64,000 nt of DNA, taken from assembly GCF_009746125.1 (NCBI RefSeq), contig NZ_CP041352.1, forward strand, positions 3,828,436 to 3,892,435, written 5' to 3'. This DNA is from Casimicrobium huifangae (GTDB lineage: Bacteria; Pseudomonadota; Gammaproteobacteria; Burkholderiales; Casimicrobiaceae). The position numbers and the translations under genes are program-made. Position 1 is the stretch's first letter; each line of letters starts with the position of its first letter. Under the pieces are notes generated by a model. The model did no database searches. It was given only the letters and a program-made list of their open reading frames with translations, and was not told where the DNA came from. Shown piece by piece: positions 1-64,000 of this stretch.

Positions 1-60
1 TTCTGCAAATGTTACCTGTTCGGGCCAGCTTTGTTGCTGGCGCGAAGCGGCTATTGCGAG

Positions 61-179
61 ATCAACTTTTGTCTGAAAGCCGCGCCCAATTTGGGCGCAG
101 GCCGCCTTTTCGGCTTGGGTCGACTTTAGCCGGAATCGGGTTTTGAGCCCTAGCGCAATGCGACTTTTCGCAAAAAGCC
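61..179 (+). repeat. Intergenic palindromic repeat, copy 1
   Basis: First of five copies of a dispersed element (others near 4.8, 21.8, 43.5 and 52.8 kb). Three boxes are visible: ATCAACTTTT at 61-70, GTCGACTT at 119-126 and AAAAAGCC at 172-179. The same boxes recur at almost the same spacing in the other copies. The element ends directly at the ccmG stop codon (181-183). Inside it is a hairpin-forming GCGCCCAATTTGGGCGC. I see no gene in bases 1-180. Confidence 0.7.
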
Positions 180-180
180 G

Positions 181-693
181 TTACTTCAGAAACGAGGCGA
201 ATTTGGTCGCGAAGATTTCCGGCGAGATCGGGCCAACATGTTTGGCGCGGATGATGCCGTCGCGGTCGATCAGGAAGGTTTCCGGGGCGCCGTAGACGCC
301 CCAGTCGAGTGCGGCCTTGCCGCCCGGGTCGAAGGCGTTCACCGTGTACGGGTCGCCGGTTTTGCGCAGCACGTCGAGACCGAGCTCCCGCTTGTCTTTG
401 TAGTTAAGACCGATGATGGGCACCACGCTGCGCCGCTTCAGGTCCATCAGGTCCGGGTGCTCGTCCTTGCAGTTCGGGCACCAGCTCGCCCACACGTTGA
501 GCAGCCAGACCTTGCCCTTCATGTCGGCCGGCGAGAACTTCGCCGCGGGATTGTCCAGCGTTTCCAGCGTGAACGCGGGCGCCGGCTTGCCGATCAGCGG
601 CGACGGCACCTCGCGCGGATCGCGGAACAGCCCAAAGTAAAGCACTGCGGCGAGCGCAAAAAAGGCGATGGGAAGGAGAAGTTTCTTGTTCAT
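181..693 (-). CDS. ccmG: CcmG/DsbE thiol:disulfide interchange protein
   Basis: Membrane-anchored periplasmic thioredoxin-like protein of 170 aa. In cytochrome c maturation it keeps apocytochrome CxxCH cysteines reduced before heme attachment. An N-terminal signal anchor (about residues 4-23) is followed by a thioredoxin fold with the active site WCPNC at 71-75 and the CcmG-typical GVYGAPE segment near residues 130-137. I chose the ATG at 693 over a TTG six bases upstream because GGGAGGGAG lies 7 nt before it. That Shine-Dalgarno sequence is the edge of a foldback repeat. It is the last ccm gene of the minus-strand run visible here. The usual ccmF between ccmE and ccmG is missing. Confidence 0.93.
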   Translation of the reverse strand: MNKKLLLPIAFFALAAVLYFGLFRDPREVPSPLIGKPAPAFTLETLDNPAAKFSPADMKGKVWLLNVWASWCPNCKDEHPDLMDLKRRSVVPIIGLNYKDKRELGLDVLRKTGDPYTVNAFDPGGKAALDWGVYGAPETFLIDRDGIIRAKHVGPISPEIFATKFASFLK

Positions 694-700
694 ACGCAAA

Positions 701-816
701 CTCCCTCCCCCCTCGTGGGGGAGGGCCGGGGAGAGGGGGCGGCCGTCGCACAGCGATCAGGACTGGGGCAGGCTTCACCCTCTCCGCTGGCCCCTCTCCC
801 CTCAAGGGAGAGGGAG
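701..816. repeat. GC-rich foldback repeat between ccmG and ccmE
   Basis: About 116 bp whose two ends are imperfect inverted copies. The left arm starts CTCCCTCCCCCC (701) and continues with GGGGAGGGCCGGGGAGAGGG. The right arm reads CCCTCTCC..GGCCCCTCTCCC and ends in GGGAGAGGGAG (815). It resembles abundant intergenic repeats of many beta- and gammaproteobacteria (family resemblance from memory). On the minus strand its edge provides the ccmG ribosome binding site. Confidence 0.7.
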
Positions 817-829
817 AAACTCATCGCGA

Positions 830-1282
830 TCATTGCTTGAGTGTCTTCGCCGCCATGTCGCGCGCCTTGTGGGCCTTTTCGATGGCGGTAGCGGCCTCGG
901 GCGGCATGTAGTTTTCGTCGTGCTTGGCCAGCACTTCCTTGGCGCGGAATACCCCGTCGTCACCCAGCGAGCCCTGCGCAACCACACCTTTGCCCTCGCG
1001 GAACAGGTCCGGCAGGATGCCGCTATAGGCCACTGGCACCACCTGCGCGGTGTCGGTCACCTTGAACTGGACGTTGACGCCATCGCGCTTGACGCTGCCG
1101 GCCTCCACCATGCCACCAAGGCGGAAGGTGCGGCCGACCGGTGCCTCTTTGGCAACGATCTGCGAAGGCGTGAAAAAGAACACGAGATTCTGGTTGAACG
1201 CGGTCAACACCAGCGCCACGGCCACGGCGATGACGCCGAGGCCGCCGAGAATCAGTGCGAGTCGTTTCTGCTTAACTGTCAT
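830..1282 (-). CDS. ccmE: CcmE periplasmic heme chaperone
   Basis: 150-aa heme chaperone of System I cytochrome c maturation. It receives heme from CcmABCD and passes it to the CcmFH ligase. The sequence shows one N-terminal membrane anchor (about 8-28), an OB-fold beta barrel, and the HDENY motif with the covalent heme ligand His121 and Tyr125, followed by MPPE. Length and motif match the family. The start overlaps the end of ccmD by 11 nt, so the two are translationally linked. Between this gene and ccmG lies a repeat instead of ccmF. Confidence 0.95.
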
Positions 1283-1436
1283 GGTCTTCCTGCAATGCCT
1301 GTAGCGCCGACTTTCGAGCTTGCCGCAGGCTCACAAGTTCCGCAATGACCGCTATCAACAAGGCGCCATAACTGCCCCAGACAAAGAAGCCACGGCCGCC
1401 CATGTCCCAGAACGCGCTCCACGATTCCCAGTTCAT
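1272..1436 (-). CDS. ccmD: CcmD heme exporter small membrane protein
   Basis: 54-aa protein too short for most gene finders. It starts [20 protein letters not shown] and has one membrane helix (about 17-36), then a charged C-terminal tail ([19 protein letters not shown]). This matches the CcmD pattern: an aromatic-rich N-terminus with W/G/F, a single TM, and a basic/acidic cytoplasmic tail. CcmD helps release holo-CcmE from the CcmABC complex. Its ATG overlaps the ccmC TGA (ATGA at 1433-1436) and its own stop overlaps the ccmE start. Position and size make the call firm although sequence conservation in this family is low. Confidence 0.88.
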
Positions 1437-2209
1437 CGCAGCCATCCTTTCACCGCGTCGCGCAGCCAGGCAGCATTGCCCTCGCGCTCAATGATGCCGG
1501 TGCGCAGCCGGTGCATCGCTGCGGCAATGCTGTAGGCCCAGAAGGCGAAGGTCATGATCAGCATCGCGGCCAGCATGGTGGTGGCCATCGACGAACTGCC
1601 CGGCCGCACACTGGAGCCTTGGTGCAGCGTGTTCCACCACTTTACGCTGAAGTAGATGATCGGCACATTGATGGCACCGACCAGCGCGATCAGCGCCGAG
1701 GCGCGGTCGCCTTTCTTTTTGTCGTCGAACGACGCCGCCAGCGCCATGTAGCCGACGTAGAGGAAGAACAGGATCAGCGTTGAGGTGAGCCGCGCGTCCC
1801 ACACCCAGTAGGTGCCCCAGGTGGGTCGGCCCCAGAGGGCACCGGTCCAAAGCGAAATCACGGCCATGATGGCGCCGGTGGGCGCCAGCGCGTGACTCAT
1901 CATGAACGACAGCCGGGTGCCAAGCACCAGCCCGAGCAGCGACCAGAATGCCATCGCCAGATAAATCACCATGGCCATCCAGGCCGCCGGCACATGGATG
2001 AAGATGACGCGGTAGACCTCGCCCTGCTGGGCATCGGTCGGTGCCACAAAGAAGCCGAGGTAGAGGCCGATGGCGGAAAGCACAATTGCCAGCACCCAGC
2101 ACAGCGCTTCGATGCGGCCGGCGAGCGGAAAGAACGCAGCGGGCGAGGCGTAGCGCCAAAACCAGCGCCCGCCGTATTTTTCGTTGGATTGTTGCTCGGT
2201 ACGTGCCAC
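1433..2209 (-). CDS. ccmC: CcmC heme exporter/heme handling permease
   Basis: Integral membrane protein (258 aa, about six TM helices) that binds heme on the periplasmic side and loads it on CcmE. The tryptophan-rich heme-handling motif WGTYWVWDARLTS is clear, with flanking conserved His residues in FIHVPAAW and MSHALAP. The open frame extends upstream to 2257. The GTG at 2209, two bases after the ccmB stop, gives the usual length and avoids a long overlap with ccmB, so I used it. There is no strong ribosome binding site, consistent with translational coupling. Confidence 0.93.
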   Translation of the reverse strand: MARTEQQSNEKYGGRWFWRYASPAAFFPLAGRIEALCWVLAIVLSAIGLYLGFFVAPTDAQQGEVYRVIFIHVPAAWMAMVIYLAMAFWSLLGLVLGTRLSFMMSHALAPTGAIMAVISLWTGALWGRPTWGTYWVWDARLTSTLILFFLYVGYMALAASFDDKKKGDRASALIALVGAINVPIIYFSVKWWNTLHQGSSVRPGSSSMATTMLAAMLIMTFAFWAYSIAAAMHRLRTGIIEREGNAAWLRDAVKGWLR

Positions 2210-2211
2210 GG

Positions 2212-2886
2212 CTAATCGGTACTTATCTTCAATGCAGCCGCGGCTGCCAGCGGGCACAATGCTAGAGCAAGCAGCATGAAGGCGGCCTGAAGCGCCAGCT
2301 CCGCCGACGGTGACTCCCCGTAGAGCACGCGCAGCGCCGCGCCGGCGCCGAAGATCAGCGTCGGGATGGTCAGCGGCAGCACCAGCACGGCGGTCAGGAT
2401 GGCGCCGCCACGGGCCGAGACCAGCAGCGCCGCTGCAATCGCCCCCACCAGCAATAAGGTTGGAACGGCCATCGCTACGGTCAGCGCCAGCATGGCGGCG
2501 ACGTCACCGGGCAGGGCGTAGAACAGCGCGAACACCGGCGACACAGCGGCAAGCGCAACGCCGAGCGCCAGCGACAGCGCGGTGACACGAGCAAGGATCA
2601 GCACCGCGAGCGGTTCCGGCGAGGTCAGCAGCAGTTCCAGCGAGCCGTCGCGGGCGTCCTCATCAAACAGCCTTGGCAGCGAGAGCATCGCCGCCAGCAG
2701 CGCGCCGACAAAGATGACGCCGATGCCGATCAGCTTCAGCCGCTCCGATTCGCTGCCGACCGCGAACGGAAACAGCGAGCAGACGATCAGGAAGAACATC
2801 AGCGGATTCGCCCAGTCACTCTTGCGCCGCGCGAAGAGCTGCATCTCGCGGCGGAACACGGCGCCGACAGCAACGCGCAGGCTCAT
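2212..2886 (-). CDS. ccmB: CcmB heme exporter permease
   Basis: 224-aa polytopic membrane protein, the permease subunit of the CcmAB ABC module that powers release of heme-loaded CcmE. It begins with a basic cytoplasmic stretch (FRREMQLFARRKSDWANPLM, typical of CcmB). Six hydrophobic helices follow, with a conserved FDEDARDGSLELLL segment after helix 2. Start codon and ccmA stop overlap (2883-2886). It sits inside the ccmABCDE run. Confidence 0.94.
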   Translation of the reverse strand: MSLRVAVGAVFRREMQLFARRKSDWANPLMFFLIVCSLFPFAVGSESERLKLIGIGVIFVGALLAAMLSLPRLFDEDARDGSLELLLTSPEPLAVLILARVTALSLALGVALAAVSPVFALFYALPGDVAAMLALTVAMAVPTLLLVGAIAAALLVSARGGAILTAVLVLPLTIPTLIFGAGAALRVLYGESPSAELALQAAFMLLALALCPLAAAAALKISTD

Positions 2887-3506
2887 AGCGCCAGCTCCTG
2901 GGTGCGCGCAGCGGCGATGTCGACCGCCTGATGCGAGGTATAGATGACCAGCCCGCCTGCGGCAAGCCGCGCAGCGATGACGGCAGCGAGCTGCGCCTGG
3001 GTGTCAACATCAAGCGCAACGAAGGGCTCGTCAAGCAGCCACGCGCGGGGCGATGCGCTGCCGCCCGCGCTGCCCGCGAGCAGGCGGGCCAGCGAGGCAC
3101 GCTTGCGCTGCCCCTGCGACAGGGTCCCGAAGCGGCGATTGAGCAGGCTGCGCACGCCCAGAGCGGTGAGTGCCGATTCGATGCCCTGCCGGCTATCGTC
3201 AAGCCCGGCCAGCGCGGCGGCGTAGGCGAGGTTTTCACGCACGGTCAGTGCGTCGTTGAAGGCATTGGCGTGGCCAACGTAGCTCGCCGCCTGCGCAGGC
3301 GCCAGCGTGGCGTCCCCCGCCAGCCACTGCACCTCGCCAGCGGCTGGCGCGGCGAGCCCGGCGAGGATACGCAGCAGCGTGGTCTTGCCAGCACCGTTAG
3401 CACCGGTCACGCGCAGCAGCGAGCCTGCTTCCGCCGCAAACGACACGCCGTCGAATACAGCGCGGCCACCGCGCTCGGCGGCAAGCGACGTGACGGTCAG
3501 CTTCAT
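2883..3506 (-). CDS. ccmA: CcmA heme exporter ATP-binding protein
   Basis: ABC ATPase of 208 aa. Walker A GANGAGKTT at 35-43, signature LSQGQRKR, Walker B WLLDEP and the TSHQ switch region are all present. It partners with CcmB. The frame opens at 3536, but the ATG at 3506 overlaps the stop of the upstream MFS gene as ATGA and starts with the normal MKLTV strand, so it is the likely start. This overlap suggests the ccm genes are co-transcribed with the MFS gene. Confidence 0.94.
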   Translation of the reverse strand: MKLTVTSLAAERGGRAVFDGVSFAAEAGSLLRVTGANGAGKTTLLRILAGLAAPAAGEVQWLAGDATLAPAQAASYVGHANAFNDALTVRENLAYAAALAGLDDSRQGIESALTALGVRSLLNRRFGTLSQGQRKRASLARLLAGSAGGSASPRAWLLDEPFVALDVDTQAQLAAVIAARLAAGGLVIYTSHQAVDIAAARTQELAL

Positions 3507-4732
3507 GACACGGTGCGGATCTTGAATGCTGTCCACAGCGACGCCAGCGCGAACAGGCAGGACAGCAGTCCAACCGCTTCGAATCCGGCGAGACTGCCAC
3601 CGGCGGTATGGCTCAACATCGCGCCGCCAATCACCGCAGCGAGCCCGGTGAACAGGTTTTGCACGGCAGAATTGAACGACATCACGCGGCCGCGCAACTG
3701 CGGCGTGGACGCAGCCGTCACCAGCGCCATCGACGGGATGAAACGGCCGCTGACGAAGATGAAGAACAAAGCGGCAACGACCAGTTGCCAGAACAGGTTG
3801 ACGCCGAGCGTGTGGGTAATCAGCAGCATCGGCGCGATCGACAGCAGCACCAGCCAGTAGTAGACGATGGCGCGCGGATAGCGGTCAGACATGCGGCCGA
3901 ACAGCGGCCGGCTGAACAACGTCACGGCGCCGCCGACCAGATAGAAATACGCAAGCTGCACCTCGCTCATGCCCTCGTTGGTGATGCGCGACGGCGCGAT
4001 GTAAGGGATCACGATCATGCCCGACAGCGTTAACAGGGCCGACGTGGCAAACGCCCACCAGTGGTTCCGTACTCGAAGCAGTTCGGCATAGCCGCGCCAC
4101 AAGCCGGTCCAGAGACCGGCATGGCTGGCCGCACGCATGTGGCCGCGCATGTTCGGGATCAGACGGAGCGCGACGACGAACAGCAGCGCGCAGGTCGCCG
4201 CCAGCGCGAAGAACGGCACATGCCAGCCGCCATGCGCGGCCACGTAGATCGACAGCGGCACGCCGAGCACGGCGGAGAGCGACATCGACAGCATCACCAG
4301 CCCCATCGCCCGGCCACGACGCTCGTCGGGCACCAGATCGCCGACGATGGAAAACGCGATCGAACCCTGCACGCCGCCAAACAGCCCGGCCACAGTGCGC
4401 GCCGCCAGCAGAGCCGCGTAGTTGGGCGCCAGCGCGCAGCCCAGCGTGCCGACAATCAGGCCGGCGTAGACCACCAGCAGCGCGTGCTTGCGGTCAAAGC
4501 GGTCAGCGATTGACGCCATCAGCAGTGACGCTGCCGACGCCGCGAACGCGTAGGCCGATACCAGCAGGCCAAACTGCGTGGTGTCGATGCCGAATTCGCG
4601 CATCAGATGCGGCGACAGCGGCATCATGACCATGAAGTCCACCACATTGGTGAAGCTCATCAGCGTGATCACCAGCAGGATTTGCCGCTCGCGCGCGGGC
4701 GACGGCGTCAGGCTGTGCGCGCTGCTGGTCAT
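3503..4732 (-). CDS. MFS transporter heading the ccm operon
   Basis: 409-aa major facilitator superfamily protein with about 12 TM helices. The loop 2-3 signature appears as ADRFDRKHALL and the loop 8-9 counterpart as GRMSDRYPR. The N-terminal half resembles drug/sugar efflux permeases (MFS_1), but no substrate can be assigned. Its stop overlaps the ccmA start by 4 nt, so it looks like the first gene of the ccm transcript. A link to heme or cysteine/thiol export is only an inference from position. The ATG at 4732 lacks an obvious Shine-Dalgarno sequence, so a later start is possible. Confidence 0.85.
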   Translation of the reverse strand: MTSSAHSLTPSPARERQILLVITLMSFTNVVDFMVMMPLSPHLMREFGIDTTQFGLLVSAYAFAASAASLLMASIADRFDRKHALLVVYAGLIVGTLGCALAPNYAALLAARTVAGLFGGVQGSIAFSIVGDLVPDERRGRAMGLVMLSMSLSAVLGVPLSIYVAAHGGWHVPFFALAATCALLFVVALRLIPNMRGHMRAASHAGLWTGLWRGYAELLRVRNHWWAFATSALLTLSGMIVIPYIAPSRITNEGMSEVQLAYFYLVGGAVTLFSRPLFGRMSDRYPRAIVYYWLVLLSIAPMLLITHTLGVNLFWQLVVAALFFIFVSGRFIPSMALVTAASTPQLRGRVMSFNSAVQNLFTGLAAVIGGAMLSHTAGGSLAGFEAVGLLSCLFALASLWTAFKIRTVS

Positions 4733-5086
4733 GCGGCAGGACGACTGCGTTGGCCGCAGCGAAGTGCCCGCGACAAAAGGGAACTGCCGTCGCGGGCAGG
4801 GAAAAATACAGGCACCGGGAAGAATGGCTTTTTGACTAAGGCGTTATTCTAATTGGGCGTCGGATGGTAATCCTTGCCAAGTCGACTTTTGCAATTTCAC
4901 GCCATGAGCCCTTATTGAATATCGCTTTCCGATAAAAGTTGATCTGCCAACTCGCAACTGAGTCTGAGTAGTCTTCGGCTGAATCGATGCCGGATTGACC
5001 GGCGTCAGCCTGCCCTTGCGCCAGCGCACCGACCTTCCCTGCAACAATGCCGAACCAATGTGAATTCGCACTGAAGGGCGCGCCCC
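4733..5086. other. Divergent intergenic region with repeat copy 2
   Basis: 354 bp between the divergent MFS/ccm run and the MacA-like adaptor. It holds one copy of the dispersed palindromic repeat (4826-4943) and presumably promoters for both directions. Short frames on either strand lack coding character. The adaptor ribosome binding site GAAGGG sits at 5073-5078. Confidence 0.6.
4826..4943 (-). repeat. Intergenic palindromic repeat, copy 2
   Basis: Read on the minus strand: ATCAACTTTT (4943-4934), GTCGACTT (4886-4879) and AAAAAGCC (4833-4826). Box spacings are 57 and 53 nt, matching the other copies. CAATAAGGGCTCA between boxes 1 and 2 and a GCCCAATT segment between boxes 2 and 3 are partly complementary, so the whole element can fold about the central AAGTCGACTT. 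This is the only copy lying between divergent genes. Confidence 0.72.
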
Positions 5087-6313
5087 GTGGCACAAGCTGA
5101 TCTGGCAAAACTGAGTCTCAACAAGGGCGCAACACCTGCGGCGACGCTGGCGGCGCGGCGGCGGCGCAAGTGGATCAAATGGGGATTTGGTGCCGGGGTG
5201 GTTGCGCTGGTCGTCGCCCTGCTGGCGTTGCGCAGCGCCAACGCACCGGCGGAGGTGGAGCTGGGAACCGTCACGACGGCCTTCCCGACCCAAGCCTACA
5301 CGCTGCTCAACGCCACTGGCCGCGTGGTGGCCGCGCGCAAGGCGGCCGTTTCGACCAAGGCGACCGGCCGGCTGGAATTTCTGGGCGTGCAGGAAGGCAG
5401 CGTAGTGAAGGCCGGGCAGGTGCTGGCGCGGCTGGAAGCGCTCGACGTCTCCGCCAACCGTGACCAGGCGCGCGCCGGCGTCGCCGCAGCCAAGGCCAAT
5501 CTCGAGCAGGGCAAGGCCGAGTTGGTGGACGCGGAAGCCAACTACCGCCGAACCGACGATCTGTTCAGGAAAAACTTCGTCTCTGCCGCCCAGCTCGACA
5601 CCGCGAGGGCGCGGCTGGATCGCGCCAAGGCGAGCATGGTCAGTCTCGACGCCGCCATCGGCGTCGCTGATGCGCAGACGCGGGCCGCCACGGTGTCAGT
5701 CGAACAGACGCTGATCCGCGCGCCGTTCGACGGTGTGGTGCTGACCAAGAACGCCAACGTCGGCGACATCATCACGCCGTTCTCGTCCGCTGCCGATTCC
5801 AAGGGCGCGGTGGTGACGATGGCCGACATGAGCACGCTCGAAGTGGAGGTGGACGTCACCGAAGCCAGCATCGGCAAGGTGGTGGTGGGCGGCCCCTGCG
5901 AGATCACGCTGGATGCGCTGCCCGAGGTGCGGCTGCTGGGAGAGGTCTCGCGCATCGTGCCGACGGTGGACCGGGCCAAGGCGACCGTGCTGGTGAAGGT
6001 GGCGTTTGTCGAACGCGATCCGCGCACCCTGCCAGACATGAGCGCCAAAGCCGCGTTCCTCAAGCAGAAGCCACTGGAAGCCGACCGCAAAGCAGTGGCT
6101 GCGGTGCGCAAGGAAGCGCTGGTCGAGCGCGACGGCAAGGCGGCGGTATTCGTGTTCGACGGCAAGACCGTGAAGCTGACCGCCGTCAGCAAGGGCCGCG
6201 ACCTGGGCGACAGCATTGAAGTGAACGGCGTCAAGAGCGGTGACCGCGTGGTGCTGAAACCCGCCGACAAGCTGCGCGATGGCGCCGCCGCAGTGCAGGC
6301 GGCAAAGAAGTGA
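5087..6313 (+). CDS. Periplasmic adaptor (MacA/HlyD-type membrane fusion protein)
   Basis: 408-aa adaptor subunit of a tripartite or MacAB-type ABC efflux system. There is a short basic cytoplasmic N-terminus, one TM helix (about 29-47), a biotinyl-lipoyl-like half (ATGRLEFLGVQEGSVVKAGQ), an alpha-helical hairpin rich in Ala/Asp/Arg (about 125-195), the second lipoyl half (TLIRAPFDGVVLTKNANVGD) and beta-barrel/MPD domains. Start is GTG at 5087 with GAAGGG 8 nt upstream. Its stop overlaps the ATPase gene (GTGA). The substrate is unknown; the ATPase and permeases that follow point to export or lipid/lipoprotein handling. Confidence 0.9.
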   Translation: MAQADLAKLSLNKGATPAATLAARRRRKWIKWGFGAGVVALVVALLALRSANAPAEVELGTVTTAFPTQAYTLLNATGRVVAARKAAVSTKATGRLEFLGVQEGSVVKAGQVLARLEALDVSANRDQARAGVAAAKANLEQGKAELVDAEANYRRTDDLFRKNFVSAAQLDTARARLDRAKASMVSLDAAIGVADAQTRAATVSVEQTLIRAPFDGVVLTKNANVGDIITPFSSAADSKGAVVTMADMSTLEVEVDVTEASIGKVVVGGPCEITLDALPEVRLLGEVSRIVPTVDRAKATVLVKVAFVERDPRTLPDMSAKAAFLKQKPLEADRKAVAAVRKEALVERDGKAAVFVFDGKTVKLTAVSKGRDLGDSIEVNGVKSGDRVVLKPADKLRDGAAAVQAAKK

Positions 6314-7047
6314 GCGACGGCGCAGTCAGCCCGGCAGAGGCGGCGGCGGCGCCACCGCTGGTGCGCATCCGCAACCTGAGCAAGCACTACACGCGCGGCG
6401 ATCAGGACGTGCCAGTGCTGACCGACATCTCGCTCGACATTCCTGCCGGCGACTTTCTCGCGCTGATGGGCCCTTCCGGCTCTGGCAAGTCAACGCTGCT
6501 GAACCTGATCGCCGGCATCGACAAGCCGAGCGGCGGCGAGTTGACTGTCGGCGGGCTCGACATCGCCGAACTGACTGAGGCCGAGCTGGCGGACTGGCGG
6601 GCGGCGAACGTTGGCTTTGTATTCCAGTTCTACAACCTGATGCCAGTACTCACGGCGCTGGAGAACGTTGAACTACCGCTGATGCTGACCGATCTGTCGC
6701 GCCGCGAGCGACAGGAACGTGCGTTGCTGGCGCTGTCGCTGGTCGGCCTCAGCGACCGTGTCGATCACTACCCCAATGAGCTCTCGGGCGGCCAGCAGCA
6801 GCGTGTCGCCATTGCCCGGGCGCTGATCACCGACCCGACGCTGATCGTGGCTGACGAACCCACTGGTGACCTCGACAAGCGCAGCGCCGCCGACGTGCTG
6901 GCGCTGTTGCAGCAGCTCAACCGCGAGATGGGCAAGACCATCATCATGGTCACCCACGATCCCGGCGCGGTGAAGGCGGCCACCCACGTCACGCACCTTG
7001 AAAAGGGCGAGCTGCTGGGCACCGAGCTGGTTGCGGCTGGCGATTGA
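6310..7047 (+). CDS. MacB/LolD-type ABC ATPase
   Basis: 245-aa ATP-binding protein of the family that drives FtsX-like mechanotransmission permeases. Walker A GPSGSGKS at 54-61, a Q-loop in [11 protein letters not shown], signature LSGGQQQR, Walker [11 protein letters not shown] and H-loop VTHD are intact. The GTG start overlaps the adaptor stop. The N-terminus is extended by a small Ala/Pro segment. It is followed 15 nt later by the first permease gene. Confidence 0.94.
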
Positions 7048-7062
7048 CGCATTGATCCGATC

Positions 7063-8217
7063 ATGCTGTTCAAACTGATCCTGAAGAACATCTTCCGCGC
7101 GCGGCTGCGCAGCCTGCTGACCATTGTCGGGCTGGTCATCGCGGTGATTGCCTTCGGTCTGCTGCGCACTGTAGTGGATGCCTGGTACGCGGGCTCGGAT
7201 ATGGCCTCCGCGAATCGCCTGGTCACGCGCAACTCGATATCGCTCACCTTTACGCTGCCCACCTACTACACCGAACGCATCCGTGCGGTCGACGGTGTGA
7301 CACAAATCTCGGCCAGCAACTGGTTCGCTGGCATCTATCTGGAACCGAAGAATTTCTTTCCGCAGTTCGCCGTCACCGTCCCGGTGTTCTTCGATCTGTA
7401 CCCCGAGTTTCTGTTGCCGCCAGAGCAGATGCAGGCGATGCTGCGCGACCGTACCGGCTGCATCATCGGTCGCGCGCTGGCCGAAAGCTACGGCTGGAAG
7501 ATCGGTGACAAGATCCCGCTGCAAGGCACGATCTACCCGGGCACCTGGGAATTCACCGTGCGCGGCATTTTCGACGCGCGCGACGACACTACGGTGACAC
7601 GGCAGATGTACTTCCACTGGGACTATCTGAACGAGCGAGTCAAGCAGAGCTTCCCCCGGGCTGCGGACCGCGCCGGTGTGTTCGTCGTCGGCATCAAGGA
7701 CGGCCAGCGCGCCGCAGAGCTGAGCGCAGCCATCGACAATGAGTTCAAAAACTCGATCGCCGAGACATTGACCGAGACGGAAAAGGCATTCCAGCTCGGC
7801 TTTGTCGCGCAGTCCGAGGCCATCGTCGGCGCCATCCGGATCGTCAGCTTCGTGGTGATCATCATCATCCTGGCCGTAGTGGCGAACACCATGGCGATGA
7901 CCGTTCGCGAACGCATCAGCGAGTACGCCACGCTGAAGGCGCTCGGCTTCGGGCCTAGCTTCGTGGTGTCCCTGATTTTTGGCGAATCGCTCTGCCTCAC
8001 CTTGCTCGGCGGCTTACTCGGCATCGCGCTGAGCTTTCCGGTGATCGCCACCTTCAAGAGCCTGATCGGCACCATCTTCCCGGTATTCAGGCTGTCGCAG
8101 GAGACGCTCTGGTGGCAGCTTGGTGCGGTGATCTTCGTGGGCGTGCTGGCAGCCATCCTTCCGGCGATCCGCTCGGCCCGCATCCGCATCGTGGATGGCC
8201 TGCGCCACGTCGCGTAG
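7063..8217 (+). CDS. FtsX/MacB-type ABC permease 1
   Basis: 384-aa permease with the MacB-like plan: one N-terminal TM (about 17-38), a large periplasmic MacB_PCD domain, then three C-terminal TMs in the FtsX domain (about 262-380). The loop [16 protein letters not shown] is typical of the family. The last 77 codons lie in a 441-bp segment duplicated in tandem downstream. It ends DGLRHVA. It probably pairs with the second permease (8668-9834) as a heterodimer on the shared ATPase. Confidence 0.92.
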
Positions 8218-8866
8218 CTGCAACCCATGAAGATCCCCTTCAGCTACATCCTGCGCAACCTGTGGACACGGCGCCTGACCACCGCCCTGACCGCGGGCGG
8301 CATGGCGCTGGTGGTGTTCGTGTTCGCTGCCGTACTGATGCTCGACGCGGGTTTGCGCAAGACCCTGGTCGCCACTGGCAGCGCCGACAACGTGATCCTG
8401 CTGCGTCAGGGCGTGCAGACCGAAAAATCGCTCTGCCTCACGCTGCTTGGTGGCCTGCTCGGCATCGCGCTGAGCTTTCCGGTGATCGCCACCTTCAAGA
8501 GCCTGATCGGCACCATCTTCCCGGTGTTCCGGCTGTCGCAGGAGACGCTCTGGTGGCAGCTTGGTGCGGTGATCTTCGTGGGCGTGCTGGCAGCCATCCT
8601 CCCGGCGATCCGCTCGGCCCGCATCCGCATCGTGGATGGCCTGCGCCACGTCGCGTAGCTGCAACCCATGAAAATCCCCTTCAGCTACATCCTGCGCAAC
8701 CTGTGGACACGGCGCCTGACCACCGCCCTGACCGCTGGCGGCATGGCGCTGGTGGTGTTCGTGTTCGCTGCCGTTCTGATGCTCGACGCGGGTTTGCGCA
8801 AGACCCTGGTCGCCACCGGCAGCGCCGACAATGTGATCCTGCTGCGCCAGGGCGTGCAGACCGAAA
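7985..8866 (+). repeat. 441-bp tandem duplication (two units)
   Basis: Unit 1 is 7985-8425 and unit 2 is 8426-8866, exactly 441 bp (147 codons) apart. Each unit holds the 3' end of permease 1, a 9-base gap and the 5' part of permease 2 through its codon 66. Comparing the units by eye gives 15 base differences. Every one falls in a codon where the amino acid is unchanged or is otherwise silent. The junction at 8425/8426 keeps the reading frame and creates the chimeric ORF 8227-8658. Confidence 0.93.
8227..8658 (+). CDS. Chimeric small FtsX-like protein made by duplication
   Basis: 143-aa in-frame fusion. Residues 1-66 are identical to the N-terminus of permease 2 (first TM helix and start of the periplasmic domain). 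Residues 67-143 are identical to the C-terminus of permease 1 (last two TM helices). The large periplasmic domain is missing, so it cannot be a normal MacB-type permease. It might be a three-TM accessory subunit, a decaying duplication product, or an assembly artefact. Its start context is the same as that of permease 2. All differences from the parent copies are synonymous. Confidence 0.55.
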   Translation: MKIPFSYILRNLWTRRLTTALTAGGMALVVFVFAAVLMLDAGLRKTLVATGSADNVILLRQGVQTEKSLCLTLLGGLLGIALSFPVIATFKSLIGTIFPVFRLSQETLWWQLGAVIFVGVLAAILPAIRSARIRIVDGLRHVA

Positions 8867-9834
8867 TCCAGAGCGGCGTCAGCCGCGAGCAGGCGGCACT
8901 GGTGGAGACCAATCCCGCAGTGGCGCGCGACCAGCGCGGCGAGCCAATGGTGTCGAAGGAAATCGTGGTGCTGATCGGAGCACCGAAAAAAGGTGACACC
9001 AAGCCGCAGAACGTGATCGTGCGCGGCCTCACGGTGGCCGGTATCAGCCTGCGGCCGCAGGTGAAGTTGATTGAAGGCCGCTGGTACCAGCCGGGGGCGA
9101 GCGAAATCGTGGTCGGCCGCAGCGTCAACACCGGCTTCGAAGGCATGGAACTCGGCCAGAGCACCCGCTTCGCCGGGCGCGACTGGCGAATCGTGGGCGT
9201 CTTCGATGGCGGTGCCTCAGGCTTTGACTCGGAGGCGTGGGGGGACGTCGAACAGCTCGGTCAGGCGTTCCGTCGCTTTGGCTACTCCAGCGTGATTGCG
9301 CGAATGACGGACCGCGGCCAGTACGAACGTCTGAAGGCAGATATCGAGACTGATGTCCGGTTGAAGCTGGACGTCAAGATCGAGCCTCTTTTCTACGAGG
9401 AGCAGAGCAAGGCGCTATCGACCTTTCTCTCCATTCTGGGTCTCGCGCTGTCGCTGATCTTCTCGATCGGCGCCATCATCGGCGCCGCGATCACCATGTA
9501 CGCCGCCGTGTCGAACCGTATCGGCGAAATCGGCACGCTGCGCGCGCTGGGATTTCGGCGCACGTCAATCCTCTCGGCCTTTCTTCTCGAATCGATGCTG
9601 CTGGCGCTACTCGGCGGCGCCGTGGGTCTGGCCTTTGCGTCCTTCCTGCAGCTTTTCACGGTGTCGACACTGAATTTCGCGTCGTTCTCGCAGCTTTCGT
9701 TCGGTTTTCACCTGACGCCGGCGATCGTGGTGCAATCCACGGTGTTTTCGTTGGTGATGGGCGTCATCGGCGGCTTTCTGCCCAGCGTTCGTGCCGCGCG
9801 CATGGAAATCGTGGATGCCCTGCGCGCGGGCTAG
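8668..9834 (+). CDS. FtsX/MacB-type ABC permease 2
   Basis: 388-aa permease, full length: N-terminal TM (about 22-42), MacB_PCD-like periplasmic domain, and three C-terminal TMs around 255-380 with the coupling segment SNRIGEIGTLRALGFRR. It is homologous to permease 1 only in overall plan; the two ends differ in sequence. The stop codon TAG (9832-9834) takes its final G from the first base of the adjacent MITE-like element. The original stop may therefore have been displaced by the insertion, altering the last residues. Confidence 0.92.
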   Translation: MKIPFSYILRNLWTRRLTTALTAGGMALVVFVFAAVLMLDAGLRKTLVATGSADNVILLRQGVQTEIQSGVSREQAALVETNPAVARDQRGEPMVSKEIVVLIGAPKKGDTKPQNVIVRGLTVAGISLRPQVKLIEGRWYQPGASEIVVGRSVNTGFEGMELGQSTRFAGRDWRIVGVFDGGASGFDSEAWGDVEQLGQAFRRFGYSSVIARMTDRGQYERLKADIETDVRLKLDVKIEPLFYEEQSKALSTFLSILGLALSLIFSIGAIIGAAITMYAAVSNRIGEIGTLRALGFRRTSILSAFLLESMLLALLGGAVGLAFASFLQLFTVSTLNFASFSQLSFGFHLTPAIVVQSTVFSLVMGVIGGFLPSVRAARMEIVDALRAG

Positions 9835-10099
9835 GGCCTGTTCACACTATTTTCGCGAGATGCGTTGTCACGAGACGGCGATGGATGCAAGGAGCACTGC
9901 GCCGGTCGTGGTGGCTCCACGGCCAAGCAGGGCGACGCAGCAGACGCGCCGTCTCGTGGCAACCCTTCGGGGCGTGTCGTATTTTCGCGCCCGGTGTTGT
10001 TGCGAAGCCCTTGTGGTGCCCGCACCACGGCGGCCTTCGCGCCTAACCGTGCATCGAAAATACGACCGCCGCACTCGCGAAAATAGTGTGAACAGGCCC
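9834..10099. mobile_element. 266-bp MITE-like element with 26-bp perfect inverted ends
   Basis: The left end 9834-9859 (GGGCCTGTTCACACTA...) and right end 10074-10099 are perfect 26-bp inverted repeats, 27 bp if the flanking A/T is counted. The interior is strongly folded: 9865-9880 pairs with 9947-9962, and GTCGTATTTTCG at 9976-9987 pairs with 10055-10066. It has no transposase frame, so it is a non-autonomous element. The GGGCCTGTT-type ends recall IS5-family elements (recalled, not searched). No clear target duplication is visible. It sits between permease 2 and the convergent M16 peptidase gene. Confidence 0.85.
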
Positions 10100-10114
10100 T
10101 GGCAACTGTTCAGG

Positions 10115-12862
10115 TTACTTAACCTTCGAGAAATCCCCAGCAACAAACGACGACAGCTCGGGCATGCGCAGATACTTGCGCAGCGTGGCATCGAAATCGG
10201 CACGGGTGAGCCTGGCGATACGACCCTCGAGGTCGGCGACGAAAGTGAACGTGCGATCAGCGTCAGCCAGCGTCACCAGCTGCGCCGCCAGCGTGGCGTC
10301 CTGCGAGCGGCGTACCAGCCGCTGGTCGAGCAGTGACTGACGCTGGGCGTTGAACTCCTCGTCGGTGAGCGCGTTGCCGGCCAGCAGCTTCTGCAGCTCG
10401 TCCTTCAGCGCGGCTTCGGCCCTGGCTGCGTTTTGCGGATTGGCGATGTAGCCGAACGTCCAGCTCGCTGCATTCGAGAAGGTCGGTACCGCGAGCGTAC
10501 TGAAGACGTCGTAGCTCAGACCCTCCTTTTCACGCACGCGCTGAAACAACCGCGCACCTGCGGACCCGCCAACAATGAAATCCGCCAGCACCAGCGCCGG
10601 GTAGTCTGCGGCCTTGTCCTGCAACGGGAAGGCGACACGCGCCACAAACGTGGCGTTTTCCTTGTCCGGAGTGGCGATCTTCTCGACCTTGGCAACCACG
10701 GAGCGATGCTCGCGATTGACCCGGGTGAACGGTGCTGGTAGTTTGCTGCCGCCGAACGCAGCAGCCAGTGCGGTCTTGACGCTTGCGGTGTCGAAATCGC
10801 CAACGATTGCGATCTCGGCGGCCGACAACCCGCGCATCGCGGCGGCGTAACGCAGCACTTGTTCGCGGGTGACCGCCTTGAGCTCGGCAATGTGTTCAGC
10901 CACCGTTGGCACATAGCGAACATCGCCACGCGGGTAATGCGAAAAGTGACGCTCCATCGCAGTAAAGGCAACGCTCTCCGGATCCTTGGCGGATTCTTCC
11001 AGGGCAGTGATGGCTTCCTTGCGAACCAGCTCCAGCTCGTCAGCGGGGAAGGTCGCCGTGCGGTAGGTCTGTGCGATGAAAGCGATGAGATCGTTGACGT
11101 GTGCTTTCTTGGTCTGGAACGAGCCGCCGCCAAGACCGAGGCCGCCGCTGGCGCGGAGCGCGTCGAGACGGTCGCGGATCTGCTGGCGGTCCAGCCCTTG
11201 CGCGCCACGCATCAAGAGCGCGCTGGCCAGCTCGTCAACAGCCGACTTGCCGGCGCGTGACTTTTCGTCGCCGTAGCCGATGCGGATCGCGAGCTGCACG
11301 GTACCGCCGCGCGTTTTCTTCGGCAGCAACACCACCTTCATGCCGTTGGCCAGCGTGAAGCGCTCGCTGCGCTTGTCGATGTTTGCCGCACTCGGTTCAA
11401 AGGCTTCGCCGTCGGCCATGCTGTCATCGCCGCGATAGCCGGCGAGCAGGGTGCCAAGTTCCGGCGCCGGCGGCATTTCGGCGCGATCAGGTTTGTCAGT
11501 GGCGAGGAAGCGGCCCAGCGTGCGGTTCTGTGGCTTGAAATAGGCCTTGGCGACCCGCTCGACATCGGCCAGTGTGACCTTGCCAATACGGTCACGCTGG
11601 TAGAAGTAGAAACGCCAGTCGCCAATCGCTACCGCCTCCGACAAGGCAACGGCGAAACGCCCGCTGTCGGCGATCGTCTGGTCGTAACTCTTGGCGTATT
11701 GCAACTTCACGCGGTCGAGCTCGGCCTGGGTAAACGGTTTGCGCGTTGCCGATTCAATGGTGGCGAGCATTGCCTCGCGCGCTTTATCAACTGATTGCGA
11801 TTTGTTCAACGTGACCCAGAAGCCGACCAGCGTCGGGTCGAACATGAGGTCGCTTTCGTTATCAACCGATACCGCCAGTTTCGATTTGACCAACGCTTGG
11901 TAGAGCCGCCCTGCCGGCTCGGACGTCATCAGTGCCATCAGCACCTGGATCGCCGCCGCATCGGGGTGGGCAGCGGCGGGGACACGGTAGGCCGGGAACA
12001 GGATCTGGCTGTCGCCAACCCGGCGCACGGTCACTTCGCGCTCGCCGTCCTGGGTGGGCTCGACTGTCCACAGTTTGGGCAATTTCCGAGTCGGGCGGGC
12101 CACCTTGCCGAAGTAGTCAGCAATCCAGGCCAGCGTCTTGGCGCTGTCAATCTTGCCCGCCACCAGCAGCACGGCGTTGTCCGGCTGATAGTAAGTGCGG
12201 TAGAAGGCGCGCAGATTATCGATACCGACGTTTTCGATATCGCTGCGGTTGCCGATGGTGGAATTGCCGTAGTTGTGCCACATGAACGCCGTGGCAAAAA
12301 CCTTCTGGTACAGCGCCCACTGTGGCCGGTTTTCACCCATCTCGAACTCGTTGCGGACCACCGTCATTTCGGTGTCGAGCTCTTCGCGCAGGATGTTGGA
12401 GTGGACCATGCGATCGGCCTCCATCTCCAGCGCCCACTTCAGGTTGTCGTCACTGGCGGCAAAGCTCTCGTAGTAGTTGGTGCGATCAAGCCAGGTGGTG
12501 CCGTTGTTGATGAAACCACGATTGGCCATGTCCTGCCAGAGTTTCGGGTATTTCGGCGTTGACTTGAACAGCATGTGCTCGAGCAGATGCGCCATACCAG
12601 TCTCGCCATAGCCCTCGTGCCGGGAACCGACGAGATAGGTGATGTTGACAGTGACCTTCGGATTGGAGGCGTCGGGAAACAGCAGTACCCGAAGCCCGTT
12701 GGACTTCAGCGTGTATTCGCTGATGCCTTCCACCACCGGGCCGACGTCAAACGCGGCAGCGGGAGGGGCCGCCATCGGCACAGGTTGTGCAGCGAGCGAA
12801 GCAGCCAGCAACAGGCAAGCAGCAGCAAACGGACGGAAAGGCGAAGAGAGTGACAACACCAT
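10115..12862 (-). CDS. M16-family zinc peptidase, secreted, two-domain
   Basis: 915-aa pitrilysin-family metallopeptidase. An N-terminal signal peptide (about 1-25, ending ASLAAQP) suggests a periplasmic location. The catalytic domain has the inverted zinc motif HLLEH at 92-96, and the third ligand Glu172 lies in NEFEMGE, 76 residues on. The second half (from about residue 480) repeats the M16 fold without the zinc motif, as in fused active/inactive proteins. Substrate unknown. It stands alone between the MITE and the ABC exporter gene. Confidence 0.92.
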   Translation of the reverse strand: MVLSLSSPFRPFAAACLLLAASLAAQPVPMAAPPAAAFDVGPVVEGISEYTLKSNGLRVLLFPDASNPKVTVNITYLVGSRHEGYGETGMAHLLEHMLFKSTPKYPKLWQDMANRGFINNGTTWLDRTNYYESFAASDDNLKWALEMEADRMVHSNILREELDTEMTVVRNEFEMGENRPQWALYQKVFATAFMWHNYGNSTIGNRSDIENVGIDNLRAFYRTYYQPDNAVLLVAGKIDSAKTLAWIADYFGKVARPTRKLPKLWTVEPTQDGEREVTVRRVGDSQILFPAYRVPAAAHPDAAAIQVLMALMTSEPAGRLYQALVKSKLAVSVDNESDLMFDPTLVGFWVTLNKSQSVDKAREAMLATIESATRKPFTQAELDRVKLQYAKSYDQTIADSGRFAVALSEAVAIGDWRFYFYQRDRIGKVTLADVERVAKAYFKPQNRTLGRFLATDKPDRAEMPPAPELGTLLAGYRGDDSMADGEAFEPSAANIDKRSERFTLANGMKVVLLPKKTRGGTVQLAIRIGYGDEKSRAGKSAVDELASALLMRGAQGLDRQQIRDRLDALRASGGLGLGGGSFQTKKAHVNDLIAFIAQTYRTATFPADELELVRKEAITALEESAKDPESVAFTAMERHFSHYPRGDVRYVPTVAEHIAELKAVTREQVLRYAAAMRGLSAAEIAIVGDFDTASVKTALAAAFGGSKLPAPFTRVNREHRSVVAKVEKIATPDKENATFVARVAFPLQDKAADYPALVLADFIVGGSAGARLFQRVREKEGLSYDVFSTLAVPTFSNAASWTFGYIANPQNAARAEAALKDELQKLLAGNALTDEEFNAQRQSLLDQRLVRRSQDATLAAQLVTLADADRTFTFVADLEGRIARLTRADFDATLRKYLRMPELSSFVAGDFSKVK

Positions 12863-12964
12863 GATGGTATGCAGAGTGAAGCGCTGAGGCTGATTTCGCC
12901 GATTATGCGTGCTGCCTCGCTGCCACCGCGCGGAATGCGACGAACGTCGAATTCCGGGGTTTGT

Positions 12965-14779
12965 TCAGACGCCGGCGTGCTCGGCCTGCAGCGCCCAAAG
13001 GCGTGCGTAGAGCCCTTGTGCGGCAAGCAGTTCGGCGTGCGTACCACGCTCGGCGATGCCACCTGTATCCATGACCAATATGCAGTCGGCGTCGACAATG
13101 GTGGACAGCCGGTGAGCAATGATCAATGTGGTGCGCTCACGGCTGACCGCGCGGATCTCGGCCTGAATCGCCTTTTCGCTTTCGGAATCGAGCGCCGATG
13201 TCGCCTCGTCGAAGATCAGGATGGCGGGGTTCTTGAGTAGCGCTCGGGCAATTGCTACCCGCTGCTTTTCGCCACCAGAGAGTTTCAGGCCGCGTTCGCC
13301 CACTGTCGTTTCCAGCCCCTTGGGCAGCCGGGCAATGAAGTCGTCGAGTCGCGCCGCGCGAATCGCCGCCTGCAACTGGGCCTCGCTCGCTGACGGCATG
13401 CCGTAACTCAGGTTGTAGCCGAGCGTATCGTTGAACAGCACGGTGTCCTGCGGGACAATGCCGATGGCGGCTCGCAGACTGGCTTGGGTGTAGTCGCGAA
13501 TGTCGCGCCCGTCAACGCGAATGCTGCCGACAGTGACGTCATAGAAGCGGAACAGCAGCCGCGCCAGCGTGCTCTTGCCACCCCCGCTGGGGCCAACCAC
13601 GGCAAACGTTTGCCCGGCTGGCACGTGAAAGTTGACGCCGTGCAGGATGCTGCGATCACTCTCATAGGAAAAGTGCACGTTGTCGAACACCACATCGCCT
13701 GCCGGTGGCGCATCGGCACCGAGCGCTACCGCACCGGGGCGATCGGCAACTTCCTGATGCTCGGCCATCAGGCTGAACATGCGCCCCATGTCGGTCATCG
13801 ATTGCCGAATTTCGCGATAGATGACACCCAGAAAGTTGAGCGGGACGTAGAGCTGGATCAGGAAGGCATTGACCAGCACCAGATCACCCACCGTCATGCG
13901 ACCGGCGATAACGCCCTCAATCGCCCGCCACATCACCAGCGTGGCGCCAGCAGCGATGAACAGGCTTTGCCCGAGGTTGAGCAGCGACAGCGAAGTTTGT
14001 GAGCGAACGGCCGCCCGCTCCCAGCGTTGCAGGCTCTCGTCATAGCGGTCTGCCTCGAAGCGTTCGTTGCCGAAGTATTTGACCGTTTCGTAGTTGAGCA
14101 GACTGTCGATCGCCTTTGAATTGGCTTTCGAGTCGAGCTCATTCATCTCCTTGCGAAAGGTGGTGCGCCATTCGGTGACAAAGATGGTGTAGGCGATGTA
14201 GCCCACCAGCGTGATCAGGGTGATGGTGACAAACGTCCAGTCATAGTTCCACGCCAGCACGCCGCAAACCAGCGCAAACTCCACCAGCGTTGGCAGAATG
14301 GAGAACAGCACAAAGCTCATCAGCGAGGTGATGCCGCGTGTGCCACGCTCGATGTCGCGGGTCAGGCCACCAGTCTGCCGCGCCAGATGAAAACGCAGCG
14401 ACAGCCGGTGCAAATGTTCAAATGTCTCCAGCGCGATGCGGCGGACGGCCCGCTGCGTCACCTTGGCGAAAAAGAACTCGCGCAGTTCGGTCAGCAGCGT
14501 GACCGAAAACCGCGCCAGACCGTAAGCCAGCAACAACAAGAACGGCACCACGACAACCGCCTTGCCAATGCTTGCAGCACTCAGGTCATCGACGATCCAC
14601 TTCAGCACCATCGGCACTGTCACGTGTGCGACCTTGGCCAGCAGCAGGCAGGTCATCGCCACCGCGATGCGGGCCTTGTACTGGGCCAGGTAGGGCACCA
14701 GCAAGCGGATGGGGTTGGGGCGCGGCGCGCCGGGCGGCAGCGGGTCGCCGGGTGGCACTGTGGGGTGGCGCCTGCTCAC
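12965..14779 (-). CDS. Atm1/HMT1-type ABC exporter
   Basis: 604-aa fused permease-ATPase. Six TM helices span about 35-320, with the Atm1-class segment TGGLTRDIERGTRGI at 136-150. The nucleotide-binding domain has Walker A GPSGGGKS (396-403), LSGGEKQR, Walker B ILIFDEATSALD and H-loop IIAHRLST. Family members export glutathione-linked sulfur or metal conjugates. Expected substrates are glutathione (poly)sulfide or metal-thiol complexes, but this is family knowledge only. The start overlaps the stop of the response-regulator gene by 4 nt, so the two are co-translated. Confidence 0.92.
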   Translation of the reverse strand: MSRRHPTVPPGDPLPPGAPRPNPIRLLVPYLAQYKARIAVAMTCLLLAKVAHVTVPMVLKWIVDDLSAASIGKAVVVVPFLLLLAYGLARFSVTLLTELREFFFAKVTQRAVRRIALETFEHLHRLSLRFHLARQTGGLTRDIERGTRGITSLMSFVLFSILPTLVEFALVCGVLAWNYDWTFVTITLITLVGYIAYTIFVTEWRTTFRKEMNELDSKANSKAIDSLLNYETVKYFGNERFEADRYDESLQRWERAAVRSQTSLSLLNLGQSLFIAAGATLVMWRAIEGVIAGRMTVGDLVLVNAFLIQLYVPLNFLGVIYREIRQSMTDMGRMFSLMAEHQEVADRPGAVALGADAPPAGDVVFDNVHFSYESDRSILHGVNFHVPAGQTFAVVGPSGGGKSTLARLLFRFYDVTVGSIRVDGRDIRDYTQASLRAAIGIVPQDTVLFNDTLGYNLSYGMPSASEAQLQAAIRAARLDDFIARLPKGLETTVGERGLKLSGGEKQRVAIARALLKNPAILIFDEATSALDSESEKAIQAEIRAVSRERTTLIIAHRLSTIVDADCILVMDTGGIAERGTHAELLAAQGLYARLWALQAEHAGV

Positions 14780-15738
14780 GGGCGCGACAGTTTTCCGGCG
14801 ATCGCGAATTCGCGCAAGGTGTTGAGGAATTCCTGCATGCGCGTCGGCTTGGTGAGATAAGCGTCACAGCCGGCGAATTTGGCGCGCAGGCGATCGACAG
14901 CACCGGTGCGCGAGGTGAGCATGATCAGCACCGAGGGGCACTGTGCGCCGAGCGCCCGCAATTTGCGCAGGACCTCGGGGCCACGCATACCCGGCATCTC
15001 GAAGTCCACCAGCGCGACGTCGTAAACCTTGTCTGCCGCCTTGCGCAGCCCCGTCTCACCACCATCGGCAGTATCAACGGCAAAGCCCACCTTGACCAGA
15101 GCAGCTGAGATGGCTTCCCGCGAGAAATGCGAGTCGTCGATCACCAGAACATTCAGCGCCCGCTGCCAGGGCAAGCCGGCGCTGGCAGTGATGGCAGCCA
15201 ACGCAGCGGAGTCAGCGTTGGCCGGTTTGGCAGGTGGCGCGGGCTCAGGGGTCGAATTGGCGGATGCGGGCGCCGGTGCATCGCTTGTCGCGTCCGGGTC
15301 GTCCACCGTCGCTACGCCGGCAACATCACTTTCGACCTCGTTTGCTGCGCCAACGGCGCCGACCGATGCGGACGTCGGCCCCGGCGGCATCCAGCCGCTG
15401 CGAATGCGGTTGATCGCCTGGGCGAGGGAGAACAGCATCTGACCATCCTGCGCCACCTGATAGAACGGCGCATCGCTTTCGAAGCGTTCAACGATGCCAA
15501 TCGCCGGGCAGGGACCAGACCATCCGCTCAACGCAGTCGCGCCATCCGGCAACAAGGCGTTGGCAATCAGCAGATCGCCGTCGTCGTCAACTACGGTGAG
15601 GCTAACGCCGGCCCCGGGTGGTCGCCGCAAAAACAGTCGGAGCAGTTCGCGATCCCGCGAACTGAAACCGGCAAGGCGAACGGACTGGATCGTTCTCTGT
15701 TGCGGCGGTTCAGTATCCGTGGACGCAATTTCTGACAT
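14776..15738 (-). CDS. Response regulator with unrecognised N-terminal domain
   Basis: 320-aa protein. Residues 1-120 form a compact domain I do not recognise. Residues 120-190 are a Pro/Ala/Asp-rich linker. Residues 195-315 are a receiver domain with acidic pair Asp201/Asp202, phospho-acceptor Asp245 (VDFEMPG), Thr275 and Lys297 (LTKP). There is no DNA-binding or enzymatic output domain, so it probably acts by protein contact, as PilH/CheY-like regulators do. The frame opens at 15777; the ATG at 15738 (MSEIAST) is more likely. Its stop overlaps the exporter start. Confidence 0.82.
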   Translation of the reverse strand: MSEIASTDTEPPQQRTIQSVRLAGFSSRDRELLRLFLRRPPGAGVSLTVVDDDGDLLIANALLPDGATALSGWSGPCPAIGIVERFESDAPFYQVAQDGQMLFSLAQAINRIRSGWMPPGPTSASVGAVGAANEVESDVAGVATVDDPDATSDAPAPASANSTPEPAPPAKPANADSAALAAITASAGLPWQRALNVLVIDDSHFSREAISAALVKVGFAVDTADGGETGLRKAADKVYDVALVDFEMPGMRGPEVLRKLRALGAQCPSVLIMLTSRTGAVDRLRAKFAGCDAYLTKPTRMQEFLNTLREFAIAGKLSRP

Positions 15739-15845
15739 CTTTTGATTATAGGAAGCCCTCGCCAGAGCGCCATGCACACGTGCGCTTGAGCCGCCGCTGT
15801 CCGGATATTCTGTCGATCAGCGACAACAGGACTGCGGATGACGGC

Positions 15846-17000
15846 TTAATGCCGCCCGTAACCAAGAACACTCATCAGGCCGCGGGCGACACCGTAGAGC
15901 ACCCAGGTCAAAATCCGGTCGAGAATGGGCCGGTTGCTCCACCGCGCGCGGTGAATGGCGACGGAGTCGTTGCGAATCGCCGTTTCCAGGCTGTGCAGCA
16001 GCTGGCCGGCAAATTCGGCATTGCGCACAAACACATTCGCCTCTCGCGCCAGCAGCAGGCTGAAAGGGTCGATATTGGAGGAACCTACCGTCGCCCAGTC
16101 GTCGTCGACCACCGCCACCTTGGCGTGCAGGAAGCTCGGGCGGTATTCGTAGAGTTCAACGCCGGCGTCGAGCAGCGTTCCGTACAACGCACGCGTGGCA
16201 TAGTGCTGCAGCAGGTACTCCTGTCGCCCCTGAAGCAGCAGCCGCACCCGCACCCCCCGACGACGGGCGCGTAGCAGGGCGCGGCGGAAACGGCGCCCGG
16301 GAAAGAAGTAGGCGTTGGCGATCAGGATGTCGCTTTTCGCCGCGAGGATGGCAGTGAGGTACTCACGTTCGATGTCACGCCGGTGCTGCACGTTGTCACG
16401 GAAAGCGAACCAGGCGTGATGGTCTCCGACGGCATTGGCAACCGGTGGAAAGGCAGCAATCGCCGCACGCAAATGGTCAATGCCGTGCTGATGAAGCCGC
16501 GACCACAGCTCGCACATCGCCTTGTGAATGGGTTCCAGCAGCGGGCCTTCCACACACACGGCGTAGTCGAAGCGCGGCGACCTCGGCTCCGGCATGTTGA
16601 GGTCATCGATGATGTTGATGCCGCCGACGAAGGCGATACGGCCGTCGACCATCGCCAGCTTGCGGTGCAGGCGGCGCAGGCGCGAACGACGCAGCTTGTT
16701 CCACGAGGTCTCCGGGCGAAACACCGCCACCTCGATGCCCTGCCCGCGCATCCAGTCACCGACCTGCCCGATGTGACTTGCCGAGCCAAAGCCGTCGTGC
16801 ACCACGCGCACCGCCACGCCACGTGCCACGGCACGCGCCATCGCCTCGGCGATGCGGCGACCCGTGGCGTCGTCGGCAAAGATGTAAGTTTCAAGCCGCA
16901 CCTCGCGCTGCGCTGAATCAATCGCCCGTTCCAGCGCCGGAAAGTACTCGCCACCGCACTGCAGCAGGCGTACATGGTTGCCGTGGTGGTACGGCCTCAC
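15846..17000 (-). CDS. clsB: Cardiolipin synthase B-like phospholipase D protein
   Basis: 384-aa two-domain PLD-superfamily enzyme. The two HxK motifs are LHRKLAMVDGRIAFVGGINI in the first half and LHAKVAVVDDDWATVGSSN in the second. No N-terminal membrane helices, as in ClsB/YbhO rather than ClsA. It joins phosphatidylglycerol units (or PE/PG variants) into cardiolipin at the inner membrane. The ATG overlaps the stop of the upstream EEP-family gene (ATGA at 16997-17000). This is the same pairing as ybhP-ybhO in E. coli, which supports the assignment. Confidence 0.9.
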   Translation of the reverse strand: MRPYHHGNHVRLLQCGGEYFPALERAIDSAQREVRLETYIFADDATGRRIAEAMARAVARGVAVRVVHDGFGSASHIGQVGDWMRGQGIEVAVFRPETSWNKLRRSRLRRLHRKLAMVDGRIAFVGGINIIDDLNMPEPRSPRFDYAVCVEGPLLEPIHKAMCELWSRLHQHGIDHLRAAIAAFPPVANAVGDHHAWFAFRDNVQHRRDIEREYLTAILAAKSDILIANAYFFPGRRFRRALLRARRRGVRVRLLLQGRQEYLLQHYATRALYGTLLDAGVELYEYRPSFLHAKVAVVDDDWATVGSSNIDPFSLLLAREANVFVRNAEFAGQLLHSLETAIRNDSVAIHRARWSNRPILDRILTWVLYGVARGLMSVLGYGRH

Positions 17001-17758
17001 GCCAGCACCAGATTGGCCGCCAGCGGCGCATGATCGGACAGCCGGGACCAGTCGCGACCGCGATGGACCTGGGCGCTCTGAACGTGAAAGCCACGCACAT
17101 AAATGCGATCCAGTCGCAGGATGGGCAGGCGCGCCGGAAAACTGCGAGCCGGACGCCCGCGGGTCGTCTCGAATACTTCGTGGGCACCGATTTCCCCGAG
17201 GGGATCACCAGCGCGATGCCGCCAGTCGTTGAAATCGCCAGCGAGGATCAACGGCGCATCCTTGGGTACCAGCGTATTGATGCGTGCGCAGACGGCTTCC
17301 ACCTGTTTGCGCCGGGAGCGGCCGAACAGACCCAGATGCACACAGACACAGTGCAGGTTCGCTGGCCAACCGGGAATCTCGATCTCAGCGTGCAGCAGCC
17401 CGCGCTGCTCGAAACGATTGGTGGAAATGTCCTCATGATCGCAGCGAATCATCGGGAAACGCGACAGGATTGCGTTGCCGTGGTGACCGTCTTCGTAGAC
17501 TGCGTTGCCAGCGTAGGCAGCGGCCGGCCATTGTGTCTCCGCCAGAAACTCATGCTGGGGTGCATCGGGCCAGGCCTCATGCCGTTCGACATGCTTCGTG
17601 TTGTGGCCGACAACCTCCTGCAGGAAGACGATGTCGGCCCCCATCATGCGCAGGCGCTCCCGCATATCGTGCACCACAATGCGGCGGTTGAAGTGCGAAA
17701 AGCCCTTGTGAATGTTGTAAGTCGCCACCGTCAGCGACGCGGATTTTCCGTGCGGCAT
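16997..17758 (-). CDS. YbhP-like endonuclease/exonuclease/phosphatase protein
   Basis: 253-aa member of the EEP (DNase I-like) superfamily. Motifs visible: TYNIHKG near the N-terminus, the metal-binding Glu in IVFLQEV, LILAGDFNDW with Asp/Asn, and a C-terminal LSDHAPLAANL. The open frame extends to 18169, but that part is antisense to the MFS gene. The ATG at 17758 begins just before the first conserved strand. It is coupled to the cardiolipin synthase gene, so a role in membrane phospholipid remodelling is likelier than DNA cleavage. Confidence 0.85.
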   Translation of the reverse strand: MPHGKSASLTVATYNIHKGFSHFNRRIVVHDMRERLRMMGADIVFLQEVVGHNTKHVERHEAWPDAPQHEFLAETQWPAAAYAGNAVYEDGHHGNAILSRFPMIRCDHEDISTNRFEQRGLLHAEIEIPGWPANLHCVCVHLGLFGRSRRKQVEAVCARINTLVPKDAPLILAGDFNDWRHRAGDPLGEIGAHEVFETTRGRPARSFPARLPILRLDRIYVRGFHVQSAQVHRGRDWSRLSDHAPLAANLVLA

Positions 17759-17827
17759 GAAGTGAAGCCTATCGCAACTGCGCGTCGGCGTCCTGCACGC
17801 GGACAGCCTTGCTATGCTCTGCGGGAG

Positions 17828-19099
17828 ATGCCCGACTACCGTTTTTCTGACCTGCTGCGCCAGCGCACCTTCGTGCAGTTCTGGACCACCCGGCTGGCGG
17901 GCACGGCTGCCAACCAGATGTTGATGGTGGCGGTGGGCTGGCAGATGTATGAGCTGACCGGCAGCGCCTGGGATCTCGGACTGGTCGGGCTCTACCAGTT
18001 TCTGCCGGCGCTGCTGCTGACACTGGTCGCGGGCTATGTGGCGGATCGGGTTAACCGGGCGCGCATTGTGGCCGTCTGTCTGGTCGTGCAACTGGTGGCT
18101 GCCGGAATGCTGGCGGTGGCGAGTTACCAGTTTGAACGCGACGCCGGAACGCCGTCCCTTCCCGCGCAATTGCTGTCGCGGGATTTGCTGCTTGCCGTGT
18201 CAGTGCTGCTGGGCGTCGCCCGCGCCTTCCAGATGCCAGCCCAGCAGGCGTTGATCGCCCTGCTGGTACCGACGCAGCTGTTGCCGCGAGCGATGGCCTT
18301 CAGCGCTTCCGGCCTGCAGGCAGCAGTCATCGCCGGGCCAGCGGTTGGTGGTGTGATCTACGTGGCGGGCGCGGCAGCGGTGTACGGCACCTGCGCGCTG
18401 CTTTTCGCGCTGGGGATGGTGCTGGCGTTATGCCTCCGTTACGAACACTCGCCACCCCGCAGCGAGCGACCGAGCATGGCTACGCTGCTGGCTGGCGTGC
18501 GCTTTATCTTTGAGCGCAAACTGCTGCTGGGCGCCATTTCGCTTGACCTTTTTGCGGTGCTGCTCGGTGGCGCTACTGCGCTGCTGCCCATGTTCGCCCG
18601 CGACATTCTGCATGTCGGCGCGTGGGGGTTGGGGTTGTTGCGCGGGGCTCCGGCAGTCGGCGCCCTGATGATGTCAATTGCGCTGACACGATGGCCCGTA
18701 TCGCAGGGCGTGGGTAAACGGTTGCTTGCTGCCGTGGCCGTGTTTGGTATCGCTACCGTGGTGTTCGGCGTCTCGACCAATTTCCTGCTCTCGTTGATCG
18801 CATTGGCCATCACCGGTGCGGCAGATATGGTGAGCGTGGTGATCCGGCAGACGCTGGTGCAGCTGGAAACGCCCGACGACATGCGTGGGCGCGTCAGTGC
18901 GGTGAACTCGGTATTTATCGGCGCCAGCAACCAGTTGGGCGAGTTTGAGTCCGGCGCCACCGCAGCCTGGCTCGGACCGGTCGGCTCGGTCGTTGTTGGT
19001 GGGCTGGGAACGGTCGCGGTCGCACTGGCGTGGCTACGCTGGTTCCCGACGCTGGCGCAGCGCGACTCGCTGCAAGGCGACGGCGTCAAACCCGGTTAG
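17828..19099 (+). CDS. MFS transporter, EntS-like
   Basis: 423-aa permease with 12 predicted TM helices, beginning MPDYRFSDLLRQRTFVQFWT and resembling the MFS_3 group of enterobactin/multidrug exporters. The GYVADRVNRARIV loop fits the MFS signature. The frame stays open back to 16778, but that region overlaps clsB/ybhP antisense and is not protein-like, so the ATG at 17828 is used. A GGGAG lies right beside it, which is closer than usual. Transcribed divergently from the ybhP-like gene with only 69 bp between them. Confidence 0.87.
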   Translation: MPDYRFSDLLRQRTFVQFWTTRLAGTAANQMLMVAVGWQMYELTGSAWDLGLVGLYQFLPALLLTLVAGYVADRVNRARIVAVCLVVQLVAAGMLAVASYQFERDAGTPSLPAQLLSRDLLLAVSVLLGVARAFQMPAQQALIALLVPTQLLPRAMAFSASGLQAAVIAGPAVGGVIYVAGAAAVYGTCALLFALGMVLALCLRYEHSPPRSERPSMATLLAGVRFIFERKLLLGAISLDLFAVLLGGATALLPMFARDILHVGAWGLGLLRGAPAVGALMMSIALTRWPVSQGVGKRLLAAVAVFGIATVVFGVSTNFLLSLIALAITGAADMVSVVIRQTLVQLETPDDMRGRVSAVNSVFIGASNQLGEFESGATAAWLGPVGSVVVGGLGTVAVALAWLRWFPTLAQRDSLQGDGVKPG

Positions 19100-20259
19100 G
19101 GTGAAACGCGCAGTATCTTGCCATTGCGTTCGTCAGTCAGGACGTACAGGTAGCCATCAGGTCCCTGCCGCACATCGCGGATGCGCTCATTGCGTTCACC
19201 GAGCAGTCGCTCTTCAGCCACCACGCGTTCGCCGTCAAGTGTGAGACGAGCCAGATGCTGGCCGGCAAGGGCGCCGACAAACAGCGAACCTTTCCACGCT
19301 GGAAACCGGTCGGCCGTGTAGAAGGCCATGCCCGACGGCGCAATCGACGGCACCCAGTAGTGAACGGGCGGCTCCATGCCTGCCTTGCCGGTGCTGTCAT
19401 GCAACTTTTGTCCGGAATAGTCGATACCGTAGCCGACAACCGGCCAGCCATAGTTCTTGCCAGCCGCCGGGATGTTGATCTCGTCCCCCCCTTTGGGGCC
19501 GTGCTCATGCGTCCACAATTTGCCGGTGACCGGATGGATGGCTGCGCCCTGCAAATTGCGGTGGCCATAGCTCCAGATTTCCGGCTTGGCGCCGGTCTTC
19601 CCGACAAACGGATTGTCCTTCGGAACGCTGCCGTCGGGATTGATGCGAATGACTTTGCCCAAGTGCGAGTCGAGGGCCTGGGCGCGATCTTTTGCGACGT
19701 AGCGTTCACCGGTGGTGACATAAAGCGAACCATCGCGTGCAATGGCAATCCGCGAGCCAAAGTGATGCCCACCAGCAACGATATCGGCCTGCGCAAAAAT
19801 CAGTTTCACCTCCGTCAGTGCCATATCGGCGAGCCGCGCACTGACCACTGCCGTGCGGGCACCGCCTTCCACCGCCTGCGCGAACGAGAGATAAAGCCGG
19901 CGACTCTGCGCGAAGTCCGGCGCTACGGCTACGTCGAGCAGTCCGCCCTGATTCACGGCGTGCACCGATGGCACGCCGGCAATCGGCGCGCTGACCTTGC
20001 CGTCAGCGGTGACCACACGCAGGCGGCCAGCCCGTTCGGTTACCAGCATGCGCAGCGGGCCGTCGCCAGGCAGAAAGGCGAGCGACCAGGGGTGATCGAG
20101 CCGTTCGGCGACCACCGTCGCCGTGGCGCGACCTGAAACCGCATTTGACAGGGTAGATTGGGCAGCCGCGCTCGCCACCGTAATCAGCGCGGCTGCGGTG
20201 AGGGCCAGCAGTCGTCGAAGATTGTGGCCTCCGGTCAACTCTGATCTGCGTTCGTACAT
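19096..20259 (-). CDS. Soluble aldose sugar dehydrogenase (PQQ-dependent family)
   Basis: 387-aa secreted six-bladed beta-propeller of the glucose/sorbosone dehydrogenase family (YliI/Asd type). A signal peptide ends near AASAAAQ. Motifs are HPWSLAFLPG at blade 1, NQGGLLDVAVAPDF, the GGHHFGSRIA His region and WSYGHRNLQGAA. Family members oxidise aldoses in the periplasm with PQQ. The ATG at 20259 has GAGGAC upstream; an earlier ATG at 20283 lies inside the upstream terminator. Its 3' end overlaps the convergent MFS gene by 4 bp. Confidence 0.9.
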   Translation of the reverse strand: MYERRSELTGGHNLRRLLALTAAALITVASAAAQSTLSNAVSGRATATVVAERLDHPWSLAFLPGDGPLRMLVTERAGRLRVVTADGKVSAPIAGVPSVHAVNQGGLLDVAVAPDFAQSRRLYLSFAQAVEGGARTAVVSARLADMALTEVKLIFAQADIVAGGHHFGSRIAIARDGSLYVTTGERYVAKDRAQALDSHLGKVIRINPDGSVPKDNPFVGKTGAKPEIWSYGHRNLQGAAIHPVTGKLWTHEHGPKGGDEINIPAAGKNYGWPVVGYGIDYSGQKLHDSTGKAGMEPPVHYWVPSIAPSGMAFYTADRFPAWKGSLFVGALAGQHLARLTLDGERVVAEERLLGERNERIRDVRQGPDGYLYVLTDERNGKILRVSP

Positions 20260-20273
20260 CACAAAGTCCTCGC

Positions 20274-20308
20274 CAAAAAACAAAAAAGCCGGGCGAACCC
20301 GGCTTTTT
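20274..20308 (-). terminator. Rho-independent terminator of the RRM gene
   Basis: On the minus strand an 11-bp perfect stem AAAAAGCCGGG / CCCGGCTTTTT with a TTCG loop is followed by a T-rich run (TTTTTTGTTTTTT). It lies 21 bp after the RRM-protein stop. Confidence 0.92.
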
Positions 20309-20328
20309 CACGTTGCAGACAGCAACGA

Positions 20329-20706
20329 TTAGTAGTTGCCACCGCCGTAGCCGCCACGGCCACCGCCACCGCCACCACCGCCGTAGCCGCCACCGCCGGT
20401 ACGCGGACCGCGGAAACCACCGCCGCCACCAGGACCGCGCGGCGGACGATCGCCGGCCGGAGCCGGACGCGCTTCATTGACGACCAGCGGACGACCTTCG
20501 ATCGACTTGCCGTTCATGCCTGCGATCGCGGCTTGTGCAGCCGCGTCAGTTGCCATCGTGACGAAGGCAAACCCGCGCATACGACCGGTTTCGCGGTCCA
20601 TCGGCAGGTGAACATCCGACACTTCGCCAAAAGTGGCGAATTCCGAGCGAATCATATCCGGCGTAGCGCGGAAGCTGATATTGCCCACAAACAAACGATT
20701 ACCCAT
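20329..20706 (-). CDS. Glycine-rich RRM RNA-binding protein
   Basis: 125-aa protein with a single RNA recognition motif (about 1-80) carrying RNP2 RLFVGNI and RNP1 RGFAFVTM. A Gly/Arg/Tyr-rich tail of glycine runs (about 92-125) follows. Such proteins in beta- and cyanobacteria are small RNA chaperones, often cold-induced (family knowledge). It has its own terminator and a roughly 180-nt leader rich in short A/T tracts. It is a monocistronic unit. Confidence 0.95.
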   Translation of the reverse strand: MGNRLFVGNISFRATPDMIRSEFATFGEVSDVHLPMDRETGRMRGFAFVTMATDAAAQAAIAGMNGKSIEGRPLVVNEARPAPAGDRPPRGPGGGGGFRGPRTGGGGYGGGGGGGGRGGYGGGNY

Positions 20707-21009
20707 AGTGTGTAAATCTATCCTTGACTAACAAAAAACGCGGATTTCAAGGACTCGTCAGTATCGCAGCCGCTCGAAAAGCAGCCCACACACTCGGGAA
20801 CCAGGAAACTCGCCAGGGCGAGGAAAAACGCTTCTATACGCAGTGACGTTCATCCACGTGATCGAAAGAATGCCACAAATTTCGTTTTTGTGCTTGCTTT
20901 TTTTGTTTTTTCGTTTGTAAATGACCAATTCTGCGTGATTTCCCGGTTGATACGCAGAAACTTTGCCCTACATTACGGGCGTTCTGGACTTATTGCCCTG
21001 GAGGCTCAC
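20707..21009. other. Divergent regulatory region, A/T-rich
   Basis: 303 bp between the RRM gene and the YbhL-like gene. The middle (about 20875-20930) is markedly T-rich compared with the surroundings. I see no small gene. The RRM transcript probably has a long 5' leader; the plus-strand promoter is described separately. Confidence 0.5.
20947..20974 (+). promoter_or_regulatory. Sigma-70-like promoter for the YbhL-like gene
   Basis: -35 TTGATA (20947-20952) and -10 TACATT (20969-20974) are separated by 16 bp. The start would fall about 30 nt before the TTG start codon, whose Shine-Dalgarno GGAGG is at 21000-21004. Assigned by eye only. Confidence 0.5.
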
Positions 21010-21693
21010 TTGAGCAGTGACAACGTAACCCCCATCGCTTCCGGCGATTTCGTCGCCGCATCGCAAAACCGCGTTCTGCGCAACACCTATCTGCTGCTGG
21101 CGATCTCGCTGTTGCCCACCATCGCCGGCGCGGCGCTGGGCGTGACGCTTGGCTTCAAGGGCTTTGGCGCCTGGTGGCTCAACTTCGTGATCCTGATGGG
21201 TGCCGTGATGGCATTTGGCTTCGGCATTGAGCGCACCAAGAATTCCGGCGCCGGTGTGGCGGTGCTGCTGGCGTTCACGTTCTTCATGGGCTTCTGGCTG
21301 TCGGTACTGCTCGGCCGCATCCTGGTGCTCAAGGATGGCGCCACACTGATCGCCTACGCGTTCGGTGGCACCGCACTGATCTTTGCCGGCATGGCGGCCA
21401 TCGCATCGAGCATCAAAACCTCGCTGTCCGGCATGGGCAAGTTCCTGTGGATCGGCTTCTGCGTGATCCTGCTTGCGGCCATCGGAGGCATCGTGTTCCA
21501 GATGCCGGCGCTGATGATCACCTGCTCGGTGTTGTTCATCGGCCTGTTTTCGGCGTGGACGGTGTACGACCTGAACCAGATCATCACTGGCGGCGAGACC
21601 AACTACATCACGGCGACGCTGTCGATCTACGTCAATTTGTTCAATATTTTCAGCAACTTGCTGAGTCTGCTGGGTCTCAGCAGCAGCGACTGA
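21010..21693 (+). CDS. Bax inhibitor-1/YbhL family membrane protein
   Basis: 227-aa integral membrane protein with seven predicted TM helices and the closing pattern DLNQIITGGETNYITATLSIYVNLFN seen in BI-1/YccA/YbhL proteins. Members are proposed pH-sensitive calcium leak channels or FtsH modulators (family knowledge). Start is TTG at 21010 with GGAGG 5 nt upstream; the frame is open further back but without a ribosome site. A strong terminator follows. Confidence 0.9.
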   Translation: MSSDNVTPIASGDFVAASQNRVLRNTYLLLAISLLPTIAGAALGVTLGFKGFGAWWLNFVILMGAVMAFGFGIERTKNSGAGVAVLLAFTFFMGFWLSVLLGRILVLKDGATLIAYAFGGTALIFAGMAAIASSIKTSLSGMGKFLWIGFCVILLAAIGGIVFQMPALMITCSVLFIGLFSAWTVYDLNQIITGGETNYITATLSIYVNLFNIFSNLLSLLGLSSSD

Positions 21694-21713
21694 TCGCGGG
21701 CTGCAACCGCACG

Positions 21714-21739
21714 AAAAGGCTCCTGCGGGAGCCTTTTTT
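21714..21739 (+). terminator. Rho-independent terminator of the YbhL-like gene
   Basis: A 10-bp stem AAAAGGCTCC / GGAGCCTTTT with loop TGCG and a T6 run, 20 bp after the stop codon. Confidence 0.93.
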
Positions 21740-21756
21740 CCTTGTGCCAGTCTTTC

Positions 21757-21875
21757 ATCTTTTTGGCTAAATGACCAAGAGACAAGGGCCGAAGGCCGTA
21801 TTCGACGAAAGTCGATATCCTGCTTTTTTGGCCACTGAGCCCAGTTCACACGGGCATTCTGGAGAAAAGCTGATT
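21757..21875 (-). repeat. Intergenic palindromic repeat, copy 3
   Basis: Minus-strand boxes: ATCAGCTTTT (21875-21866), ATCGACTT (21816-21809), then AAAAAGAT about 52 nt further on. Spacing is 59 and 52 nt. The third box and the central box are more diverged than in copies 1, 2 and 5. It lies between the convergent YbhL-like and tauC-like genes. Confidence 0.62.
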
Positions 21876-21887
21876 CCCGCCGAAGTG

Positions 21888-22724
21888 CTACACGCGCCCC
21901 TTCCACGGCACTAGCCACTGCTCGATGCGGCGCATCAGGAGGTCAAACAGGTAAGCGACCACACCAATCACGATGATGCCCATGATCACGATGTCGGTGC
22001 GCAGGAAGTTTGACGCGTTGAGCACCATCTGCCCCAACCCCTCGGTCGCTGCGACCATTTCCGCTGCAACCAGCGTGGTCCAGCCGAAACCAATGGCGAT
22101 GCGCATACCGGTGAGAATTTCCGGCAGCGCCGCAGGCACGATGACATGCCAGATTACCTGCCACTTCGACGCGCCCATCGAGTAAGCCGCATTGATCTGC
22201 TCGATAGTGACCGACTTCACGCCGGCCCGCGCTGCCATTGCCAGTGGCGCGAAGCAGGCCAGGTAAATCAGGATGATCTTGGCCGTCTCGTCGATGCCGA
22301 ACCAGATCACGATCAGCGGCAGGTACGCGAGCGGCGGCAGCGGCCGGTAAAACTCGATCGGCGGATCGAAAATGCCGCGCATCACGCGCGACACGCCCAT
22401 TGCCACACCGACCGGCACCGCCGTCAGCACGGCAAGGAAGAACGCCGAGAACACGCGGATCATGCTCCACATGAAGTGCTCCGGCAGCGCCTTGCCGCCC
22501 TGAATGTCGCCTTTCATGGCGCTCACGAAGGCGCTGAAAATCTTCTCCGGCGTCGGCAAAAACAGATCCCTGATCCAGCCGAGATGGGTAGCGAGCCACC
22601 AAAACGCCAGCAGGAGCACCACCGTGACCACGCTGATGACCACACTGCTGCCCTCGCCGGGCAGGCTGTAGCCCTTCACCGCGCGGACGGTTGGCGGCGC
22701 GGTGCCGCGCGGGTCACTGGCCAT
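21888..22724 (-). CDS. tauC: TauC/SsuC-type sulfonate ABC permease
   Basis: 278-aa permease (BPD_transp_1) with six TM helices. The EAA coupling loop reads INAAYSMGASKWQVIWHVIVPAALPEILTG, typical of taurine/nitrate/sulfonate importers. Its start overlaps the ATPase gene by 11 nt. With TauA-, TauB-like and aminotransferase genes it forms one minus-strand run, so taurine or a related omega-amino/sulfonate compound is the likely substrate. Confidence 0.9.
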   Translation of the reverse strand: MASDPRGTAPPTVRAVKGYSLPGEGSSVVISVVTVVLLLAFWWLATHLGWIRDLFLPTPEKIFSAFVSAMKGDIQGGKALPEHFMWSMIRVFSAFFLAVLTAVPVGVAMGVSRVMRGIFDPPIEFYRPLPPLAYLPLIVIWFGIDETAKIILIYLACFAPLAMAARAGVKSVTIEQINAAYSMGASKWQVIWHVIVPAALPEILTGMRIAIGFGWTTLVAAEMVAATEGLGQMVLNASNFLRTDIVIMGIIVIGVVAYLFDLLMRRIEQWLVPWKGRV

Positions 22725-23508
22725 CGTCAGCCCCCGGTGACGCGTGGATCAGCGCCAGCACTTCCTCGCGCATGTCGATGAAGGCGGGCGACGACTTCAC
22801 CGCCCGCGAATCCTGGCAGTCGATGAACTGCTTCGAGAAAGGCGGTTGAAAGCGGTGAGCAATGCGGCCCGGCGACGGCGTCATCACGATCAGCTCGGTG
22901 GCGAGAAACAGCGCCTCCTCGACGCTGTGAGTGATGAAGAAAAACATCTTCTTCGTCTGCCACCAGAGGTTCACGATCAGGTCCTGGATGTGCGCGCGGG
23001 TCAACGCATCGAGAGCGCCCAGCGGCTCGTCCATCAGCATCACAGCAGGATCGCTCGCCAGCGCCCGCGCCACGCCGGCGCGCTGCTGCATGCCCCCGGA
23101 GATCTGGTAGATCGGGTAGTCAGCATACTTTTCGAGTTGCACGAGGCGCAGTTTGTCCATGGCGATGGCACGCCGCTCGGCTTTCGCCATGCCGCGCATG
23201 CGCAAGCCGAATTCAACGTTCTCCAGCACCGAAAGCCACGGCATCAGCGCGTGCTTCTGAAACACCACGCCGCGTTCGGCGCCGGGGCCGAGCACAGGCT
23301 GCCCGCCCAGCAGAATCTGCCCGCTGGAGGGCGGCATGAAGCCGGCGATACAGGACAGCAAGGTGGTCTTGCCGCAGCCGGAGGCGCCAAGCGCGACGAC
23401 AAAGTCGCCCGGCTTCATGCTGAGGTTGACGCCGGATAGCGCCAGCGTGCCCTGTCCGTTGGTTCCTGCGTAGTTGACGCTGAGGTTGCTGATCTCGAGT
23501 GTCGACAC
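22714..23508 (-). CDS. tauB: TauB/SsuB-type sulfonate ABC ATPase
   Basis: 264-aa ATP-binding subunit. Walker A GASGCGKTT, Q-loop VVFQKHALMPWLSV, signature ISGGMQQR (a usual variant in this subfamily), Walker B VMLMDEPLGALD and H-loop ITHSVEEAL are intact. The frame is open to 23739 but overlaps the binding-protein gene; the GTG at 23508 (MSTLEIS) with GAGG upstream gives the usual TauB start. It lies between tauA and tauC. Confidence 0.9.
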   Translation of the reverse strand: MSTLEISNLSVNYAGTNGQGTLALSGVNLSMKPGDFVVALGASGCGKTTLLSCIAGFMPPSSGQILLGGQPVLGPGAERGVVFQKHALMPWLSVLENVEFGLRMRGMAKAERRAIAMDKLRLVQLEKYADYPIYQISGGMQQRAGVARALASDPAVMLMDEPLGALDALTRAHIQDLIVNLWWQTKKMFFFITHSVEEALFLATELIVMTPSPGRIAHRFQPPFSKQFIDCQDSRAVKSSPAFIDMREEVLALIHASPGADDGQ

Positions 23509-23533
23509 CGGGTTCAGGCCTCGCGGTCGACGA

Positions 23534-24532
23534 CTACTTCGCCACCTCGGCCGCGTAGCTGGCGTTGACGACTGCCGAATAGTCCGACAAGGTCTTCTCG
23601 ATCTGCTTTTGCGAGAGCTGAAATTCAGCCGTGGCTGCCAGCGCTTTGGCGGCGATCGCCGCCTTGCCGCCGCCCAGCCAACGGGTCGCCTGCTCTTTCG
23701 CACTCGGAAACTTGTAGAGTGCAATGGCCGCAGGGACATCTTCCGGTTTGGAGCCCGACCACTTGGCGATTGCCTTCACCTCAGCGCCATCGGCCTTCCA
23801 GTTCTTGCCCCCATCGCGATATTTCGCATCCGCGTCGGCCATCACCTTGACGAACTTGATCATGAAGTCGCGATTGGCCTTGGCCCAGTCCTTGTTGGCG
23901 ACGTAGCCGTCAAAGGTGGCCTTGCCGGTAGCGGCCGTGATCTGGCCGGAGGTGATCACCACCGCGCCATCCTTCTTGGCCTCAGCCAGCACAGGGTCCC
24001 AGATGAAGGTGGCGTCGATGTCGCCGCGCTGCCAGGCAGCACGCACTTCCGGCGGCCGCATGTTGAGGATCTTCACGTCAGCGGGATTGATCTTGGCCTG
24101 ATCCAGCGCCACCATGGTGTGGAAGTGGGTGGTGGAGTTGAAGGGCATCGCGATGCGCTTGCCCTTCAGATCGGCCACTTTGGCGATGCCGGAACCTTTC
24201 CTCGCCACCAGCGCCTCGGCGTCGCCGATGTCATCGAGAATCCAGAACAGTTCCAGCGGTTCGCCGCGCGACACTGCTGCCGCAATGCCGGCAGAGCCCA
24301 CTTCGCCCACCTGTACCGCGCCAGAGGCCATCGCCTTGATCACCTCGCCGCCACCACCGAACTGCTTCCAGTTGATCTTGTAGCCGGTCGCTGCTTCGAG
24401 GGCCTTGGCTTCCTGCGCCATGCGATAAGGCACCACCATGTCCTGATAACCGATGGTCACCTCTTTCGCCTGCGCGAAGACCGATGTCGAAACAAGCGCT
24501 GCGACCGCGCCGGCAAGCAATCCACGATTCAT
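23534..24532 (-). CDS. tauA: TauA-type taurine/sulfonate-binding periplasmic protein
   Basis: 332-aa solute-binding protein of the NMT1/SsuA family. A clean signal peptide MNRGLLAGAVAALVSTSVFA is followed by KEVTIGYQDMVVPYRMAQEA, the usual first strand of TauA. Later segments VGEVGSAGIAAAVSRGEPL and ARKGSGIAKVADLKGKRIA fit the ligand cleft. The ATG at 24532 has GAGAGGAC upstream. It is the first transporter gene after the aminotransferase gene on the same strand. Confidence 0.9.
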   Translation of the reverse strand: MNRGLLAGAVAALVSTSVFAQAKEVTIGYQDMVVPYRMAQEAKALEAATGYKINWKQFGGGGEVIKAMASGAVQVGEVGSAGIAAAVSRGEPLELFWILDDIGDAEALVARKGSGIAKVADLKGKRIAMPFNSTTHFHTMVALDQAKINPADVKILNMRPPEVRAAWQRGDIDATFIWDPVLAEAKKDGAVVITSGQITAATGKATFDGYVANKDWAKANRDFMIKFVKVMADADAKYRDGGKNWKADGAEVKAIAKWSGSKPEDVPAAIALYKFPSAKEQATRWLGGGKAAIAAKALAATAEFQLSQKQIEKTLSDYSAVVNASYAAEVAK

Positions 24533-24661
24533 GGTTGGTGTCCTCTCGAAGAAGTCAAACAATCCAGCACTGTAGCCGACGCTACCGCCGCCGGCCACCA
24601 ATTTATTCGGCTAACGATATGAATCGCAGCGCACTACGCACTTTCCGGAACCGCCAATGCC

Positions 24662-26020
24662 TCATGCCTTGGCCAGCACGTCGCGCATGACCGAGACGAC
24701 GTGGTCGATGTGTGATTTCTCGCTGATGAAGGGTGGCGCGATGATCAGGTTGTCGCCGGTGCTCTTGATGTTGACGCCCGCATCAAACAGGCGCTTCTGC
24801 ATCTCGTGGCCACGCGCACCGGGCGTACCGTCCACCGCCACTTCCACCGCTGCCAGCATGCCGACGGCGCGGATGTCGACCACTACCGGCAAGTCGGACA
24901 GCGAGAACATGGCATCGATGAAATACGGCGACATCTGCGCCGCCCGCTCGACCAGTTTCTCCTTGCGGAAAATGTTCATCATGGCGAGACCCGCCGCTGC
25001 ACACGCGGGGTGCGCGCTGTAGGTGTAGCCGTGGAAGAACTCGATGCCCTTCGCCGGGCCGGCGTTGGTGATGGTGTCGTAGATATCGGTGCGGGCAGCC
25101 ACCGCGCCCAGCGGCTGTGCGCCATTGGTGATGGCCTTCGCCATCGTCATCAGGTCGGGCGTCACGCCAAACGCCTGCGCAGCGAAGTTGGCGCCCATGC
25201 GGCCCCAGCCGGTGATCACCTCGTCGAACACCAGCAGGATGCCGTGCTGGTCGCAGATTGCGCGCAGGCGGTCGAGATAGCCCTTGGGCGGTGGCAGGCA
25301 GCCGAACGATCCGGCAGTGGGTTCCACAAACACTGCGGCGATGTTTTCGCCGCCGTACAGCGCGCAGTAGCGCTGCAGATCGTCAGCCAAGTCGGCCCCG
25401 TGTTCGGGTTGGCCCTTGACGAATTTGTTCTGCGGCAGCGCCGTATGCCGCATGTGATAGACGCCCGGCAAACCTACGCCGAACGCCTTGCGGTTGTTGA
25501 TCATGCCGGCCAGCGCCACGCCGCCCATGTTGACGCCGTGATACGCCCGCTCGCGACTGATGAAGAGCTGGCGGTGACCCTGCCCACGGGCACGGTGATA
25601 GGCCAGCGCCATCTTCATCGCGCTGTCGATCGATTCCGACCCGGAACAGACAAAGAAAACCCGGTCGAGCCCTTTCGGCGTGAATTCGGCCACCTCACGG
25701 GCGAGCTGGAAACCAAGCGGATGGCCGCGCGTGAAGGGCATCGAATAGTCGAGCGTGGTCAACTGCTGGTAGACAGCTTCGGCGATTTCCGGCCGGCAGT
25801 GACCGGCGGCGACGCAGAACAGGCCGGACGAAGCATCCAGCAGTTTGCGGCCGTCGGCCGTCCACAAATACATGCCTTCGCCCTTGACGAACATCCGCGG
25901 CTCCGCCTTGAACTCCTTGTTAGGCGAGAACGGCATCCAGTAGTTGTCAAGCGCGTGGGCGTCCTGCGCAAAGGCGCTGGCGGTGGTGACGGTATTAAGA
26001 TGGGGGTCAGCGTGGCCCAT
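24662..26020 (-). CDS. Class III omega-aminotransferase, taurine/beta-alanine type
   Basis: 452-aa PLP-dependent enzyme of the aspartate aminotransferase family, fold type I, class III. Visible motifs are DNYWMPFSPN at the N-terminus, VCSGSESIDSAMKMA for phosphate binding, FDEVITGWGRMG (Asp for the pyridine N) and the PLP lysine in MAKAITNGAQPLGAV. Close relatives are omega-amino acid:pyruvate, beta-alanine:pyruvate and taurine:pyruvate aminotransferases. Being next to tauABC and a TauR-like gene favours taurine (product sulfoacetaldehyde). Xsc, the next enzyme, is not in the window. Start at 26020 chosen for AAGGA 8-9 nt upstream. Confidence 0.88.
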   Translation of the reverse strand: MGHADPHLNTVTTASAFAQDAHALDNYWMPFSPNKEFKAEPRMFVKGEGMYLWTADGRKLLDASSGLFCVAAGHCRPEIAEAVYQQLTTLDYSMPFTRGHPLGFQLAREVAEFTPKGLDRVFFVCSGSESIDSAMKMALAYHRARGQGHRQLFISRERAYHGVNMGGVALAGMINNRKAFGVGLPGVYHMRHTALPQNKFVKGQPEHGADLADDLQRYCALYGGENIAAVFVEPTAGSFGCLPPPKGYLDRLRAICDQHGILLVFDEVITGWGRMGANFAAQAFGVTPDLMTMAKAITNGAQPLGAVAARTDIYDTITNAGPAKGIEFFHGYTYSAHPACAAAGLAMMNIFRKEKLVERAAQMSPYFIDAMFSLSDLPVVVDIRAVGMLAAVEVAVDGTPGARGHEMQKRLFDAGVNIKSTGDNLIIAPPFISEKSHIDHVVSVMRDVLAKA

Positions 26021-26104
26021 GGTTGGCATCCTTGACGCAAAACGGTCGGCAGTCGGAACAGTCGACAGGGTAGGCAAGCGCCAGGCGCGACAATAGAGCC
26101 AGTT

Positions 26105-27598
26105 ATGCGACAGCGATTAGGCCAGTTGTGGCAAACCCGGTTTGCCCTGAGCGATCCTACCGAGACGCTGCAACAGCGTATCGCCGGGATGCTGCGCCGC
26201 GCCGTACTGGAGCGGGCCATTCCACTGGATGCCCCGCTGCCCTCAACACGGGAGCTGGCGTCCGAGCTGGGCGTGGCGCGTGCCACTGTGGCGATTGCCT
26301 ACGAACGGCTGCAGATCGAAGGCGCCATCGAGTCGCGTGAGCGGCGCGGCTTTTTCGTAACCGCCACGTTCGCGCAGAAGCGGCCAGAGTTTCACGAGAG
26401 TGACCAGCTCTCATTACTGCCACCACCCGACTGGGCCCGTCACTTCCGCTCGCTTGACGTACCGTATTGCCCGGTACGCAATCCGCAGGACTGGTACCGC
26501 TATCGCTACCCCTTTGTCTATGGTCAGATCGATGCCCGGCTGTTCCCGCTGGCCGACTGGCGGGAATGCGTCGAACGCGCGACCAAGCAGGAAAGCGTCG
26601 AGACCTGGACGGTGGATCGTGGCGACCAGGATGATCGCGATCTGATCGAACAATTGCGCACCCGGGTGCTGCCACGGCGCGGCGTATGGGCTGCTGCGGA
26701 CGAGATTCTGGTGACGGTCGGCGCCCAGCAAGCGCTGTATCTGATCGGCCAGTTGCTCGGCGGACAAGGGCGGCGGATTGCGGTGGAGGAGCCCTGCTAC
26801 CCCGATGTGCGTGCCATCTTTGCGATGACCGGGGCGAGCCTGCTGCCGCAACCGGTGGACGCGGAGGGCATGCGTCTGACCGCCATCGGCGTCGATCCCG
26901 CGTCGGCGCCCGATGTGGTGGTAGTGACGCCATCGCACCATTGCCCAAGCGGTGCCCGCATGAGCGGCGAGCGGCAGCGTGCCCTGCTGTCGTGGGCGAC
27001 CGAGTGTGACGGCCTGATCGTCGAGGACGACTACGAGCCACAGCTCGGGTCCGGCCATGACACGTGTCCGGCCATGAAAAGTATCGACATGAACGGCCGC
27101 GTCTTCTATGTGGGCAGCCTGTCGAAGACACTGGCGCCTGGGCTCAGGCTTGGTTACGTGGTGGCACCGCGCGAGGCGATTGTGGCGCTGCGCCGCCTGC
27201 GTCGCCTGATGCTGCGGCATGTGGCAAGCAACAACGAACGCGCGCTGGCACTCTTCCTCGCGCAGGGGCACTTTGAATCGCTGCAACGCCGGCTGGGCCA
27301 CGCCTATCAGGTGCGACTGAAGCTGTTGCGCGAAGCGCTGGCGAAATCGTTGCCGACGTGGCACATCGAGAGCCCGGAGGGCGCTGGTTCCTCGCTATGG
27401 GTGCGGCTGCCGGAAGGCTTGACGGCGGAGTATGTGGTGGCGCGTGCGCGCGATGCTGACATTGTCGCCGAGCCTGGCGGTGGCTTCTTCGGCGGCACAC
27501 CACCGGGAGAGTACCTGCGCATGGGGATCTCGGCGATTCCGACGCATCTGATCGCGGAAGGAGTGGCAGCGCTGGCCGAAGCCGTGTCTACGGCGTGA
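26105..27598 (+). CDS. tauR: MocR/TauR-type GntR regulator with aminotransferase domain
   Basis: 497-aa transcription factor. A GntR-type winged helix at about 15-85 (LPSTRELASELGVARATVAIAY...LQIEGAIE) is fused to a class I aminotransferase-like domain. The PLP lysine is in YVGSLSKTLAPGLRLGY. In TauR this domain binds PLP and the amino-compound inducer. It is divergent from the aminotransferase-tauABC operon, with 84 bp between starts, the normal TauR arrangement. I infer it activates that operon. The 3' end overlaps waaA by 11 bp convergently. Confidence 0.87.
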   Translation: MRQRLGQLWQTRFALSDPTETLQQRIAGMLRRAVLERAIPLDAPLPSTRELASELGVARATVAIAYERLQIEGAIESRERRGFFVTATFAQKRPEFHESDQLSLLPPPDWARHFRSLDVPYCPVRNPQDWYRYRYPFVYGQIDARLFPLADWRECVERATKQESVETWTVDRGDQDDRDLIEQLRTRVLPRRGVWAAADEILVTVGAQQALYLIGQLLGGQGRRIAVEEPCYPDVRAIFAMTGASLLPQPVDAEGMRLTAIGVDPASAPDVVVVTPSHHCPSGARMSGERQRALLSWATECDGLIVEDDYEPQLGSGHDTCPAMKSIDMNGRVFYVGSLSKTLAPGLRLGYVVAPREAIVALRRLRRLMLRHVASNNERALALFLAQGHFESLQRRLGHAYQVRLKLLREALAKSLPTWHIESPEGAGSSLWVRLPEGLTAEYVVARARDADIVAEPGGGFFGGTPPGEYLRMGISAIPTHLIAEGVAALAEAVSTA

Positions 27599-28850
27599 GT
27601 TGCAGCAGGGCCAGGGTACGGGCGGTGGCGCCACGGTGCGCAGCGACGAACTGGCGGGCCGCATCGGCTGCCTGTGCGCGCGCCTGCGGCTCATCCAGCA
27701 AGGCAGCAACAGCATCGAGTGCGGCGGGTGCGTCGTTTACTGCCAACGCGGCACCGGCCGCCAATGCCTCGTCGGCAGCCTGCTGGAAATTGAACACCGA
27801 AGGTCCAAGGATGACCGGCACGCCGAGCGCGCAAGGCTCGATCAGGTTCTGTCCGCCGGTGCCAGCCAGCGTTCCCCCCATCACCACGGCAACGGCTTCT
27901 GCATAGTAGGCCAGCATTTCGCCCATGCTGTCGCCAACGACGACCTCGGCGTTGGCGTCAACCTCCACTGCGCTGCGACGAGCAACGCGAAAGCCAAGCT
28001 CGCGGGCAAGTGCCACGGTGCTGTCCCACCGTTCCGGATGACGTGGCACGATCACGGCAACCGCCTGCTGGCGAAGCGGATGAGTCGCCAGCACCTGCAG
28101 CAGCAGGGTCTCCTCGCCTTCCCGCGTCGAGCCGGCCACCCAGAACGGTCGCCCATGCGAGAGCAATTGCGCCAGGCCGCGGCCCTGTTCGTTGATATCA
28201 GCAGGAACATCGAGATCGAACTTGATGTTGCCGGTGACGTGAACGTTGCCGCCGCCAAGGGCACGAAAGCGCTCGCCATGCGCTTGGGATTGCGCTGCAA
28301 TGCCGGCAAGCAGGCCGAGCATGCGTCGCGTCAGTTCACCGCCTTTCGCATAGCCAGCGGCGGAACGCTGTGACAACCGCGCGTTGATCAGCCAGAGTTT
28401 CACGCCCGAACGACTGGCAACGTCGCAAACACCGGGCCACAGCTCGGTTTCGACCAGCAGGCCCAGTTTCGGCCGCGCCGACGCAAAAAAGCGCTGCAAA
28501 AGCCATGGTGCGTCAAACGGCAGGTAGCAGATTGCAGTGCCGACGCCGGTTTGCTGGCCAAGCAGCGATTGCAGCGTCGCCCGCCCGGTAGGTGTTGTGC
28601 AGGTGATCAGCAGTCGCTGCCCGCGCAACTGCAGTGCGCGTACGACCGGCAGCACTGCGCGGGCCTCACCAACCGAAACTGCATGAATCCACACGTCGAA
28701 CGGCCCAACAGGCTGCGCCCGTCCCAACCGCTCGCGCCAATGCTGGCGATAGCCCGGATTCAGCCGGCCTTTCCACCAAAGCCGCAGCAGCGCAAAGGGC
28801 AAGACCAGCCGCCATAGCGCGCTGTAGAAAAGACGGAACCAGAGGGGCAT
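27588..28850 (-). CDS. waaA: WaaA Kdo transferase
   Basis: 420-aa 3-deoxy-D-manno-octulosonic acid transferase that attaches Kdo to lipid A precursors at the inner face of the inner membrane. An N-terminal membrane anchor (about 5-24) is followed by a GT-B fold with the HAVSVGEAR catalytic-base region, ETELWPG, and VTGNIKFD starting the second domain. VMGGTLAGTGGQNLIEPCALGVPVILGP is the donor-binding segment. Full length. Divergent from rfbB, which places core-LPS and O-antigen sugar genes together. Confidence 0.95.
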   Translation of the reverse strand: MPLWFRLFYSALWRLVLPFALLRLWWKGRLNPGYRQHWRERLGRAQPVGPFDVWIHAVSVGEARAVLPVVRALQLRGQRLLITCTTPTGRATLQSLLGQQTGVGTAICYLPFDAPWLLQRFFASARPKLGLLVETELWPGVCDVASRSGVKLWLINARLSQRSAAGYAKGGELTRRMLGLLAGIAAQSQAHGERFRALGGGNVHVTGNIKFDLDVPADINEQGRGLAQLLSHGRPFWVAGSTREGEETLLLQVLATHPLRQQAVAVIVPRHPERWDSTVALARELGFRVARRSAVEVDANAEVVVGDSMGEMLAYYAEAVAVVMGGTLAGTGGQNLIEPCALGVPVILGPSVFNFQQAADEALAAGAALAVNDAPAALDAVAALLDEPQARAQAADAARQFVAAHRGATARTLALLQLTP

Positions 28851-28953
28851 GGCAGGAGATTATGGCCTGCCAGAGTCATCGGCTTCGCCTGGAAACGGTG
28901 CGACGACAGGCTTTCCCTAAAATCGCAGTGCAACATACCGCGAACGGCAAAAC

Positions 28954-30009
28954 ATGATTCTGGTCACCGGCGGCTGCGGATTCATCGGCAGCAACTTCAT
29001 TCTCGACTGGCTGGCGCTGCACGACGAGCCTGTCGTCAACGTCGACGTGCTCACTTACGCTGCCAACCCGAAGACGCTCGCCAGCCTTGATGGCGACAGC
29101 CGCTACACCTTTGAGCGTGCCGATATTTGCGACCGCGCGGCGATTGACGCGATTCTGGCGAAGTACCAGCCGCGTGCGGTGGTGCACTTCGCCGCCGAGA
29201 GCCATGTCGATCGCTCCATCCACGGCCCGATGGCGTTCATGCAGACCAATGTGATCGGAACCGGTACGCTGCTGGAGGCGAGCCGAAATTACTGGAAAGC
29301 CCTTACCGGAGAGCAGGCGACGAAGTTCCGCTTTCTGCATGTCTCCACCGACGAAGTGTTCGGTTCACTCGGGCCGGGCGACGGCAAGTTCACCGAAACT
29401 TCGCAGTACCAGCCCAACAGCCCCTATAGCGCATCGAAGGCGGGCTCGGACCATCTGGCTCGGGCCTACTTCCACACCTATGGCATGCCGGTACTGGTGA
29501 CCAATTGCTCGAACAACTACGGCCCACGGCAGTTTCCGGAAAAGCTGATTCCGCTGATGATCGTCAACGCCCACGCCGGCAAGCCGCTGCCGGTGTACGG
29601 CGACGGCCAGCAGATCCGTGACTGGCTGTACGTGGGCGACCATTGCAGTGCTATCCGCCGCGTGCTTGAGGCAGGGCGTCCAGGCGAGCTTTACCTGATC
29701 GGAGGCGACGCCGAGAAACCCAATCTCGATGTGGTGAAAACCATCTGCCGCCTGATGGGCCAGTACGTACCGGGGCGCGACTACGAGCAGCAGATCACCT
29801 ATGTTGCCGACCGGCCGGGACATGATCGCCGTTACGCCATCGACTTCTCCAAACTGGAGCGTGAACTGGGCTGGCGGCCAACCGAGAGCTTCGCCACTGG
29901 TCTCGAAAAGACCGTGCGCTGGTATCTCGATAACGCCGCATGGGTGGCCGACGTGCAGTCGGGCGAGTACAAGCAGTGGGTTGAGAAGAATTACGTTGCT
30001 CGCGGCTGA
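28954..30009 (+). CDS. rfbB: dTDP-glucose 4,6-dehydratase
   Basis: 351-aa SDR enzyme converting dTDP-glucose to dTDP-4-keto-6-deoxyglucose, the second step of dTDP-L-rhamnose synthesis. GGCGFIGSNF (NAD site), HFAAESHVDRSI, STDEVFG and the catalytic YSASKAGSDH are all present. First of four tightly spaced rhamnose genes in the order rfbBACD. The start has no clear Shine-Dalgarno sequence. Confidence 0.97.
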   Translation: MILVTGGCGFIGSNFILDWLALHDEPVVNVDVLTYAANPKTLASLDGDSRYTFERADICDRAAIDAILAKYQPRAVVHFAAESHVDRSIHGPMAFMQTNVIGTGTLLEASRNYWKALTGEQATKFRFLHVSTDEVFGSLGPGDGKFTETSQYQPNSPYSASKAGSDHLARAYFHTYGMPVLVTNCSNNYGPRQFPEKLIPLMIVNAHAGKPLPVYGDGQQIRDWLYVGDHCSAIRRVLEAGRPGELYLIGGDAEKPNLDVVKTICRLMGQYVPGRDYEQQITYVADRPGHDRRYAIDFSKLERELGWRPTESFATGLEKTVRWYLDNAAWVADVQSGEYKQWVEKNYVARG

Positions 30010-30041
30010 TGGGCAGCGAGTTAACCAATGATGAGTGACGA

Positions 30042-30941
30042 ATGACGAATCCGACTAGCCCTCGTCGCAAGGGCATCATTCTCGCCGGCGGCGCCGGTAC
30101 GCGGCTGCATCCGGTGACGCAGGCGGTGTCCAAGCAGTTGATGCCGATCTACGACAAGCCGATGATCTATTACCCGCTGTCCGCGCTGATGCTGGCCGGG
30201 CTGCGTGACATCCTGATCATCTCAACGCCGCAGGACACGCCGCGCTTCCGCGATCTGCTGGGTGACGGCAGCCAGTGGGGCCTGAATCTGCAATATGCGG
30301 TGCAGCCCTCGCCGGATGGGCTTGCGCAGGCCTTCATCATCGGCCGCGACTTCATTGGCGATGACCACGCGGCATTGGTGCTGGGCGACAACGTTTTCTA
30401 CGGCCACGAATTGCAGCAACTGCTGGAGCATGCCCATACCCGGCAAAGCGGCGCCACGGTATTCGCCTACCCGGTCAGCGACCCAGAGCGCTACGGTGTG
30501 GTCGAATTCGACGCCGGCGGGCGAGCGATCAGCCTGGAAGAAAAGCCGAAGCAGCCCAAGTCCCGCTATGCCGTGACCGGGATCTATTTCTACGACAACA
30601 GCGTGGTGGAGCGGGCCGCGAACCTCAAGCCCTCGGCCCGCGGCGAGCTGGAAATTACCGACCTCAACCGCCTGTACCTCGACGACGGCACGCTGAGCGT
30701 CGAGATCATGGGGCGCGGCATGGCGTGGCTGGATACTGGCACCCATGACTCACTGCTGGAAGCGGCGCAATTCGTGCAAACCATCGAACGGCGCCAGGGG
30801 CTAAAAGTCTGCTGCCCCGAGGAAGTGGCTTATCGGCAGGGCTTCATCGATGCAGCGCAACTGGAGCGGCTGGCGCAACCGCTGGCCAAGAGTGGCTACG
30901 GCAAGTATCTGCTCGACGTACTGAAAGAACAGGTGTTTTGA
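30042..30941 (+). CDS. rfbA: Glucose-1-phosphate thymidylyltransferase
   Basis: 299-aa nucleotidyltransferase making dTDP-glucose from glucose-1-phosphate and dTTP, the first committed step. Motifs: [12 protein letters not shown] near residue 13, [25 protein letters not shown] with the metal Asp, and the [10 protein letters not shown] segment. It starts ATGACGAAT at 30042, 32 nt after rfbB. Its TGA shares a base with the rfbC ATG. Confidence 0.97.
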
Positions 30942-31483
30942 TGAAGGTCGTCAGGACCAATCTCTCCGGCGTGCTGGCGATTGAGCCGCAAGTATTCGCC
31001 GATGATCGTGGCTACTTTTTCGAGACATTCAACCTGCAGAAATTCCGCAACGCCACTGGCGCGATGGTGAACTTCGTGCAGGACAACCAGAGCTACTCAA
31101 AGGCAAAGGTACTGCGCGGTCTGCACTATCAGATCGAGCAGGCTCAGGGCAAGCTGGTGCGGGTGGTGTCGGGTGCAGTGTGTGATGTGGTGGTGGACCT
31201 GCGTCGATCGTCGCCCACATTTGCCCAGTGGACGACCGTTGATTTGAATGCCGAGAACCAGCGCATGCTTTGGGTGCCTGCTGGCTGCGCGCACGGTTTC
31301 GTAGTGACAGGTGACCACGCGGTTTTTCTGTACAAGGTGACCGACTACTACGCACCGCAACATGAACGAACGATTCTCTGGAACGACCCCGCGCTTGGCG
31401 TGAAATGGCCCGTTGCCGATCCGCTGGTGAACGCCAAGGACGCCGCTGGCCTGCCGTTTGCGAAGGCGCAAACGTACGCATGA
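30941..31483 (+). CDS. rfbC: dTDP-4-dehydrorhamnose 3,5-epimerase
   Basis: 180-aa cupin-fold epimerase, third step of dTDP-rhamnose synthesis. FFETFNLQKF, QDNQSYSKAKVLRGLHYQ (catalytic His in GLHYQ), DLRRSSPTF and VPAGCAHGF are typical. The true start is the ATG at 30941 overlapping the rfbA TGA; the TTG three bases earlier only extends the frame. Confidence 0.97.
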   Translation: MKVVRTNLSGVLAIEPQVFADDRGYFFETFNLQKFRNATGAMVNFVQDNQSYSKAKVLRGLHYQIEQAQGKLVRVVSGAVCDVVVDLRRSSPTFAQWTTVDLNAENQRMLWVPAGCAHGFVVTGDHAVFLYKVTDYYAPQHERTILWNDPALGVKWPVADPLVNAKDAAGLPFAKAQTYA

Positions 31484-31508
31484 TCAGCAGTCGGCCAGAC
31501 CCAAACCC

Positions 31509-32372
31509 ATGAAAATTCTCATCGCTGGCGCCCACGGCCAGCTAGGACTGGCGCTGGCGCGTCGTCTCGCCGGTGCACATCAGCTGCTGGCTCCTGGTCG
31601 TGGCGATTTCGACATCACGAATCGGGAACGCTGCGCACAGGCTATTGCTGACACCAGGCCCGATCTGGTGCTCAATTGCGCAGCTTACACGGCGGTTGAT
31701 CGTGCCGAATCGGAACGGGATGCGGCGTTTGCAGTCAATGCTGCAGGTGCGGGCAATCTTGCATCAGCATGTCGTGATGCAGGTGCGACGCTGGTTCATT
31801 TTTCGACAGACTATGTCTTTGACGGTGCCGCAGGTCAGCCTTATGTCGAATCCGACCGCGTGGCGCCGCAATCCGTCTATGGCGCCAGCAAGCTGGCTGG
31901 CGAACGTGCGGTGATCGACAGCGGGGCAGACCATCTCATCCTGCGGCTGAGCTGGGTCTATGGCAACGATGGCGGCAACTTTTACAAGACCATGCTGCGA
32001 CTTGCAGCGGAGCGCCCAACGCTCCGTGTAGTCGCCGATCAATGGGGCGTTCCCAACTACACCGCCGATCTCGCCGATGCCGTTGCCATCGCGATTAACC
32101 GGCCACGTGCTGAACTGTCGAAGCTGGCAGGGCTCTACCACTTGAGCGCGACGGGGACGACCAACTGGTGTGAGTTCGCCCGCGCGATCATTCGAGGTGC
32201 GGCGATGGCTGAGCGTGTCACGGTCGAGGCAATTTCTACGTCTGACTATCCGACAGCAGCAAAGCGGCCAGCATTCAGCGCACTCAACGGCAGTCGCTTC
32301 GCGGCGACATTCGGATGGAATCCTCCGGAATGGCGAGACGGATTGCGGCGCTGCCTTGCCGCGCGGGGATGA
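31509..32372 (+). CDS. rfbD: dTDP-4-dehydrorhamnose reductase
   Basis: 287-aa SDR-family reductase finishing dTDP-L-rhamnose. GAHGQLGLAL is the NADPH-binding loop, CAAYTAVDRAE and FSTDYVFDG follow, and the catalytic motif is YGASKLAGE. The frame begins at 31458, but the ATG at 31509 (MKILIAG) fits the family. It ends the rhamnose operon; the protease-like gene begins 86 nt later. Confidence 0.96.
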   Translation: MKILIAGAHGQLGLALARRLAGAHQLLAPGRGDFDITNRERCAQAIADTRPDLVLNCAAYTAVDRAESERDAAFAVNAAGAGNLASACRDAGATLVHFSTDYVFDGAAGQPYVESDRVAPQSVYGASKLAGERAVIDSGADHLILRLSWVYGNDGGNFYKTMLRLAAERPTLRVVADQWGVPNYTADLADAVAIAINRPRAELSKLAGLYHLSATGTTNWCEFARAIIRGAAMAERVTVEAISTSDYPTAAKRPAFSALNGSRFAATFGWNPPEWRDGLRRCLAARG

Positions 32373-32458
32373 CCGGCGTAAATTGTCGGTCCTGGTCGCA
32401 GAGTTGTCGACGTTGCGCCCGGCAGACACGTAGTTTCATTAATGGAGAAAAGTTGATC

Positions 32459-34402
32459 ATGATTCAGCGAATCGTTTCACTCTGTTTGCTTGGCGCGAGC
32501 TCGGCAGCACTCGCAGGTGGCTTTGTGCTGGACTCGGTACGAAGCATGCCCCCGGTTGAAGTGACCGCCGAAAAGGCGATAGCTGCGGAGCGATTCGTCA
32601 GCTCAGCGGGAACTGCGTATCGTGTCGACGCGTTGCCATTTGACGCGCAGCAACTGACTTCCGCAAAGTCCGCTGCAGTTGACGCAGAACGCGCAAAGCC
32701 CGTACAGGTCGGCTTCCCACGCGGCATCGCCGAAAGTGCCCAGACGGTTCCGCTTGGTTCACTGTCATGGGCATCCACTGCTGACGGCGGCAAAGCAGCA
32801 AAGGTGACCGTGTTAGCAACTGGCGCAGCCGGGATGCGCATTGGATACCGCGTCAGCGGCCCCGCAGACGGTGTGGCGATCCGATTCGCGGGCAGTGATC
32901 GCGACGAGGTCTATCTCGCCGGGGCCACTGCCGATTCGGGACTGAGCTGGTCACCCGTGCTTGAAGGTAGCCAGGGAACGATCGAGGTGCATGTCAAACG
33001 GGGCTTCGACGTCTCGCAGTTTGGATTGCAACTGGAGACTCTCTCGCACCTTACTGTGGCGGCGCGTGACTTTGGGCAAAAGACCAAGGTATTGCAGATT
33101 GGTGACTCCGACTCCTGCAATATCGACGTCGCCTGCGTGTCAAATCCGAGTGCGGCGTTACTGAACATTGCCAAAGCAACGGCCAAGATGGTTTTCAATG
33201 AGGGCGCCAGCACCTACCTCTGCACTGGCACGTTGATCAATTCGTCATCGGGTGCCAACTACTTCTACACGGCGGCGCACTGCATCAGCAGTCAGGCAGC
33301 AGCCTCGACCCTCAATACCTACTGGTTCTTCGACGCGGTCGCCTGCGATAGTCTGGCAACTCCGCCGTACCAGCTGCTTACCGGCGGTGCCGATCTGATG
33401 ATGACGGAACCGACAATGGATGGCACCTTGCTGCGCCTGCGTCTTGCTCCTCCCGCCGGCACTGTACGTGCTGGCTGGAATGCGTCGGTGATACCGACCG
33501 GCACGACGGTAGTCGGCATTCATCATCCGAGTGGCGACCTGAAGAAATTCTCGCAAGGCAGCATGCAGGGGTATGCCCAAGGTCCGCAAGCGTACGGCAG
33601 CACGCCACGCTTTCAGGCGAACAAGGACAGCTTCATCACAGTGCGCTGGGTCAACGGCACTACCGAGGGAGGCTCCAGTGGCTCGGGCGTGTTTACTTAC
33701 AACGCCAGCGGTGCCTACTACGAATTGCGTGGCGGTCTGGAAGGCGGGGCGGCATCGTGCAGCAACCTGAGCGGTATCGACCGCTTCTCCCGGATGGACC
33801 TGTTGTTCACGCGGCTGTCGCCCTATCTCGCCCCGGCAGCGATCATTCCGACGACTACGTCCGCCCAGGCGAGCATGGTTGAATATTTCAATCCGCAGTT
33901 CAACTTCTACTTCATCTCGTCACGCGAGAGCGAAAAAACGGTACTCGACAGCATTACTGACTCGCTCAGCAATCCGCTTTGGTATCGCACCGGATACTGG
34001 TTCAAGACCGATCCGGCATCGTCCAGCCAGACTTCGTCCATCACCCGCTACTTCATTCCCGGCGCGGCGAAAAATGGCACCCGCGGTACGCACTTCTACA
34101 CAGCGCTGAACTCGGATCGGGCGCTGATTACCTCGACGGGCAAGGAACGTTTTTCTTCGGGCTGTGCAGGCGTGCCGAACACCTACTTCTGCAACGAAGG
34201 CATCGACTCTTACGTCGCAGCACCGATTGGCACCGGTTCGTCGGCATCGTGCCTGAGTAGCGAGCAACCAATCTACCGCGCGTTCCGTGGCGCAACGGAC
34301 GACGGCAATCACCGCTATCTGGTCAATTCGTCGATGTACAGTTACATGGTTTCCGACCAAGGTTGGGCCGGCGAGGGCGTTGCGTTCTGCGCTAAACCCT
34401 AG
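32459..34402 (+). CDS. Secreted lysyl-endopeptidase-like serine protease with DUF5648-type tail
   Basis: 647-aa exported protein with a signal peptide ending near AALAGG. The peptidase domain (about 210-500) resembles Achromobacter/Lysobacter Lys-C. SCNIDVAC precedes it, then the TAAHC His274, probable Asp321 in TMDGTLL, and the serine in GGSSGSG (Ser407). The C-terminal 150 residues contain two motifs ending near TGYWF and GEGVAFCA that look like DUF5648 repeats, possibly wall- or sugar-binding. The start is in frame within a longer ORF; GGAGAAAAG precedes the ATG. It follows the rhamnose operon. Confidence 0.83.
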   Translation: MIQRIVSLCLLGASSAALAGGFVLDSVRSMPPVEVTAEKAIAAERFVSSAGTAYRVDALPFDAQQLTSAKSAAVDAERAKPVQVGFPRGIAESAQTVPLGSLSWASTADGGKAAKVTVLATGAAGMRIGYRVSGPADGVAIRFAGSDRDEVYLAGATADSGLSWSPVLEGSQGTIEVHVKRGFDVSQFGLQLETLSHLTVAARDFGQKTKVLQIGDSDSCNIDVACVSNPSAALLNIAKATAKMVFNEGASTYLCTGTLINSSSGANYFYTAAHCISSQAAASTLNTYWFFDAVACDSLATPPYQLLTGGADLMMTEPTMDGTLLRLRLAPPAGTVRAGWNASVIPTGTTVVGIHHPSGDLKKFSQGSMQGYAQGPQAYGSTPRFQANKDSFITVRWVNGTTEGGSSGSGVFTYNASGAYYELRGGLEGGAASCSNLSGIDRFSRMDLLFTRLSPYLAPAAIIPTTTSAQASMVEYFNPQFNFYFISSRESEKTVLDSITDSLSNPLWYRTGYWFKTDPASSSQTSSITRYFIPGAAKNGTRGTHFYTALNSDRALITSTGKERFSSGCAGVPNTYFCNEGIDSYVAAPIGTGSSASCLSSEQPIYRAFRGATDDGNHRYLVNSSMYSYMVSDQGWAGEGVAFCAKP

Positions 34403-34471
34403 TGCAGCCGGGCTCGGGCGATTCGTCGCCCGGGTCCGCAGTGGCGGTAGCGACAGCGGTAGCCTCAGCAG

Positions 34472-35347
34472 CTAAAAGCGATATTCAACCGCCACCGCGT
34501 CGCCGCTCGCAATCAACCCAGCCTGAAGGACGATTGCGTTCCAGCCGAACGTAACTCCGCCCAGATCCGGGTTATTGCGGAACCTCGCCAACGTGACGAG
34601 CGGTTCGTCCGACAATCTTGCGCCGCTATGCTGATCCGTGGTCGTCACCTGGCAGCGGACACAAGGCTTGACCAGCCGCAAAGTCGCCGAGCCGATGCCA
34701 ATCGTGTCGATGTGGTCCTCGTCCCACGCAGGAAGCCCGGACAACACAATGTTGGGGCGGAAGCGATTCATTGGCAGCAAATTGCCTTCGGTCCGTCCCA
34801 TGCGTTGATTCAGGTCGGCCAGCGAGCTTTCGCTGGCGACGAGAACCGGGTAACCGTCCGCAAAGAACGTGTGTGCACCGCTGTCTCCTGCGTAAACGCG
34901 ATTGCAATCGCGCCGCAGCGATGCGTCGAAGCGAACCAGCCGCACTTGTCCGACCCCGAAGCCGGTTACGTGTGCACACCATTCCGCTGCGGCGTCACCA
35001 GCATCCATTGCTTGCGTCTCATGATTCCAGACGCGCACCTCGATGCGTTGCAGTTCCTGCGGCATTGAAACAACAAGCGGCCCCTGGCCTGGTACCGATA
35101 GCACCAGCACCTCAGCCCCGTCCTGCACCCTGACTTCTGCGGCAATTGTCGCCATCGCTGGCAGCTCTCGCTGCGACAGGAATTGCGCTGGACTGCGTCG
35201 GCAATCCACCAGCATCCATTCGCGATCGTTGCGCAAGCCACTGGTCAGCAGTCCGGCTGCGGCATGCTCCACCGCGCGGCAGCCCTTGACCGGATAAGAA
35301 AAAAGCCCGGAGACTTTGACGTCGTCCGGGCCTTGTTCGGCACTCAT
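34472..35347 (-). CDS. MOSC-domain protein, YcbX/mARC-like
   Basis: 291-aa molybdenum-cofactor enzyme family. An N-terminal beta-barrel domain (GLFSYPVKGCRAVEHAA) is followed by a MOSC domain with NRFRPNIVLSG and the Mo-ligand Cys in KPCVRCQVTTTD. YcbX-type proteins reduce N-hydroxylated compounds. The ferredoxin-like C-terminal domain of E. coli YcbX is absent, so it needs a separate electron donor. It lies 11 bp downstream of the cytochrome c4 gene's neighbour end and is probably a separate minus-strand unit. Confidence 0.88.
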   Translation of the reverse strand: MSAEQGPDDVKVSGLFSYPVKGCRAVEHAAAGLLTSGLRNDREWMLVDCRRSPAQFLSQRELPAMATIAAEVRVQDGAEVLVLSVPGQGPLVVSMPQELQRIEVRVWNHETQAMDAGDAAAEWCAHVTGFGVGQVRLVRFDASLRRDCNRVYAGDSGAHTFFADGYPVLVASESSLADLNQRMGRTEGNLLPMNRFRPNIVLSGLPAWDEDHIDTIGIGSATLRLVKPCVRCQVTTTDQHSGARLSDEPLVTLARFRNNPDLGGVTFGWNAIVLQAGLIASGDAVAVEYRF

Positions 35348-35358
35348 TTCGCAGGTGC

Positions 35359-36030
35359 TCAGTTGGCCTTGAGTCCAGCGGTGTATTCCGACAACGCCTT
35401 CACTTCGGCGTCGGTCAGTTTGGCGGCGATGCTCGCCATCAGCTTGCCGTTGCTGTTGGGATCTTCCTTGGTCGCACCACCACGCTTGCCGGTGCGGAAA
35501 CTGGTGAGTTGTGCCAGCGTGTACTCAGCATGCTGACCGCCGATACGCGGATACTGTGCCGGGATGCCGGCACCGGTGGGCGAGTGGCAACCCGAACAGG
35601 CCGGGATGCCGCGCGCAGCGTCGCCTGCACGGTAAAGCTTTTCAGCCGTTTTCGCCAGCTTCTCGTCCTTGGTGCCAATGGGACGAGTCGGCTTGGCTGC
35701 GAAGTAGGCGCCGAGGTCCTTCATGTCGTCAGCGCTCAGATTGGCGGCGAAGCCTTTCATGATCGCGTTGTCGCGCTGCCCGGTCTTGAAGTGCTGCAAT
35801 TGCTTGGCGATATAGGTGCCGCTCATGCCAGCCAGGTTCGGTTGGGTAGGCACCGGGCTGATCCCGTCAGCGCCGTGGCACCCGGCACAGACGCCGGCCA
35901 GAGCCTGACCCTTGGTTGCATCGGGTTTGCGGTCGCCTTTCTTTTCGGCTTCAGCTGCCGAGGGCAGCGCCATCATGGCAACAACAGCGAACAGGAGTGC
36001 GGAGGCGGTGGTGCGGCGAATTGAGATCAT
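35359..36030 (-). CDS. Diheme cytochrome c4
   Basis: 223-aa periplasmic cytochrome with two class I heme domains. Heme motifs are CAGCH (first domain) and CSGCH (second domain). Methionine ligands are likely in IMKGFAANLS and GKLMASIAA. A signal peptide MISIRRTTASALLFAVVAMMALPSAAEA is cut short of EKKGD. I chose the ATG at 36030 over the longer frame because it places the signal peptide at the N-terminus. It carries electrons to terminal oxidases and requires the Ccm system encoded at the left of the window. Confidence 0.92.
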   Translation of the reverse strand: MISIRRTTASALLFAVVAMMALPSAAEAEKKGDRKPDATKGQALAGVCAGCHGADGISPVPTQPNLAGMSGTYIAKQLQHFKTGQRDNAIMKGFAANLSADDMKDLGAYFAAKPTRPIGTKDEKLAKTAEKLYRAGDAARGIPACSGCHSPTGAGIPAQYPRIGGQHAEYTLAQLTSFRTGKRGGATKEDPNSNGKLMASIAAKLTDAEVKALSEYTAGLKAN

Positions 36031-36134
36031 GGCCGATGAAAGAGGAACAGTGATGGGGGCTCCCGGCAGCAAAGCAACAAAGGGCTTAGCCGACAGCGCC
36101 TGACAACCTAAAATTATAGCTTTGCGAGGCTGCC

Positions 36135-36845
36135 ATGAACGACGCAAAGCGCGCGCCGCCCAAGCGAACACCGCTTGCAGCCGAGGCCCGGCTGGAACGG
36201 ATCCCGCAATTCGCGGGGGCTACATTTGAAAAGTCCGTGGTCGACCGGGAAGGTTTGCCATCACCGAGCGGGCCAGAGATCGCCTTCGCCGGCCGCTCCA
36301 ACGCCGGCAAGTCGAGTTCAATTAACCGCCTGGCAGGGCAAACCCGCCTGGCTTACGCCAGCAAGATGCCGGGCCGGACGCGGGAACTGAACTTCTTCCC
36401 GCTGCGCGCAGGCGGCTACCTGGTGGACCTGCCCGGCTACGGTTTTGCGCGCACGCCGCGTGACAAGCAACGAGTGTGGACAGGCGTCATCGAACAGTAT
36501 TTTCGCGAGCGGGACGTCCTCGCTGGCGTCGTGCTGGTGCTCGATGTACGCAGGGCACCAACTGATCTGGATGTCCAGTTTGTGCGCTGGCTGGGCGAGC
36601 TAGGGCGCCTGCGTCCGCCTGTGCTGTGGCTGCTGAACAAGGCCGACAAGCTGACGCAGAGCGAACGCATGAAAGCGCGCAACGCCTTCCGCGGCGAAGC
36701 GGGAGACGTGGTCGCCGAGAGCGACTCGGTTGTCCTGTTCTCGGCGCATACCGGGCTTGGCATGAAGGAGTGCGCAGCCGTGTTTGACCACTGGCTTGCG
36801 CCGCCTGACATCGCGTCTGCGCAAACCCTTCCCACCGCCCCATAG
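36135..36845 (+). CDS. engB: EngB/YihA ribosome-biogenesis GTPase
   Basis: 236-aa TrmE-Era-like GTPase used in 50S assembly. G1 GRSNAGKS at 53-60, G2 around GRTRELNFF, G3 DLPGYGFA and G4 NKADK are clear. About 30 extra residues precede the core. GAGG precedes the ATG by 6 nt. It is divergent from cytochrome c4, an arrangement common in betaproteobacteria. Confidence 0.96.
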   Translation: MNDAKRAPPKRTPLAAEARLERIPQFAGATFEKSVVDREGLPSPSGPEIAFAGRSNAGKSSSINRLAGQTRLAYASKMPGRTRELNFFPLRAGGYLVDLPGYGFARTPRDKQRVWTGVIEQYFRERDVLAGVVLVLDVRRAPTDLDVQFVRWLGELGRLRPPVLWLLNKADKLTQSERMKARNAFRGEAGDVVAESDSVVLFSAHTGLGMKECAAVFDHWLAPPDIASAQTLPTAP

Positions 36846-36885
36846 CGAAGGCTCGCATTCCGCAGGCTGCCTGACAGCTTGCGGA

Positions 36886-38382
36886 TCAGCTTTCCATACG
36901 CCGGTAGCCGATGGCTTCAGCCAGATGGGCAACGCCAATCCGCTCAGCGCCGGCCAGATCCGCCACCGTCCGGGCGACCCGGCAAATGCGGTGCTGCGCA
37001 CGCGCGGACAACCCCATTCTCGCGGCGGCCTGCCGCATCAGTTGCTCACCATGCTCGTCCAGTGCGCAATGCTGATCAATATCGACGGGCGAAAGATCAG
37101 CATTCGTCTTGCCTTGTCGGGCGAGTTGGCGCTCACTGGCGGCGACCACCCGCTGTCGCACGGCGGCCGAAGGTTCCCCGTCCGGTGCGGCCCGCAACGA
37201 TTCCGACGCCAGTGCCGGCACCGTAATCTGCAGGTCAATTCGGTCAAGCAGCGGCCCGGACAGTTTGCCGCGATAACGGGCGATCTGATCGGGCGTGCAA
37301 CGGCAGGGGCGCGCCGCGAGGTTGGCGCCCAGATAGCCGTCCGGGCAGGGGTTCATGGCGGCGATCAACTGAAAGTGACTCGGAAACGTCACCTGCCGCG
37401 ACGCCCGGGAAATATTGATTGCGCGACTTTCCAGTGGCTCGCGCAGTACCTCAAGTACCCGGCGATCGAATTCCACCACTTCATCGAGAAACAGCACGCC
37501 GTGGTGGGCGAGTGAAATTTCGCCAGGACGCGGGTCGCTGCCACCCCCGACCAGCGCCACTGCACTGGCAGTATGGTGCGGCGCCCGCACCTGCCGGGTA
37601 CCGAACATTTCCGGCTTGAATTTACCGACCAGCGAAAGTAACGCGGCACTCTCGATGGCTTCGCCTTCGGCCATTGGTGGCAGGATACCGGGGAGCCGTT
37701 GCGCCAACATGCTCTTGCCGGTACCAGGCGGCCCGGTCATCAGCAGGCTGTGCCGGCCAGCAGCCGCAATCTCCAGTGCCCGCTTGGCTTGCGTCTGCCC
37801 CTTGACGTCGAGCAGGTCGGGGTAGCGGGGCGGCTCAATCTGCGCCGATTCTTCCGGGCTATCCAGGGTATGACGCCCGGCGATGAACGCGGCAACTTCG
37901 AGTAGGGTATTGGCCGCCAGAACCTGTGCGCTGCGCACGCGCGCAGCCTCGGCCGCAGAGGCTTTCGGCAACACAAGTGTGTGTTCATCACGGGCGGCCG
38001 CCATCGCCATCGCCAGGGCGCCTCGCACCACGCGAAGATCGCCGTTGAGGCCGAGCTCACCGGCAAATTCGAGGCCTTTCAACCGCTCCGCCGGAAGCTG
38101 GCCGCTCGCTACCAGAATGCCGATGGCAATCGGCAAATCAAACCGACCTGATTCTTTCGGGAACTCGGCCGGTGCGAGGTTGACCGTCAGTTTGCGCATC
38201 GGGAATTCGAAACCAGCAGTCTGAATCGCAGCGCGTACCCGATCCCGGGCCTCGCGGACCTCGACGTCGGGCAGTCCGACCAGATTGAACGCGGGCAAAC
38301 CGTTGGCCAGATGCACCTCAACGGTGACCAGCTCGGCGTGCAGGCCCGCGAGAGCGCGACTGTAGGTGATGGCGAGTGACAC
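36886..38382 (-). CDS. comM: ComM/YifB AAA+ Mg-chelatase-like helicase
   Basis: 498-aa ATPase with an N-terminal ChlI/Lon-like domain (MSLAITYSRALAGLHAELVTVEVHLANGLPAF) and an AAA+ module with Walker A GPPGTGKS, Walker B GVLFLDEV, sensor Arg in the C-terminal region, and the MNPCPDGYLG segment. ComM drives branch migration during natural transformation (family knowledge). No neighbouring competence genes are seen. Full length. Confidence 0.94.
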   Translation of the reverse strand: MSLAITYSRALAGLHAELVTVEVHLANGLPAFNLVGLPDVEVREARDRVRAAIQTAGFEFPMRKLTVNLAPAEFPKESGRFDLPIAIGILVASGQLPAERLKGLEFAGELGLNGDLRVVRGALAMAMAAARDEHTLVLPKASAAEAARVRSAQVLAANTLLEVAAFIAGRHTLDSPEESAQIEPPRYPDLLDVKGQTQAKRALEIAAAGRHSLLMTGPPGTGKSMLAQRLPGILPPMAEGEAIESAALLSLVGKFKPEMFGTRQVRAPHHTASAVALVGGGSDPRPGEISLAHHGVLFLDEVVEFDRRVLEVLREPLESRAINISRASRQVTFPSHFQLIAAMNPCPDGYLGANLAARPCRCTPDQIARYRGKLSGPLLDRIDLQITVPALASESLRAAPDGEPSAAVRQRVVAASERQLARQGKTNADLSPVDIDQHCALDEHGEQLMRQAAARMGLSARAQHRICRVARTVADLAGAERIGVAHLAEAIGYRRMES

Positions 38383-38597
38383 GGCGGCGCAAGACAGCTT
38401 ACGAAAACAACTGTTTTAATGTACAGCAAATTGCAGCTGCCGTCACTGTCAGTTGGCCGGCGGCCGGGCCGGGTCGAGCCCCCGTCGACGGGGAGCGTCA
38501 ACTTGGGGCACTTCCACCACGTTAATCTTAGGCGGGCTTATCCGCGTCACCCCTATGGCGCGAAATATCGCCTCCCTGCCAGGAAGGTCCCATTGCA

Positions 38598-40517
38598 ATG
38601 CTGAATCTTCACACTTTGTCCCGGACACCCTCAGTCGGCACCGCATCGATGGCTGGTCGCCTTCTTGCAATCATCTTTGCCTGCTTGGCACTGCTTTCTG
38701 CCGGCAATACCGCCTGGGCCGATGCGCCAGGTCGCGTCGCCCGACTTGGTGAGTACACAGGTGATGTACAGCTCGCCAACGAGCGCGAGGACTGGCATCC
38801 CATTTCCCGCAATTTCGCGGTGACAGCCGGGGACAACTTGTGGGTCAGTGACGGTGGCCGCGCCGAGCTTGACGTTGGCGGCCTGCAGTTCTGGCTGGCT
38901 GGTGGCGCCAATGTTTATTTCGAACAATTCGACGATTTTGCGGTCGTCGCCCGGCTGACGCAGGGCGCCATGATCGTGCGTGTTCGCGCGATGGAATCTG
39001 GAGACGCCACGCGAGTGCTGCTGCCACAAGGGGAGCTGGCGTTGCTGGAACCCGGCTTTTACGTGGTCAGTGCGGGCGCCGGTTACGCGCCAGGCTCTCC
39101 CGGTGCGCTGACTGTGCGCCGCGGCCGCGCCGAAGTGGTAGCGGGCGGTGCGCCGCAGGTGGTCAATCGTGGTGAAACCGTGGTTCTTGATGGTATTGGT
39201 GTTCGCTACGACAGCTACCCACCGGGACTGCCCGGCGGTTTCGAAGCATGGGCCAATACGCGCGACCGCCGCATCGACCGCTGGGAAAGTCGCTATGGCA
39301 GCTATAGCAACCCCTGGCTGATCGGCCTGCGCGACCTCGACGATTACGGCTCGTGGACGACAACCTACGAATACGGCCGTGTCTGGTATCCCACGACCGT
39401 CGCCGCGAACTGGGCGCCCTATCGCTTCGGCCGCTGGGCGTGGGTGCAGCCGTGGGGCTGGACCTGGGTTGACGACGCACCTTGGGGTTTCGCACCGGCA
39501 CACTATGGGCGCTGGGTACGCATCGGCGGGCGTTGGGGCTGGTGTCCGGGCGAATACTCGGGTCGCCCGGTCTATGCGCCAGCGCTGGTTACCTTCTTTG
39601 GCGGTAACGGCTGGAGTGTGAACGCCAGCGTTGGTCCGACGTTCTCCTGGGTGCCGCTCGGCTGGAACGAGCCCTACGTTCCGTGGTACACCTACTCGCC
39701 GAACTATTGGCGGCAAGTCAATCGCCCTTACGTGCGCAACGTGGCGGAGGAACCGTGGCGCCCGCGCACTTACGTCCACGCAGCAATTCCGGGCGCTGTG
39801 ACAGCAGTCCCGAGTGCCGCCTTCGTGTCGGGGCGGCCGGTTGCCCAGACCTACGTCCGCAATCTTGCGGAAGGAGTCGTTCGCAACGCACCACCGGCCC
39901 GCATCGGGGAAGTCGTGCCGCAGTTTGCGCCTTCGCGAAGCGCCGCGCCGGACATCGTTCGTGGCCTGCCGCCGTCGGTGCAGGGATCGGCGCCCGCGCC
40001 GTCGGTCCGACCGGGAGAAATCAATCGCTTTCCGGCCAGTGGCGGTGTCCGCGAACGGGCACCTGTGGTGCCAAATAGCAACGTGGTGCAGCCGCCCGTG
40101 CGACAGGATCCCAATCCGGTGGCAGGACGGCCGGGGGTGATGCCGTCGCCGCAGGTCCAGCCGGCACAACCGCGCCCGGTGCCGCAGCAACAGTACGGCG
40201 TGCCGCCAGGGCAGGTGTCGCCGAACCCGGCCCTGCGCGAGCCCGGCATCCCGATGCCGAAAGACCGCGGCACGATGCAGCGCCCAGCGGTCGTTGAGCA
40301 ACCGGCTCCAGCACCGAGAGCCGTCGAGCGCAACGAGCGCCGCGTCACGCCAACCCCCGCGTTGCAACCGCCGTCAGCCCCACCTACACCGGTAGCGCCT
40401 CACGCTGAGCAACGCCCGGCGCAGCCGAAGCCTGCCGTCGTCGAGCAAGCACCACCACCAAAGCCGATGCCGAAACGCGAGTCAGCCCCGGAGCCGCCGC
40501 GCACTTCACAGAACTGA
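38598..40517 (+). CDS. Secreted FecR/DUF6600 protein with proline-rich tail
   Basis: 639-aa exported protein. Signal peptide near 20-42 ends NTAWADA. Residues about 45-190 form a FecR-like beta domain (GDNLWVSDGGRAELDVGG, then LTQGAMIVRV, GETVVLDG). Residues 195-400 contain repeated Trp/Tyr/Gly motifs (YGRVWYPTTVAANWAPYRFGRWAWV, APWGFAPAHYGRW) typical of DUF6600. From about 430 the protein is Pro/Val/Ala-rich and probably disordered. Function is unknown; it may be an envelope scaffold. AGGAAGG lies about 12 nt before the ATG. The 215-bp gap before it holds a CCCCGTCGACGGGG palindrome. Confidence 0.85.
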   Translation: MLNLHTLSRTPSVGTASMAGRLLAIIFACLALLSAGNTAWADAPGRVARLGEYTGDVQLANEREDWHPISRNFAVTAGDNLWVSDGGRAELDVGGLQFWLAGGANVYFEQFDDFAVVARLTQGAMIVRVRAMESGDATRVLLPQGELALLEPGFYVVSAGAGYAPGSPGALTVRRGRAEVVAGGAPQVVNRGETVVLDGIGVRYDSYPPGLPGGFEAWANTRDRRIDRWESRYGSYSNPWLIGLRDLDDYGSWTTTYEYGRVWYPTTVAANWAPYRFGRWAWVQPWGWTWVDDAPWGFAPAHYGRWVRIGGRWGWCPGEYSGRPVYAPALVTFFGGNGWSVNASVGPTFSWVPLGWNEPYVPWYTYSPNYWRQVNRPYVRNVAEEPWRPRTYVHAAIPGAVTAVPSAAFVSGRPVAQTYVRNLAEGVVRNAPPARIGEVVPQFAPSRSAAPDIVRGLPPSVQGSAPAPSVRPGEINRFPASGGVRERAPVVPNSNVVQPPVRQDPNPVAGRPGVMPSPQVQPAQPRPVPQQQYGVPPGQVSPNPALREPGIPMPKDRGTMQRPAVVEQPAPAPRAVERNERRVTPTPALQPPSAPPTPVAPHAEQRPAQPKPAVVEQAPPPKPMPKRESAPEPPRTSQN

Positions 40518-40541
40518 CTTCTGCAATCGCCGCCGCAGCGC

Positions 40542-42176
40542 CTACTTCAGCCGCACGGTCAGCAGCGGGTCGAGTTGCCCCATACAGGACAACGGCTGCG
40601 CGGAAGCGGCAGACGAGTCAGGTAAGCCGGGCGTCCAGGTTTTGTTCGGGTCATAGTGTGCCTGCACGGCCAGGCGGCGATCACCGCCCGTGTTCATCGC
40701 CCAGATCGCCTGCCAACGTACCGGCGCCAACAGCGGTGCCCGCTGGAGCAATCGCATCTGATCGTAGAGCTCGGCCAGCGCCGGGTCGCGCAGCGAATTC
40801 TTGCCCGACACGATGGTTTCGACATAGCCCTCGGGCAACGCCCGTTCGTAGTGGCCGGGATAAGCCGGCTTTTTCGACGGCAAGCGCGACAGAAAGCCAT
40901 CGGCGATGGCCAATGGGTCAACAATGTAGACACCCGGCCCGGCGTTAAAGCCGTAGAGTCCCACCGCACACTTCGCGACGACTGCGTGCTGCTCGCTGCG
41001 AGCAGTCAAGCCCTGTTTGCCCCAGGGCATATCGTGGAAGTCAGCAGTTCGCTGTGGTGACAACCACCCGGTGGCCGGATACATCCAGGCGTGCTGGCTC
41101 AGCTTGCGTGTCTCGGCATGCGGATGCACGTTCCACACCATCCAGCCGCGGTGGAGGCCGAGGCCAATGGTCAGCGCGAACCACAGCGGTGCGGTCCACC
41201 ACCAGCGCAGCCGCACATTCATTGCGAGCATGGCAACGGCGAGTACAAACGGCGCAGAGAACAGTCGCCCGCCCATGTAGTCACCGCCAGCGCTACCCAG
41301 ATACAGCATGTACAACGCGAGCCCCAGCGCCAGCGGCCGCATTTGCCAAGAGCCGTGCAGCAGCCCGCGCAGAGCAGCGACAACGATGACCAGCGCAGTG
41401 ACAGCGTCGTACTTCACAAGGTCGCGAAAGTAGGGCGCGGCCGCGGCGAACGACTCTGCCATCGAGAGGCCGTTGTTGAGCTTGGCATACGCGCTGTTTG
41501 GCCACGGGCTACCGTAGTAAACCAGCGAGAAGGCACTCCAGGCGACCAGCGGGCCGGCACCAGCGAACAGCACTGCCCAGCGTGCGCGCCCCGACGCACG
41601 CAGGAAAAGCGACAGCATCGCAGGAGCCACCAGCACCGCAAAGTCGTGCCGGGTGATGACCAGCAGACCGCCGCACAGCGCAGTGATCCAGACGTGGCGG
41701 TCGGTCAGCGGGAAGCGACGCCACGCCACCACCATCGCTGCCACCAGTGCGTGCGCCAGTGCGTTCTCCAGCGCTGCGCTGGAATATTCGATGAAGGCTT
41801 CCGAGAACAGGAGCGCCAGCAGCGCCCACAGTGCAATCAATCGCCCTTTGGCATGGCGCACGACCAGCGCCACCGTCGCGAGGGTCAGCGCGAGCGACAA
41901 GCCAAGCGACGTGTGGAAGATTTCGCCGCTGACAGCGCTGACGGCCAGCAGCAGTAGTGCCCATAGCGGATGCGTGTACGGCTGTACCCGTTCGCCAACG
42001 TTCCATACCAGCCCATGACCGTGCAATGCGTTGTCGATGACGCGGAAGGTGATGAAGGCATCCTCGGTCACCGCCGCCGTGCGCACATAGGCCCAGCCGA
42101 CCAGCAGGCAGGCGAGCAATACCCAGGCGCCGGAAACCCGCATCGGTTGATCACTGGAGCGAAAAAGCGCACGCAT
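40542..42176 (-). CDS. Polytopic membrane protein, GT-C/AftB-ZomB-like
   Basis: 544-aa protein with about ten predicted TM helices in the first 350 residues and a soluble C-terminus. The first periplasmic loop reads TEDAFITFRVIDNALHGHGL then WNVGERVQPYTHPLW, matching the acidic motif of GT-C arabinosyltransferase-like proteins and of ZomB. Such enzymes use polyprenyl-phosphate sugars. No acceptor can be named. Transcription is divergent from the MFS gene at 42197. Confidence 0.72.
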   Translation of the reverse strand: MRALFRSSDQPMRVSGAWVLLACLLVGWAYVRTAAVTEDAFITFRVIDNALHGHGLVWNVGERVQPYTHPLWALLLLAVSAVSGEIFHTSLGLSLALTLATVALVVRHAKGRLIALWALLALLFSEAFIEYSSAALENALAHALVAAMVVAWRRFPLTDRHVWITALCGGLLVITRHDFAVLVAPAMLSLFLRASGRARWAVLFAGAGPLVAWSAFSLVYYGSPWPNSAYAKLNNGLSMAESFAAAAPYFRDLVKYDAVTALVIVVAALRGLLHGSWQMRPLALGLALYMLYLGSAGGDYMGGRLFSAPFVLAVAMLAMNVRLRWWWTAPLWFALTIGLGLHRGWMVWNVHPHAETRKLSQHAWMYPATGWLSPQRTADFHDMPWGKQGLTARSEQHAVVAKCAVGLYGFNAGPGVYIVDPLAIADGFLSRLPSKKPAYPGHYERALPEGYVETIVSGKNSLRDPALAELYDQMRLLQRAPLLAPVRWQAIWAMNTGGDRRLAVQAHYDPNKTWTPGLPDSSAASAQPLSCMGQLDPLLTVRLK

Positions 42177-42196
42177 GGGCCGCTATTATCGGTGCC

Positions 42197-43363
42197 ATGC
42201 TGAACGTCGCCTTGAAATTGCCCCGCACGGTCTGGTTTCTCGGGGCGGTGAGCTTTCTCAACGATGCGGCCAGCGATGCCATTTATCCATTGCTGCCGCT
42301 TTTCTTCGCCGCCACCTTCGCCGTCGGTGCGCAGGCGCTGGGGATCATCGAAGGCGCGGCCAACGCCACGGCAGCCCTGATGAAACTGGTGTCGGGCTAT
42401 TTCTATGATCGTTCGCAACGGGCCAAGGGCTGGTTGATCATTGGCTATACGTTGCCTGCGCTGTCGCGGCCGTTGATCGCGCTGGCCAGTTCAACGCCGG
42501 TGGTGCTGCTGTTGCGGATGGGCGACCGGATCGGCAAGGGGCTACGCACCAGTCCGCGCGACGCACTGCTGGCCGCCGCCGTACCGGCTGACCGCCGTGG
42601 CCTCGCCTACGGTCTGCACCGCAGCATGGATCACGCCGGTGCCGTGGCAGGGCCGCTTGCTGCTGCCGCCCTGCTCGCTGCCGGCTGGAGTGTGCGTGAA
42701 GTGATCCTGTGGACCATCGTGCCCGGCGTGCTGAGTGTGCTGCTGGTGGCGATGCTGCGAGAGCCCGAGGGGCTGGCAGTCGGCAACGGCAAAATCGACT
42801 GGCAGTGGCAGAGTCTGCCGGCACCATTGAAACGCTACCTCGTTGCGCTCGGGGTGTTCACGCTGTCGCAGGCGAGCAATATGTTTTTGTTGCTCCGGGC
42901 CAAAGAGACCGGTTTTACCGATACCCAGATTCCCCTGTTGTGGGCTGGGTTCTCGGCACTGGCGATGCTGCTGTCGACGCCGCTGTCGGCGCTGTCTGAT
43001 CGTGTGGACCGCCGCTCCCTGCTGTGCGGCGCGTGGGTGGTTTACGCCCTGCTGTTTGCCGCGTTCGGCCTGCTGCCGTCCCGCGTCGGGACCACCATCG
43101 CACTGTTCGTGGGTTACGCCATCTTCATCGCCGCCACCGAGGGCGCGGAAAAGGCGCTGATCGCGGAGCTGGCACCACAGGCACAGCTGGGCACGGCGTT
43201 CGGGTGGTTCCATCTGGTCAGCGGCGTGATGCTGCTGCCAGCCTCGGCGCTTTTTGGATGGCTCTGGAGCCACGCTGGATCGACAACCGCCTTCATGGTC
43301 AGCGCCTCAACGTCGTTCATTGCGGCGGGACTGCTGTTGCGAGCCAGGCGAGCCGAGCGCTGA
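42197..43363 (+). CDS. MFS transporter
   Basis: 388-aa permease with 12 predicted TM helices. The DRIGKGLRTSPRDALLA loop is characteristic of a broad group of unassigned MFS exporters. The ATG at 42197 lies 20 bp from the divergent GT-C-like gene's start. It ends before a copy of the palindromic repeat and a terminator. No substrate assigned. Confidence 0.88.
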   Translation: MLNVALKLPRTVWFLGAVSFLNDAASDAIYPLLPLFFAATFAVGAQALGIIEGAANATAALMKLVSGYFYDRSQRAKGWLIIGYTLPALSRPLIALASSTPVVLLLRMGDRIGKGLRTSPRDALLAAAVPADRRGLAYGLHRSMDHAGAVAGPLAAAALLAAGWSVREVILWTIVPGVLSVLLVAMLREPEGLAVGNGKIDWQWQSLPAPLKRYLVALGVFTLSQASNMFLLLRAKETGFTDTQIPLLWAGFSALAMLLSTPLSALSDRVDRRSLLCGAWVVYALLFAAFGLLPSRVGTTIALFVGYAIFIAATEGAEKALIAELAPQAQLGTAFGWFHLVSGVMLLPASALFGWLWSHAGSTTAFMVSASTSFIAAGLLLRARRAER

Positions 43364-43419
43364 TGCCGGATGCACCGTCCGCGATGGACCACGAAACGGT
43401 CACCGTGCAGGCAAGCAAC

Positions 43420-43537
43420 AGCTTTCTTGCGAGATGCCTATTCAAATTGGGCTACGACGCCGTATCGGCAATAAGTCGACTATCGTCAAAACAATGAAAA
43501 AGCCCCATCGAAATGGGGCTTCTAGCGAAAAGCTGAT
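43420..43537 (-). repeat. Intergenic palindromic repeat, copy 4
   Basis: Minus-strand boxes: ATCAGCTTTT (43537-43528), GTCGACTT (43480-43473) and AGAAAGCT (43427-43420, two changes from AAAAAGCC). Spacings are 57 and 53 nt. The left half contains a terminator hairpin. It lies between convergent genes (MFS and solute-binding protein). Confidence 0.68.
43497..43521 (-). terminator. Terminator of the solute-binding protein gene
   Basis: On the minus strand a 9-bp stem AAGCCCCAT / ATGGGGCTT with loop TTCG is followed by T5. It lies within repeat copy 4, about 40 bp after the stop of the 43562 gene. On the plus strand the T run is weaker, so it may work less well for the MFS transcript. Confidence 0.85.
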
Positions 43538-43561
43538 CACCCGAAAGTGATCCAGAGGCGA

Positions 43562-44584
43562 CTAGCGCGGCAGCGAATTCACTTCTTTTTCCCACTTTTC
43601 AAGAATGCGCTTGCGCTCGGTCGAGGCGCCGTATTTCTTGAAGTCGTAGTTGATCAGTTTCACGCCATCCATCGTCGGGATCTTGGCGTCCTGCTTGAAC
43701 GTCTTGTTGGCCGGGTTCTGCAGCGAATTCGCCTTGGCGCCGATGCCCTGCCCCACCGGGCCCATCAGCCAGTCGTAAAACTTCTTCGCGTTGTCGCCAT
43801 TGCGCGAGCCCTTGATCAGCGCGATGCCGCCTACTTCGTAGGAGGTGCCTTCACACGGCGCGAACGACTTCACCGCCTTGAAACCAGCCTGACGCTCTTC
43901 CTCAAAACCAAACAGGAACGAGATACCAATCGTGGCCTCGCCGCGAGCGACGTTCTTCGCCTGCGCCTGCGAGCTCTTGGTGTACTGCGTAATGTTCTTG
44001 TGCAGCTTCTTCATGTAGTCGAAGGCCTTGTCTTCGCCCATCTGCTGCACAAGTCCGGCAACGATGGTGTAGGCACCGCCCGAGGAGCCCGGGTTCGCCA
44101 TTTCAACGTGGCCCTTGTACTTCGGATCGGCCAGATCAGCCCAGCACTTCGGCACCGGCAGCTTCGCCTTGGTCAGCACTTCTTCGTTGTAACCGATGCC
44201 AATGAAGCTGGTGTAGAAGCCGCCCACCATGTTGCCGCTCATGTCGTACTGGCGCACGCTCCAGTCGTAGAGGTCCTTGAGGTACGCCGGGCGATACGGT
44301 TCCAGCAGGCCCTGCTCGGCGGCGGCGAGAAACGGGTCACCGGTGCCGCCCCACCAGATGTCGGTCTTCGGATTGCTCGCCTCCGCCTTCAGGCGCGCCA
44401 GCGCTTCGCCGGTGCCAAGGTGGGTTTGTACGACCTTGACGCCAGTCGCCTTGGTGAACTCGGTCGCTGCCATTTCGCACCACGACTGATTGGTGGAGCA
44501 ATAGGCATTGACCTGTTGTGCGAACGAGGGTGCCGCCATCAGGCCAAGAACCAGAGGGGCCAACGCGGTGATTGTCTTTTTCAT
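43562..44584 (-). CDS. Iron(III)/spermidine-type ABC solute-binding protein A
   Basis: 340-aa periplasmic binding protein of the SBP_bac_6 type. A signal peptide of about 22 residues (MKKTITALAPLVLGLMAAPSFA) precedes QVNAYCSTNQSWCEMAATEF, where two cysteines may form a disulfide. Similar proteins bind ferric iron, phosphonates or sulfonates; ligand unknown. The ATG at 44584 is well inside the longer frame. It is paralogous to the upstream gene (44724-45743), both ending in an R-L-D/E-K-W/R-E-V-NSLPR/RSAPR tail. No permease or ATPase is adjacent. Confidence 0.85.
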   Translation of the reverse strand: MKKTITALAPLVLGLMAAPSFAQQVNAYCSTNQSWCEMAATEFTKATGVKVVQTHLGTGEALARLKAEASNPKTDIWWGGTGDPFLAAAEQGLLEPYRPAYLKDLYDWSVRQYDMSGNMVGGFYTSFIGIGYNEEVLTKAKLPVPKCWADLADPKYKGHVEMANPGSSGGAYTIVAGLVQQMGEDKAFDYMKKLHKNITQYTKSSQAQAKNVARGEATIGISFLFGFEEERQAGFKAVKSFAPCEGTSYEVGGIALIKGSRNGDNAKKFYDWLMGPVGQGIGAKANSLQNPANKTFKQDAKIPTMDGVKLINYDFKKYGASTERKRILEKWEKEVNSLPR

Positions 44585-44723
44585 GGAATTCTCTTTACTG
44601 CAAAAAGGTACGAAAGACGGGGAACTGAAAATGCAAATGTCGAGGATAGCGAAAATCACGCCAGCCTGGATACGGGGAACGCCCTGATAGTCCGGCAGCG
44701 GGCAGGACGCTCGCCTGCAGGCA

Positions 44724-45743
44724 TCAACGCGGCGCGCTGCGAACCTCACGATCCCATCTGTCGATGAGCCGCTTGCGCTCGGCGCTGGAGCCATACTTCA
44801 CGAAGTCGTAATTGATCAGCTTCGCCTTTTCCAGCGCCTTGACTGGCTCTGGCGCATAGGCGCTGCGGTTCGACGGAATGGCGATTACCTTGGTCTGGTC
44901 ACGGATAGTCTGTGCCTCGGCGGTCAGTGCCCAGTCGTAGAACTTTTTCGCCTCGGCCAGATTGCGGGCACCTTTCGCGATGCTCATCGCGCCGACGCTG
45001 TAACCGGTGCCCTCGCAGGGCAGCACAGTTTCGACCGGTGCGCCTACGTGTTGCTCCGGGATGAACTCGTCGAGAAAGGTCACCCCAATCAGCGATTCAC
45101 CGCGCGACACGCTCTGCCGCTGCGCGGTGCCGCTGGTGGTGTAGCGGTTCACGTTCTTGTGGAGCGCACGCAAGTAGTCAAACGCGCGATCCTCACCCAT
45201 CAGTTGCACAACGGTTGCGAGGATGGTGTAAGCGGTGCCGCTGGTAGCCGGGCTGGAGGTCTCAATCTCGCCGACGTACTCCGGCTTCACCAGATCGCTC
45301 CAGCAGGCGGGCGGCTTCTGGTTCTTTTTCGCCAGCAGCTCACGGTTGTAGCCGAAGCCCAGGGTGATCCGGTAAATGCCGGCGACCTGATTGCCGCTCT
45401 TGGCCAGCAAATCCGCTGACCACGGGTACTGCTCCTTCATGTTGGCGCTGACGTACGGCTGCAGCAGACCTTCGTTGGCGGCCTGCAGGTGCGGATCATG
45501 GGTGCCGCCATACCAGACGTCCGCCTTGGGATTGGCTGCTTCGGCCTTGATCTGCGCGTACACCTCGCCGGTTGCCTTGCGCACCATGCTGACCTTGATA
45601 CCGGTCGCCACCGAGAATTCACGGGCCTTGCTCTCGCACCAGTCCGCCTCGGTCGAGCACAGGATATTGAGTTGCTGCGCCTGCGCGACCGGCATCGCAA
45701 GAGCACCGCACAGCGCAGCGAGGCCAAACAGAAGAGATTTCAT
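44724..45743 (-). CDS. Iron(III)/spermidine-type ABC solute-binding protein B
   Basis: 339-aa paralogue of the next gene downstream. A signal peptide ends AMPVAQAQ, then QLNILCSTEADWCESKAREFSVATGIKV. Both proteins share LHKN-R/TQYT, the E-D/K-A-FDY motif, INYDF-V/K-KYG and the last 15 residues in outline. Similarity is well above chance but far from identity, so the duplication is old. It probably forms a two-gene unit with protein A (140-nt gap). Ligand and cognate permease are unknown. Confidence 0.85.
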   Translation of the reverse strand: MKSLLFGLAALCGALAMPVAQAQQLNILCSTEADWCESKAREFSVATGIKVSMVRKATGEVYAQIKAEAANPKADVWYGGTHDPHLQAANEGLLQPYVSANMKEQYPWSADLLAKSGNQVAGIYRITLGFGYNRELLAKKNQKPPACWSDLVKPEYVGEIETSSPATSGTAYTILATVVQLMGEDRAFDYLRALHKNVNRYTTSGTAQRQSVSRGESLIGVTFLDEFIPEQHVGAPVETVLPCEGTGYSVGAMSIAKGARNLAEAKKFYDWALTAEAQTIRDQTKVIAIPSNRSAYAPEPVKALEKAKLINYDFVKYGSSAERKRLIDRWDREVRSAPR

Positions 45744-45834
45744 TCGGGGGTTCCGGCACCAAAGTGGCGCGAAGCATAACGCGGGCCGTTGCCGCGCCGA
45801 TGACACCCCGGTGCCCCAGGGTCCGCTCGGTCTG

Positions 45835-46506
45835 TCAGTCCAGGATCACGATGCCGTTCGGCGTGGTCAGCGTCGCCACCAGATGCGGCGTGGCGCTCTG
45901 CCCGACATGAACGAAACCGTCGTCAAGCGCGAGCAGGCCGAGCATGTCCAGAGCCGCGTCGGGGTCGGGCGCCCCCAGTAGCAGGGATGAAAGTCTCACA
46001 CTGCTGTCAGGCAATCGCTCGGCCGGATGGGCGGCAACGTCCCATTGAATGAGGTGCGGCAACACGCCACCGGCGATGCGCTCGCCGTCCGGCGTGAACG
46101 CGAAGCGCCAGCGGAAGTCGCCGCGCGACGCCGGTCGCACTACGTTGGCTGCGTAGCCAGGTGTCGCTGCGAACCGCTCGATGGCGTCGGGTGCCCCGGC
46201 GCAACGCGCAACCCACGCCACGAGCCGAGGACCGTGCGCGATCTCCCGCTGCACCGCGGCGCTGTCCAGACCGAACCAGCGCGGAAACCGGGGCGCGCCG
46301 GCATCGGCATCAATGGCGATGATTTCGAGGTAGCGCCGTTCGTCAGGCGCTCCCAACCTGAGCAAGGTATTGTGCGTAGCAAGGCCGTCGTGCTTGCCGC
46401 CTCCGCTGGCTTCGACCCCCAGCGTCTCGCGGCACCACGCTCGCCCTTCATCCAGCGACCGTGCGGCTACGACGATGTGATCCAGCGTGGTGGTGACGGC
46501 GTTCAT
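45835..46506 (-). CDS. VOC-family protein (glyoxalase-like domain)
   Basis: 223-aa protein. Its N-terminal half (TTLDHIVVAARSLDEGRAWC...GGKHDGLATHN) resembles the Glyoxalase_3 group, and a second related half follows. Metal-ligand candidates are His11 and Glu in RYLEIIAID. Activity cannot be assigned; relatives include lyases and dioxygenase-like proteins. The ATG overlaps the dtd TGA by one base (TGATG), so it is co-translated with dtd. Confidence 0.78.
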   Translation of the reverse strand: MNAVTTTLDHIVVAARSLDEGRAWCRETLGVEASGGGKHDGLATHNTLLRLGAPDERRYLEIIAIDADAGAPRFPRWFGLDSAAVQREIAHGPRLVAWVARCAGAPDAIERFAATPGYAANVVRPASRGDFRWRFAFTPDGERIAGGVLPHLIQWDVAAHPAERLPDSSVRLSSLLLGAPDPDAALDMLGLLALDDGFVHVGQSATPHLVATLTTPNGIVILD

Positions 46507-46955
46507 CACAGCACCGCCGAATCCAGCCAGATGGTCACTGGGCCATCGTTGGTCAGGCTGACCTTCATGTCGGCGCCGAAGATTCCCGTCGGTACCGGCT
46601 TGCCAAGACGCGCGGCGAGCTTGCCGACAAAGCGGTCGAAGGCCGGTGACGCCTGCTCCGGGCGCGCGGCGTCGGTGTAGCTCGGCCGGTTGCCCTTGCG
46701 GGCGTCGGCGTACAGCGTGAACTGGCTGACCGCGAGAATTTCGCCGCCGACGTCCAGCACGCTGCGGTTCATCAGTCCCGCGTCGTCGCTGAAAATGCGC
46801 AACTTGACGATCTTGTCGGCCATGCGGTCCTCGATGGCCTCACTATCGTCATGCGTCACGCCAACCAACAGCAACAACCCATTGCCAATGGCGCCGGTAG
46901 TGGCGCCATTAACCACGACGTTCGCTGCGGACACCCGCTGCACCAGCACTCTCAT
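46506..46955 (-). CDS. dtd: D-aminoacyl-tRNA deacylase
   Basis: 149-aa DTD that hydrolyses D-aminoacyl-tRNAs and Gly-tRNAAla. The SQFTLYAD motif near 77-84 and the cross-subunit GPVT motif near 138-141 define the family. Its start overlaps the upstream oxygenase gene by 4 nt. Full length. Confidence 0.96.
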
Positions 46956-47584
46956 ACCGTCATCCGTTCATCACGTCGCAGCCAGCCGGTAAGCGAAAAG
47001 CGCTGCTGCGCTGCCGGCAGCACCTCGTGCGGGAACAGTTCACTGCGAAAACACACCATCGTTCCGGCGCGCGGCGGCACGCGGGCGAGCACCGCTCCGC
47101 TGTCGTCGCGCTCATAAAGCACCAGCTCGCCACCAGCACCGGCGCTCCAGTCATCGTTCAGATAGAACACCAACGTAATCATCCGGGCGTCGTCATCGCG
47201 AAAGCGATCGCGATGCGTGCGGTAGAAAGCGCCCGGCGCGTAGCGTGCAAAGTGCAGTTCCGCTGATCGCGCGCCGATGTATAGCGATGTATTGAGTGTC
47301 GTTCGCAGGGCGTGGACCGCCACCAGCGCGTCCCGTTCTGCCGCGTCTTCCGGAGCATCAGCAAGCCACAGGGTGTCGTCGCGGCGGAGGTCCGTCTGGC
47401 CCTGCGCAGCCGTGCTGCGGCCAATGCGCGCGGGTTGCAGGGCGCCCCGCCGCGCCAGCTCGTGAGCGCGATCTCGCAGGCGTGCACCTAACGCCGCGTC
47501 AAAGATCGACTCGCCGACATACCAGCCGTCGCTCGCCAGCCGGTCGGCGATCTGTTCATTGATATGGATGGCAGATGCGATCAT
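46952..47584 (-). CDS. 2-oxoglutarate/Fe(II)-dependent oxygenase (prolyl 4-hydroxylase-like)
   Basis: 210-aa enzyme. The iron facial triad is visible as HRD in [11 protein letters not shown], and His in FPHEVLP, with Arg in RFSLTGWLR for 2-oxoglutarate. The size fits small P4H-like proteins that hydroxylate protein residues such as elongation factor or RNA-polymerase-associated prolines. The substrate is not known. It is the first gene of the run with dtd and the VOC gene. Confidence 0.85.
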
Positions 47585-47636
47585 CCGTCGATTCTAGAAT
47601 CGGCAGATCGCTCCTTACGCTTTGAACGGTTCTGCA

Positions 47637-48626
47637 ATGCGCGTCGTCATTACCGGTGGTGCCGGTTTCCTGGGCAAATTGCTGGCGCAGAAAATACTGT
47701 CGCGCGGGCAATTAAATGATGCTCACGGCGTGCTGCGTGAAGTCAGCGAACTGGTTCTGGTGGACATGACCGCCGCGCAGGACGAACCCTGGCTTGCCGA
47801 CAGTCGTGTGTCGCAGGTGGTGGGTGATATTGCCGATCGCGCCGTGCTAGCCCGCGCGTTGACAGCTGCAACCGGCAGCATTTTTCATCTGGCAGCAGTG
47901 GTCAGCGGTCAGGCCGAGGCGGATTTCGATATCGGCATGCGGGTCAACGTCGACGCCACGCGAACGCTGCTTGAGCTCACCCGCGCGCTGCCCGAGCCAC
48001 CCAAATTTGTGTTCACCAGCTCGATCGCCGTGTTCGGCGGCAACCTGCCCGCCGTGCTGCCGGATGATCAGCGCCTGACGCCACAGGGTTCGTATGGCGC
48101 CCAAAAGGCGATGGGAGAGCTGCTGGTCAGCGATATGTCGCGGCGCGGCATGATTGATGGCCGCGCTTTGCGGCTGCCCACCATCACGGTGCGCCCAGGC
48201 AAGCCGAACAAGGCGGCGTCGAGCTTCGCCAGCGGCATCATTCGCGAACCGCTCGCCGGCGTCGATGCCGTCTGCCCGGTGGTGCCAGCAACACGCATGT
48301 GGGTACAGAGCCCGCCGCGAGTGATCGAGAACCTGCTGATCGGCCATGACGCTCCGGCTACCGCATTCGGCTTTGACCGCAGCATCAGCGTGCCTGGCAT
48401 TTCGGTCGCGGTGGGTGATATGGTGGCGTCGTTGCGCCGCGTGGCCGGAGACGCAGTTGCAGGGCGCGTGTCGTGGCAACTTGATCCAGCGATTGACCGG
48501 CTGGTATCGTCGTGGCCGCAGGCGTTTGCCGCCGACCGCGGGCGGGCGCTGGGGATGACTGCGGACGACGATTTTGACGATATCGTGCGCGCCTACATGG
48601 CTGCTACTGCCGCGAGCCGGCAGTAG
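47637..48626 (+). CDS. denD: DenD-like D-erythronate dehydrogenase (extended SDR)
   Basis: 329-aa NAD-dependent epimerase/dehydratase-family protein. GGAGFLGKLLA, FHLAAVVSGQAEADFD, FTSSIAVFGG and YGAQKAMGE (catalytic Tyr/Lys) are present, and the layout matches D-erythronate dehydrogenases. I use the ATG at 47637; the frame opens 15 nt earlier with TTG. The neighbouring class II aldolase could be its downstream decarboxylase/aldolase, but otnK and otnI are not seen, so the erythronate role is tentative. Confidence 0.78.
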   Translation: MRVVITGGAGFLGKLLAQKILSRGQLNDAHGVLREVSELVLVDMTAAQDEPWLADSRVSQVVGDIADRAVLARALTAATGSIFHLAAVVSGQAEADFDIGMRVNVDATRTLLELTRALPEPPKFVFTSSIAVFGGNLPAVLPDDQRLTPQGSYGAQKAMGELLVSDMSRRGMIDGRALRLPTITVRPGKPNKAASSFASGIIREPLAGVDAVCPVVPATRMWVQSPPRVIENLLIGHDAPATAFGFDRSISVPGISVAVGDMVASLRRVAGDAVAGRVSWQLDPAIDRLVSSWPQAFAADRGRALGMTADDDFDDIVRAYMAATAASRQ

Positions 48627-48655
48627 CAGCCGCACAAGAAGGATGGAGGACGGTG

Positions 48656-49420
48656 ATGAGCGAATGGAATGGCGACAAGGTGAAAGCCAGCGTCTCGGCC
48701 GAGGAATGGCAGACCCGCGTTGACCTCGCAGCCTGTTATCGCGCGGTGGCGATGATGGGCTGGGACGATCTGGTGTTCACCCACATCACCGCGAAAATTC
48801 CCGGCGAGGGGCATCACTTCCTGATCAATCCCTATGGCTTCATGTTCGAGGAAATCACTGCCTCGTCACTGGTCAAGATTGATCTCGCAGGCAACAAGCT
48901 CGACGACAATCCGCACCCCATCAATCCCGCTGGCTTCGTCATTCACAGTGCAATTCATACCGCCCGCGACGATGCCAAATGCGTGCTGCATACGCACAGC
49001 CTGAACGGGGTGGCCGTGAGTGCGCAAAAGGGCGGGGTGCTGCCGATCTCGCAACAGTCCATCTTTGTGCTGGCCAATCTCGCCTATCACAGCTACGAGG
49101 GCGTCGCGCTGATGGACGACGAGAAACCGCGGCTGGTCGCGGATCTCGGCGCCAAGAATTTCTTCATGCTGCGCAATCACGGCCTGCTGACGGTGGCGCC
49201 GACGATCCCCGACGCCTTCCAGTTGATGTACATCTTCGAGGCGGCCTGCACGATTCAGGTCCGCGCACAGGCGGGCGGTGAGCTGATTCCGATTCCGCAG
49301 GCGATCATCGACAACGCGGCGGCGCAGTCCCGCCAGGTCACCCGCGGGCAGGGCGGGCAGTTGTCGTGGCCTGGCGTATTGCGGCGGCTGCAGCGCCGCT
49401 TTCCGGGGTTCGACAGCTAG
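48656..49420 (+). CDS. Class II aldolase/adducin family protein
   Basis: 254-aa zinc-dependent class II aldolase. Metal-binding HTH is in CVLHTHSLNG and the third ligand in FMLRNHGLLT; the N-terminal LAACYRAVAMMGWDDLVFTHIT is typical of the L-fuculose/ribulose phosphate aldolase superfamily. Start ATG at 48656 with GGAGG 6 nt upstream. Next to a DenD-like gene, so a sugar-acid role is possible, though the following genes look catabolic for acyl compounds. Ligand unknown. Confidence 0.82.
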   Translation: MSEWNGDKVKASVSAEEWQTRVDLAACYRAVAMMGWDDLVFTHITAKIPGEGHHFLINPYGFMFEEITASSLVKIDLAGNKLDDNPHPINPAGFVIHSAIHTARDDAKCVLHTHSLNGVAVSAQKGGVLPISQQSIFVLANLAYHSYEGVALMDDEKPRLVADLGAKNFFMLRNHGLLTVAPTIPDAFQLMYIFEAACTIQVRAQAGGELIPIPQAIIDNAAAQSRQVTRGQGGQLSWPGVLRRLQRRFPGFDS

Positions 49421-49501
49421 CAACATCAGTGCGGCAAGTTGAGCGAACGCTCCATTCGCCTGCCTTAGCATCAAAAACAGACACGGATCAGGAGGATGCA
49501 G

Positions 49502-50581
49502 GTGTCGGACACAGTCAGTCGGTCGGAATTGTTCACGGGCACGCGACCGGTGGCCGAACAGCATCGCTTCGACGTTGCTGCGCTGGAGGCCTATCTGCGC
49601 GAGCACGTCGAGGGCTTCGCTGGTCCGCTGAGCGTCGAGCAGTTCAAGGGCGGTCAATCGAATCCGACCTTCAAGCTCATCACACCCGGCAAGACCTACG
49701 TGATGCGCTCCAAGCCCGGCCCGGCGGCGAAACTGCTGCCTTCGGCACACGCCATTGATCGTGAATTTCGCGTGATGCGCGGGCTGGCTGGCAGCGAGGT
49801 ACCAGTCGCCACCATGCACACATTGTGCGAGGACGAGTCAGTCATCGGTCGCGCGTTCTACGTGATGGATTTTGTCGATGGCCGTGTGCTCTGGGAGCCG
49901 CAGTTGCCGGGCATGACGCCTCCGCAGCGCACCGCCATCTTCGACGAAATGAACCGGGTGATGGCCGCGCTGCATCGCGTCGACTTCACTGCTGCGGGGC
50001 TTGCCGATTATGGTCGCCACGAGGGTTACCTGTCGCGCCAGATTGCCCGCTGGACCAAGCAGTACCGGGCCTCCGAGACCGAATCGATCGCCGCGATGGA
50101 CGCACTGATCGAGTGGTTGCCAGCGCACATTCCGGCAGGTGAAGAAACCAGCATCGTGCACGGCGACTATCGCCTCGACAATGTGATCTTTCACCCGACC
50201 GAGCCGCGCATTCTGGCGGTGCTTGACTGGGAGCTTTCGACGCTGGGGCACCCGCTGGCGGACTTTGCCTATCACTGCATGACCTGGGTGCTGCCGCCAG
50301 GCAGCGGCCGCGGCATGGCGGGGGTCGATCTTGCCGGCACCGGCATCCCGTCGCTGCAGCAATACACCGCACGCTACTGCGGACGCACCGGGCGCCCGGA
50401 TGGCATCCCCAATTTCGAGTTCTACCTCGCCTACAACATGTTCCGCCTCGCCGGCATCCTGCAGGGCATCATGAAGCGCGTCGTCGATGGCACGGCTGCG
50501 AGCGCGCAGGCGGTGGCAATGGGCAAATCAGCACGACCGATCGCCGAACAGGGCTGGCAGATCGCAAAGAGCATTCAGTAA
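49502..50581 (+). CDS. APH-family kinase-like phosphotransferase
   Basis: 359-aa aminoglycoside phosphotransferase/choline kinase-fold protein like those fused to ACAD10/11 in animals. Kinase motifs are QFKGGQSNPTFKL, the Brenner-type catalytic IVHGDYRLDNVIF and metal VLDWELSTLGHPLADF. The ATG at 49496 lies too close to AGGAGG; GTG at 49502 has the ideal 6-nt spacing. Animal relatives phosphorylate 4-hydroxyacyl-CoAs before isomerisation. The acyl-CoA dehydrogenase gene directly downstream makes the same pathway plausible. Confidence 0.85.
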   Translation: MSDTVSRSELFTGTRPVAEQHRFDVAALEAYLREHVEGFAGPLSVEQFKGGQSNPTFKLITPGKTYVMRSKPGPAAKLLPSAHAIDREFRVMRGLAGSEVPVATMHTLCEDESVIGRAFYVMDFVDGRVLWEPQLPGMTPPQRTAIFDEMNRVMAALHRVDFTAAGLADYGRHEGYLSRQIARWTKQYRASETESIAAMDALIEWLPAHIPAGEETSIVHGDYRLDNVIFHPTEPRILAVLDWELSTLGHPLADFAYHCMTWVLPPGSGRGMAGVDLAGTGIPSLQQYTARYCGRTGRPDGIPNFEFYLAYNMFRLAGILQGIMKRVVDGTAASAQAVAMGKSARPIAEQGWQIAKSIQ

Positions 50582-50684
50582 GGTGGTGACTCGCGTCGAA
50601 TGGCGTATGGCATAACGCGCTTTGCCGTCATTCACCTGTGGTCACTCGTCATTGGTCATTCGTCATTTCCCGAAGGGATAAAAC

Positions 50685-51905
50685 ATGGACTTTCAGCATT
50701 CCGACAAGGTCAAGGACTATCAGGCACGGCTGCTCCGCTTCTTCGACGAGCACATCTACCCGAATGAGCACCGTTACGAGAATGACGTGGCCGACAACAC
50801 CAAGGCGGGCAATCGCTGGGCGCCAACCAAAGTCGTTGAGGAGCTGAAGCCAATCGCCCGCGCGCAGGGGCTGTGGAACCTGTTCTGCCCACACACCGAG
50901 TACGGTGCCGGGCTCAACAACATGGAATACGCGCCGCTGGCCGAGATCATGGGCCGCGTGATGTGGGCCTCCGAGGTGTTCAACTGCTCGGCGCCCGACA
51001 CCGGCAACATGGAGACCATCATCCAGTACGGCACGGCGGAACAGAAGGCGCAGTGGTTGCCCGATCTGCTCGCTGGCAAGACGCGCTCGGCATTCGCGAT
51101 GACCGAGCCAGCGGTGGCTTCGTCTGACGCCACCAACATCGAGACCCGCATCGTGCGCGATGGGGATCACTACGTCATCAACGGCCGCAAATGGTGGATC
51201 TCCGGCGCCGGTGACCCGCGCTGCGCGGTGTACATCCTGATGGGCAAAAACGATCCGGACGCACCCAAGCATTTGCAGCAGTCGATGGTGCTGGTCCCCG
51301 CCAACACGCCCGGCGTGACGGTAGTCCGCCCACTCAATGTGTTCGGCTATGACCACGCGCCGCACGGGCACTGCGAAATCCTGTTCGAGAACGTCCGGGT
51401 GCCGGTGAGCAACATCCTGCTTGGCGAAGGACGTGGTTTTGAGATTGCCCAGGGTCGTCTCGGGCCGGGCCGCATCCATCACTGCATGCGTTCGATCGGC
51501 GTGGCCGAGCGCGCGCTGGAATTGATGTGCAAGCGGCTGGCCAGCCGCGTCGCCTTCGGCAAGCCGGTCGCCGCACAATCGGTGTGGCATGAGCGCATCG
51601 CCGAGGCACGCTGCATGATCGATCAGGCGCGCTTCCTCACCCTCAACGCGGCATGGATGATGGACGTCGCGGGCAACAAGGTGGCCAAGCAGCAGATCGC
51701 GATGATCAAGGTGGTGGCACCGACGATGGCGCTGCAGGTCGTCGACTGGGCCATTCAGGCGCACGGCGGTGGTGGTGTCAGCGACGACTTCCCGCTCGCG
51801 GGCGCGTGGGCGAACCTGCGCACACTGCGCTTTGCCGACGGTCCCGACGAAGTGCATCGCAATGCCATTGCCAAGACGGAGCTCGGCAAGTACGTGTCAC
51901 GCTGA
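50685..51905 (+). CDS. Acyl-CoA dehydrogenase (ACAD11-like)
   Basis: 406-aa flavoprotein of the long ACAD family. N-terminal helices, then [19 protein letters not shown] (FAD/substrate loop), [10 protein letters not shown], and the C-terminal [17 protein letters not shown] catalytic Glu cannot be fixed from sequence alone. The AAGGGA upstream of the ATG is a good ribosome site. With the APH-family gene 103 nt upstream it recreates as two genes the ACAD11 domain pair. Confidence 0.9.
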
Positions 51906-51923
51906 CCCGCTTGCGATGATCGT

Positions 51924-51951
51924 TTGCAAATACTGTAAATAAACACATAAT
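51924..51951 (+). promoter_or_regulatory. Putative sigma-70 promoter of radC
   Basis: TTGCAA (51924-51929), a 16-bp spacer and CATAAT (51946-51951) lie about 40 bp before the radC ATG in an A/T-rich patch. By eye; not tested. Confidence 0.4.
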
Positions 51952-51989
51952 ACGCCTGCAAATTGCCATTGGTGGCGGTGGAGGGCGTG

Positions 51990-52688
51990 ATGAGCATTCG
52001 GGACTGGCCGGCCGATGACCGGCCGCGTGAAAAACTGCTGGAGCATGGCGCGCAGGCCTTGACCGACGCCGAACTGTTGGCCATCTTCCTGCGTATCGGC
52101 GTCGCCGGCAAGAGTGCGGTGGAGTTGGCGCGCGAGCTGTTACAGCGCTTCGGCTCCGTCGCTGGTGTCGTGGCGGCGCCGCGCGACGAGTTCTGCAGCC
52201 TGCATGGCATGGGCGAAGCGAAGTTTGTCCAGCTTCAGGCGACCGTAGAAATCGCCCGCCGGGCCCTTGCCAGCGAAATGGCGGAACGCCCCCTGCTCAA
52301 TTCACCCGACATCGTGAAGGACTACTTGCGGCTGTCGCTTGGGCACGAACGCGTTGAAGTGTTCGTGGCACTCTGGCTTGACGCGCAGCACCGGCTGATT
52401 GAGATGCAGACGCTGTTCCGTGGCACGCTGGCGCAGACCAGCGTCTATCCACGCGAGGTGGTGCGCGCGGCGCTGGCGAAGAACGCCGCGGCGGTGATCC
52501 TCGCCCACAACCATCCGTCCGGTTCAACGCAGCCGAGTCAGGCCGACCGTTCGCTCACTCGGGTGCTAAAGGATGCCCTGGCGCTGATCGACGTTGCGGT
52601 GCTCGATCACTGCATCGTCGGCGCTACCGAGGCCGCCACGCAAGGCGCGATGCCGGTGCGTTCGATGGCGATGATGGGAGAGTTGTAA
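51990..52688 (+). CDS. radC: RadC (JAB/UPF0758) protein
   Basis: 232-aa protein. An N-terminal helix-hairpin-helix-like region ([21 protein letters not shown]...GVAGKSA) precedes a JAMM metalloprotease-like domain with [14 protein letters not shown]. RadC is widespread; its function, perhaps DNA repair or natural transformation, is not settled. ATG at 51990 has GGAGG 7 nt ahead. It is full length. Confidence 0.93.
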
Positions 52689-52748
52689 CGCGGCGCCCGC
52701 CGACAGCCGGCCGCACCCAGGTTGTTAGTTTTTGACGGTGACGGGAGC

Positions 52749-52866
52749 ATCAACTTTTTCGTCAAATGGCGTCTAATAAAGGCTTGTGATGATAAATAGT
52801 AGCAAGTCGACTTATGACTAAAAATGCCATCTAGCCCTTATTCAGTAAGGATTTCGTTAAAAAGCC
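52749..52866 (+). repeat. Intergenic palindromic repeat, copy 5
   Basis: Plus-strand boxes: ATCAACTTTT (52749-52758), GTCGACTT (52806-52813) and AAAAAGCC (52859-52866), spacings 57 and 53 nt. The inner segments AATAAAGGCT (52775-52784) and TAGCCCTTATT (52832-52842) are complementary on either side of AAGTCGACTT. Between the convergent radC and rnhA genes. Confidence 0.72.
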
Positions 52867-52880
52867 AATAGAAAAATTGA

Positions 52881-53333
52881 CTACTTCGGAATCCCGATAT
52901 TCGACAGCTCGTCCGCCCGCTCGTTGCCGGGGTCGCCCGCGTGGCCCTTGACCCAGCGCCACTCCACGCGATGCGTCGCCGCCAGTTCGTCGAGTGTCTG
53001 CCAGAGGTCAGCGTTCTTCACCGGTTTTTTGTCGGCGGTACGCCAGCCGTTGCGTTTCCAGCCATGAATCCACGTCTCGATACCCTGCTTCACGTAACTT
53101 GAGTCGGTGAACAGGCGCACACGGCAATGGCGCTTGAGTGCACGCAGCGCTTCGATCGCGGCAGTCAGTTCCATGCGGTTATTGGTGGTCATCGTCTCGC
53201 CACCGTGCAGCTCGCGCCGATGATCCCCCGAGATCATCAGCACCCCCCAGCCGCCCGGCCCGGGGTTGCCCTTGCAGGCGCCATCGGTGTAGATGATCAC
53301 CTCCGGCTCCTGCGCCTCATTGCGTGCACTCAT
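52881..53333 (-). CDS. rnhA: Ribonuclease HI
   Basis: 150-aa enzyme degrading RNA in RNA-DNA hybrids. Catalytic residues Asp17 ([12 protein letters not shown]), Glu55 (NNRMELTA), Asp77 (FTDSSYV) and Asp141 (ERADELS), with His131 in [13 protein letters not shown]. The frame opens at 53498; ATG at 53333 fits the usual N-terminus and overlaps the methyltransferase gene stop. The dnaQ gene that often follows in betaproteobacteria is not here; repeat copy 5 lies in its place. Confidence 0.96.
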
Positions 53334-54106
53334 TGTCCACCCCCGCCCGGCTCGCTGGTCGATCGGGTCACGCGCGTTGGCACTGCTGCCGCCGCGCGCC
53401 GGCGGCGCGTCGAGCGCGCCCAGTCGGGCCGCATCAGCCGCACCCCGGCCACCCGTTTCACCGCATGCAGGAAGTACACGCCACCAGCGAATGGCCACCA
53501 GCGCTCGCCACCACTTTCCAGCCAGGACAGACGCCGTAGTGTGCGTTCATTCTGCGCAGGCATGTTGTAGGTGTCGAACTGGCCGCCGACAATATCGAAG
53601 CCAAGCAGGTTCAGCCAATCCTTCACCCGCGACAGCGACATGAATTCGCCGCCCCAGGGGCCGTCGCGATCGCGCCCGAAGTAGCGCTTGATGCCAAACA
53701 GTGAATACGGATTGAAGCCGGAAATCAGCAGCCGTCCCTCCGGACGCAACACACGAAACACTTCGCGCAACACTTCGTGTGGCAGGGCCTGAAACTCAAG
53801 GGTGTGCGGCAATACGATCACGTCAAACTGGTTTGCAGCAAAAGGCAATTGATCAGGCTCGGACAGCAGTGACGCCGTGGTGTCCCATGCCAGCGTAAAG
53901 CGGTGCGTCACGCGACTGGTCTGCATCAACGGCACTGCCGCGCAGCCCATTTGCAGCGCATAAAATCCAAACAGATCGGGCAGCGCGTGGTCGAAAATCA
54001 CCTGCTCGCGCGCCATCACGTAGCACCCTAGCGGTGTCGCCAGCCATTCGTCAAAAGTCTGGCAGCCGCCGGGCTGCTCAGACAGCGGCGGTGGCCCGTC
54101 CTGCAT
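53330..54106 (-). CDS. Class I SAM-dependent methyltransferase
   Basis: 258-aa protein. The [51 protein letters not shown] stretch is the core of a Methyltransf_11-type domain (quoted parts: [21 protein letters not shown]). The first glycine motif is not obvious, so the SAM site is unusual. Widely conserved between gloB and rnhA in betaproteobacteria; substrate unknown. The ORF extends upstream with TTG at 54130; I use the first ATG (54106). Its stop overlaps the rnhA start. Confidence 0.8.
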
Positions 54107-54129
54107 CTGCTGTGAACTGGATGAATTCA

Positions 54130-54960
54130 ATGAGTACCGATGCTTCCGTTGCTGTGCCTGCGACCGCAGTTTCGATCGTTCCGATCCCCGCGTTTGCCGA
54201 CAACTATATCTGGGCGCTGGTGCACCGAGGCCATTGTGTCGTTGTCGATCCGGGCGACGCCGCGCCAGTGGAAGCGTTTCTCGCCGAACGTCAGCTCACC
54301 CTGGACGCCATCCTGATCACCCATCATCACGCCGATCATGTCGGCGGTGTCGCGTCACTGGCGTCGTCGCGCCCAGACTTGCCGGTGTACGGCCCAGCCG
54401 CAGAGGCGATTGCCGGCGTGACGCACCCGCTGATCGACGGCGACACCGTCAATCTGCCGATGATGCCGAACATCTTCTGGCAGGTCATGAGCATTCCGGG
54501 GCATACGCGCGGTCACATTGCTTATTTTGGTGATGACCTGCTTTTTTGCGGTGACACGCTGTTCGCGGCAGGTTGCGGCCGGCTGTTCGAGGGCACGCCT
54601 GCGCAGATGCACGCGTCGCTCACTCGCCTTGCCAGTCTGCCAGCATCGACTCGTGTTTTCTGCACTCACGAATACACGCTCGCCAATCTGCGCTTCGCGC
54701 TGGCAGTCGAGCCTGACAATGATGCGTTGATTGCGCGCAGTTTCACCGAACAGGATCGCCGCGCGCGTGGCGAGCCGACACTGCCGTCAACAATTGTGCT
54801 TGAGCGCGAAACCAATCCGTTCCTGCGGGTAACGGCGCCGCAAGTCATCGCCAGCGCGGTTGCCCGTACGCGCGATCTGCCGGATGCACCGGCGCTCAAC
54901 GCCTCGGATCCGGAAGCGGTTTTCGCAGTGTTGCGACAGTGGAAGAACGATTTCCGCTGA
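54130..54960 (+). CDS. gloB: Glyoxalase II (hydroxyacylglutathione hydrolase)
   Basis: 276-aa metallo-beta-lactamase-fold hydrolase releasing D-lactate and glutathione from S-lactoylglutathione. The metal-binding motif HxHxDH is visible at residues 65-70 (THHHADH); HTRGHI and GDTLFAAGCGRLFEG follow. The frame is open upstream to 54034, antisense to the methyltransferase gene. ATG at 54130 is close to the usual start. Divergent from the methyltransferase gene. Confidence 0.95.
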   Translation: MSTDASVAVPATAVSIVPIPAFADNYIWALVHRGHCVVVDPGDAAPVEAFLAERQLTLDAILITHHHADHVGGVASLASSRPDLPVYGPAAEAIAGVTHPLIDGDTVNLPMMPNIFWQVMSIPGHTRGHIAYFGDDLLFCGDTLFAAGCGRLFEGTPAQMHASLTRLASLPASTRVFCTHEYTLANLRFALAVEPDNDALIARSFTEQDRRARGEPTLPSTIVLERETNPFLRVTAPQVIASAVARTRDLPDAPALNASDPEAVFAVLRQWKNDFR

Positions 54961-55142
54961 GTATTCTCCGGGCGTCACGATTGCGTGTTTTTCGCGGGCT
55001 GTTAGCACTGATTTCACTGCGGATTCAGGCGCATGTATTTGACCTGAGCGGCCTAAATGAGTAGCATCGCGCGAGATTTTGCTGGCCCGAATCGTGTTGA
55101 CACATGATCCCGTCAGCGTGGTATTTAGTGACAGGAGAAGGC

Positions 55143-57074
55143 GTGCAGCGCTTCAAGATCAGCCAACTCACCCGTTCCATCCGTTCAGGTTTCGTCAATC
55201 CCGTTCGCGACGACCAGTCGTCCGCGATAGCCGCCCTTCCCTTCCCGCTTCGCAGTACCTCACGTCTGTCGCCTCTGGCACTGTCGGTGTTGCTGGTCGG
55301 CCTTGGCCTGGGTTCTATTGACGCCAACGCGAACGCAAGCGCCGATAGCGGGCTCGCAACCACTGCCGCCAGCGTGACAGGCGCGGCGATGGCCAGCACC
55401 TCGCAGGCGCCGGCGTTCAGCGCCTATGCAACGGGAATTCCGGCAACAAACAGTATCGCATCGCCGTTGTCGCATCCGGTGACGACGACCGCGGCAACCT
55501 TAGCTGCGGCGCGTTCCGTCACCACGCCAGTCGCAATCGGTACGCAAAACGCGGTGCCGGTTGCGCTCACGCCACAACCCACGTCCGCACCTGCCAGTGC
55601 TGGTGTGACCGCGACGGGCGCAGCGCCCATCCAGAACACGGCAACAGTTGCCACCAATGCCGCCCCGACCGCACCTGCAGCAGTCGTAGCCACCGCCAGT
55701 GCCGCGAAAGAGCCGGCGCTGATCGGCGTGGTTAGCGAAGTGCCCGCTGAAGCGCCACCTACCGATCTCTGGGATCGCATACGTGCCGGCTATGCGATGG
55801 ACGACCTTGACGACCCACTGGTCGCGAAGTGGGAGAAGTTCTACGCTGAACGCCCCGACTACCTTGCACGCATCGTTGACCGTTCGGGCAAGTACATGTT
55901 CTACATCGTGACCGAACTGGAGCGGCGCGGCATGCCGCTCGAGATCGCGTTGTTGCCGATGATCGAGAGCGCGTTCAATCCAATCGCGCATTCTTCGGCA
56001 AAAGCTGCGGGCATCTGGCAGTTCATTCCGTCAACGGGTGTGAACTACGGCATGAAGCAGGACTGGTGGGCGGACTCGCGGCGCGACATCGTCGCTGCAA
56101 CCAATGGCGCGCTCGACTATCTCGGCAAACTGCACGGCATGTTCGGTGACTGGCAGCTCGCACTGGCGTCCTACAACTGGGGCGAAGGCTCGGTCGCCCG
56201 CGCCGTGCAGCGCTCGAAGGCTCGTGGCAAGGACGGCACCTATCTCGCGCTCGACATGCCGGCCGAGACACGCAACTACCTGCCGAAGCTGCAGGCAGTC
56301 AAGAACATCATCCGCAACCCGGCGGCGTACGGCGTCACCATCGCCGGTATTCCCAACGAGCCGTACTTCAAGACGATCACGCTGGCGCATCCGATTGACC
56401 TGAAGCGTGCCGCGCAGCTGGCCGAGATGAGCGAGACCGACTTTGTCGCACTGAACCCGGCGCACAACCGCCCGGTGATTGGCGGTCGCAGCGAGTATCA
56501 GGTGCTGCTGCCGGCCGACAAGGCCGATGGCTTCCTTTCCCGTCTCGAAGCCAATGAGAAGCCGCGCGTGTCGTGGATGGCCTATCGCACGCGCTCAGGG
56601 GACCGCATCGAAGCGCTGGCGCAGCGTTTCGGCACCACGGTCGCTGCAATCAAGTCAGTCAACGGCATTCGCAGCGTCGCCGCGACACTCCCCGCCGGAT
56701 ACAACCTGCTGGTGCCTTCCGATGGCCCGTCGGAAGACGCGCTGGGCAGCATCCAGAATGCAGTGTTCACCAAGTTCCCCGAACACGTCGCTGCGCGCAG
56801 CCACAAGGTGCGTCGCGGTGAAACCTTCGCCAGCATCGCCCGGCGCTATGGCGTCAGCGCATCGACGCTGGCGTCGTGGAACCGGATGGGCAAGCAGAAC
56901 GTGCGCGTCGGTCAGGTGCTCTATGTCAGCGGCCCGGCACCGGTACGGCAAGTCGCCAGCAAGGGCGGTCGCGTGGTCCAGGTCAAGCGTGGTGGCAAGA
57001 CTGTACGCGCGGTGGCACCCGGCAAACGTGGCGCGGCAGTGAGTGGCAAGAAAGTCAGCAAACGGCGGCGTTAG
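55143..57074 (+). CDS. mltD: MltD-like membrane-bound lytic murein transglycosylase with LysM
   Basis: 643-aa envelope enzyme. An N-terminal membrane anchor (about 38-60) and a roughly 150-residue Ala/Thr/Val-rich linker precede an SLT domain with ESAFNPIAHS (catalytic Glu) and GIWQFIPSTGVNYGM. Two C-terminal LysM modules (about SGDRIEALAQRFGTTV and RRGETFASIARRYGVS) bind peptidoglycan. A basic tail follows. GTG at 55143 with AGGAGAAGG upstream is favoured over the first frame Met at 55104. Followed by a 12-bp-stem terminator. Confidence 0.88.
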   Translation: MQRFKISQLTRSIRSGFVNPVRDDQSSAIAALPFPLRSTSRLSPLALSVLLVGLGLGSIDANANASADSGLATTAASVTGAAMASTSQAPAFSAYATGIPATNSIASPLSHPVTTTAATLAAARSVTTPVAIGTQNAVPVALTPQPTSAPASAGVTATGAAPIQNTATVATNAAPTAPAAVVATASAAKEPALIGVVSEVPAEAPPTDLWDRIRAGYAMDDLDDPLVAKWEKFYAERPDYLARIVDRSGKYMFYIVTELERRGMPLEIALLPMIESAFNPIAHSSAKAAGIWQFIPSTGVNYGMKQDWWADSRRDIVAATNGALDYLGKLHGMFGDWQLALASYNWGEGSVARAVQRSKARGKDGTYLALDMPAETRNYLPKLQAVKNIIRNPAAYGVTIAGIPNEPYFKTITLAHPIDLKRAAQLAEMSETDFVALNPAHNRPVIGGRSEYQVLLPADKADGFLSRLEANEKPRVSWMAYRTRSGDRIEALAQRFGTTVAAIKSVNGIRSVAATLPAGYNLLVPSDGPSEDALGSIQNAVFTKFPEHVAARSHKVRRGETFASIARRYGVSASTLASWNRMGKQNVRVGQVLYVSGPAPVRQVASKGGRVVQVKRGGKTVRAVAPGKRGAAVSGKKVSKRRR

Positions 57075-57091
57075 GATTTGATCGCTTCAAT

Positions 57092-57119
57092 AAAAAACGC
57101 GCCTGATGGCGCGTTTTTT
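57092..57119. terminator. Perfect 12-bp stem terminator after mltD
   Basis: AAAAAACGCGCC / GGCGCGTTTTTT around TGAT. It is symmetrical, so it can stop mltD and also act against minus-strand transcripts. Confidence 0.93.
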
Positions 57120-57148
57120 ATTGGTCACCGTCCCGACAGGGCACTAAC

Positions 57149-57412
57149 TCAGCGGTCCTCTTCTGCGGCAGAAGGGCGACGACGCCCATGCACTGGCAGT
57201 GCGGCAATCTCATTTCGAAGATCCTGTTCGGCGACGCGCGAGCGCTTCGTCCCGCCTTTGCCATCATCGGCTACGTGCGCCCCTGACTTGCGTAGCAGCG
57301 GGTCTGCGGCGAGGCGATTGCGTGGCTTGCTTGCCGGCACGACTGCCACTGTCGCCGCAAGTTTGTTGCCTGGCGCAGGTACGGTGCTGACGGGGCGACG
57401 GGATTTGGTCAT
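57149..57412 (-). CDS. Small hypothetical protein
   Basis: 87-aa basic protein with no signal peptide or membrane helix. The central NRLAADPLLRKSGAHVADDGKGG looks like conserved coding sequence rather than random frame. The ATG has CGGAGCAGCA just upstream (GGAG 5 nt away). It lies downstream of the histone-like gene's terminator, so it would be read from its own promoter, or is not a gene. I do not recognise the family. Confidence 0.42.
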   Translation of the reverse strand: MTKSRRPVSTVPAPGNKLAATVAVVPASKPRNRLAADPLLRKSGAHVADDGKGGTKRSRVAEQDLRNEIAALPVHGRRRPSAAEEDR

Positions 57413-57428
57413 TGCTGCTCCGATGTGC

Positions 57429-57459
57429 AAAAAAAAACGGCGCGAAACCGCGCCGTTTT
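57429..57459 (-). terminator. Terminator of the histone-like gene
   Basis: Minus-strand stem AAAACGGCGCG / CGCGCCGTTTT with loop GTTT, followed by a long T run (over eight). 26 bp after the stop of the 57485 gene. Confidence 0.92.
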
Positions 57460-57484
57460 CTGCAGAAGAACTTCCTCGCGGAAA

Positions 57485-57874
57485 TTACTTCTTCTTGGCT
57501 GCTGCTTTCTTAGCCGGCTTCTTGGCTGCTGCCTTTTTAGCGGGCTTCTTGGCTGCTGCTTTCTTAGCCGGCTTCTTGGCTGCTGCCTTTTTAGCGGGCT
57601 TCTTGGCTGCTGCTTTCTTGGCCGGCTTCTTGGCTGCTGCCTTCTTAGCGGGCTTCTTGGCTGCTGCTTTCTTAGCCGGCTTCTTGGCTGCTGCCTTTTT
57701 AGCGGGCTTCTTGGCTGCTGCTTTCTTGGCCGGCTTCTTGGCTGCTGCTTTCTTGGCCGGAGCCTTCTTCGCAGCAGGTTTCTTGGCAGCGGGCTTCTTC
57801 TTCGCGGCCGGCTTTTTCTTGGCCGGTGCCGGTGCTGCTGCAGCCGGTGCTGCCATCGTCATCATGTCGCTCAT
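57485..57874 (-). CDS. AlgP-like histone H1-like Lys/Ala/Pro-repeat protein
   Basis: 129-aa protein with a short Met/Ala/Pro N-terminus and then nine copies of the 9-aa unit KKAAAKKPA (residues 41-121) plus a final KKAAAKKK. The composition matches bacterial H1-like nucleoid proteins (AlgP/BpH1/HctB type) that bind DNA through lysines. AGGAG precedes the ATG by 7 nt. A promoter candidate lies about 200 bp upstream, and a terminator follows. Very low-complexity, so the coding length may vary between strains. Confidence 0.9.
   Translation of the reverse strand: MSDMMTMAAPAAAAPAPAKKKPAAKKKPAAKKPAAKKAPAKKAAAKKPAKKAAAKKPAKKAAAKKPAKKAAAKKPAKKAAAKKPAKKAAAKKPAKKAAAKKPAKKAAAKKPAKKAAAKKPAKKAAAKKK
57512..57754. 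repeat. 27-bp coding tandem repeat (nine units)
   Basis: Units follow two variants (ending GCTTTCTTRGCCGG or GCCTTYTTAGCGGG on the plus strand) that alternate for eight units, a 54-bp higher-order period. Amino-acid sequence is unchanged among variants. Such arrays expand and contract by slipped replication. Confidence 0.9.
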
Positions 57875-58184
57875 AGTGGTCTCCTAAGGTTGACTCTCAC
57901 AGTTTTGAACATCACTTGAGGTGATCCTTTGGGCCATTACACGCGGTGTTCATCACGAAAAAACGCAACGATCATCGAGAGTTACAACGCAACACACCTC
58001 AGTGTCAGGCGCTGCTGCAAACGGTTCAAGGCACACGAACTTGTTTACAACACACACTCCTGATGTCGCGAATTCTAGCTTGATTTTTTTCTCGAACAAT
58101 ATTATTCGCGCGCGCGCTCCTCGTGCAGAAACGCTTTGTTGTTTTGTTGCACACGAAATTTGCAACGATGTGCGTGCAGAAAAT
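57875..58184. other. Regulatory/intergenic region upstream of the histone-like gene
   Basis: 310 bp between the histone-like gene and lysA (both minus strand). It is less GC-rich than the surroundings and holds a promoter candidate (58072-58099). No gene seen. The transcript leader would be about 190 nt. Confidence 0.55.
58072..58099 (-). promoter_or_regulatory. Putative sigma-70 promoter of the histone-like gene
   Basis: Minus strand: -35 TTGTTC (58099-58094), 16-bp A-rich spacer, -10 TAGAAT (58077-58072). By eye only. Confidence 0.45.
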
Positions 58185-59438
58185 TCAAATGACGATGCGC
58201 TCGTGTGCGATCAGATCCTCGAAGCGTTCGCGTTCACGAATGAGATGCGCTTCATCACGATCAATCAACACTTCGCATGGACGTGAGCGCGTGTTGTAGT
58301 TCGACGCCATCGTCATTCCATACGCACCAGCGCACAGCACGGCAAGCAGGTCCCCCTGTGAAAGCACCAGCTGGCGGGCCTTCGCGAGCCAGTCACCACT
58401 TTCACACACGGGCCCGACGATGTCGTAGAGCACTGCTTCACCGGTACGTTCAAGCACCGGCGCCACCGGATGAAACGCATCGTAAAGTGTCGGCCGGATG
58501 AGATCGTTCATCGCAGCATCGACCAGTGCAAAGTTCTTCGTCTCCCCCGGTTTGAGGAATTCAACGCGCGTGAGCAACAGGCCCGCATCGCCAACGATCG
58601 AACGACCTGGTTCGATGAGCAGATCAAGATGGCGGCCCGCAATCTCGCGCTCCACCGCGTGTGCAAATTCATCCATCGGCACCAGCGATTCGCCCTGGTA
58701 GTTGATCGCGCGTCCGCCACCGATGTCGAGGTGCTGCAGGTGGATGCCACGCGCCGACAAGTCGTCAACCAGCGACAACAGGCGACGCAGTGCATCCACA
58801 TACGGCGACAGTTCCGTGATCTGCGAGCCGATGTGGCACTCGATGCCGTGCACTTCAATGCCGGGCATTGACGCTGCCAGTGTGTACAGGCGTACGGCAT
58901 CAGCGTGCGCCACGCCAAACTTGTTCGACTTCAGGCCGGTGGAGATATAGGGATGCGTCTTCGCATCGACATCCGGATTGATGCGGAAGGTAATGCGAGC
59001 GCGTTTGCCATGGGCCTGCGCCACCTCGTTCACACGGTGCAACTCCGCTTCGGACTCGATGTTGAAGCAGAAGATGTTGTGCGCCAGCGCCAGCGCGATT
59101 TCGTCATGCCGTTTGGCAACCCCGGAGAAGATCACCTTGCCGGCTTCGCCGCCGGCAGCGATCACGCGTTGCAGTTCACCAGCGGAGACGATGTCGAAAC
59201 CGGCCCCCTCTGCGGCCAGCAGGGCCAGCACGCTCAGCGTGGAATTCGCCTTCACCGCGTAGCAGATCAAAGGCTTCGACGCCGCAAACGCCCGTTGATA
59301 GGCGCGGAAGTTGTCGACGATGGTGGCGCGCGAGTAAACGTAGGCGGGCGTGCCGAACTGGCGTGCAACGTCGGTAAGGCGGACGTTCTCGCAAAGGAGC
59401 TCGCCATCCGGCGAGCGCTGAAGGTGTGGGGTGAGCAT
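58185..59438 (-). CDS. lysA: Diaminopimelate decarboxylase
   Basis: 417-aa PLP enzyme making L-lysine from meso-DAP. PLP lysine is Lys63 in CYAVKANSTLSVL. Other motifs are IGSQITELSPY, the glycine-rich phosphate loop DIGGGRAI, EPGRSIVGDAG, and the substrate Cys/Glu/Asp in PVCESGDWLAK. Full length. It is followed upstream on the same strand by lptM (59562), the usual gammaproteobacterial/betaproteobacterial order. Confidence 0.97.
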   Translation of the reverse strand: MLTPHLQRSPDGELLCENVRLTDVARQFGTPAYVYSRATIVDNFRAYQRAFAASKPLICYAVKANSTLSVLALLAAEGAGFDIVSAGELQRVIAAGGEAGKVIFSGVAKRHDEIALALAHNIFCFNIESEAELHRVNEVAQAHGKRARITFRINPDVDAKTHPYISTGLKSNKFGVAHADAVRLYTLAASMPGIEVHGIECHIGSQITELSPYVDALRRLLSLVDDLSARGIHLQHLDIGGGRAINYQGESLVPMDEFAHAVEREIAGRHLDLLIEPGRSIVGDAGLLLTRVEFLKPGETKNFALVDAAMNDLIRPTLYDAFHPVAPVLERTGEAVLYDIVGPVCESGDWLAKARQLVLSQGDLLAVLCAGAYGMTMASNYNTRSRPCEVLIDRDEAHLIRERERFEDLIAHERIVI

Positions 59439-59561
59439 GAGGTGATGATTGCGAAGGAATTTTGCGGGGAGACGCGCTGGTAAATCTGTACCGCGCGCCG
59501 TGCTGCTCGCTCTGTGCGTCAGTCCTACGCTTGGGCGTTGGACGAAACGCCAGAACGCTGA

Positions 59562-59732
59562 TCAGGTGGTCGCGATCATGCCGTCGGCATTAACGCACGG
59601 CGCGGCCGACGCAACCGCCAGTACCGTCGAGGCTTTAGGCGGCACCAATGGTCCCTTCTGGCCACAACCGGTGATGCCGACCGCAGCCAGCGCCACGAGA
59701 AACAGGGTGATGAGCAGATGTCGAAAGCGCAT
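59562..59732 (-). CDS. lptM: LptM (YifL) LPS-assembly lipoprotein
   Basis: 56-aa lipoprotein missed by ordinary gene prediction. The signal sequence MRFRHLLITLFLVALAAVGI runs into lipobox ITGC (Cys23), followed by the family hallmark CGQKGPLVPPK. LptM stabilises the LptD-LptE translocon during oxidative folding (family knowledge). A second Cys is at 46. It sits between lysA and the divergent cyaY, the same neighbourhood as in many Proteobacteria. Confidence 0.9.
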   Translation of the reverse strand: MRFRHLLITLFLVALAAVGITGCGQKGPLVPPKASTVLAVASAAPCVNADGMIATT

Positions 59733-59770
59733 AGACTTGTGTGGAAATTAGTCTCAGTCGATAGTAGCAA

Positions 59771-60088
59771 ATGCCCTCAGCCACTGAATTCAACGAGATC
59801 GTCGATGCACTGTTCGACCAGTTTGTCGAGGCGCTGGACAGTGCCGACGCCGTCGATGACGTCGAGCTCAATCAGGGGGTGCTCGAAGTCACTTGCGAAG
59901 ATGGCTCGAAAATCATCGTCAATCGCCATGCGCCAACGCAGGAAATCTGGGTGGCTGCCAGAAGCGGTGGCTATCACTTCCGGCAAACGGATCAGGGCTG
60001 GGTCGACACCCGCAGCAGCGAGACACTGGCCAGCGCCATGACCCGCGTCGTCCGCGAACAAACCGGAGTGACGGTCAAATTTGCCTGA
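59771..60088 (+). CDS. cyaY: CyaY frataxin homologue
   Basis: 105-aa acidic iron-binding protein modulating Fe-S assembly. Acidic helix EIVDALFDQFVEALDSADAVDDVE, then VLEVTCEDGSKIIVNRHAPTQEIWVAARSGGYHF with the frataxin TQEIWVA strand. Start ATG at 59771. Divergent from lptM-lysA, the classic arrangement. Confidence 0.96.
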   Translation: MPSATEFNEIVDALFDQFVEALDSADAVDDVELNQGVLEVTCEDGSKIIVNRHAPTQEIWVAARSGGYHFRQTDQGWVDTRSSETLASAMTRVVREQTGVTVKFA

Positions 60089-60099
60089 GCGGCAATGGC

Positions 60100-60879
60100 T
60101 CAGAGCTCCAGCAACACCGAGTAGTTCTTGATCGCCCGTTTGTGTGCCTTTGAATTGGCATCCAGCTGGGCGACGATCGCCCAGAACCGTGGCGAGTGGT
60201 TGAACTCCACCAGATGCGCCAGCTCATGGGCTACGACGTGCCGCATCAATTCAGGCGGCAACTGCAACAGCCGGAAGTTGAGTCGCACCCGTCCATCCGA
60301 CGTGCAGCTCCCCCACATCGTGCGGGCGCTACTGATGGTGACCGCACGGAGCGGTAGCGCCGCCTCGGCTGCCATACGCTGGGCCAGTGAAGGCAACTCC
60401 TGTTTGGCAATCCGCATCAGCTCGGCATCGAGGGCGGCCGTGTCGAACTCACCCGCCGAGCTGGTGAGCACACAGCGTGACTCGGTCAGGTCCACACTAT
60501 CGAACAATCCGGCACGCAATTCAACCTTGAGCCGCTTGCCGCGAAACAGCATGTGACCGCCATCGCGGTGCTCCGCCAGCTGGTCCCGTCGCGCCTGCTG
60601 CCGCGCCAGCGCCTTGCCGATCCACTCGCGGCGCTCGACGATGGCAGCGTCGATCTCATAAAGCGGCGTCCAGTTGGGAGCCCGGATCAGCAAGCCGTCG
60701 GTGGTGATGATCAGGCCAATTGACTTGCGGCGCGCACGCTCCAGTCGATAGCTGATGCCTGCGGAACTGACGCGCGGCTTCGATTCTGCGGGGCTCGGTG
60801 CCAGTCGCTGCCGTGGCGCACGACGCGGCGCGGGAGGTGGTGCCGGATCGCCAAAAAGCAACGCGCTCCAGAAACCCAT
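60100..60879 (-). CDS. YgjP-like M48/SprT-type zinc metallopeptidase (DUF45)
   Basis: 259-aa protein with the zinc motif HELAHLVEFNHSPRFW (HExxH plus His downstream) and MWGSCTSDGRVRLNFRL, all of the WLM/DUF45 family. Cytosolic, no signal peptide; substrate unknown. The frame starts MM: GTG at 60882 directly after the plsC stop or ATG at 60879. Co-transcribed with plsC and gmhB. Confidence 0.87.
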   Translation of the reverse strand: MGFWSALLFGDPAPPPAPRRAPRQRLAPSPAESKPRVSSAGISYRLERARRKSIGLIITTDGLLIRAPNWTPLYEIDAAIVERREWIGKALARQQARRDQLAEHRDGGHMLFRGKRLKVELRAGLFDSVDLTESRCVLTSSAGEFDTAALDAELMRIAKQELPSLAQRMAAEAALPLRAVTISSARTMWGSCTSDGRVRLNFRLLQLPPELMRHVVAHELAHLVEFNHSPRFWAIVAQLDANSKAHKRAIKNYSVLLEL

Positions 60880-60882
60880 CAC

Positions 60883-61623
60883 TCAGCTCGCTGTGCGCCC
60901 TGATCCTGCGCGCGAGTCACCCAGGCGGGCAACCTCCGTCTCGATGGCGCGCTCAACCTCGTCGTTCAGTTCCGCCAGCGCGCGGCCGGTCGGCGAAATC
61001 GGTGGCAATATCGACATCGTCACCTTGCCGGGAAACTTCTTCCACGGATGACGCGGCCAGCAGTAACCCGCGTTGTGTGCGACAGGCAGGATCGGTACGT
61101 CACAGCCCATCGCCAGCCGCACGCCACCGGTCTTGTACTTGCCCTTGGTGCCCGCCTTGATTCGGGTACCCTCGGGGAAGACCACGATGGTGAAGCCGCG
61201 CTCATTGAGGCGCTCTTTGCCCTGCACGATCATCTGCTCCATCGCCTGCGCCCCTGCCTTGCGGTTGATAGTTATTGGTGACGACAGGGCAAAGCCCCAG
61301 CCAAAGAATGGCACCCACAGCAGCTCCTTCTTGGCGACAAAACTGCCCGGTGCAAAGTGTGTCTCCAGCATCAGCGTCTCCCAAGTGGAGGAGTGCTTGG
61401 CGAGCACGATAAACGGTCTGGCGGGGATGTTTTCGCCGCCGATGATTTCATAGTCGATGCGGCAGAGGTGTTTGGCAAACCAGATGAACAGCTCAGTGTA
61501 GGAGGCGCACATCAGGTTGCGCTGCCGTGGTGGCAGCCAGAAGCAGCCGCAGATGGCGAAGGCGTAGAGCGGCGTCATCACCAGTTGCAGCAGGACGTAG
61601 AGGGTGTTGCGCAGTGCCTGCAT
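60883..61623 (-). CDS. plsC: 1-acyl-sn-glycerol-3-phosphate acyltransferase
   Basis: 246-aa membrane acyltransferase making phosphatidic acid. Two N-terminal hydrophobic segments precede the motif I HSSTWET (HxxxxD-like with Glu instead of Asp, a known variant), motif III FPEGTRI and the conserved GCDVPILPVAHN. It lies between gmhB and the YgjP-like gene in one run. Full length. Confidence 0.92.
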   Translation of the reverse strand: MQALRNTLYVLLQLVMTPLYAFAICGCFWLPPRQRNLMCASYTELFIWFAKHLCRIDYEIIGGENIPARPFIVLAKHSSTWETLMLETHFAPGSFVAKKELLWVPFFGWGFALSSPITINRKAGAQAMEQMIVQGKERLNERGFTIVVFPEGTRIKAGTKGKYKTGGVRLAMGCDVPILPVAHNAGYCWPRHPWKKFPGKVTMSILPPISPTGRALAELNDEVERAIETEVARLGDSRAGSGRTAS

Positions 61624-61659
61624 GGTCAGCCTTCAATACTCGCTGTGTCGGATTTCGGC

Positions 61660-62199
61660 TCAGCCAGCCGACAGGATTGCGTCGACCGCTGCCGACAGAT
61701 CGTTGAACGTTTGTGTGCCGGTCGGCAAATTGCCGCCAGCCAGCGTGGCCGCCCCCTTGCCGCTCAACACCAGCATCGGTCGCGCGCCTGCGGCGGCGGC
61801 CGCCTGCAGGTCACGGAGCCCATCGCCAATGCAGGGCACGCCATCCAGCGGCACGCCAAGGCGCTGGCCGATATCGATGAACATGCCGGGCAACGGCTTG
61901 CGACAGCGGCAATCGGTGTCGCTTGAGTGTGGGCAGTAATAGATGACGTCAATGCGGCCACCGGCCTGCTGCACCGCCTTCAGCATCTTGGCGTGGATGG
62001 CGTTGAGTGCATTCATGTCGAGCAACCCGCGCTCGATGCCAGACTGATTGGTGGCTACCGCCACGTGATAGCCGGCACCATTCAGACGCGCAATCGCCTC
62101 CAGCGCGCCAGGAATCGGCCGCCACTCGTCCGGCGTCTTGATGAAGCGCTCGCTGTCGAAGTTGATGGTGCCGTCGCGGTCGAGAATCACCAGCTTCAT
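61660..62199 (-). CDS. gmhB: D-glycero-beta-D-manno-heptose 1,7-bisphosphate 7-phosphatase
   Basis: 179-aa HAD phosphatase in ADP-heptose synthesis for the LPS inner core. DRDGTIN near residues 7-13, TNQSG, the structural zinc loop CPHSSDTDCRCRKP and GDGLRDL are present. Full length. LPS relevance matches waaA elsewhere in the window. Confidence 0.95.
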   Translation of the reverse strand: MKLVILDRDGTINFDSERFIKTPDEWRPIPGALEAIARLNGAGYHVAVATNQSGIERGLLDMNALNAIHAKMLKAVQQAGGRIDVIYYCPHSSDTDCRCRKPLPGMFIDIGQRLGVPLDGVPCIGDGLRDLQAAAAAGARPMLVLSGKGAATLAGGNLPTGTQTFNDLSAAVDAILSAG

Positions 62200-62206
62200 A
62201 GTCCAG

Positions 62207-62330
62207 CCTCCCCTGCGCAGTACGGGAGGTGACGCGCGGAGCCGGAGGGGTCCGCGTGCGGCAATGGCACGCCTTTCGCAGGCACCCCCTCTGTCGGCTG
62301 CGCCGACATCTCCCCTGTTGCGCAGGAGAG
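62207..62330. repeat. GC-rich foldback repeat between gmhB and glyS
   Basis: An imperfect inverted pair: CCTCCCCTGCGCAGTACGGG...GGAGGGGT (62207-62251) against ACCCCCTCTG...CCCTGTTGCGCAGGAGAG (62284-62330). The centre is a short GC-rich loop. Its arms are a different family from the 701-816 element. Confidence 0.65.
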
Positions 62331-62362
62331 ACTGGCTGACGAAGGATTGCTGAATCGACGCA

Positions 62363-64000
62363 CTATGCCGCCAGTTTCGACAAATCGGCGACCTTGTTCA
62401 TTGCGTCACGCAAGTCACGCAGCAACGCGAGACGGTTGGCACGCACGGCCTTGTCCTCGGCCATCACCATGACCTTGTCGAAAAACTCATCAACGGGTGC
62501 CTTGAGCGCGGCGAAGGACTTGAGGTAGCCGGTGAAGTCGCCATTAGCGTAGAGCGCATCAGCGCTTGGGCCAACCGCATCCAGCGCCTGACGCAGGGCT
62601 TGTTCGGCGGGCTCCTGTGCGGCGTCACTGGTAGCAATCGCCTCGCCACCCTCCACGGCCTTTTTGAGGATGTTGGCGACGCGCTTGTTGGCGGCATTGA
62701 GGCTTGCGGCTTCAGGCAAGGATGCAAACGCCTGCACCGCCACCAGTTGCGCCGGTACGGTGGCGAACATGGCGGGCAGCGGTGCGACGACGGCCTCGAT
62801 TTCGTTGGTGCTGGCGCCAGCGTCTTTCAGGAAACCACGCAGACGGTCGTAGATGAACGCGGAAAGTTCTGCGCTGGCATCGGTGACTTTGCCACCAAAG
62901 CTCTCAAACGCTGCGTTCAGCAACGATGCCAGCGGCACGGTCAGTTTCTGCTCAACCAGAATACGAATTACGCCAAGCGCATGCCGCCGCAACGCAAACG
63001 GATCCTTGTCCCCCGTCGGCGTCTGCCCGATCCCAAACAGGCCTGCCAGCGTTTCCAGCTTGTCCGCCAGCGCCACCGCTGTCGGCACACCCGACGACGG
63101 CAATGCGTCACCAGCAAAACGAGGCTGGTAGTGCTCCGCGCAGGCCGCAGCGACATCGGCAGGCTCGCCATCGTTCAGTGCGTAGTAGCGCCCCATCGTG
63201 CCTTGCAACTCGGGGAACTCACCCACCATCAGCGTCACCAGATCGGCCTTTGCCAGCGTCGCCGCGCGCTCGGCGCGCGCCCGATCTGCGCCGATCAGGC
63301 CGGCGATCTCACCTGCGAGCTGCGCCACGCGGGCGATGCGTTCGCCCTGGGTGCCGAGCTTGTTGTGATAGACCACCTTGCCCAGCTCGGGCACGCGATC
63401 AGCGAGTTTGGTCTTCTTGTCGGTTTCGAAGAAGAAGCGGGCATCGGCCAGACGTGGCCGCACCACGCGCTCGTTGCCTTCGATCACTTTCTTCGGATCC
63501 GCCAGCGCCATGTTCGACACGATCAGGAAGTGATTCTTCAGCTTGCCGGCGTCGTCGAACAGCGGGAAATACTTCTGGTTCGTCTTCATGGTCAGAATCA
63601 GGCATTCCTGCGGCACCGCGAGAAATTCCGGTTCGAACTGACAGACGTAGACCGTAGGCCACTCGACCAGTGACGTGACTTCATCGAGCAGGTCGGCGTA
63701 ACTGGCCGGCGTGCCGAGGTTGGCGCCGAGCGATTTCGCCTTGGTGTCGAGCTGCGCCTGGATCATGTCGCGACGGGCCGCGAACACCGGTTCGACCTTG
63801 CCGTACTGGCGCAGCAATTCTTCGTACCGCGTGGCCGAATCAAGCTCGACGTTGTTCGCCCCCTGGAAGCGATGGCCATGCGCGATGCGGCCGGCGTCAA
63901 GGCCCAGCGCCTTCGCGGCAATGACATCGTCGCCATGCAGCGCCACCAGCCCGTGCGCCGGACGCACGAAGTTGACATCGGTTTCGCCGTCGGCGAGCTG
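62363..64000 (-). CDS. glyS: Glycyl-tRNA synthetase beta subunit, partial
   Basis: C-terminal 545 codons of GlyS. The gene is read on the minus strand and its 5' end runs past the right edge; bases 63968-64000 translate as continuing sequence. Segments match GlyS of E. coli in order: VRPRLADARFFFETD, YQPRFAGDALPSSGV, GQTPTGDKDPFALRR and the final FFDKVMVMAEDKAVR. The beta subunit supplies tRNA binding and editing support for the alpha subunit. A stop is followed by the foldback repeat. Confidence 0.97.
   Translation of the reverse strand, partial: QLADGETDVNFVRPAHGLVALHGDDVIAAKALGLDAGRIAHGHRFQGANNVELDSATRYEELLRQYGKVEPVFAARRDMIQAQLDTKAKSLGANLGTPASYADLLDEVTSLVEWPTVYVCQFEPEFLAVPQECLILTMKTNQKYFPLFDDAGKLKNHFLIVSNMALADPKKVIEGNERVVRPRLADARFFFETDKKTKLADRVPELGKVVYHNKLGTQGERIARVAQLAGEIAGLIGADRARAERAATLAKADLVTLMVGEFPELQGTMGRYYALNDGEPADVAAACAEHYQPRFAGDALPSSGVPTAVALADKLETLAGLFGIGQTPTGDKDPFALRRHALGVIRILVEQKLTVPLASLLNAAFESFGGKVTDASAELSAFIYDRLRGFLKDAGASTNEIEAVVAPLPAMFATVPAQLVAVQAFASLPEAASLNAANKRVANILKKAVEGGEAIATSDAAQEPAEQALRQALDAVGPSADALYANGDFTGYLKSFAALKAPVDEFFDKVMVMAEDKAVRANRLALLRDLRDAMNKVADLSKLAA

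Follow-up and report, generated by a model that had tools for sequence, protein, structure and literature searches.

Bacterial supercoiling domains of approximately 10 kb are usually held to have no fixed sequence borders, and the topological domains of E. coli have been described as stochastic. Chromosome-organising sites such as matS, SBS and parS are short and regionally confined, and the Caulobacter CIR repeats, which exceed 100 bp and show an inverted-repeat organisation, go with CcrM GANTC sites. E. coli is credited with 400–500 domains (PMC3820752), its gyrase motif is given as symmetric, 130 bp long and with a GC period of 10.75 bp (PMC6379681), and REPs are described as intergenic and close to stop codons (PMC3733652). 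The element analysed here resembles matS, SBS and parS in consisting of sequence-specific chromosomal sites kept by selection, but it is approximately 120 bp long, chromosome-wide and evenly spaced in its home genome. It shares with the CIR repeats an inverted-repeat organisation of over 100 bp, whereas GANTC is present in only 18 of 70 copies.

The window, a stretch of 64,000 nucleotides of the Casimicrobium huifangae chromosome, contains five copies, which were confirmed at the places given in the preliminary description, with an alignment spanning approximately 118–121 bp and the box spacing as first described; the coordinates stood except in copy 3, where the first base of the ATCA box is 21874, which differs by one from the end first given. 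A sequence-only profile trained on 34 copies, the window's five among them, returns exactly five matches in the window (E 8e-21 to 1.8e-17) and no sixth copy, and since the next best match reaches only E 0.59, the window holds no decayed intermediates. Copy 1 (61..183, plus strand) carries the boxes ATCAACTTTT (61–70), GGGC (93–96), GTCGAC (119–124), AGCCC (146–150) and AAAAAGCC (172–179); this copy, at 61, lies in a tandem context beside a redoxin gene (Redoxin domain, 181–693, minus strand) whose stop codon begins at 181. The copy at 4826 (copy 2, 4823..4944, minus strand) is flanked by divergent genes, an MFS gene (3503–4732, minus strand) and an HlyD-type gene (5198–6313, plus strand). The other three, at 21757, 43420 and 52749, are indeed flanked by convergent gene pairs: copy 3 (21753..21875, minus strand) by a Bax1-I gene (end 21693) and an ABC permease gene (end 21888), copy 4 (43416..43538, minus strand) by an MFS gene (end 43363) and a solute-binding-protein gene (end 43562), and copy 5 (52748..52870, plus strand) by radC (end 52688) and the RNase H gene rnhA (end 52881).

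In a check fixed in advance, the boxes proved more frequent than expected by chance and the copies aligned over more than 100 bp. Genome-wide, the pattern ATCARCTTTT-N40-60-GTCGAYTT has 38 occurrences, as against 0 for the reversed pattern. A search of an even 864 kb sample, with a profile trained on copies from the same genome, gave 151 matches with both strands counted, the best 150 of which merge to 75 places (two of these are halves of one split element, and the match left out is the weakest, E 0.02); half elements exist, and extrapolation to the 4.47 Mb betaproteobacterial genome yields an estimated 390–400 elements. The 16S gene of this genome, at 91.1 % to a copy on a Cupriavidus megaplasmid, places it among the betaproteobacteria near Burkholderiales. 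The consensus is two-fold symmetric, reading TCAnCTTTT, GGGC, an A/T tract, AAGTCGACTT, an A/T tract, GCCC and AAAAGnTGA, with palindromic box pairs approximately 27 bp apart. The logo, built from the 70 of 75 places that measure at least 100 bp, is likewise symmetric, with A/T-only positions at 47–48 and 73–75 and positions conserved at 100 %, a value overstated at positions 1–3, which in this local alignment are filled in only 39–61 of 70 rows. The boxes are near-invariant among copies and the spacers are saturated, weak columns showing 31.5 % identity as against 31.6 % expected (70 copies). No Rfam family matched the window at gathering score, no published description was recognised as this element in a literature search, and among the matches listed in a text search with a box string none concerned bacterial repeats.

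The proposal that each copy can fold into one long hairpin did not find support on closer analysis. Arm pairing within copies is 49.5 % as against 48.0 % for cross-dealt arms (70 copies), and arms combined from different copies reach almost the folding energy of genuine ones (−34.7 vs −35.6 kcal/mol, t −0.9, 66 of 70 copies). RNAalifold on 34 copies returned 0 pairs, the within-copy covariation of local stems reaches at most z 2.3, in one register, in the home genome (G000) or in the genome of a second species (G009), and strictly A-or-T positions show no co-variation. Some hairpin memory persists in the arms, their pairing slightly exceeding that of shuffled arms in G000 (P 0.007) and G009 (P 0.03). 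In G000, four dyad pairs rise above z 2, and the strongest of them (41–80) outranks every other pair of positions; in G009, the largest 9-pair excess falls on the long dyad. Two mirrored local palindromes are clear in the G009 consensus, visible in the copies of G006 and G020 and weak in G000. Because the arms hardly co-vary, the element looks like a double-stranded DNA site rather than a hairpin, and with covariation absent or very small the reading as an RNA hairpin is weakened as well.

The element is inherited vertically together with the gene 3′ side. In the nearest species compared (G018), all five window positions are occupied, copies 1 to 4 at ~32090, ~36776, ~53040 and ~82631 of contig C53, and orthologous pairs are identical at 144/155 box positions (93 %) and 93/240 spacer positions (39 %). 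The gene 3′ side is shared in 10/12 as against 0/68 in G018, in 7/11 as against 3/42 in G009 (P 2e-4, all 49 matches taken in) and in 3/6 as against 1/39 in a further species, G013, and presence tracks it even at 60 % protein identity. The gene 5′ side is also shared in G018 (4/5), where the neighbours are conserved. Behind rnhA, a profile match lies within ~75 bp of the stop codon in G018, G013, G015 and G016, weak matches (E ~5e-6) occur in G011 and G009, the match in G017 is ~0.9 kb from the gene, and nine other genomes of the genus show none. The element was found in one genus only (1/135 sampled in the order) and was absent behind rnhA in other genera on by-eye inspection of 23 of 27 loci. 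Within the genus, a survey that scored only 11 candidates per genome under strict filters found no element in the small genome G014 and seemingly few, at six distinct listed places, in the small genome G020.

With respect to neighbouring genes, the element sits a median of 31.5 nt past stop codons and is, per gene pair, commonest between convergent genes (22/101, two of these being halves of one element) as against tandem (35/457) and divergent pairs (12/103); genes were called with a simple script based on codon scores, which marked 80 % of the sample as coding and leaves the starts rough, and intergenic denotes no more than 30 bp of overlap with a called gene. This placement, the dependence on the 3′ side across species and the local palindromes of G009, which could fold, would suit a bidirectional 3′-end module whose target is RNA or RNA polymerase, be it a terminator, a transcription roadblock or an mRNA 3′-end stabiliser. 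Such a module is nonetheless unlikely, since intrinsic terminators are neither enriched nor replaced: a hairpin with a T-run is equally rare at 3′ ends with and without the element (9/52 vs 22/178 in G000, 6/51 vs 10/101 in G009), which weakens the terminator module first suggested. A GC hairpin followed by a T-run lies inside the element at only 4/52 element-bearing 3′ ends in G000 and 1/51 in G009, and the element's own T-tract is on the wrong side for a terminator. The low covariation of the local stems, the independence of the A-or-T positions and the 12 divergent places in the sample also argue against it. In the window, a conventional terminator hairpin adjoins copy 3 as a separate feature (21715..21743, plus strand; hairpin and T-run identical in the G018 alignment), and a terminator-like hairpin lies inside copy 4 (43493–43521, minus strand). 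In a variant of the 3′-end reading, a protein bound to the DNA of the element may act as a roadblock.

The arm sequences shift species by species within the genus, as operators do, and together with the spacing of the palindromic box pairs this would agree with the operator of some global regulator, or with a site at which a general nucleoid protein bends the DNA. IHF is one such protein, and the element ends ATCARnnnnTT resemble its consensus. We consider an operator or bend site distinctly improbable, as the sites are tied to gene 3′ and not 5′ sides (5′ side 0/5 vs 7/48 in G009) and the CTTT positions, which should not matter to IHF, show ~100 % conservation. Links to IHF and to GANTC were examined and found unsupported.

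Equally little probability attaches to a selfish repeat of long standing, related in kind to REPIN/REP or MITE, in which two inverted REP-like palindromes would be mobilised by a transposase acting in trans, a RAYT or another, and kept as a genomic population. The size of ~120 bp, the hundreds of copies and the intergenic position near stop codons recall REPs as described in PMC3733652, and the mirrored palindromes of G009 and the half elements fit a REPIN. Y1_Tnp genes occur in 15/17 genomes of the genus, the two without them being G014, in which no element was found, and G020, which seemingly has few. On the other hand, G020 has elements without Y1_Tnp, and Y1_Tnp is found in 19/27 element-less genomes of other genera. 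The element directly flanks none of five RAYT loci (four in G000, one in G009; nearest match ~1.8 kb, in G009), three of which carry their own short GTAG-tagged palindromes instead. Unlike REPINs, it has a conserved centre and no GTAG/CGTC tag at a fixed position (at most 4/70 copies share one column). Its spacers are saturated, and none of the 70 copies is a recent duplicate of another (identity over weak columns 0.55 at best, with a mean equal to expectation). Together with the inherited positions, 5/5 in G018, this also speaks against the non-autonomous mobile element of the preliminary description, and no empty site was found in flanks inspected by eye.

Along 464 kb of the home genome the elements are under-dispersed, with a mean spacing of 11 kb and a CV of 0.46 after merging places closer than 1.5 kb (0.49 unmerged) as against 0.92–0.96 under the null, a value this low being reached in 0/20,000 simulations. 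Forty evenly placed stretches, 4/40 of which overlap the 464 kb, agree (variance/mean 0.41 vs 0.92, P 0.0008). In G009, a distant relative, 14/49 matches overlap called genes and some are surely false, so the test was repeated on the 38 strong matches; spacing is more weakly even there (CV 0.61, P 0.0047), and in G013, another distant relative, it is not even (CV 0.85, 20 matches). The largest gap of G009 is not unusual (P 0.10). Simulated mutual exclusion of ~5 kb reaches the CV of G000 (P 0.15), its largest gap less easily (P 0.04). An orientation bias relative to replication was not robust (62/107 loci lagging-type, P 0.12; 26/38 exact-box loci, P 0.03). Even spacing through exclusion over some 5 kb or a longer distance would also fit fossils of an early wave of transposition in which target immunity fixed the distances, the copies having since been co-opted or being no more than old. 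Such an origin is highly improbable, as unselected old insertions would not hold boxes at 93 % with spacers at 39 %.

Among the options first considered, which included an RNA-processing site, a nucleoid-protein site acting at the DNA level survives best, and the terminator, RNA-hairpin and mobile-element options are weakened or fail. The gyrase motif (PMC6379681) is similar in size (~130 bp) and symmetry and, weakly, in its A/T–G/C phasing near the helical repeat, but it is degenerate, whereas the boxes of the element are near-invariant. In three species, which share ancestry, the A/T profile of the whole arm has a period of 9.9, 10.2 and 9.8 bp (P 0.006, 0.018 and 0.001) in the same phase. 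In the outer arm of G000 the best-fitting period is instead 7.7 bp (more than 10 bp from the centre) and 7.4 bp (more than 17 bp); a 10 bp period there gives P 0.034 and 0.083, as against 0.03 and 0.07 in G009 and 0.003 and 0.03 in G013. As to the Mu strong gyrase site and the gyrase-bound BIMEs of E. coli, the annotated Mu cut likewise lies close behind a gene (20 bp behind gene G), and the element differs in having no REP tag. Scored with the mean element profile, the Mu site ranks within the best 2.2 % of 19,883 positions (0.4–5.8 % with eight profile variants), and Mu contains a better match elsewhere (r 0.40 vs 0.20 at the site). A scan of pSC101 was uninterpretable, the record having no annotated gyrase site. 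The strict boxes, and a species-wise arm change that gyrase would not obviously cause, speak against gyrase.

Key letters kept over long evolutionary times suggest docking sites for a chromosome-organising or untwisting protein, and the gyrase-like size and symmetry and the weak A/T phasing favour, by analogy, a candidate site for DNA wrapping, supercoil handling or nucleoid anchoring. The element is accordingly predicted, tentatively and at somewhat less than an even chance, to be a double-stranded DNA binding platform, neither RNA nor mobile sequence, with a supercoil or domain role exerted via gyrase or a nucleoid protein. A multi-subunit complex, symmetric about the central GTCGAC, would bind or wrap ~120 bp, reading the TCAnCTTTT ends, GGGC/GCCC and GTCGAC and facing the A/T-only minor grooves between these boxes. 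From sites ~30 nt behind stop codons, commonest per gene pair where genes converge and roughly every 11 kb, it could remove or fence the supercoils generated by transcription at the ends of transcription units, and domains of ~10 kb might be set in this way. The protein may be gyrase, which would be recruited or positioned in the manner of the Mu strong gyrase site or BIMEs; alternatively, it may be a nucleoid protein dedicated to these sites.

A stronger version, possible but rather unlikely, is that the sites are genus-specific chromosomal mileposts, which position a DNA-wrapping complex at gene ends at intervals of about 11 kb, the complex being dedicated to them and co-evolving fast; if so, ~400 selected 120-bp sites would define sequence-encoded, regularly sized topological domains, in contrast to the stochastic ones of E. 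coli. We know of no chromosomal gyrase site as strict as the boxes of the element, and if the partner is gyrase, this would be a far stricter chromosomal site than the known ones. The species-wise change of the arms could guide a search for the partner protein, and an estimated 400 selected, inherited, gene-end-tied and evenly spaced sites would make it directly testable whether a bacterium encodes its domain structure in sequence.

All five copies in the window, proposed in the preliminary description to be one repeat, align over their whole length and score E 8e-21 to 1.8e-17 with a sequence model of 34 copies that had included them in its training. No further copies were found in the window, where all other matches of this model have E 0.59 or worse. 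Their two-box pattern exceeds chance, with 38 occurrences genome-wide in Casimicrobium huifangae versus 0 for a reversed control. The best 150 of 1001 first-look candidates were scored with the full model; the weakest of them reached E 1.3e-13, and together they represent at least 107 distinct loci. An even 864-kb sample (the window plus 40 evenly placed stretches of 20 kb) contains 75 element places and a contiguous 464 kb contains 42 profile matches, from which genome totals of ~390 and ~400, respectively, are extrapolated.

The logo of 70 copies has two-fold symmetry about GTCGAC. Near-invariant positions comprise TCA and CTTTT (1–9), AA (16–17) and GGGC (32–35), followed in the centre and right arm by TCGAC with a flanking T (59–65), AGCCC (85–89) and AAAAG (112–116), with a box-to-box distance of ~27 bp. 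Positions 47–48 and 73–75 are A or T in 96–100% of copies, both bases being common. Since identity between copies in the weak columns (31.5%) equals that expected from composition (31.6%), and the closest of 2,415 copy pairs reaches only 55% there, the copies are independent outside the boxes. Some atypical forms were also encountered. Solitary half elements of ~67 bp, extending from the centre to one end, lie at fetched locus L174:8145–8214 and, in the relative G013, at contig C22 54019, 202007 and 202753. At L185:16097–17076 (~3806098–3807072 of C. huifangae), the two parts of one element, split close to the centre, lie ~0.9 kb apart; a small, lipoprotein-like reading frame was seen by eye between them, where the gene script called none. 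The copy at G013:C19:59678–59799 (L279), an almost perfect palindrome, gives exact two-box matches from both ends.

Overlap with called genes is at most 30 bp at each of the 75 places in the 864-kb sample, of which 35 are tandem, 22 convergent (counting two halves of one split element), 12 divergent and 6 at sample edges. Per gene pair, this amounts to 22/101 convergent, 35/457 tandem and 12/103 divergent. The median distance from stop codon to element start is 31.5 nt in the 464-kb set, and conventional terminators are equally rare at 3′ ends with (9/52) and without (22/178) an element. PMC3733652 likewise reports REPs of other bacteria near 3′ ends, so the placing of the element alone is not new.

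The nearest species compared (G018) has a mean protein identity of 88.9% with C. huifangae over 80 orthologs; all five window positions are occupied by the element there, with no extra elements in the matching stretch. Boxes of these orthologous copies agree at 144/155 sites and spacers at 93/240. Element sharing was assessed for orthologous genes with an element on a given side versus those without. On the 3′ side, it was found in 10/12 versus 0/68 cases for G018, 3/6 versus 1/39 for G013 (67% protein identity) and 7/11 versus 3/42 for G009 (60%); the corresponding 5′ values were 4/5 versus 0/75, 0/2 versus 2/43 and 0/5 versus 7/48. What lasts is the association between element and gene end. 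Downstream of rnhA, the RNase H gene beside the fifth window copy, a profile match occurs within ~75 bp in 7/17 genus genomes (C. huifangae, G018, G013, G016, G015 and, both weakly, G009 and G011); in G017 the match lies ~0.9 kb away, and the rnhA surroundings of 9/17 genomes gave none. By eye rather than by profile, variant forms seem present behind rnhA in G012, G010, G005 and G008.

A range model built on 48 copies from nine species matched 5/300 genomes of the order at a threshold of E 1e-7, each of them from the home genus (1/135 genera), with 11 candidates scored per genome under strict filters that weak relatives may escape. The exact two-box pattern occurs in 11/17 genus genomes and in 0/47 from the six remaining genera of the family. 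G009, which lacks the exact pattern, contains a diverged element family of 38–49 copies in 340 kb. Arm sequences are common to copies within a species and differ between species: GGGCT/AGCCC in C. huifangae, CGCCC...GGGCG in G009, GCGACCG...CGGTCG in G011 and G012, and, in G013, a longer arm. This G013-type arm is also that of the G013 copy behind rnhA, whose position is inherited. The sites have changed in step, which is what co-evolution with a binding protein would produce. On contig C17 of G009 (L335–L351), both arms of the copies bear local palindromes such as TCGCCCAATT-n-AATTGGGCGA, which stand out more clearly than those of C. huifangae.

The elements are also evenly spread in C. huifangae. 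After merging matches less than 1.5 kb apart, the 464 kb contain 41 places with a mean spacing of ~11 kb, a CV of 0.46 and a largest gap of 23 kb, versus a CV of 0.92–0.96 (sd 0.13–0.14) and a largest gap of 46–47 kb for random draws of 41 intergenic gaps. In every version run, 0/20,000 draws were as even, and limiting them to 228 likely transcription-unit ends left the outcome unchanged (CV 0.946 ± 0.140). The 40 separate stretches, of which 4 overlap the 464 kb, likewise have counts that are too even (variance/mean 0.41 versus 0.92, P 0.0008). A 3-kb hard exclusion was rejected as the source of this CV (P 0.0006); one of 5 kb would give it (P 0.15), although shorter intervals exist. G009 has a CV of 0.54 with 49 matches (P 5e-5), but its largest gap has P 0.10, and its strong matches only (n=38) give 0.61 (P 0.0047). 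The G018 value (0.54 over 11 matches) is not independent, and G013 is not even (0.85 over 20 matches). Evenness is thus strong in C. huifangae; among distant relatives, G009 shows it more weakly and G013 not at all.

The preliminary description held that each copy can fold into one long hairpin, which was not borne out: chimeric arms fold nearly as real arms do, RNAalifold gave no consensus structure and arm pairing is barely above shuffled. Dyad pairing is 49.5% within a copy versus 48.0% with arms dealt between copies in C. huifangae (P 0.007) and 45.4 versus 43.7 in G009 (P 0.03), with no excess in G013; cross-arm pairing at the A/T positions is no higher than expected. In C. huifangae, z is above 2 for four dyad pairs, with pair 41–80 the strongest among all column pairs, and the strongest 9-pair excess in G009 sits on the long dyad (17–25 with 96–104). 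This small signal may come from a common origin of the arms, from palindrome correction or from weak constraint on a hairpin; what is kept is not a conserved long hairpin.

The features tested for a RAYT/REPIN system did not point to one: the element has no tag at a fixed place, directly flanks 0/5 RAYT loci, and Y1_Tnp is present in 15/17 genus genomes and also in 19/27 element-less genomes of other genera, with G020 containing elements, though seemingly few, and no Y1_Tnp. Separately, GTAG beside a short GC-rich palindrome was observed within ~250 bp of Y1_Tnp at 3/5 RAYT loci (L353 and L302 of C. huifangae, L355 of G009) and not at the RAYT-like genes of L352 and L354; these are REPs of the ordinary GTAG type and form a repeat system of their own, distinct from the element. 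Copy similarity argues against a MITE. No Rfam family matched in the window at gathering score, and literature searches found no published account recognisable as the element.

The A/T tracts have a period of 9.8–10.2 bp in one phase in three related species (P 0.001–0.018 over the whole arm); for the outer arm only, P is 0.03–0.08, and the best period there in C. huifangae is 7.4 bp. The gyrase motif described in PMC6379681 is 130 bp long and symmetric, with a GC period of 10.75 bp, and the element recalls it in size, symmetry, near-helical A/T phase and place behind genes. For a check, 20 kb of phage Mu, in which the annotated gyrase cut lies 20 bp behind gene G, were scanned with the A/T profile. 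The mean profile gave r 0.20 at the cut (top 2.2%; eight variants 0.4–5.8%) and better matches lie elsewhere in Mu; at most, this result is suggestive. Box strictness and the drift of the boxes between species speak for a dedicated protein, acting by itself or together with gyrase. The favoured reading, held at somewhat less than even odds, is therefore a site at gene ends that wraps DNA and serves to handle supercoils or to anchor the nucleoid, with perhaps half of the credit given to this reading falling to gyrase itself as the binder. In its working, the element may resemble the Mu site or gyrase-bound BIMEs.
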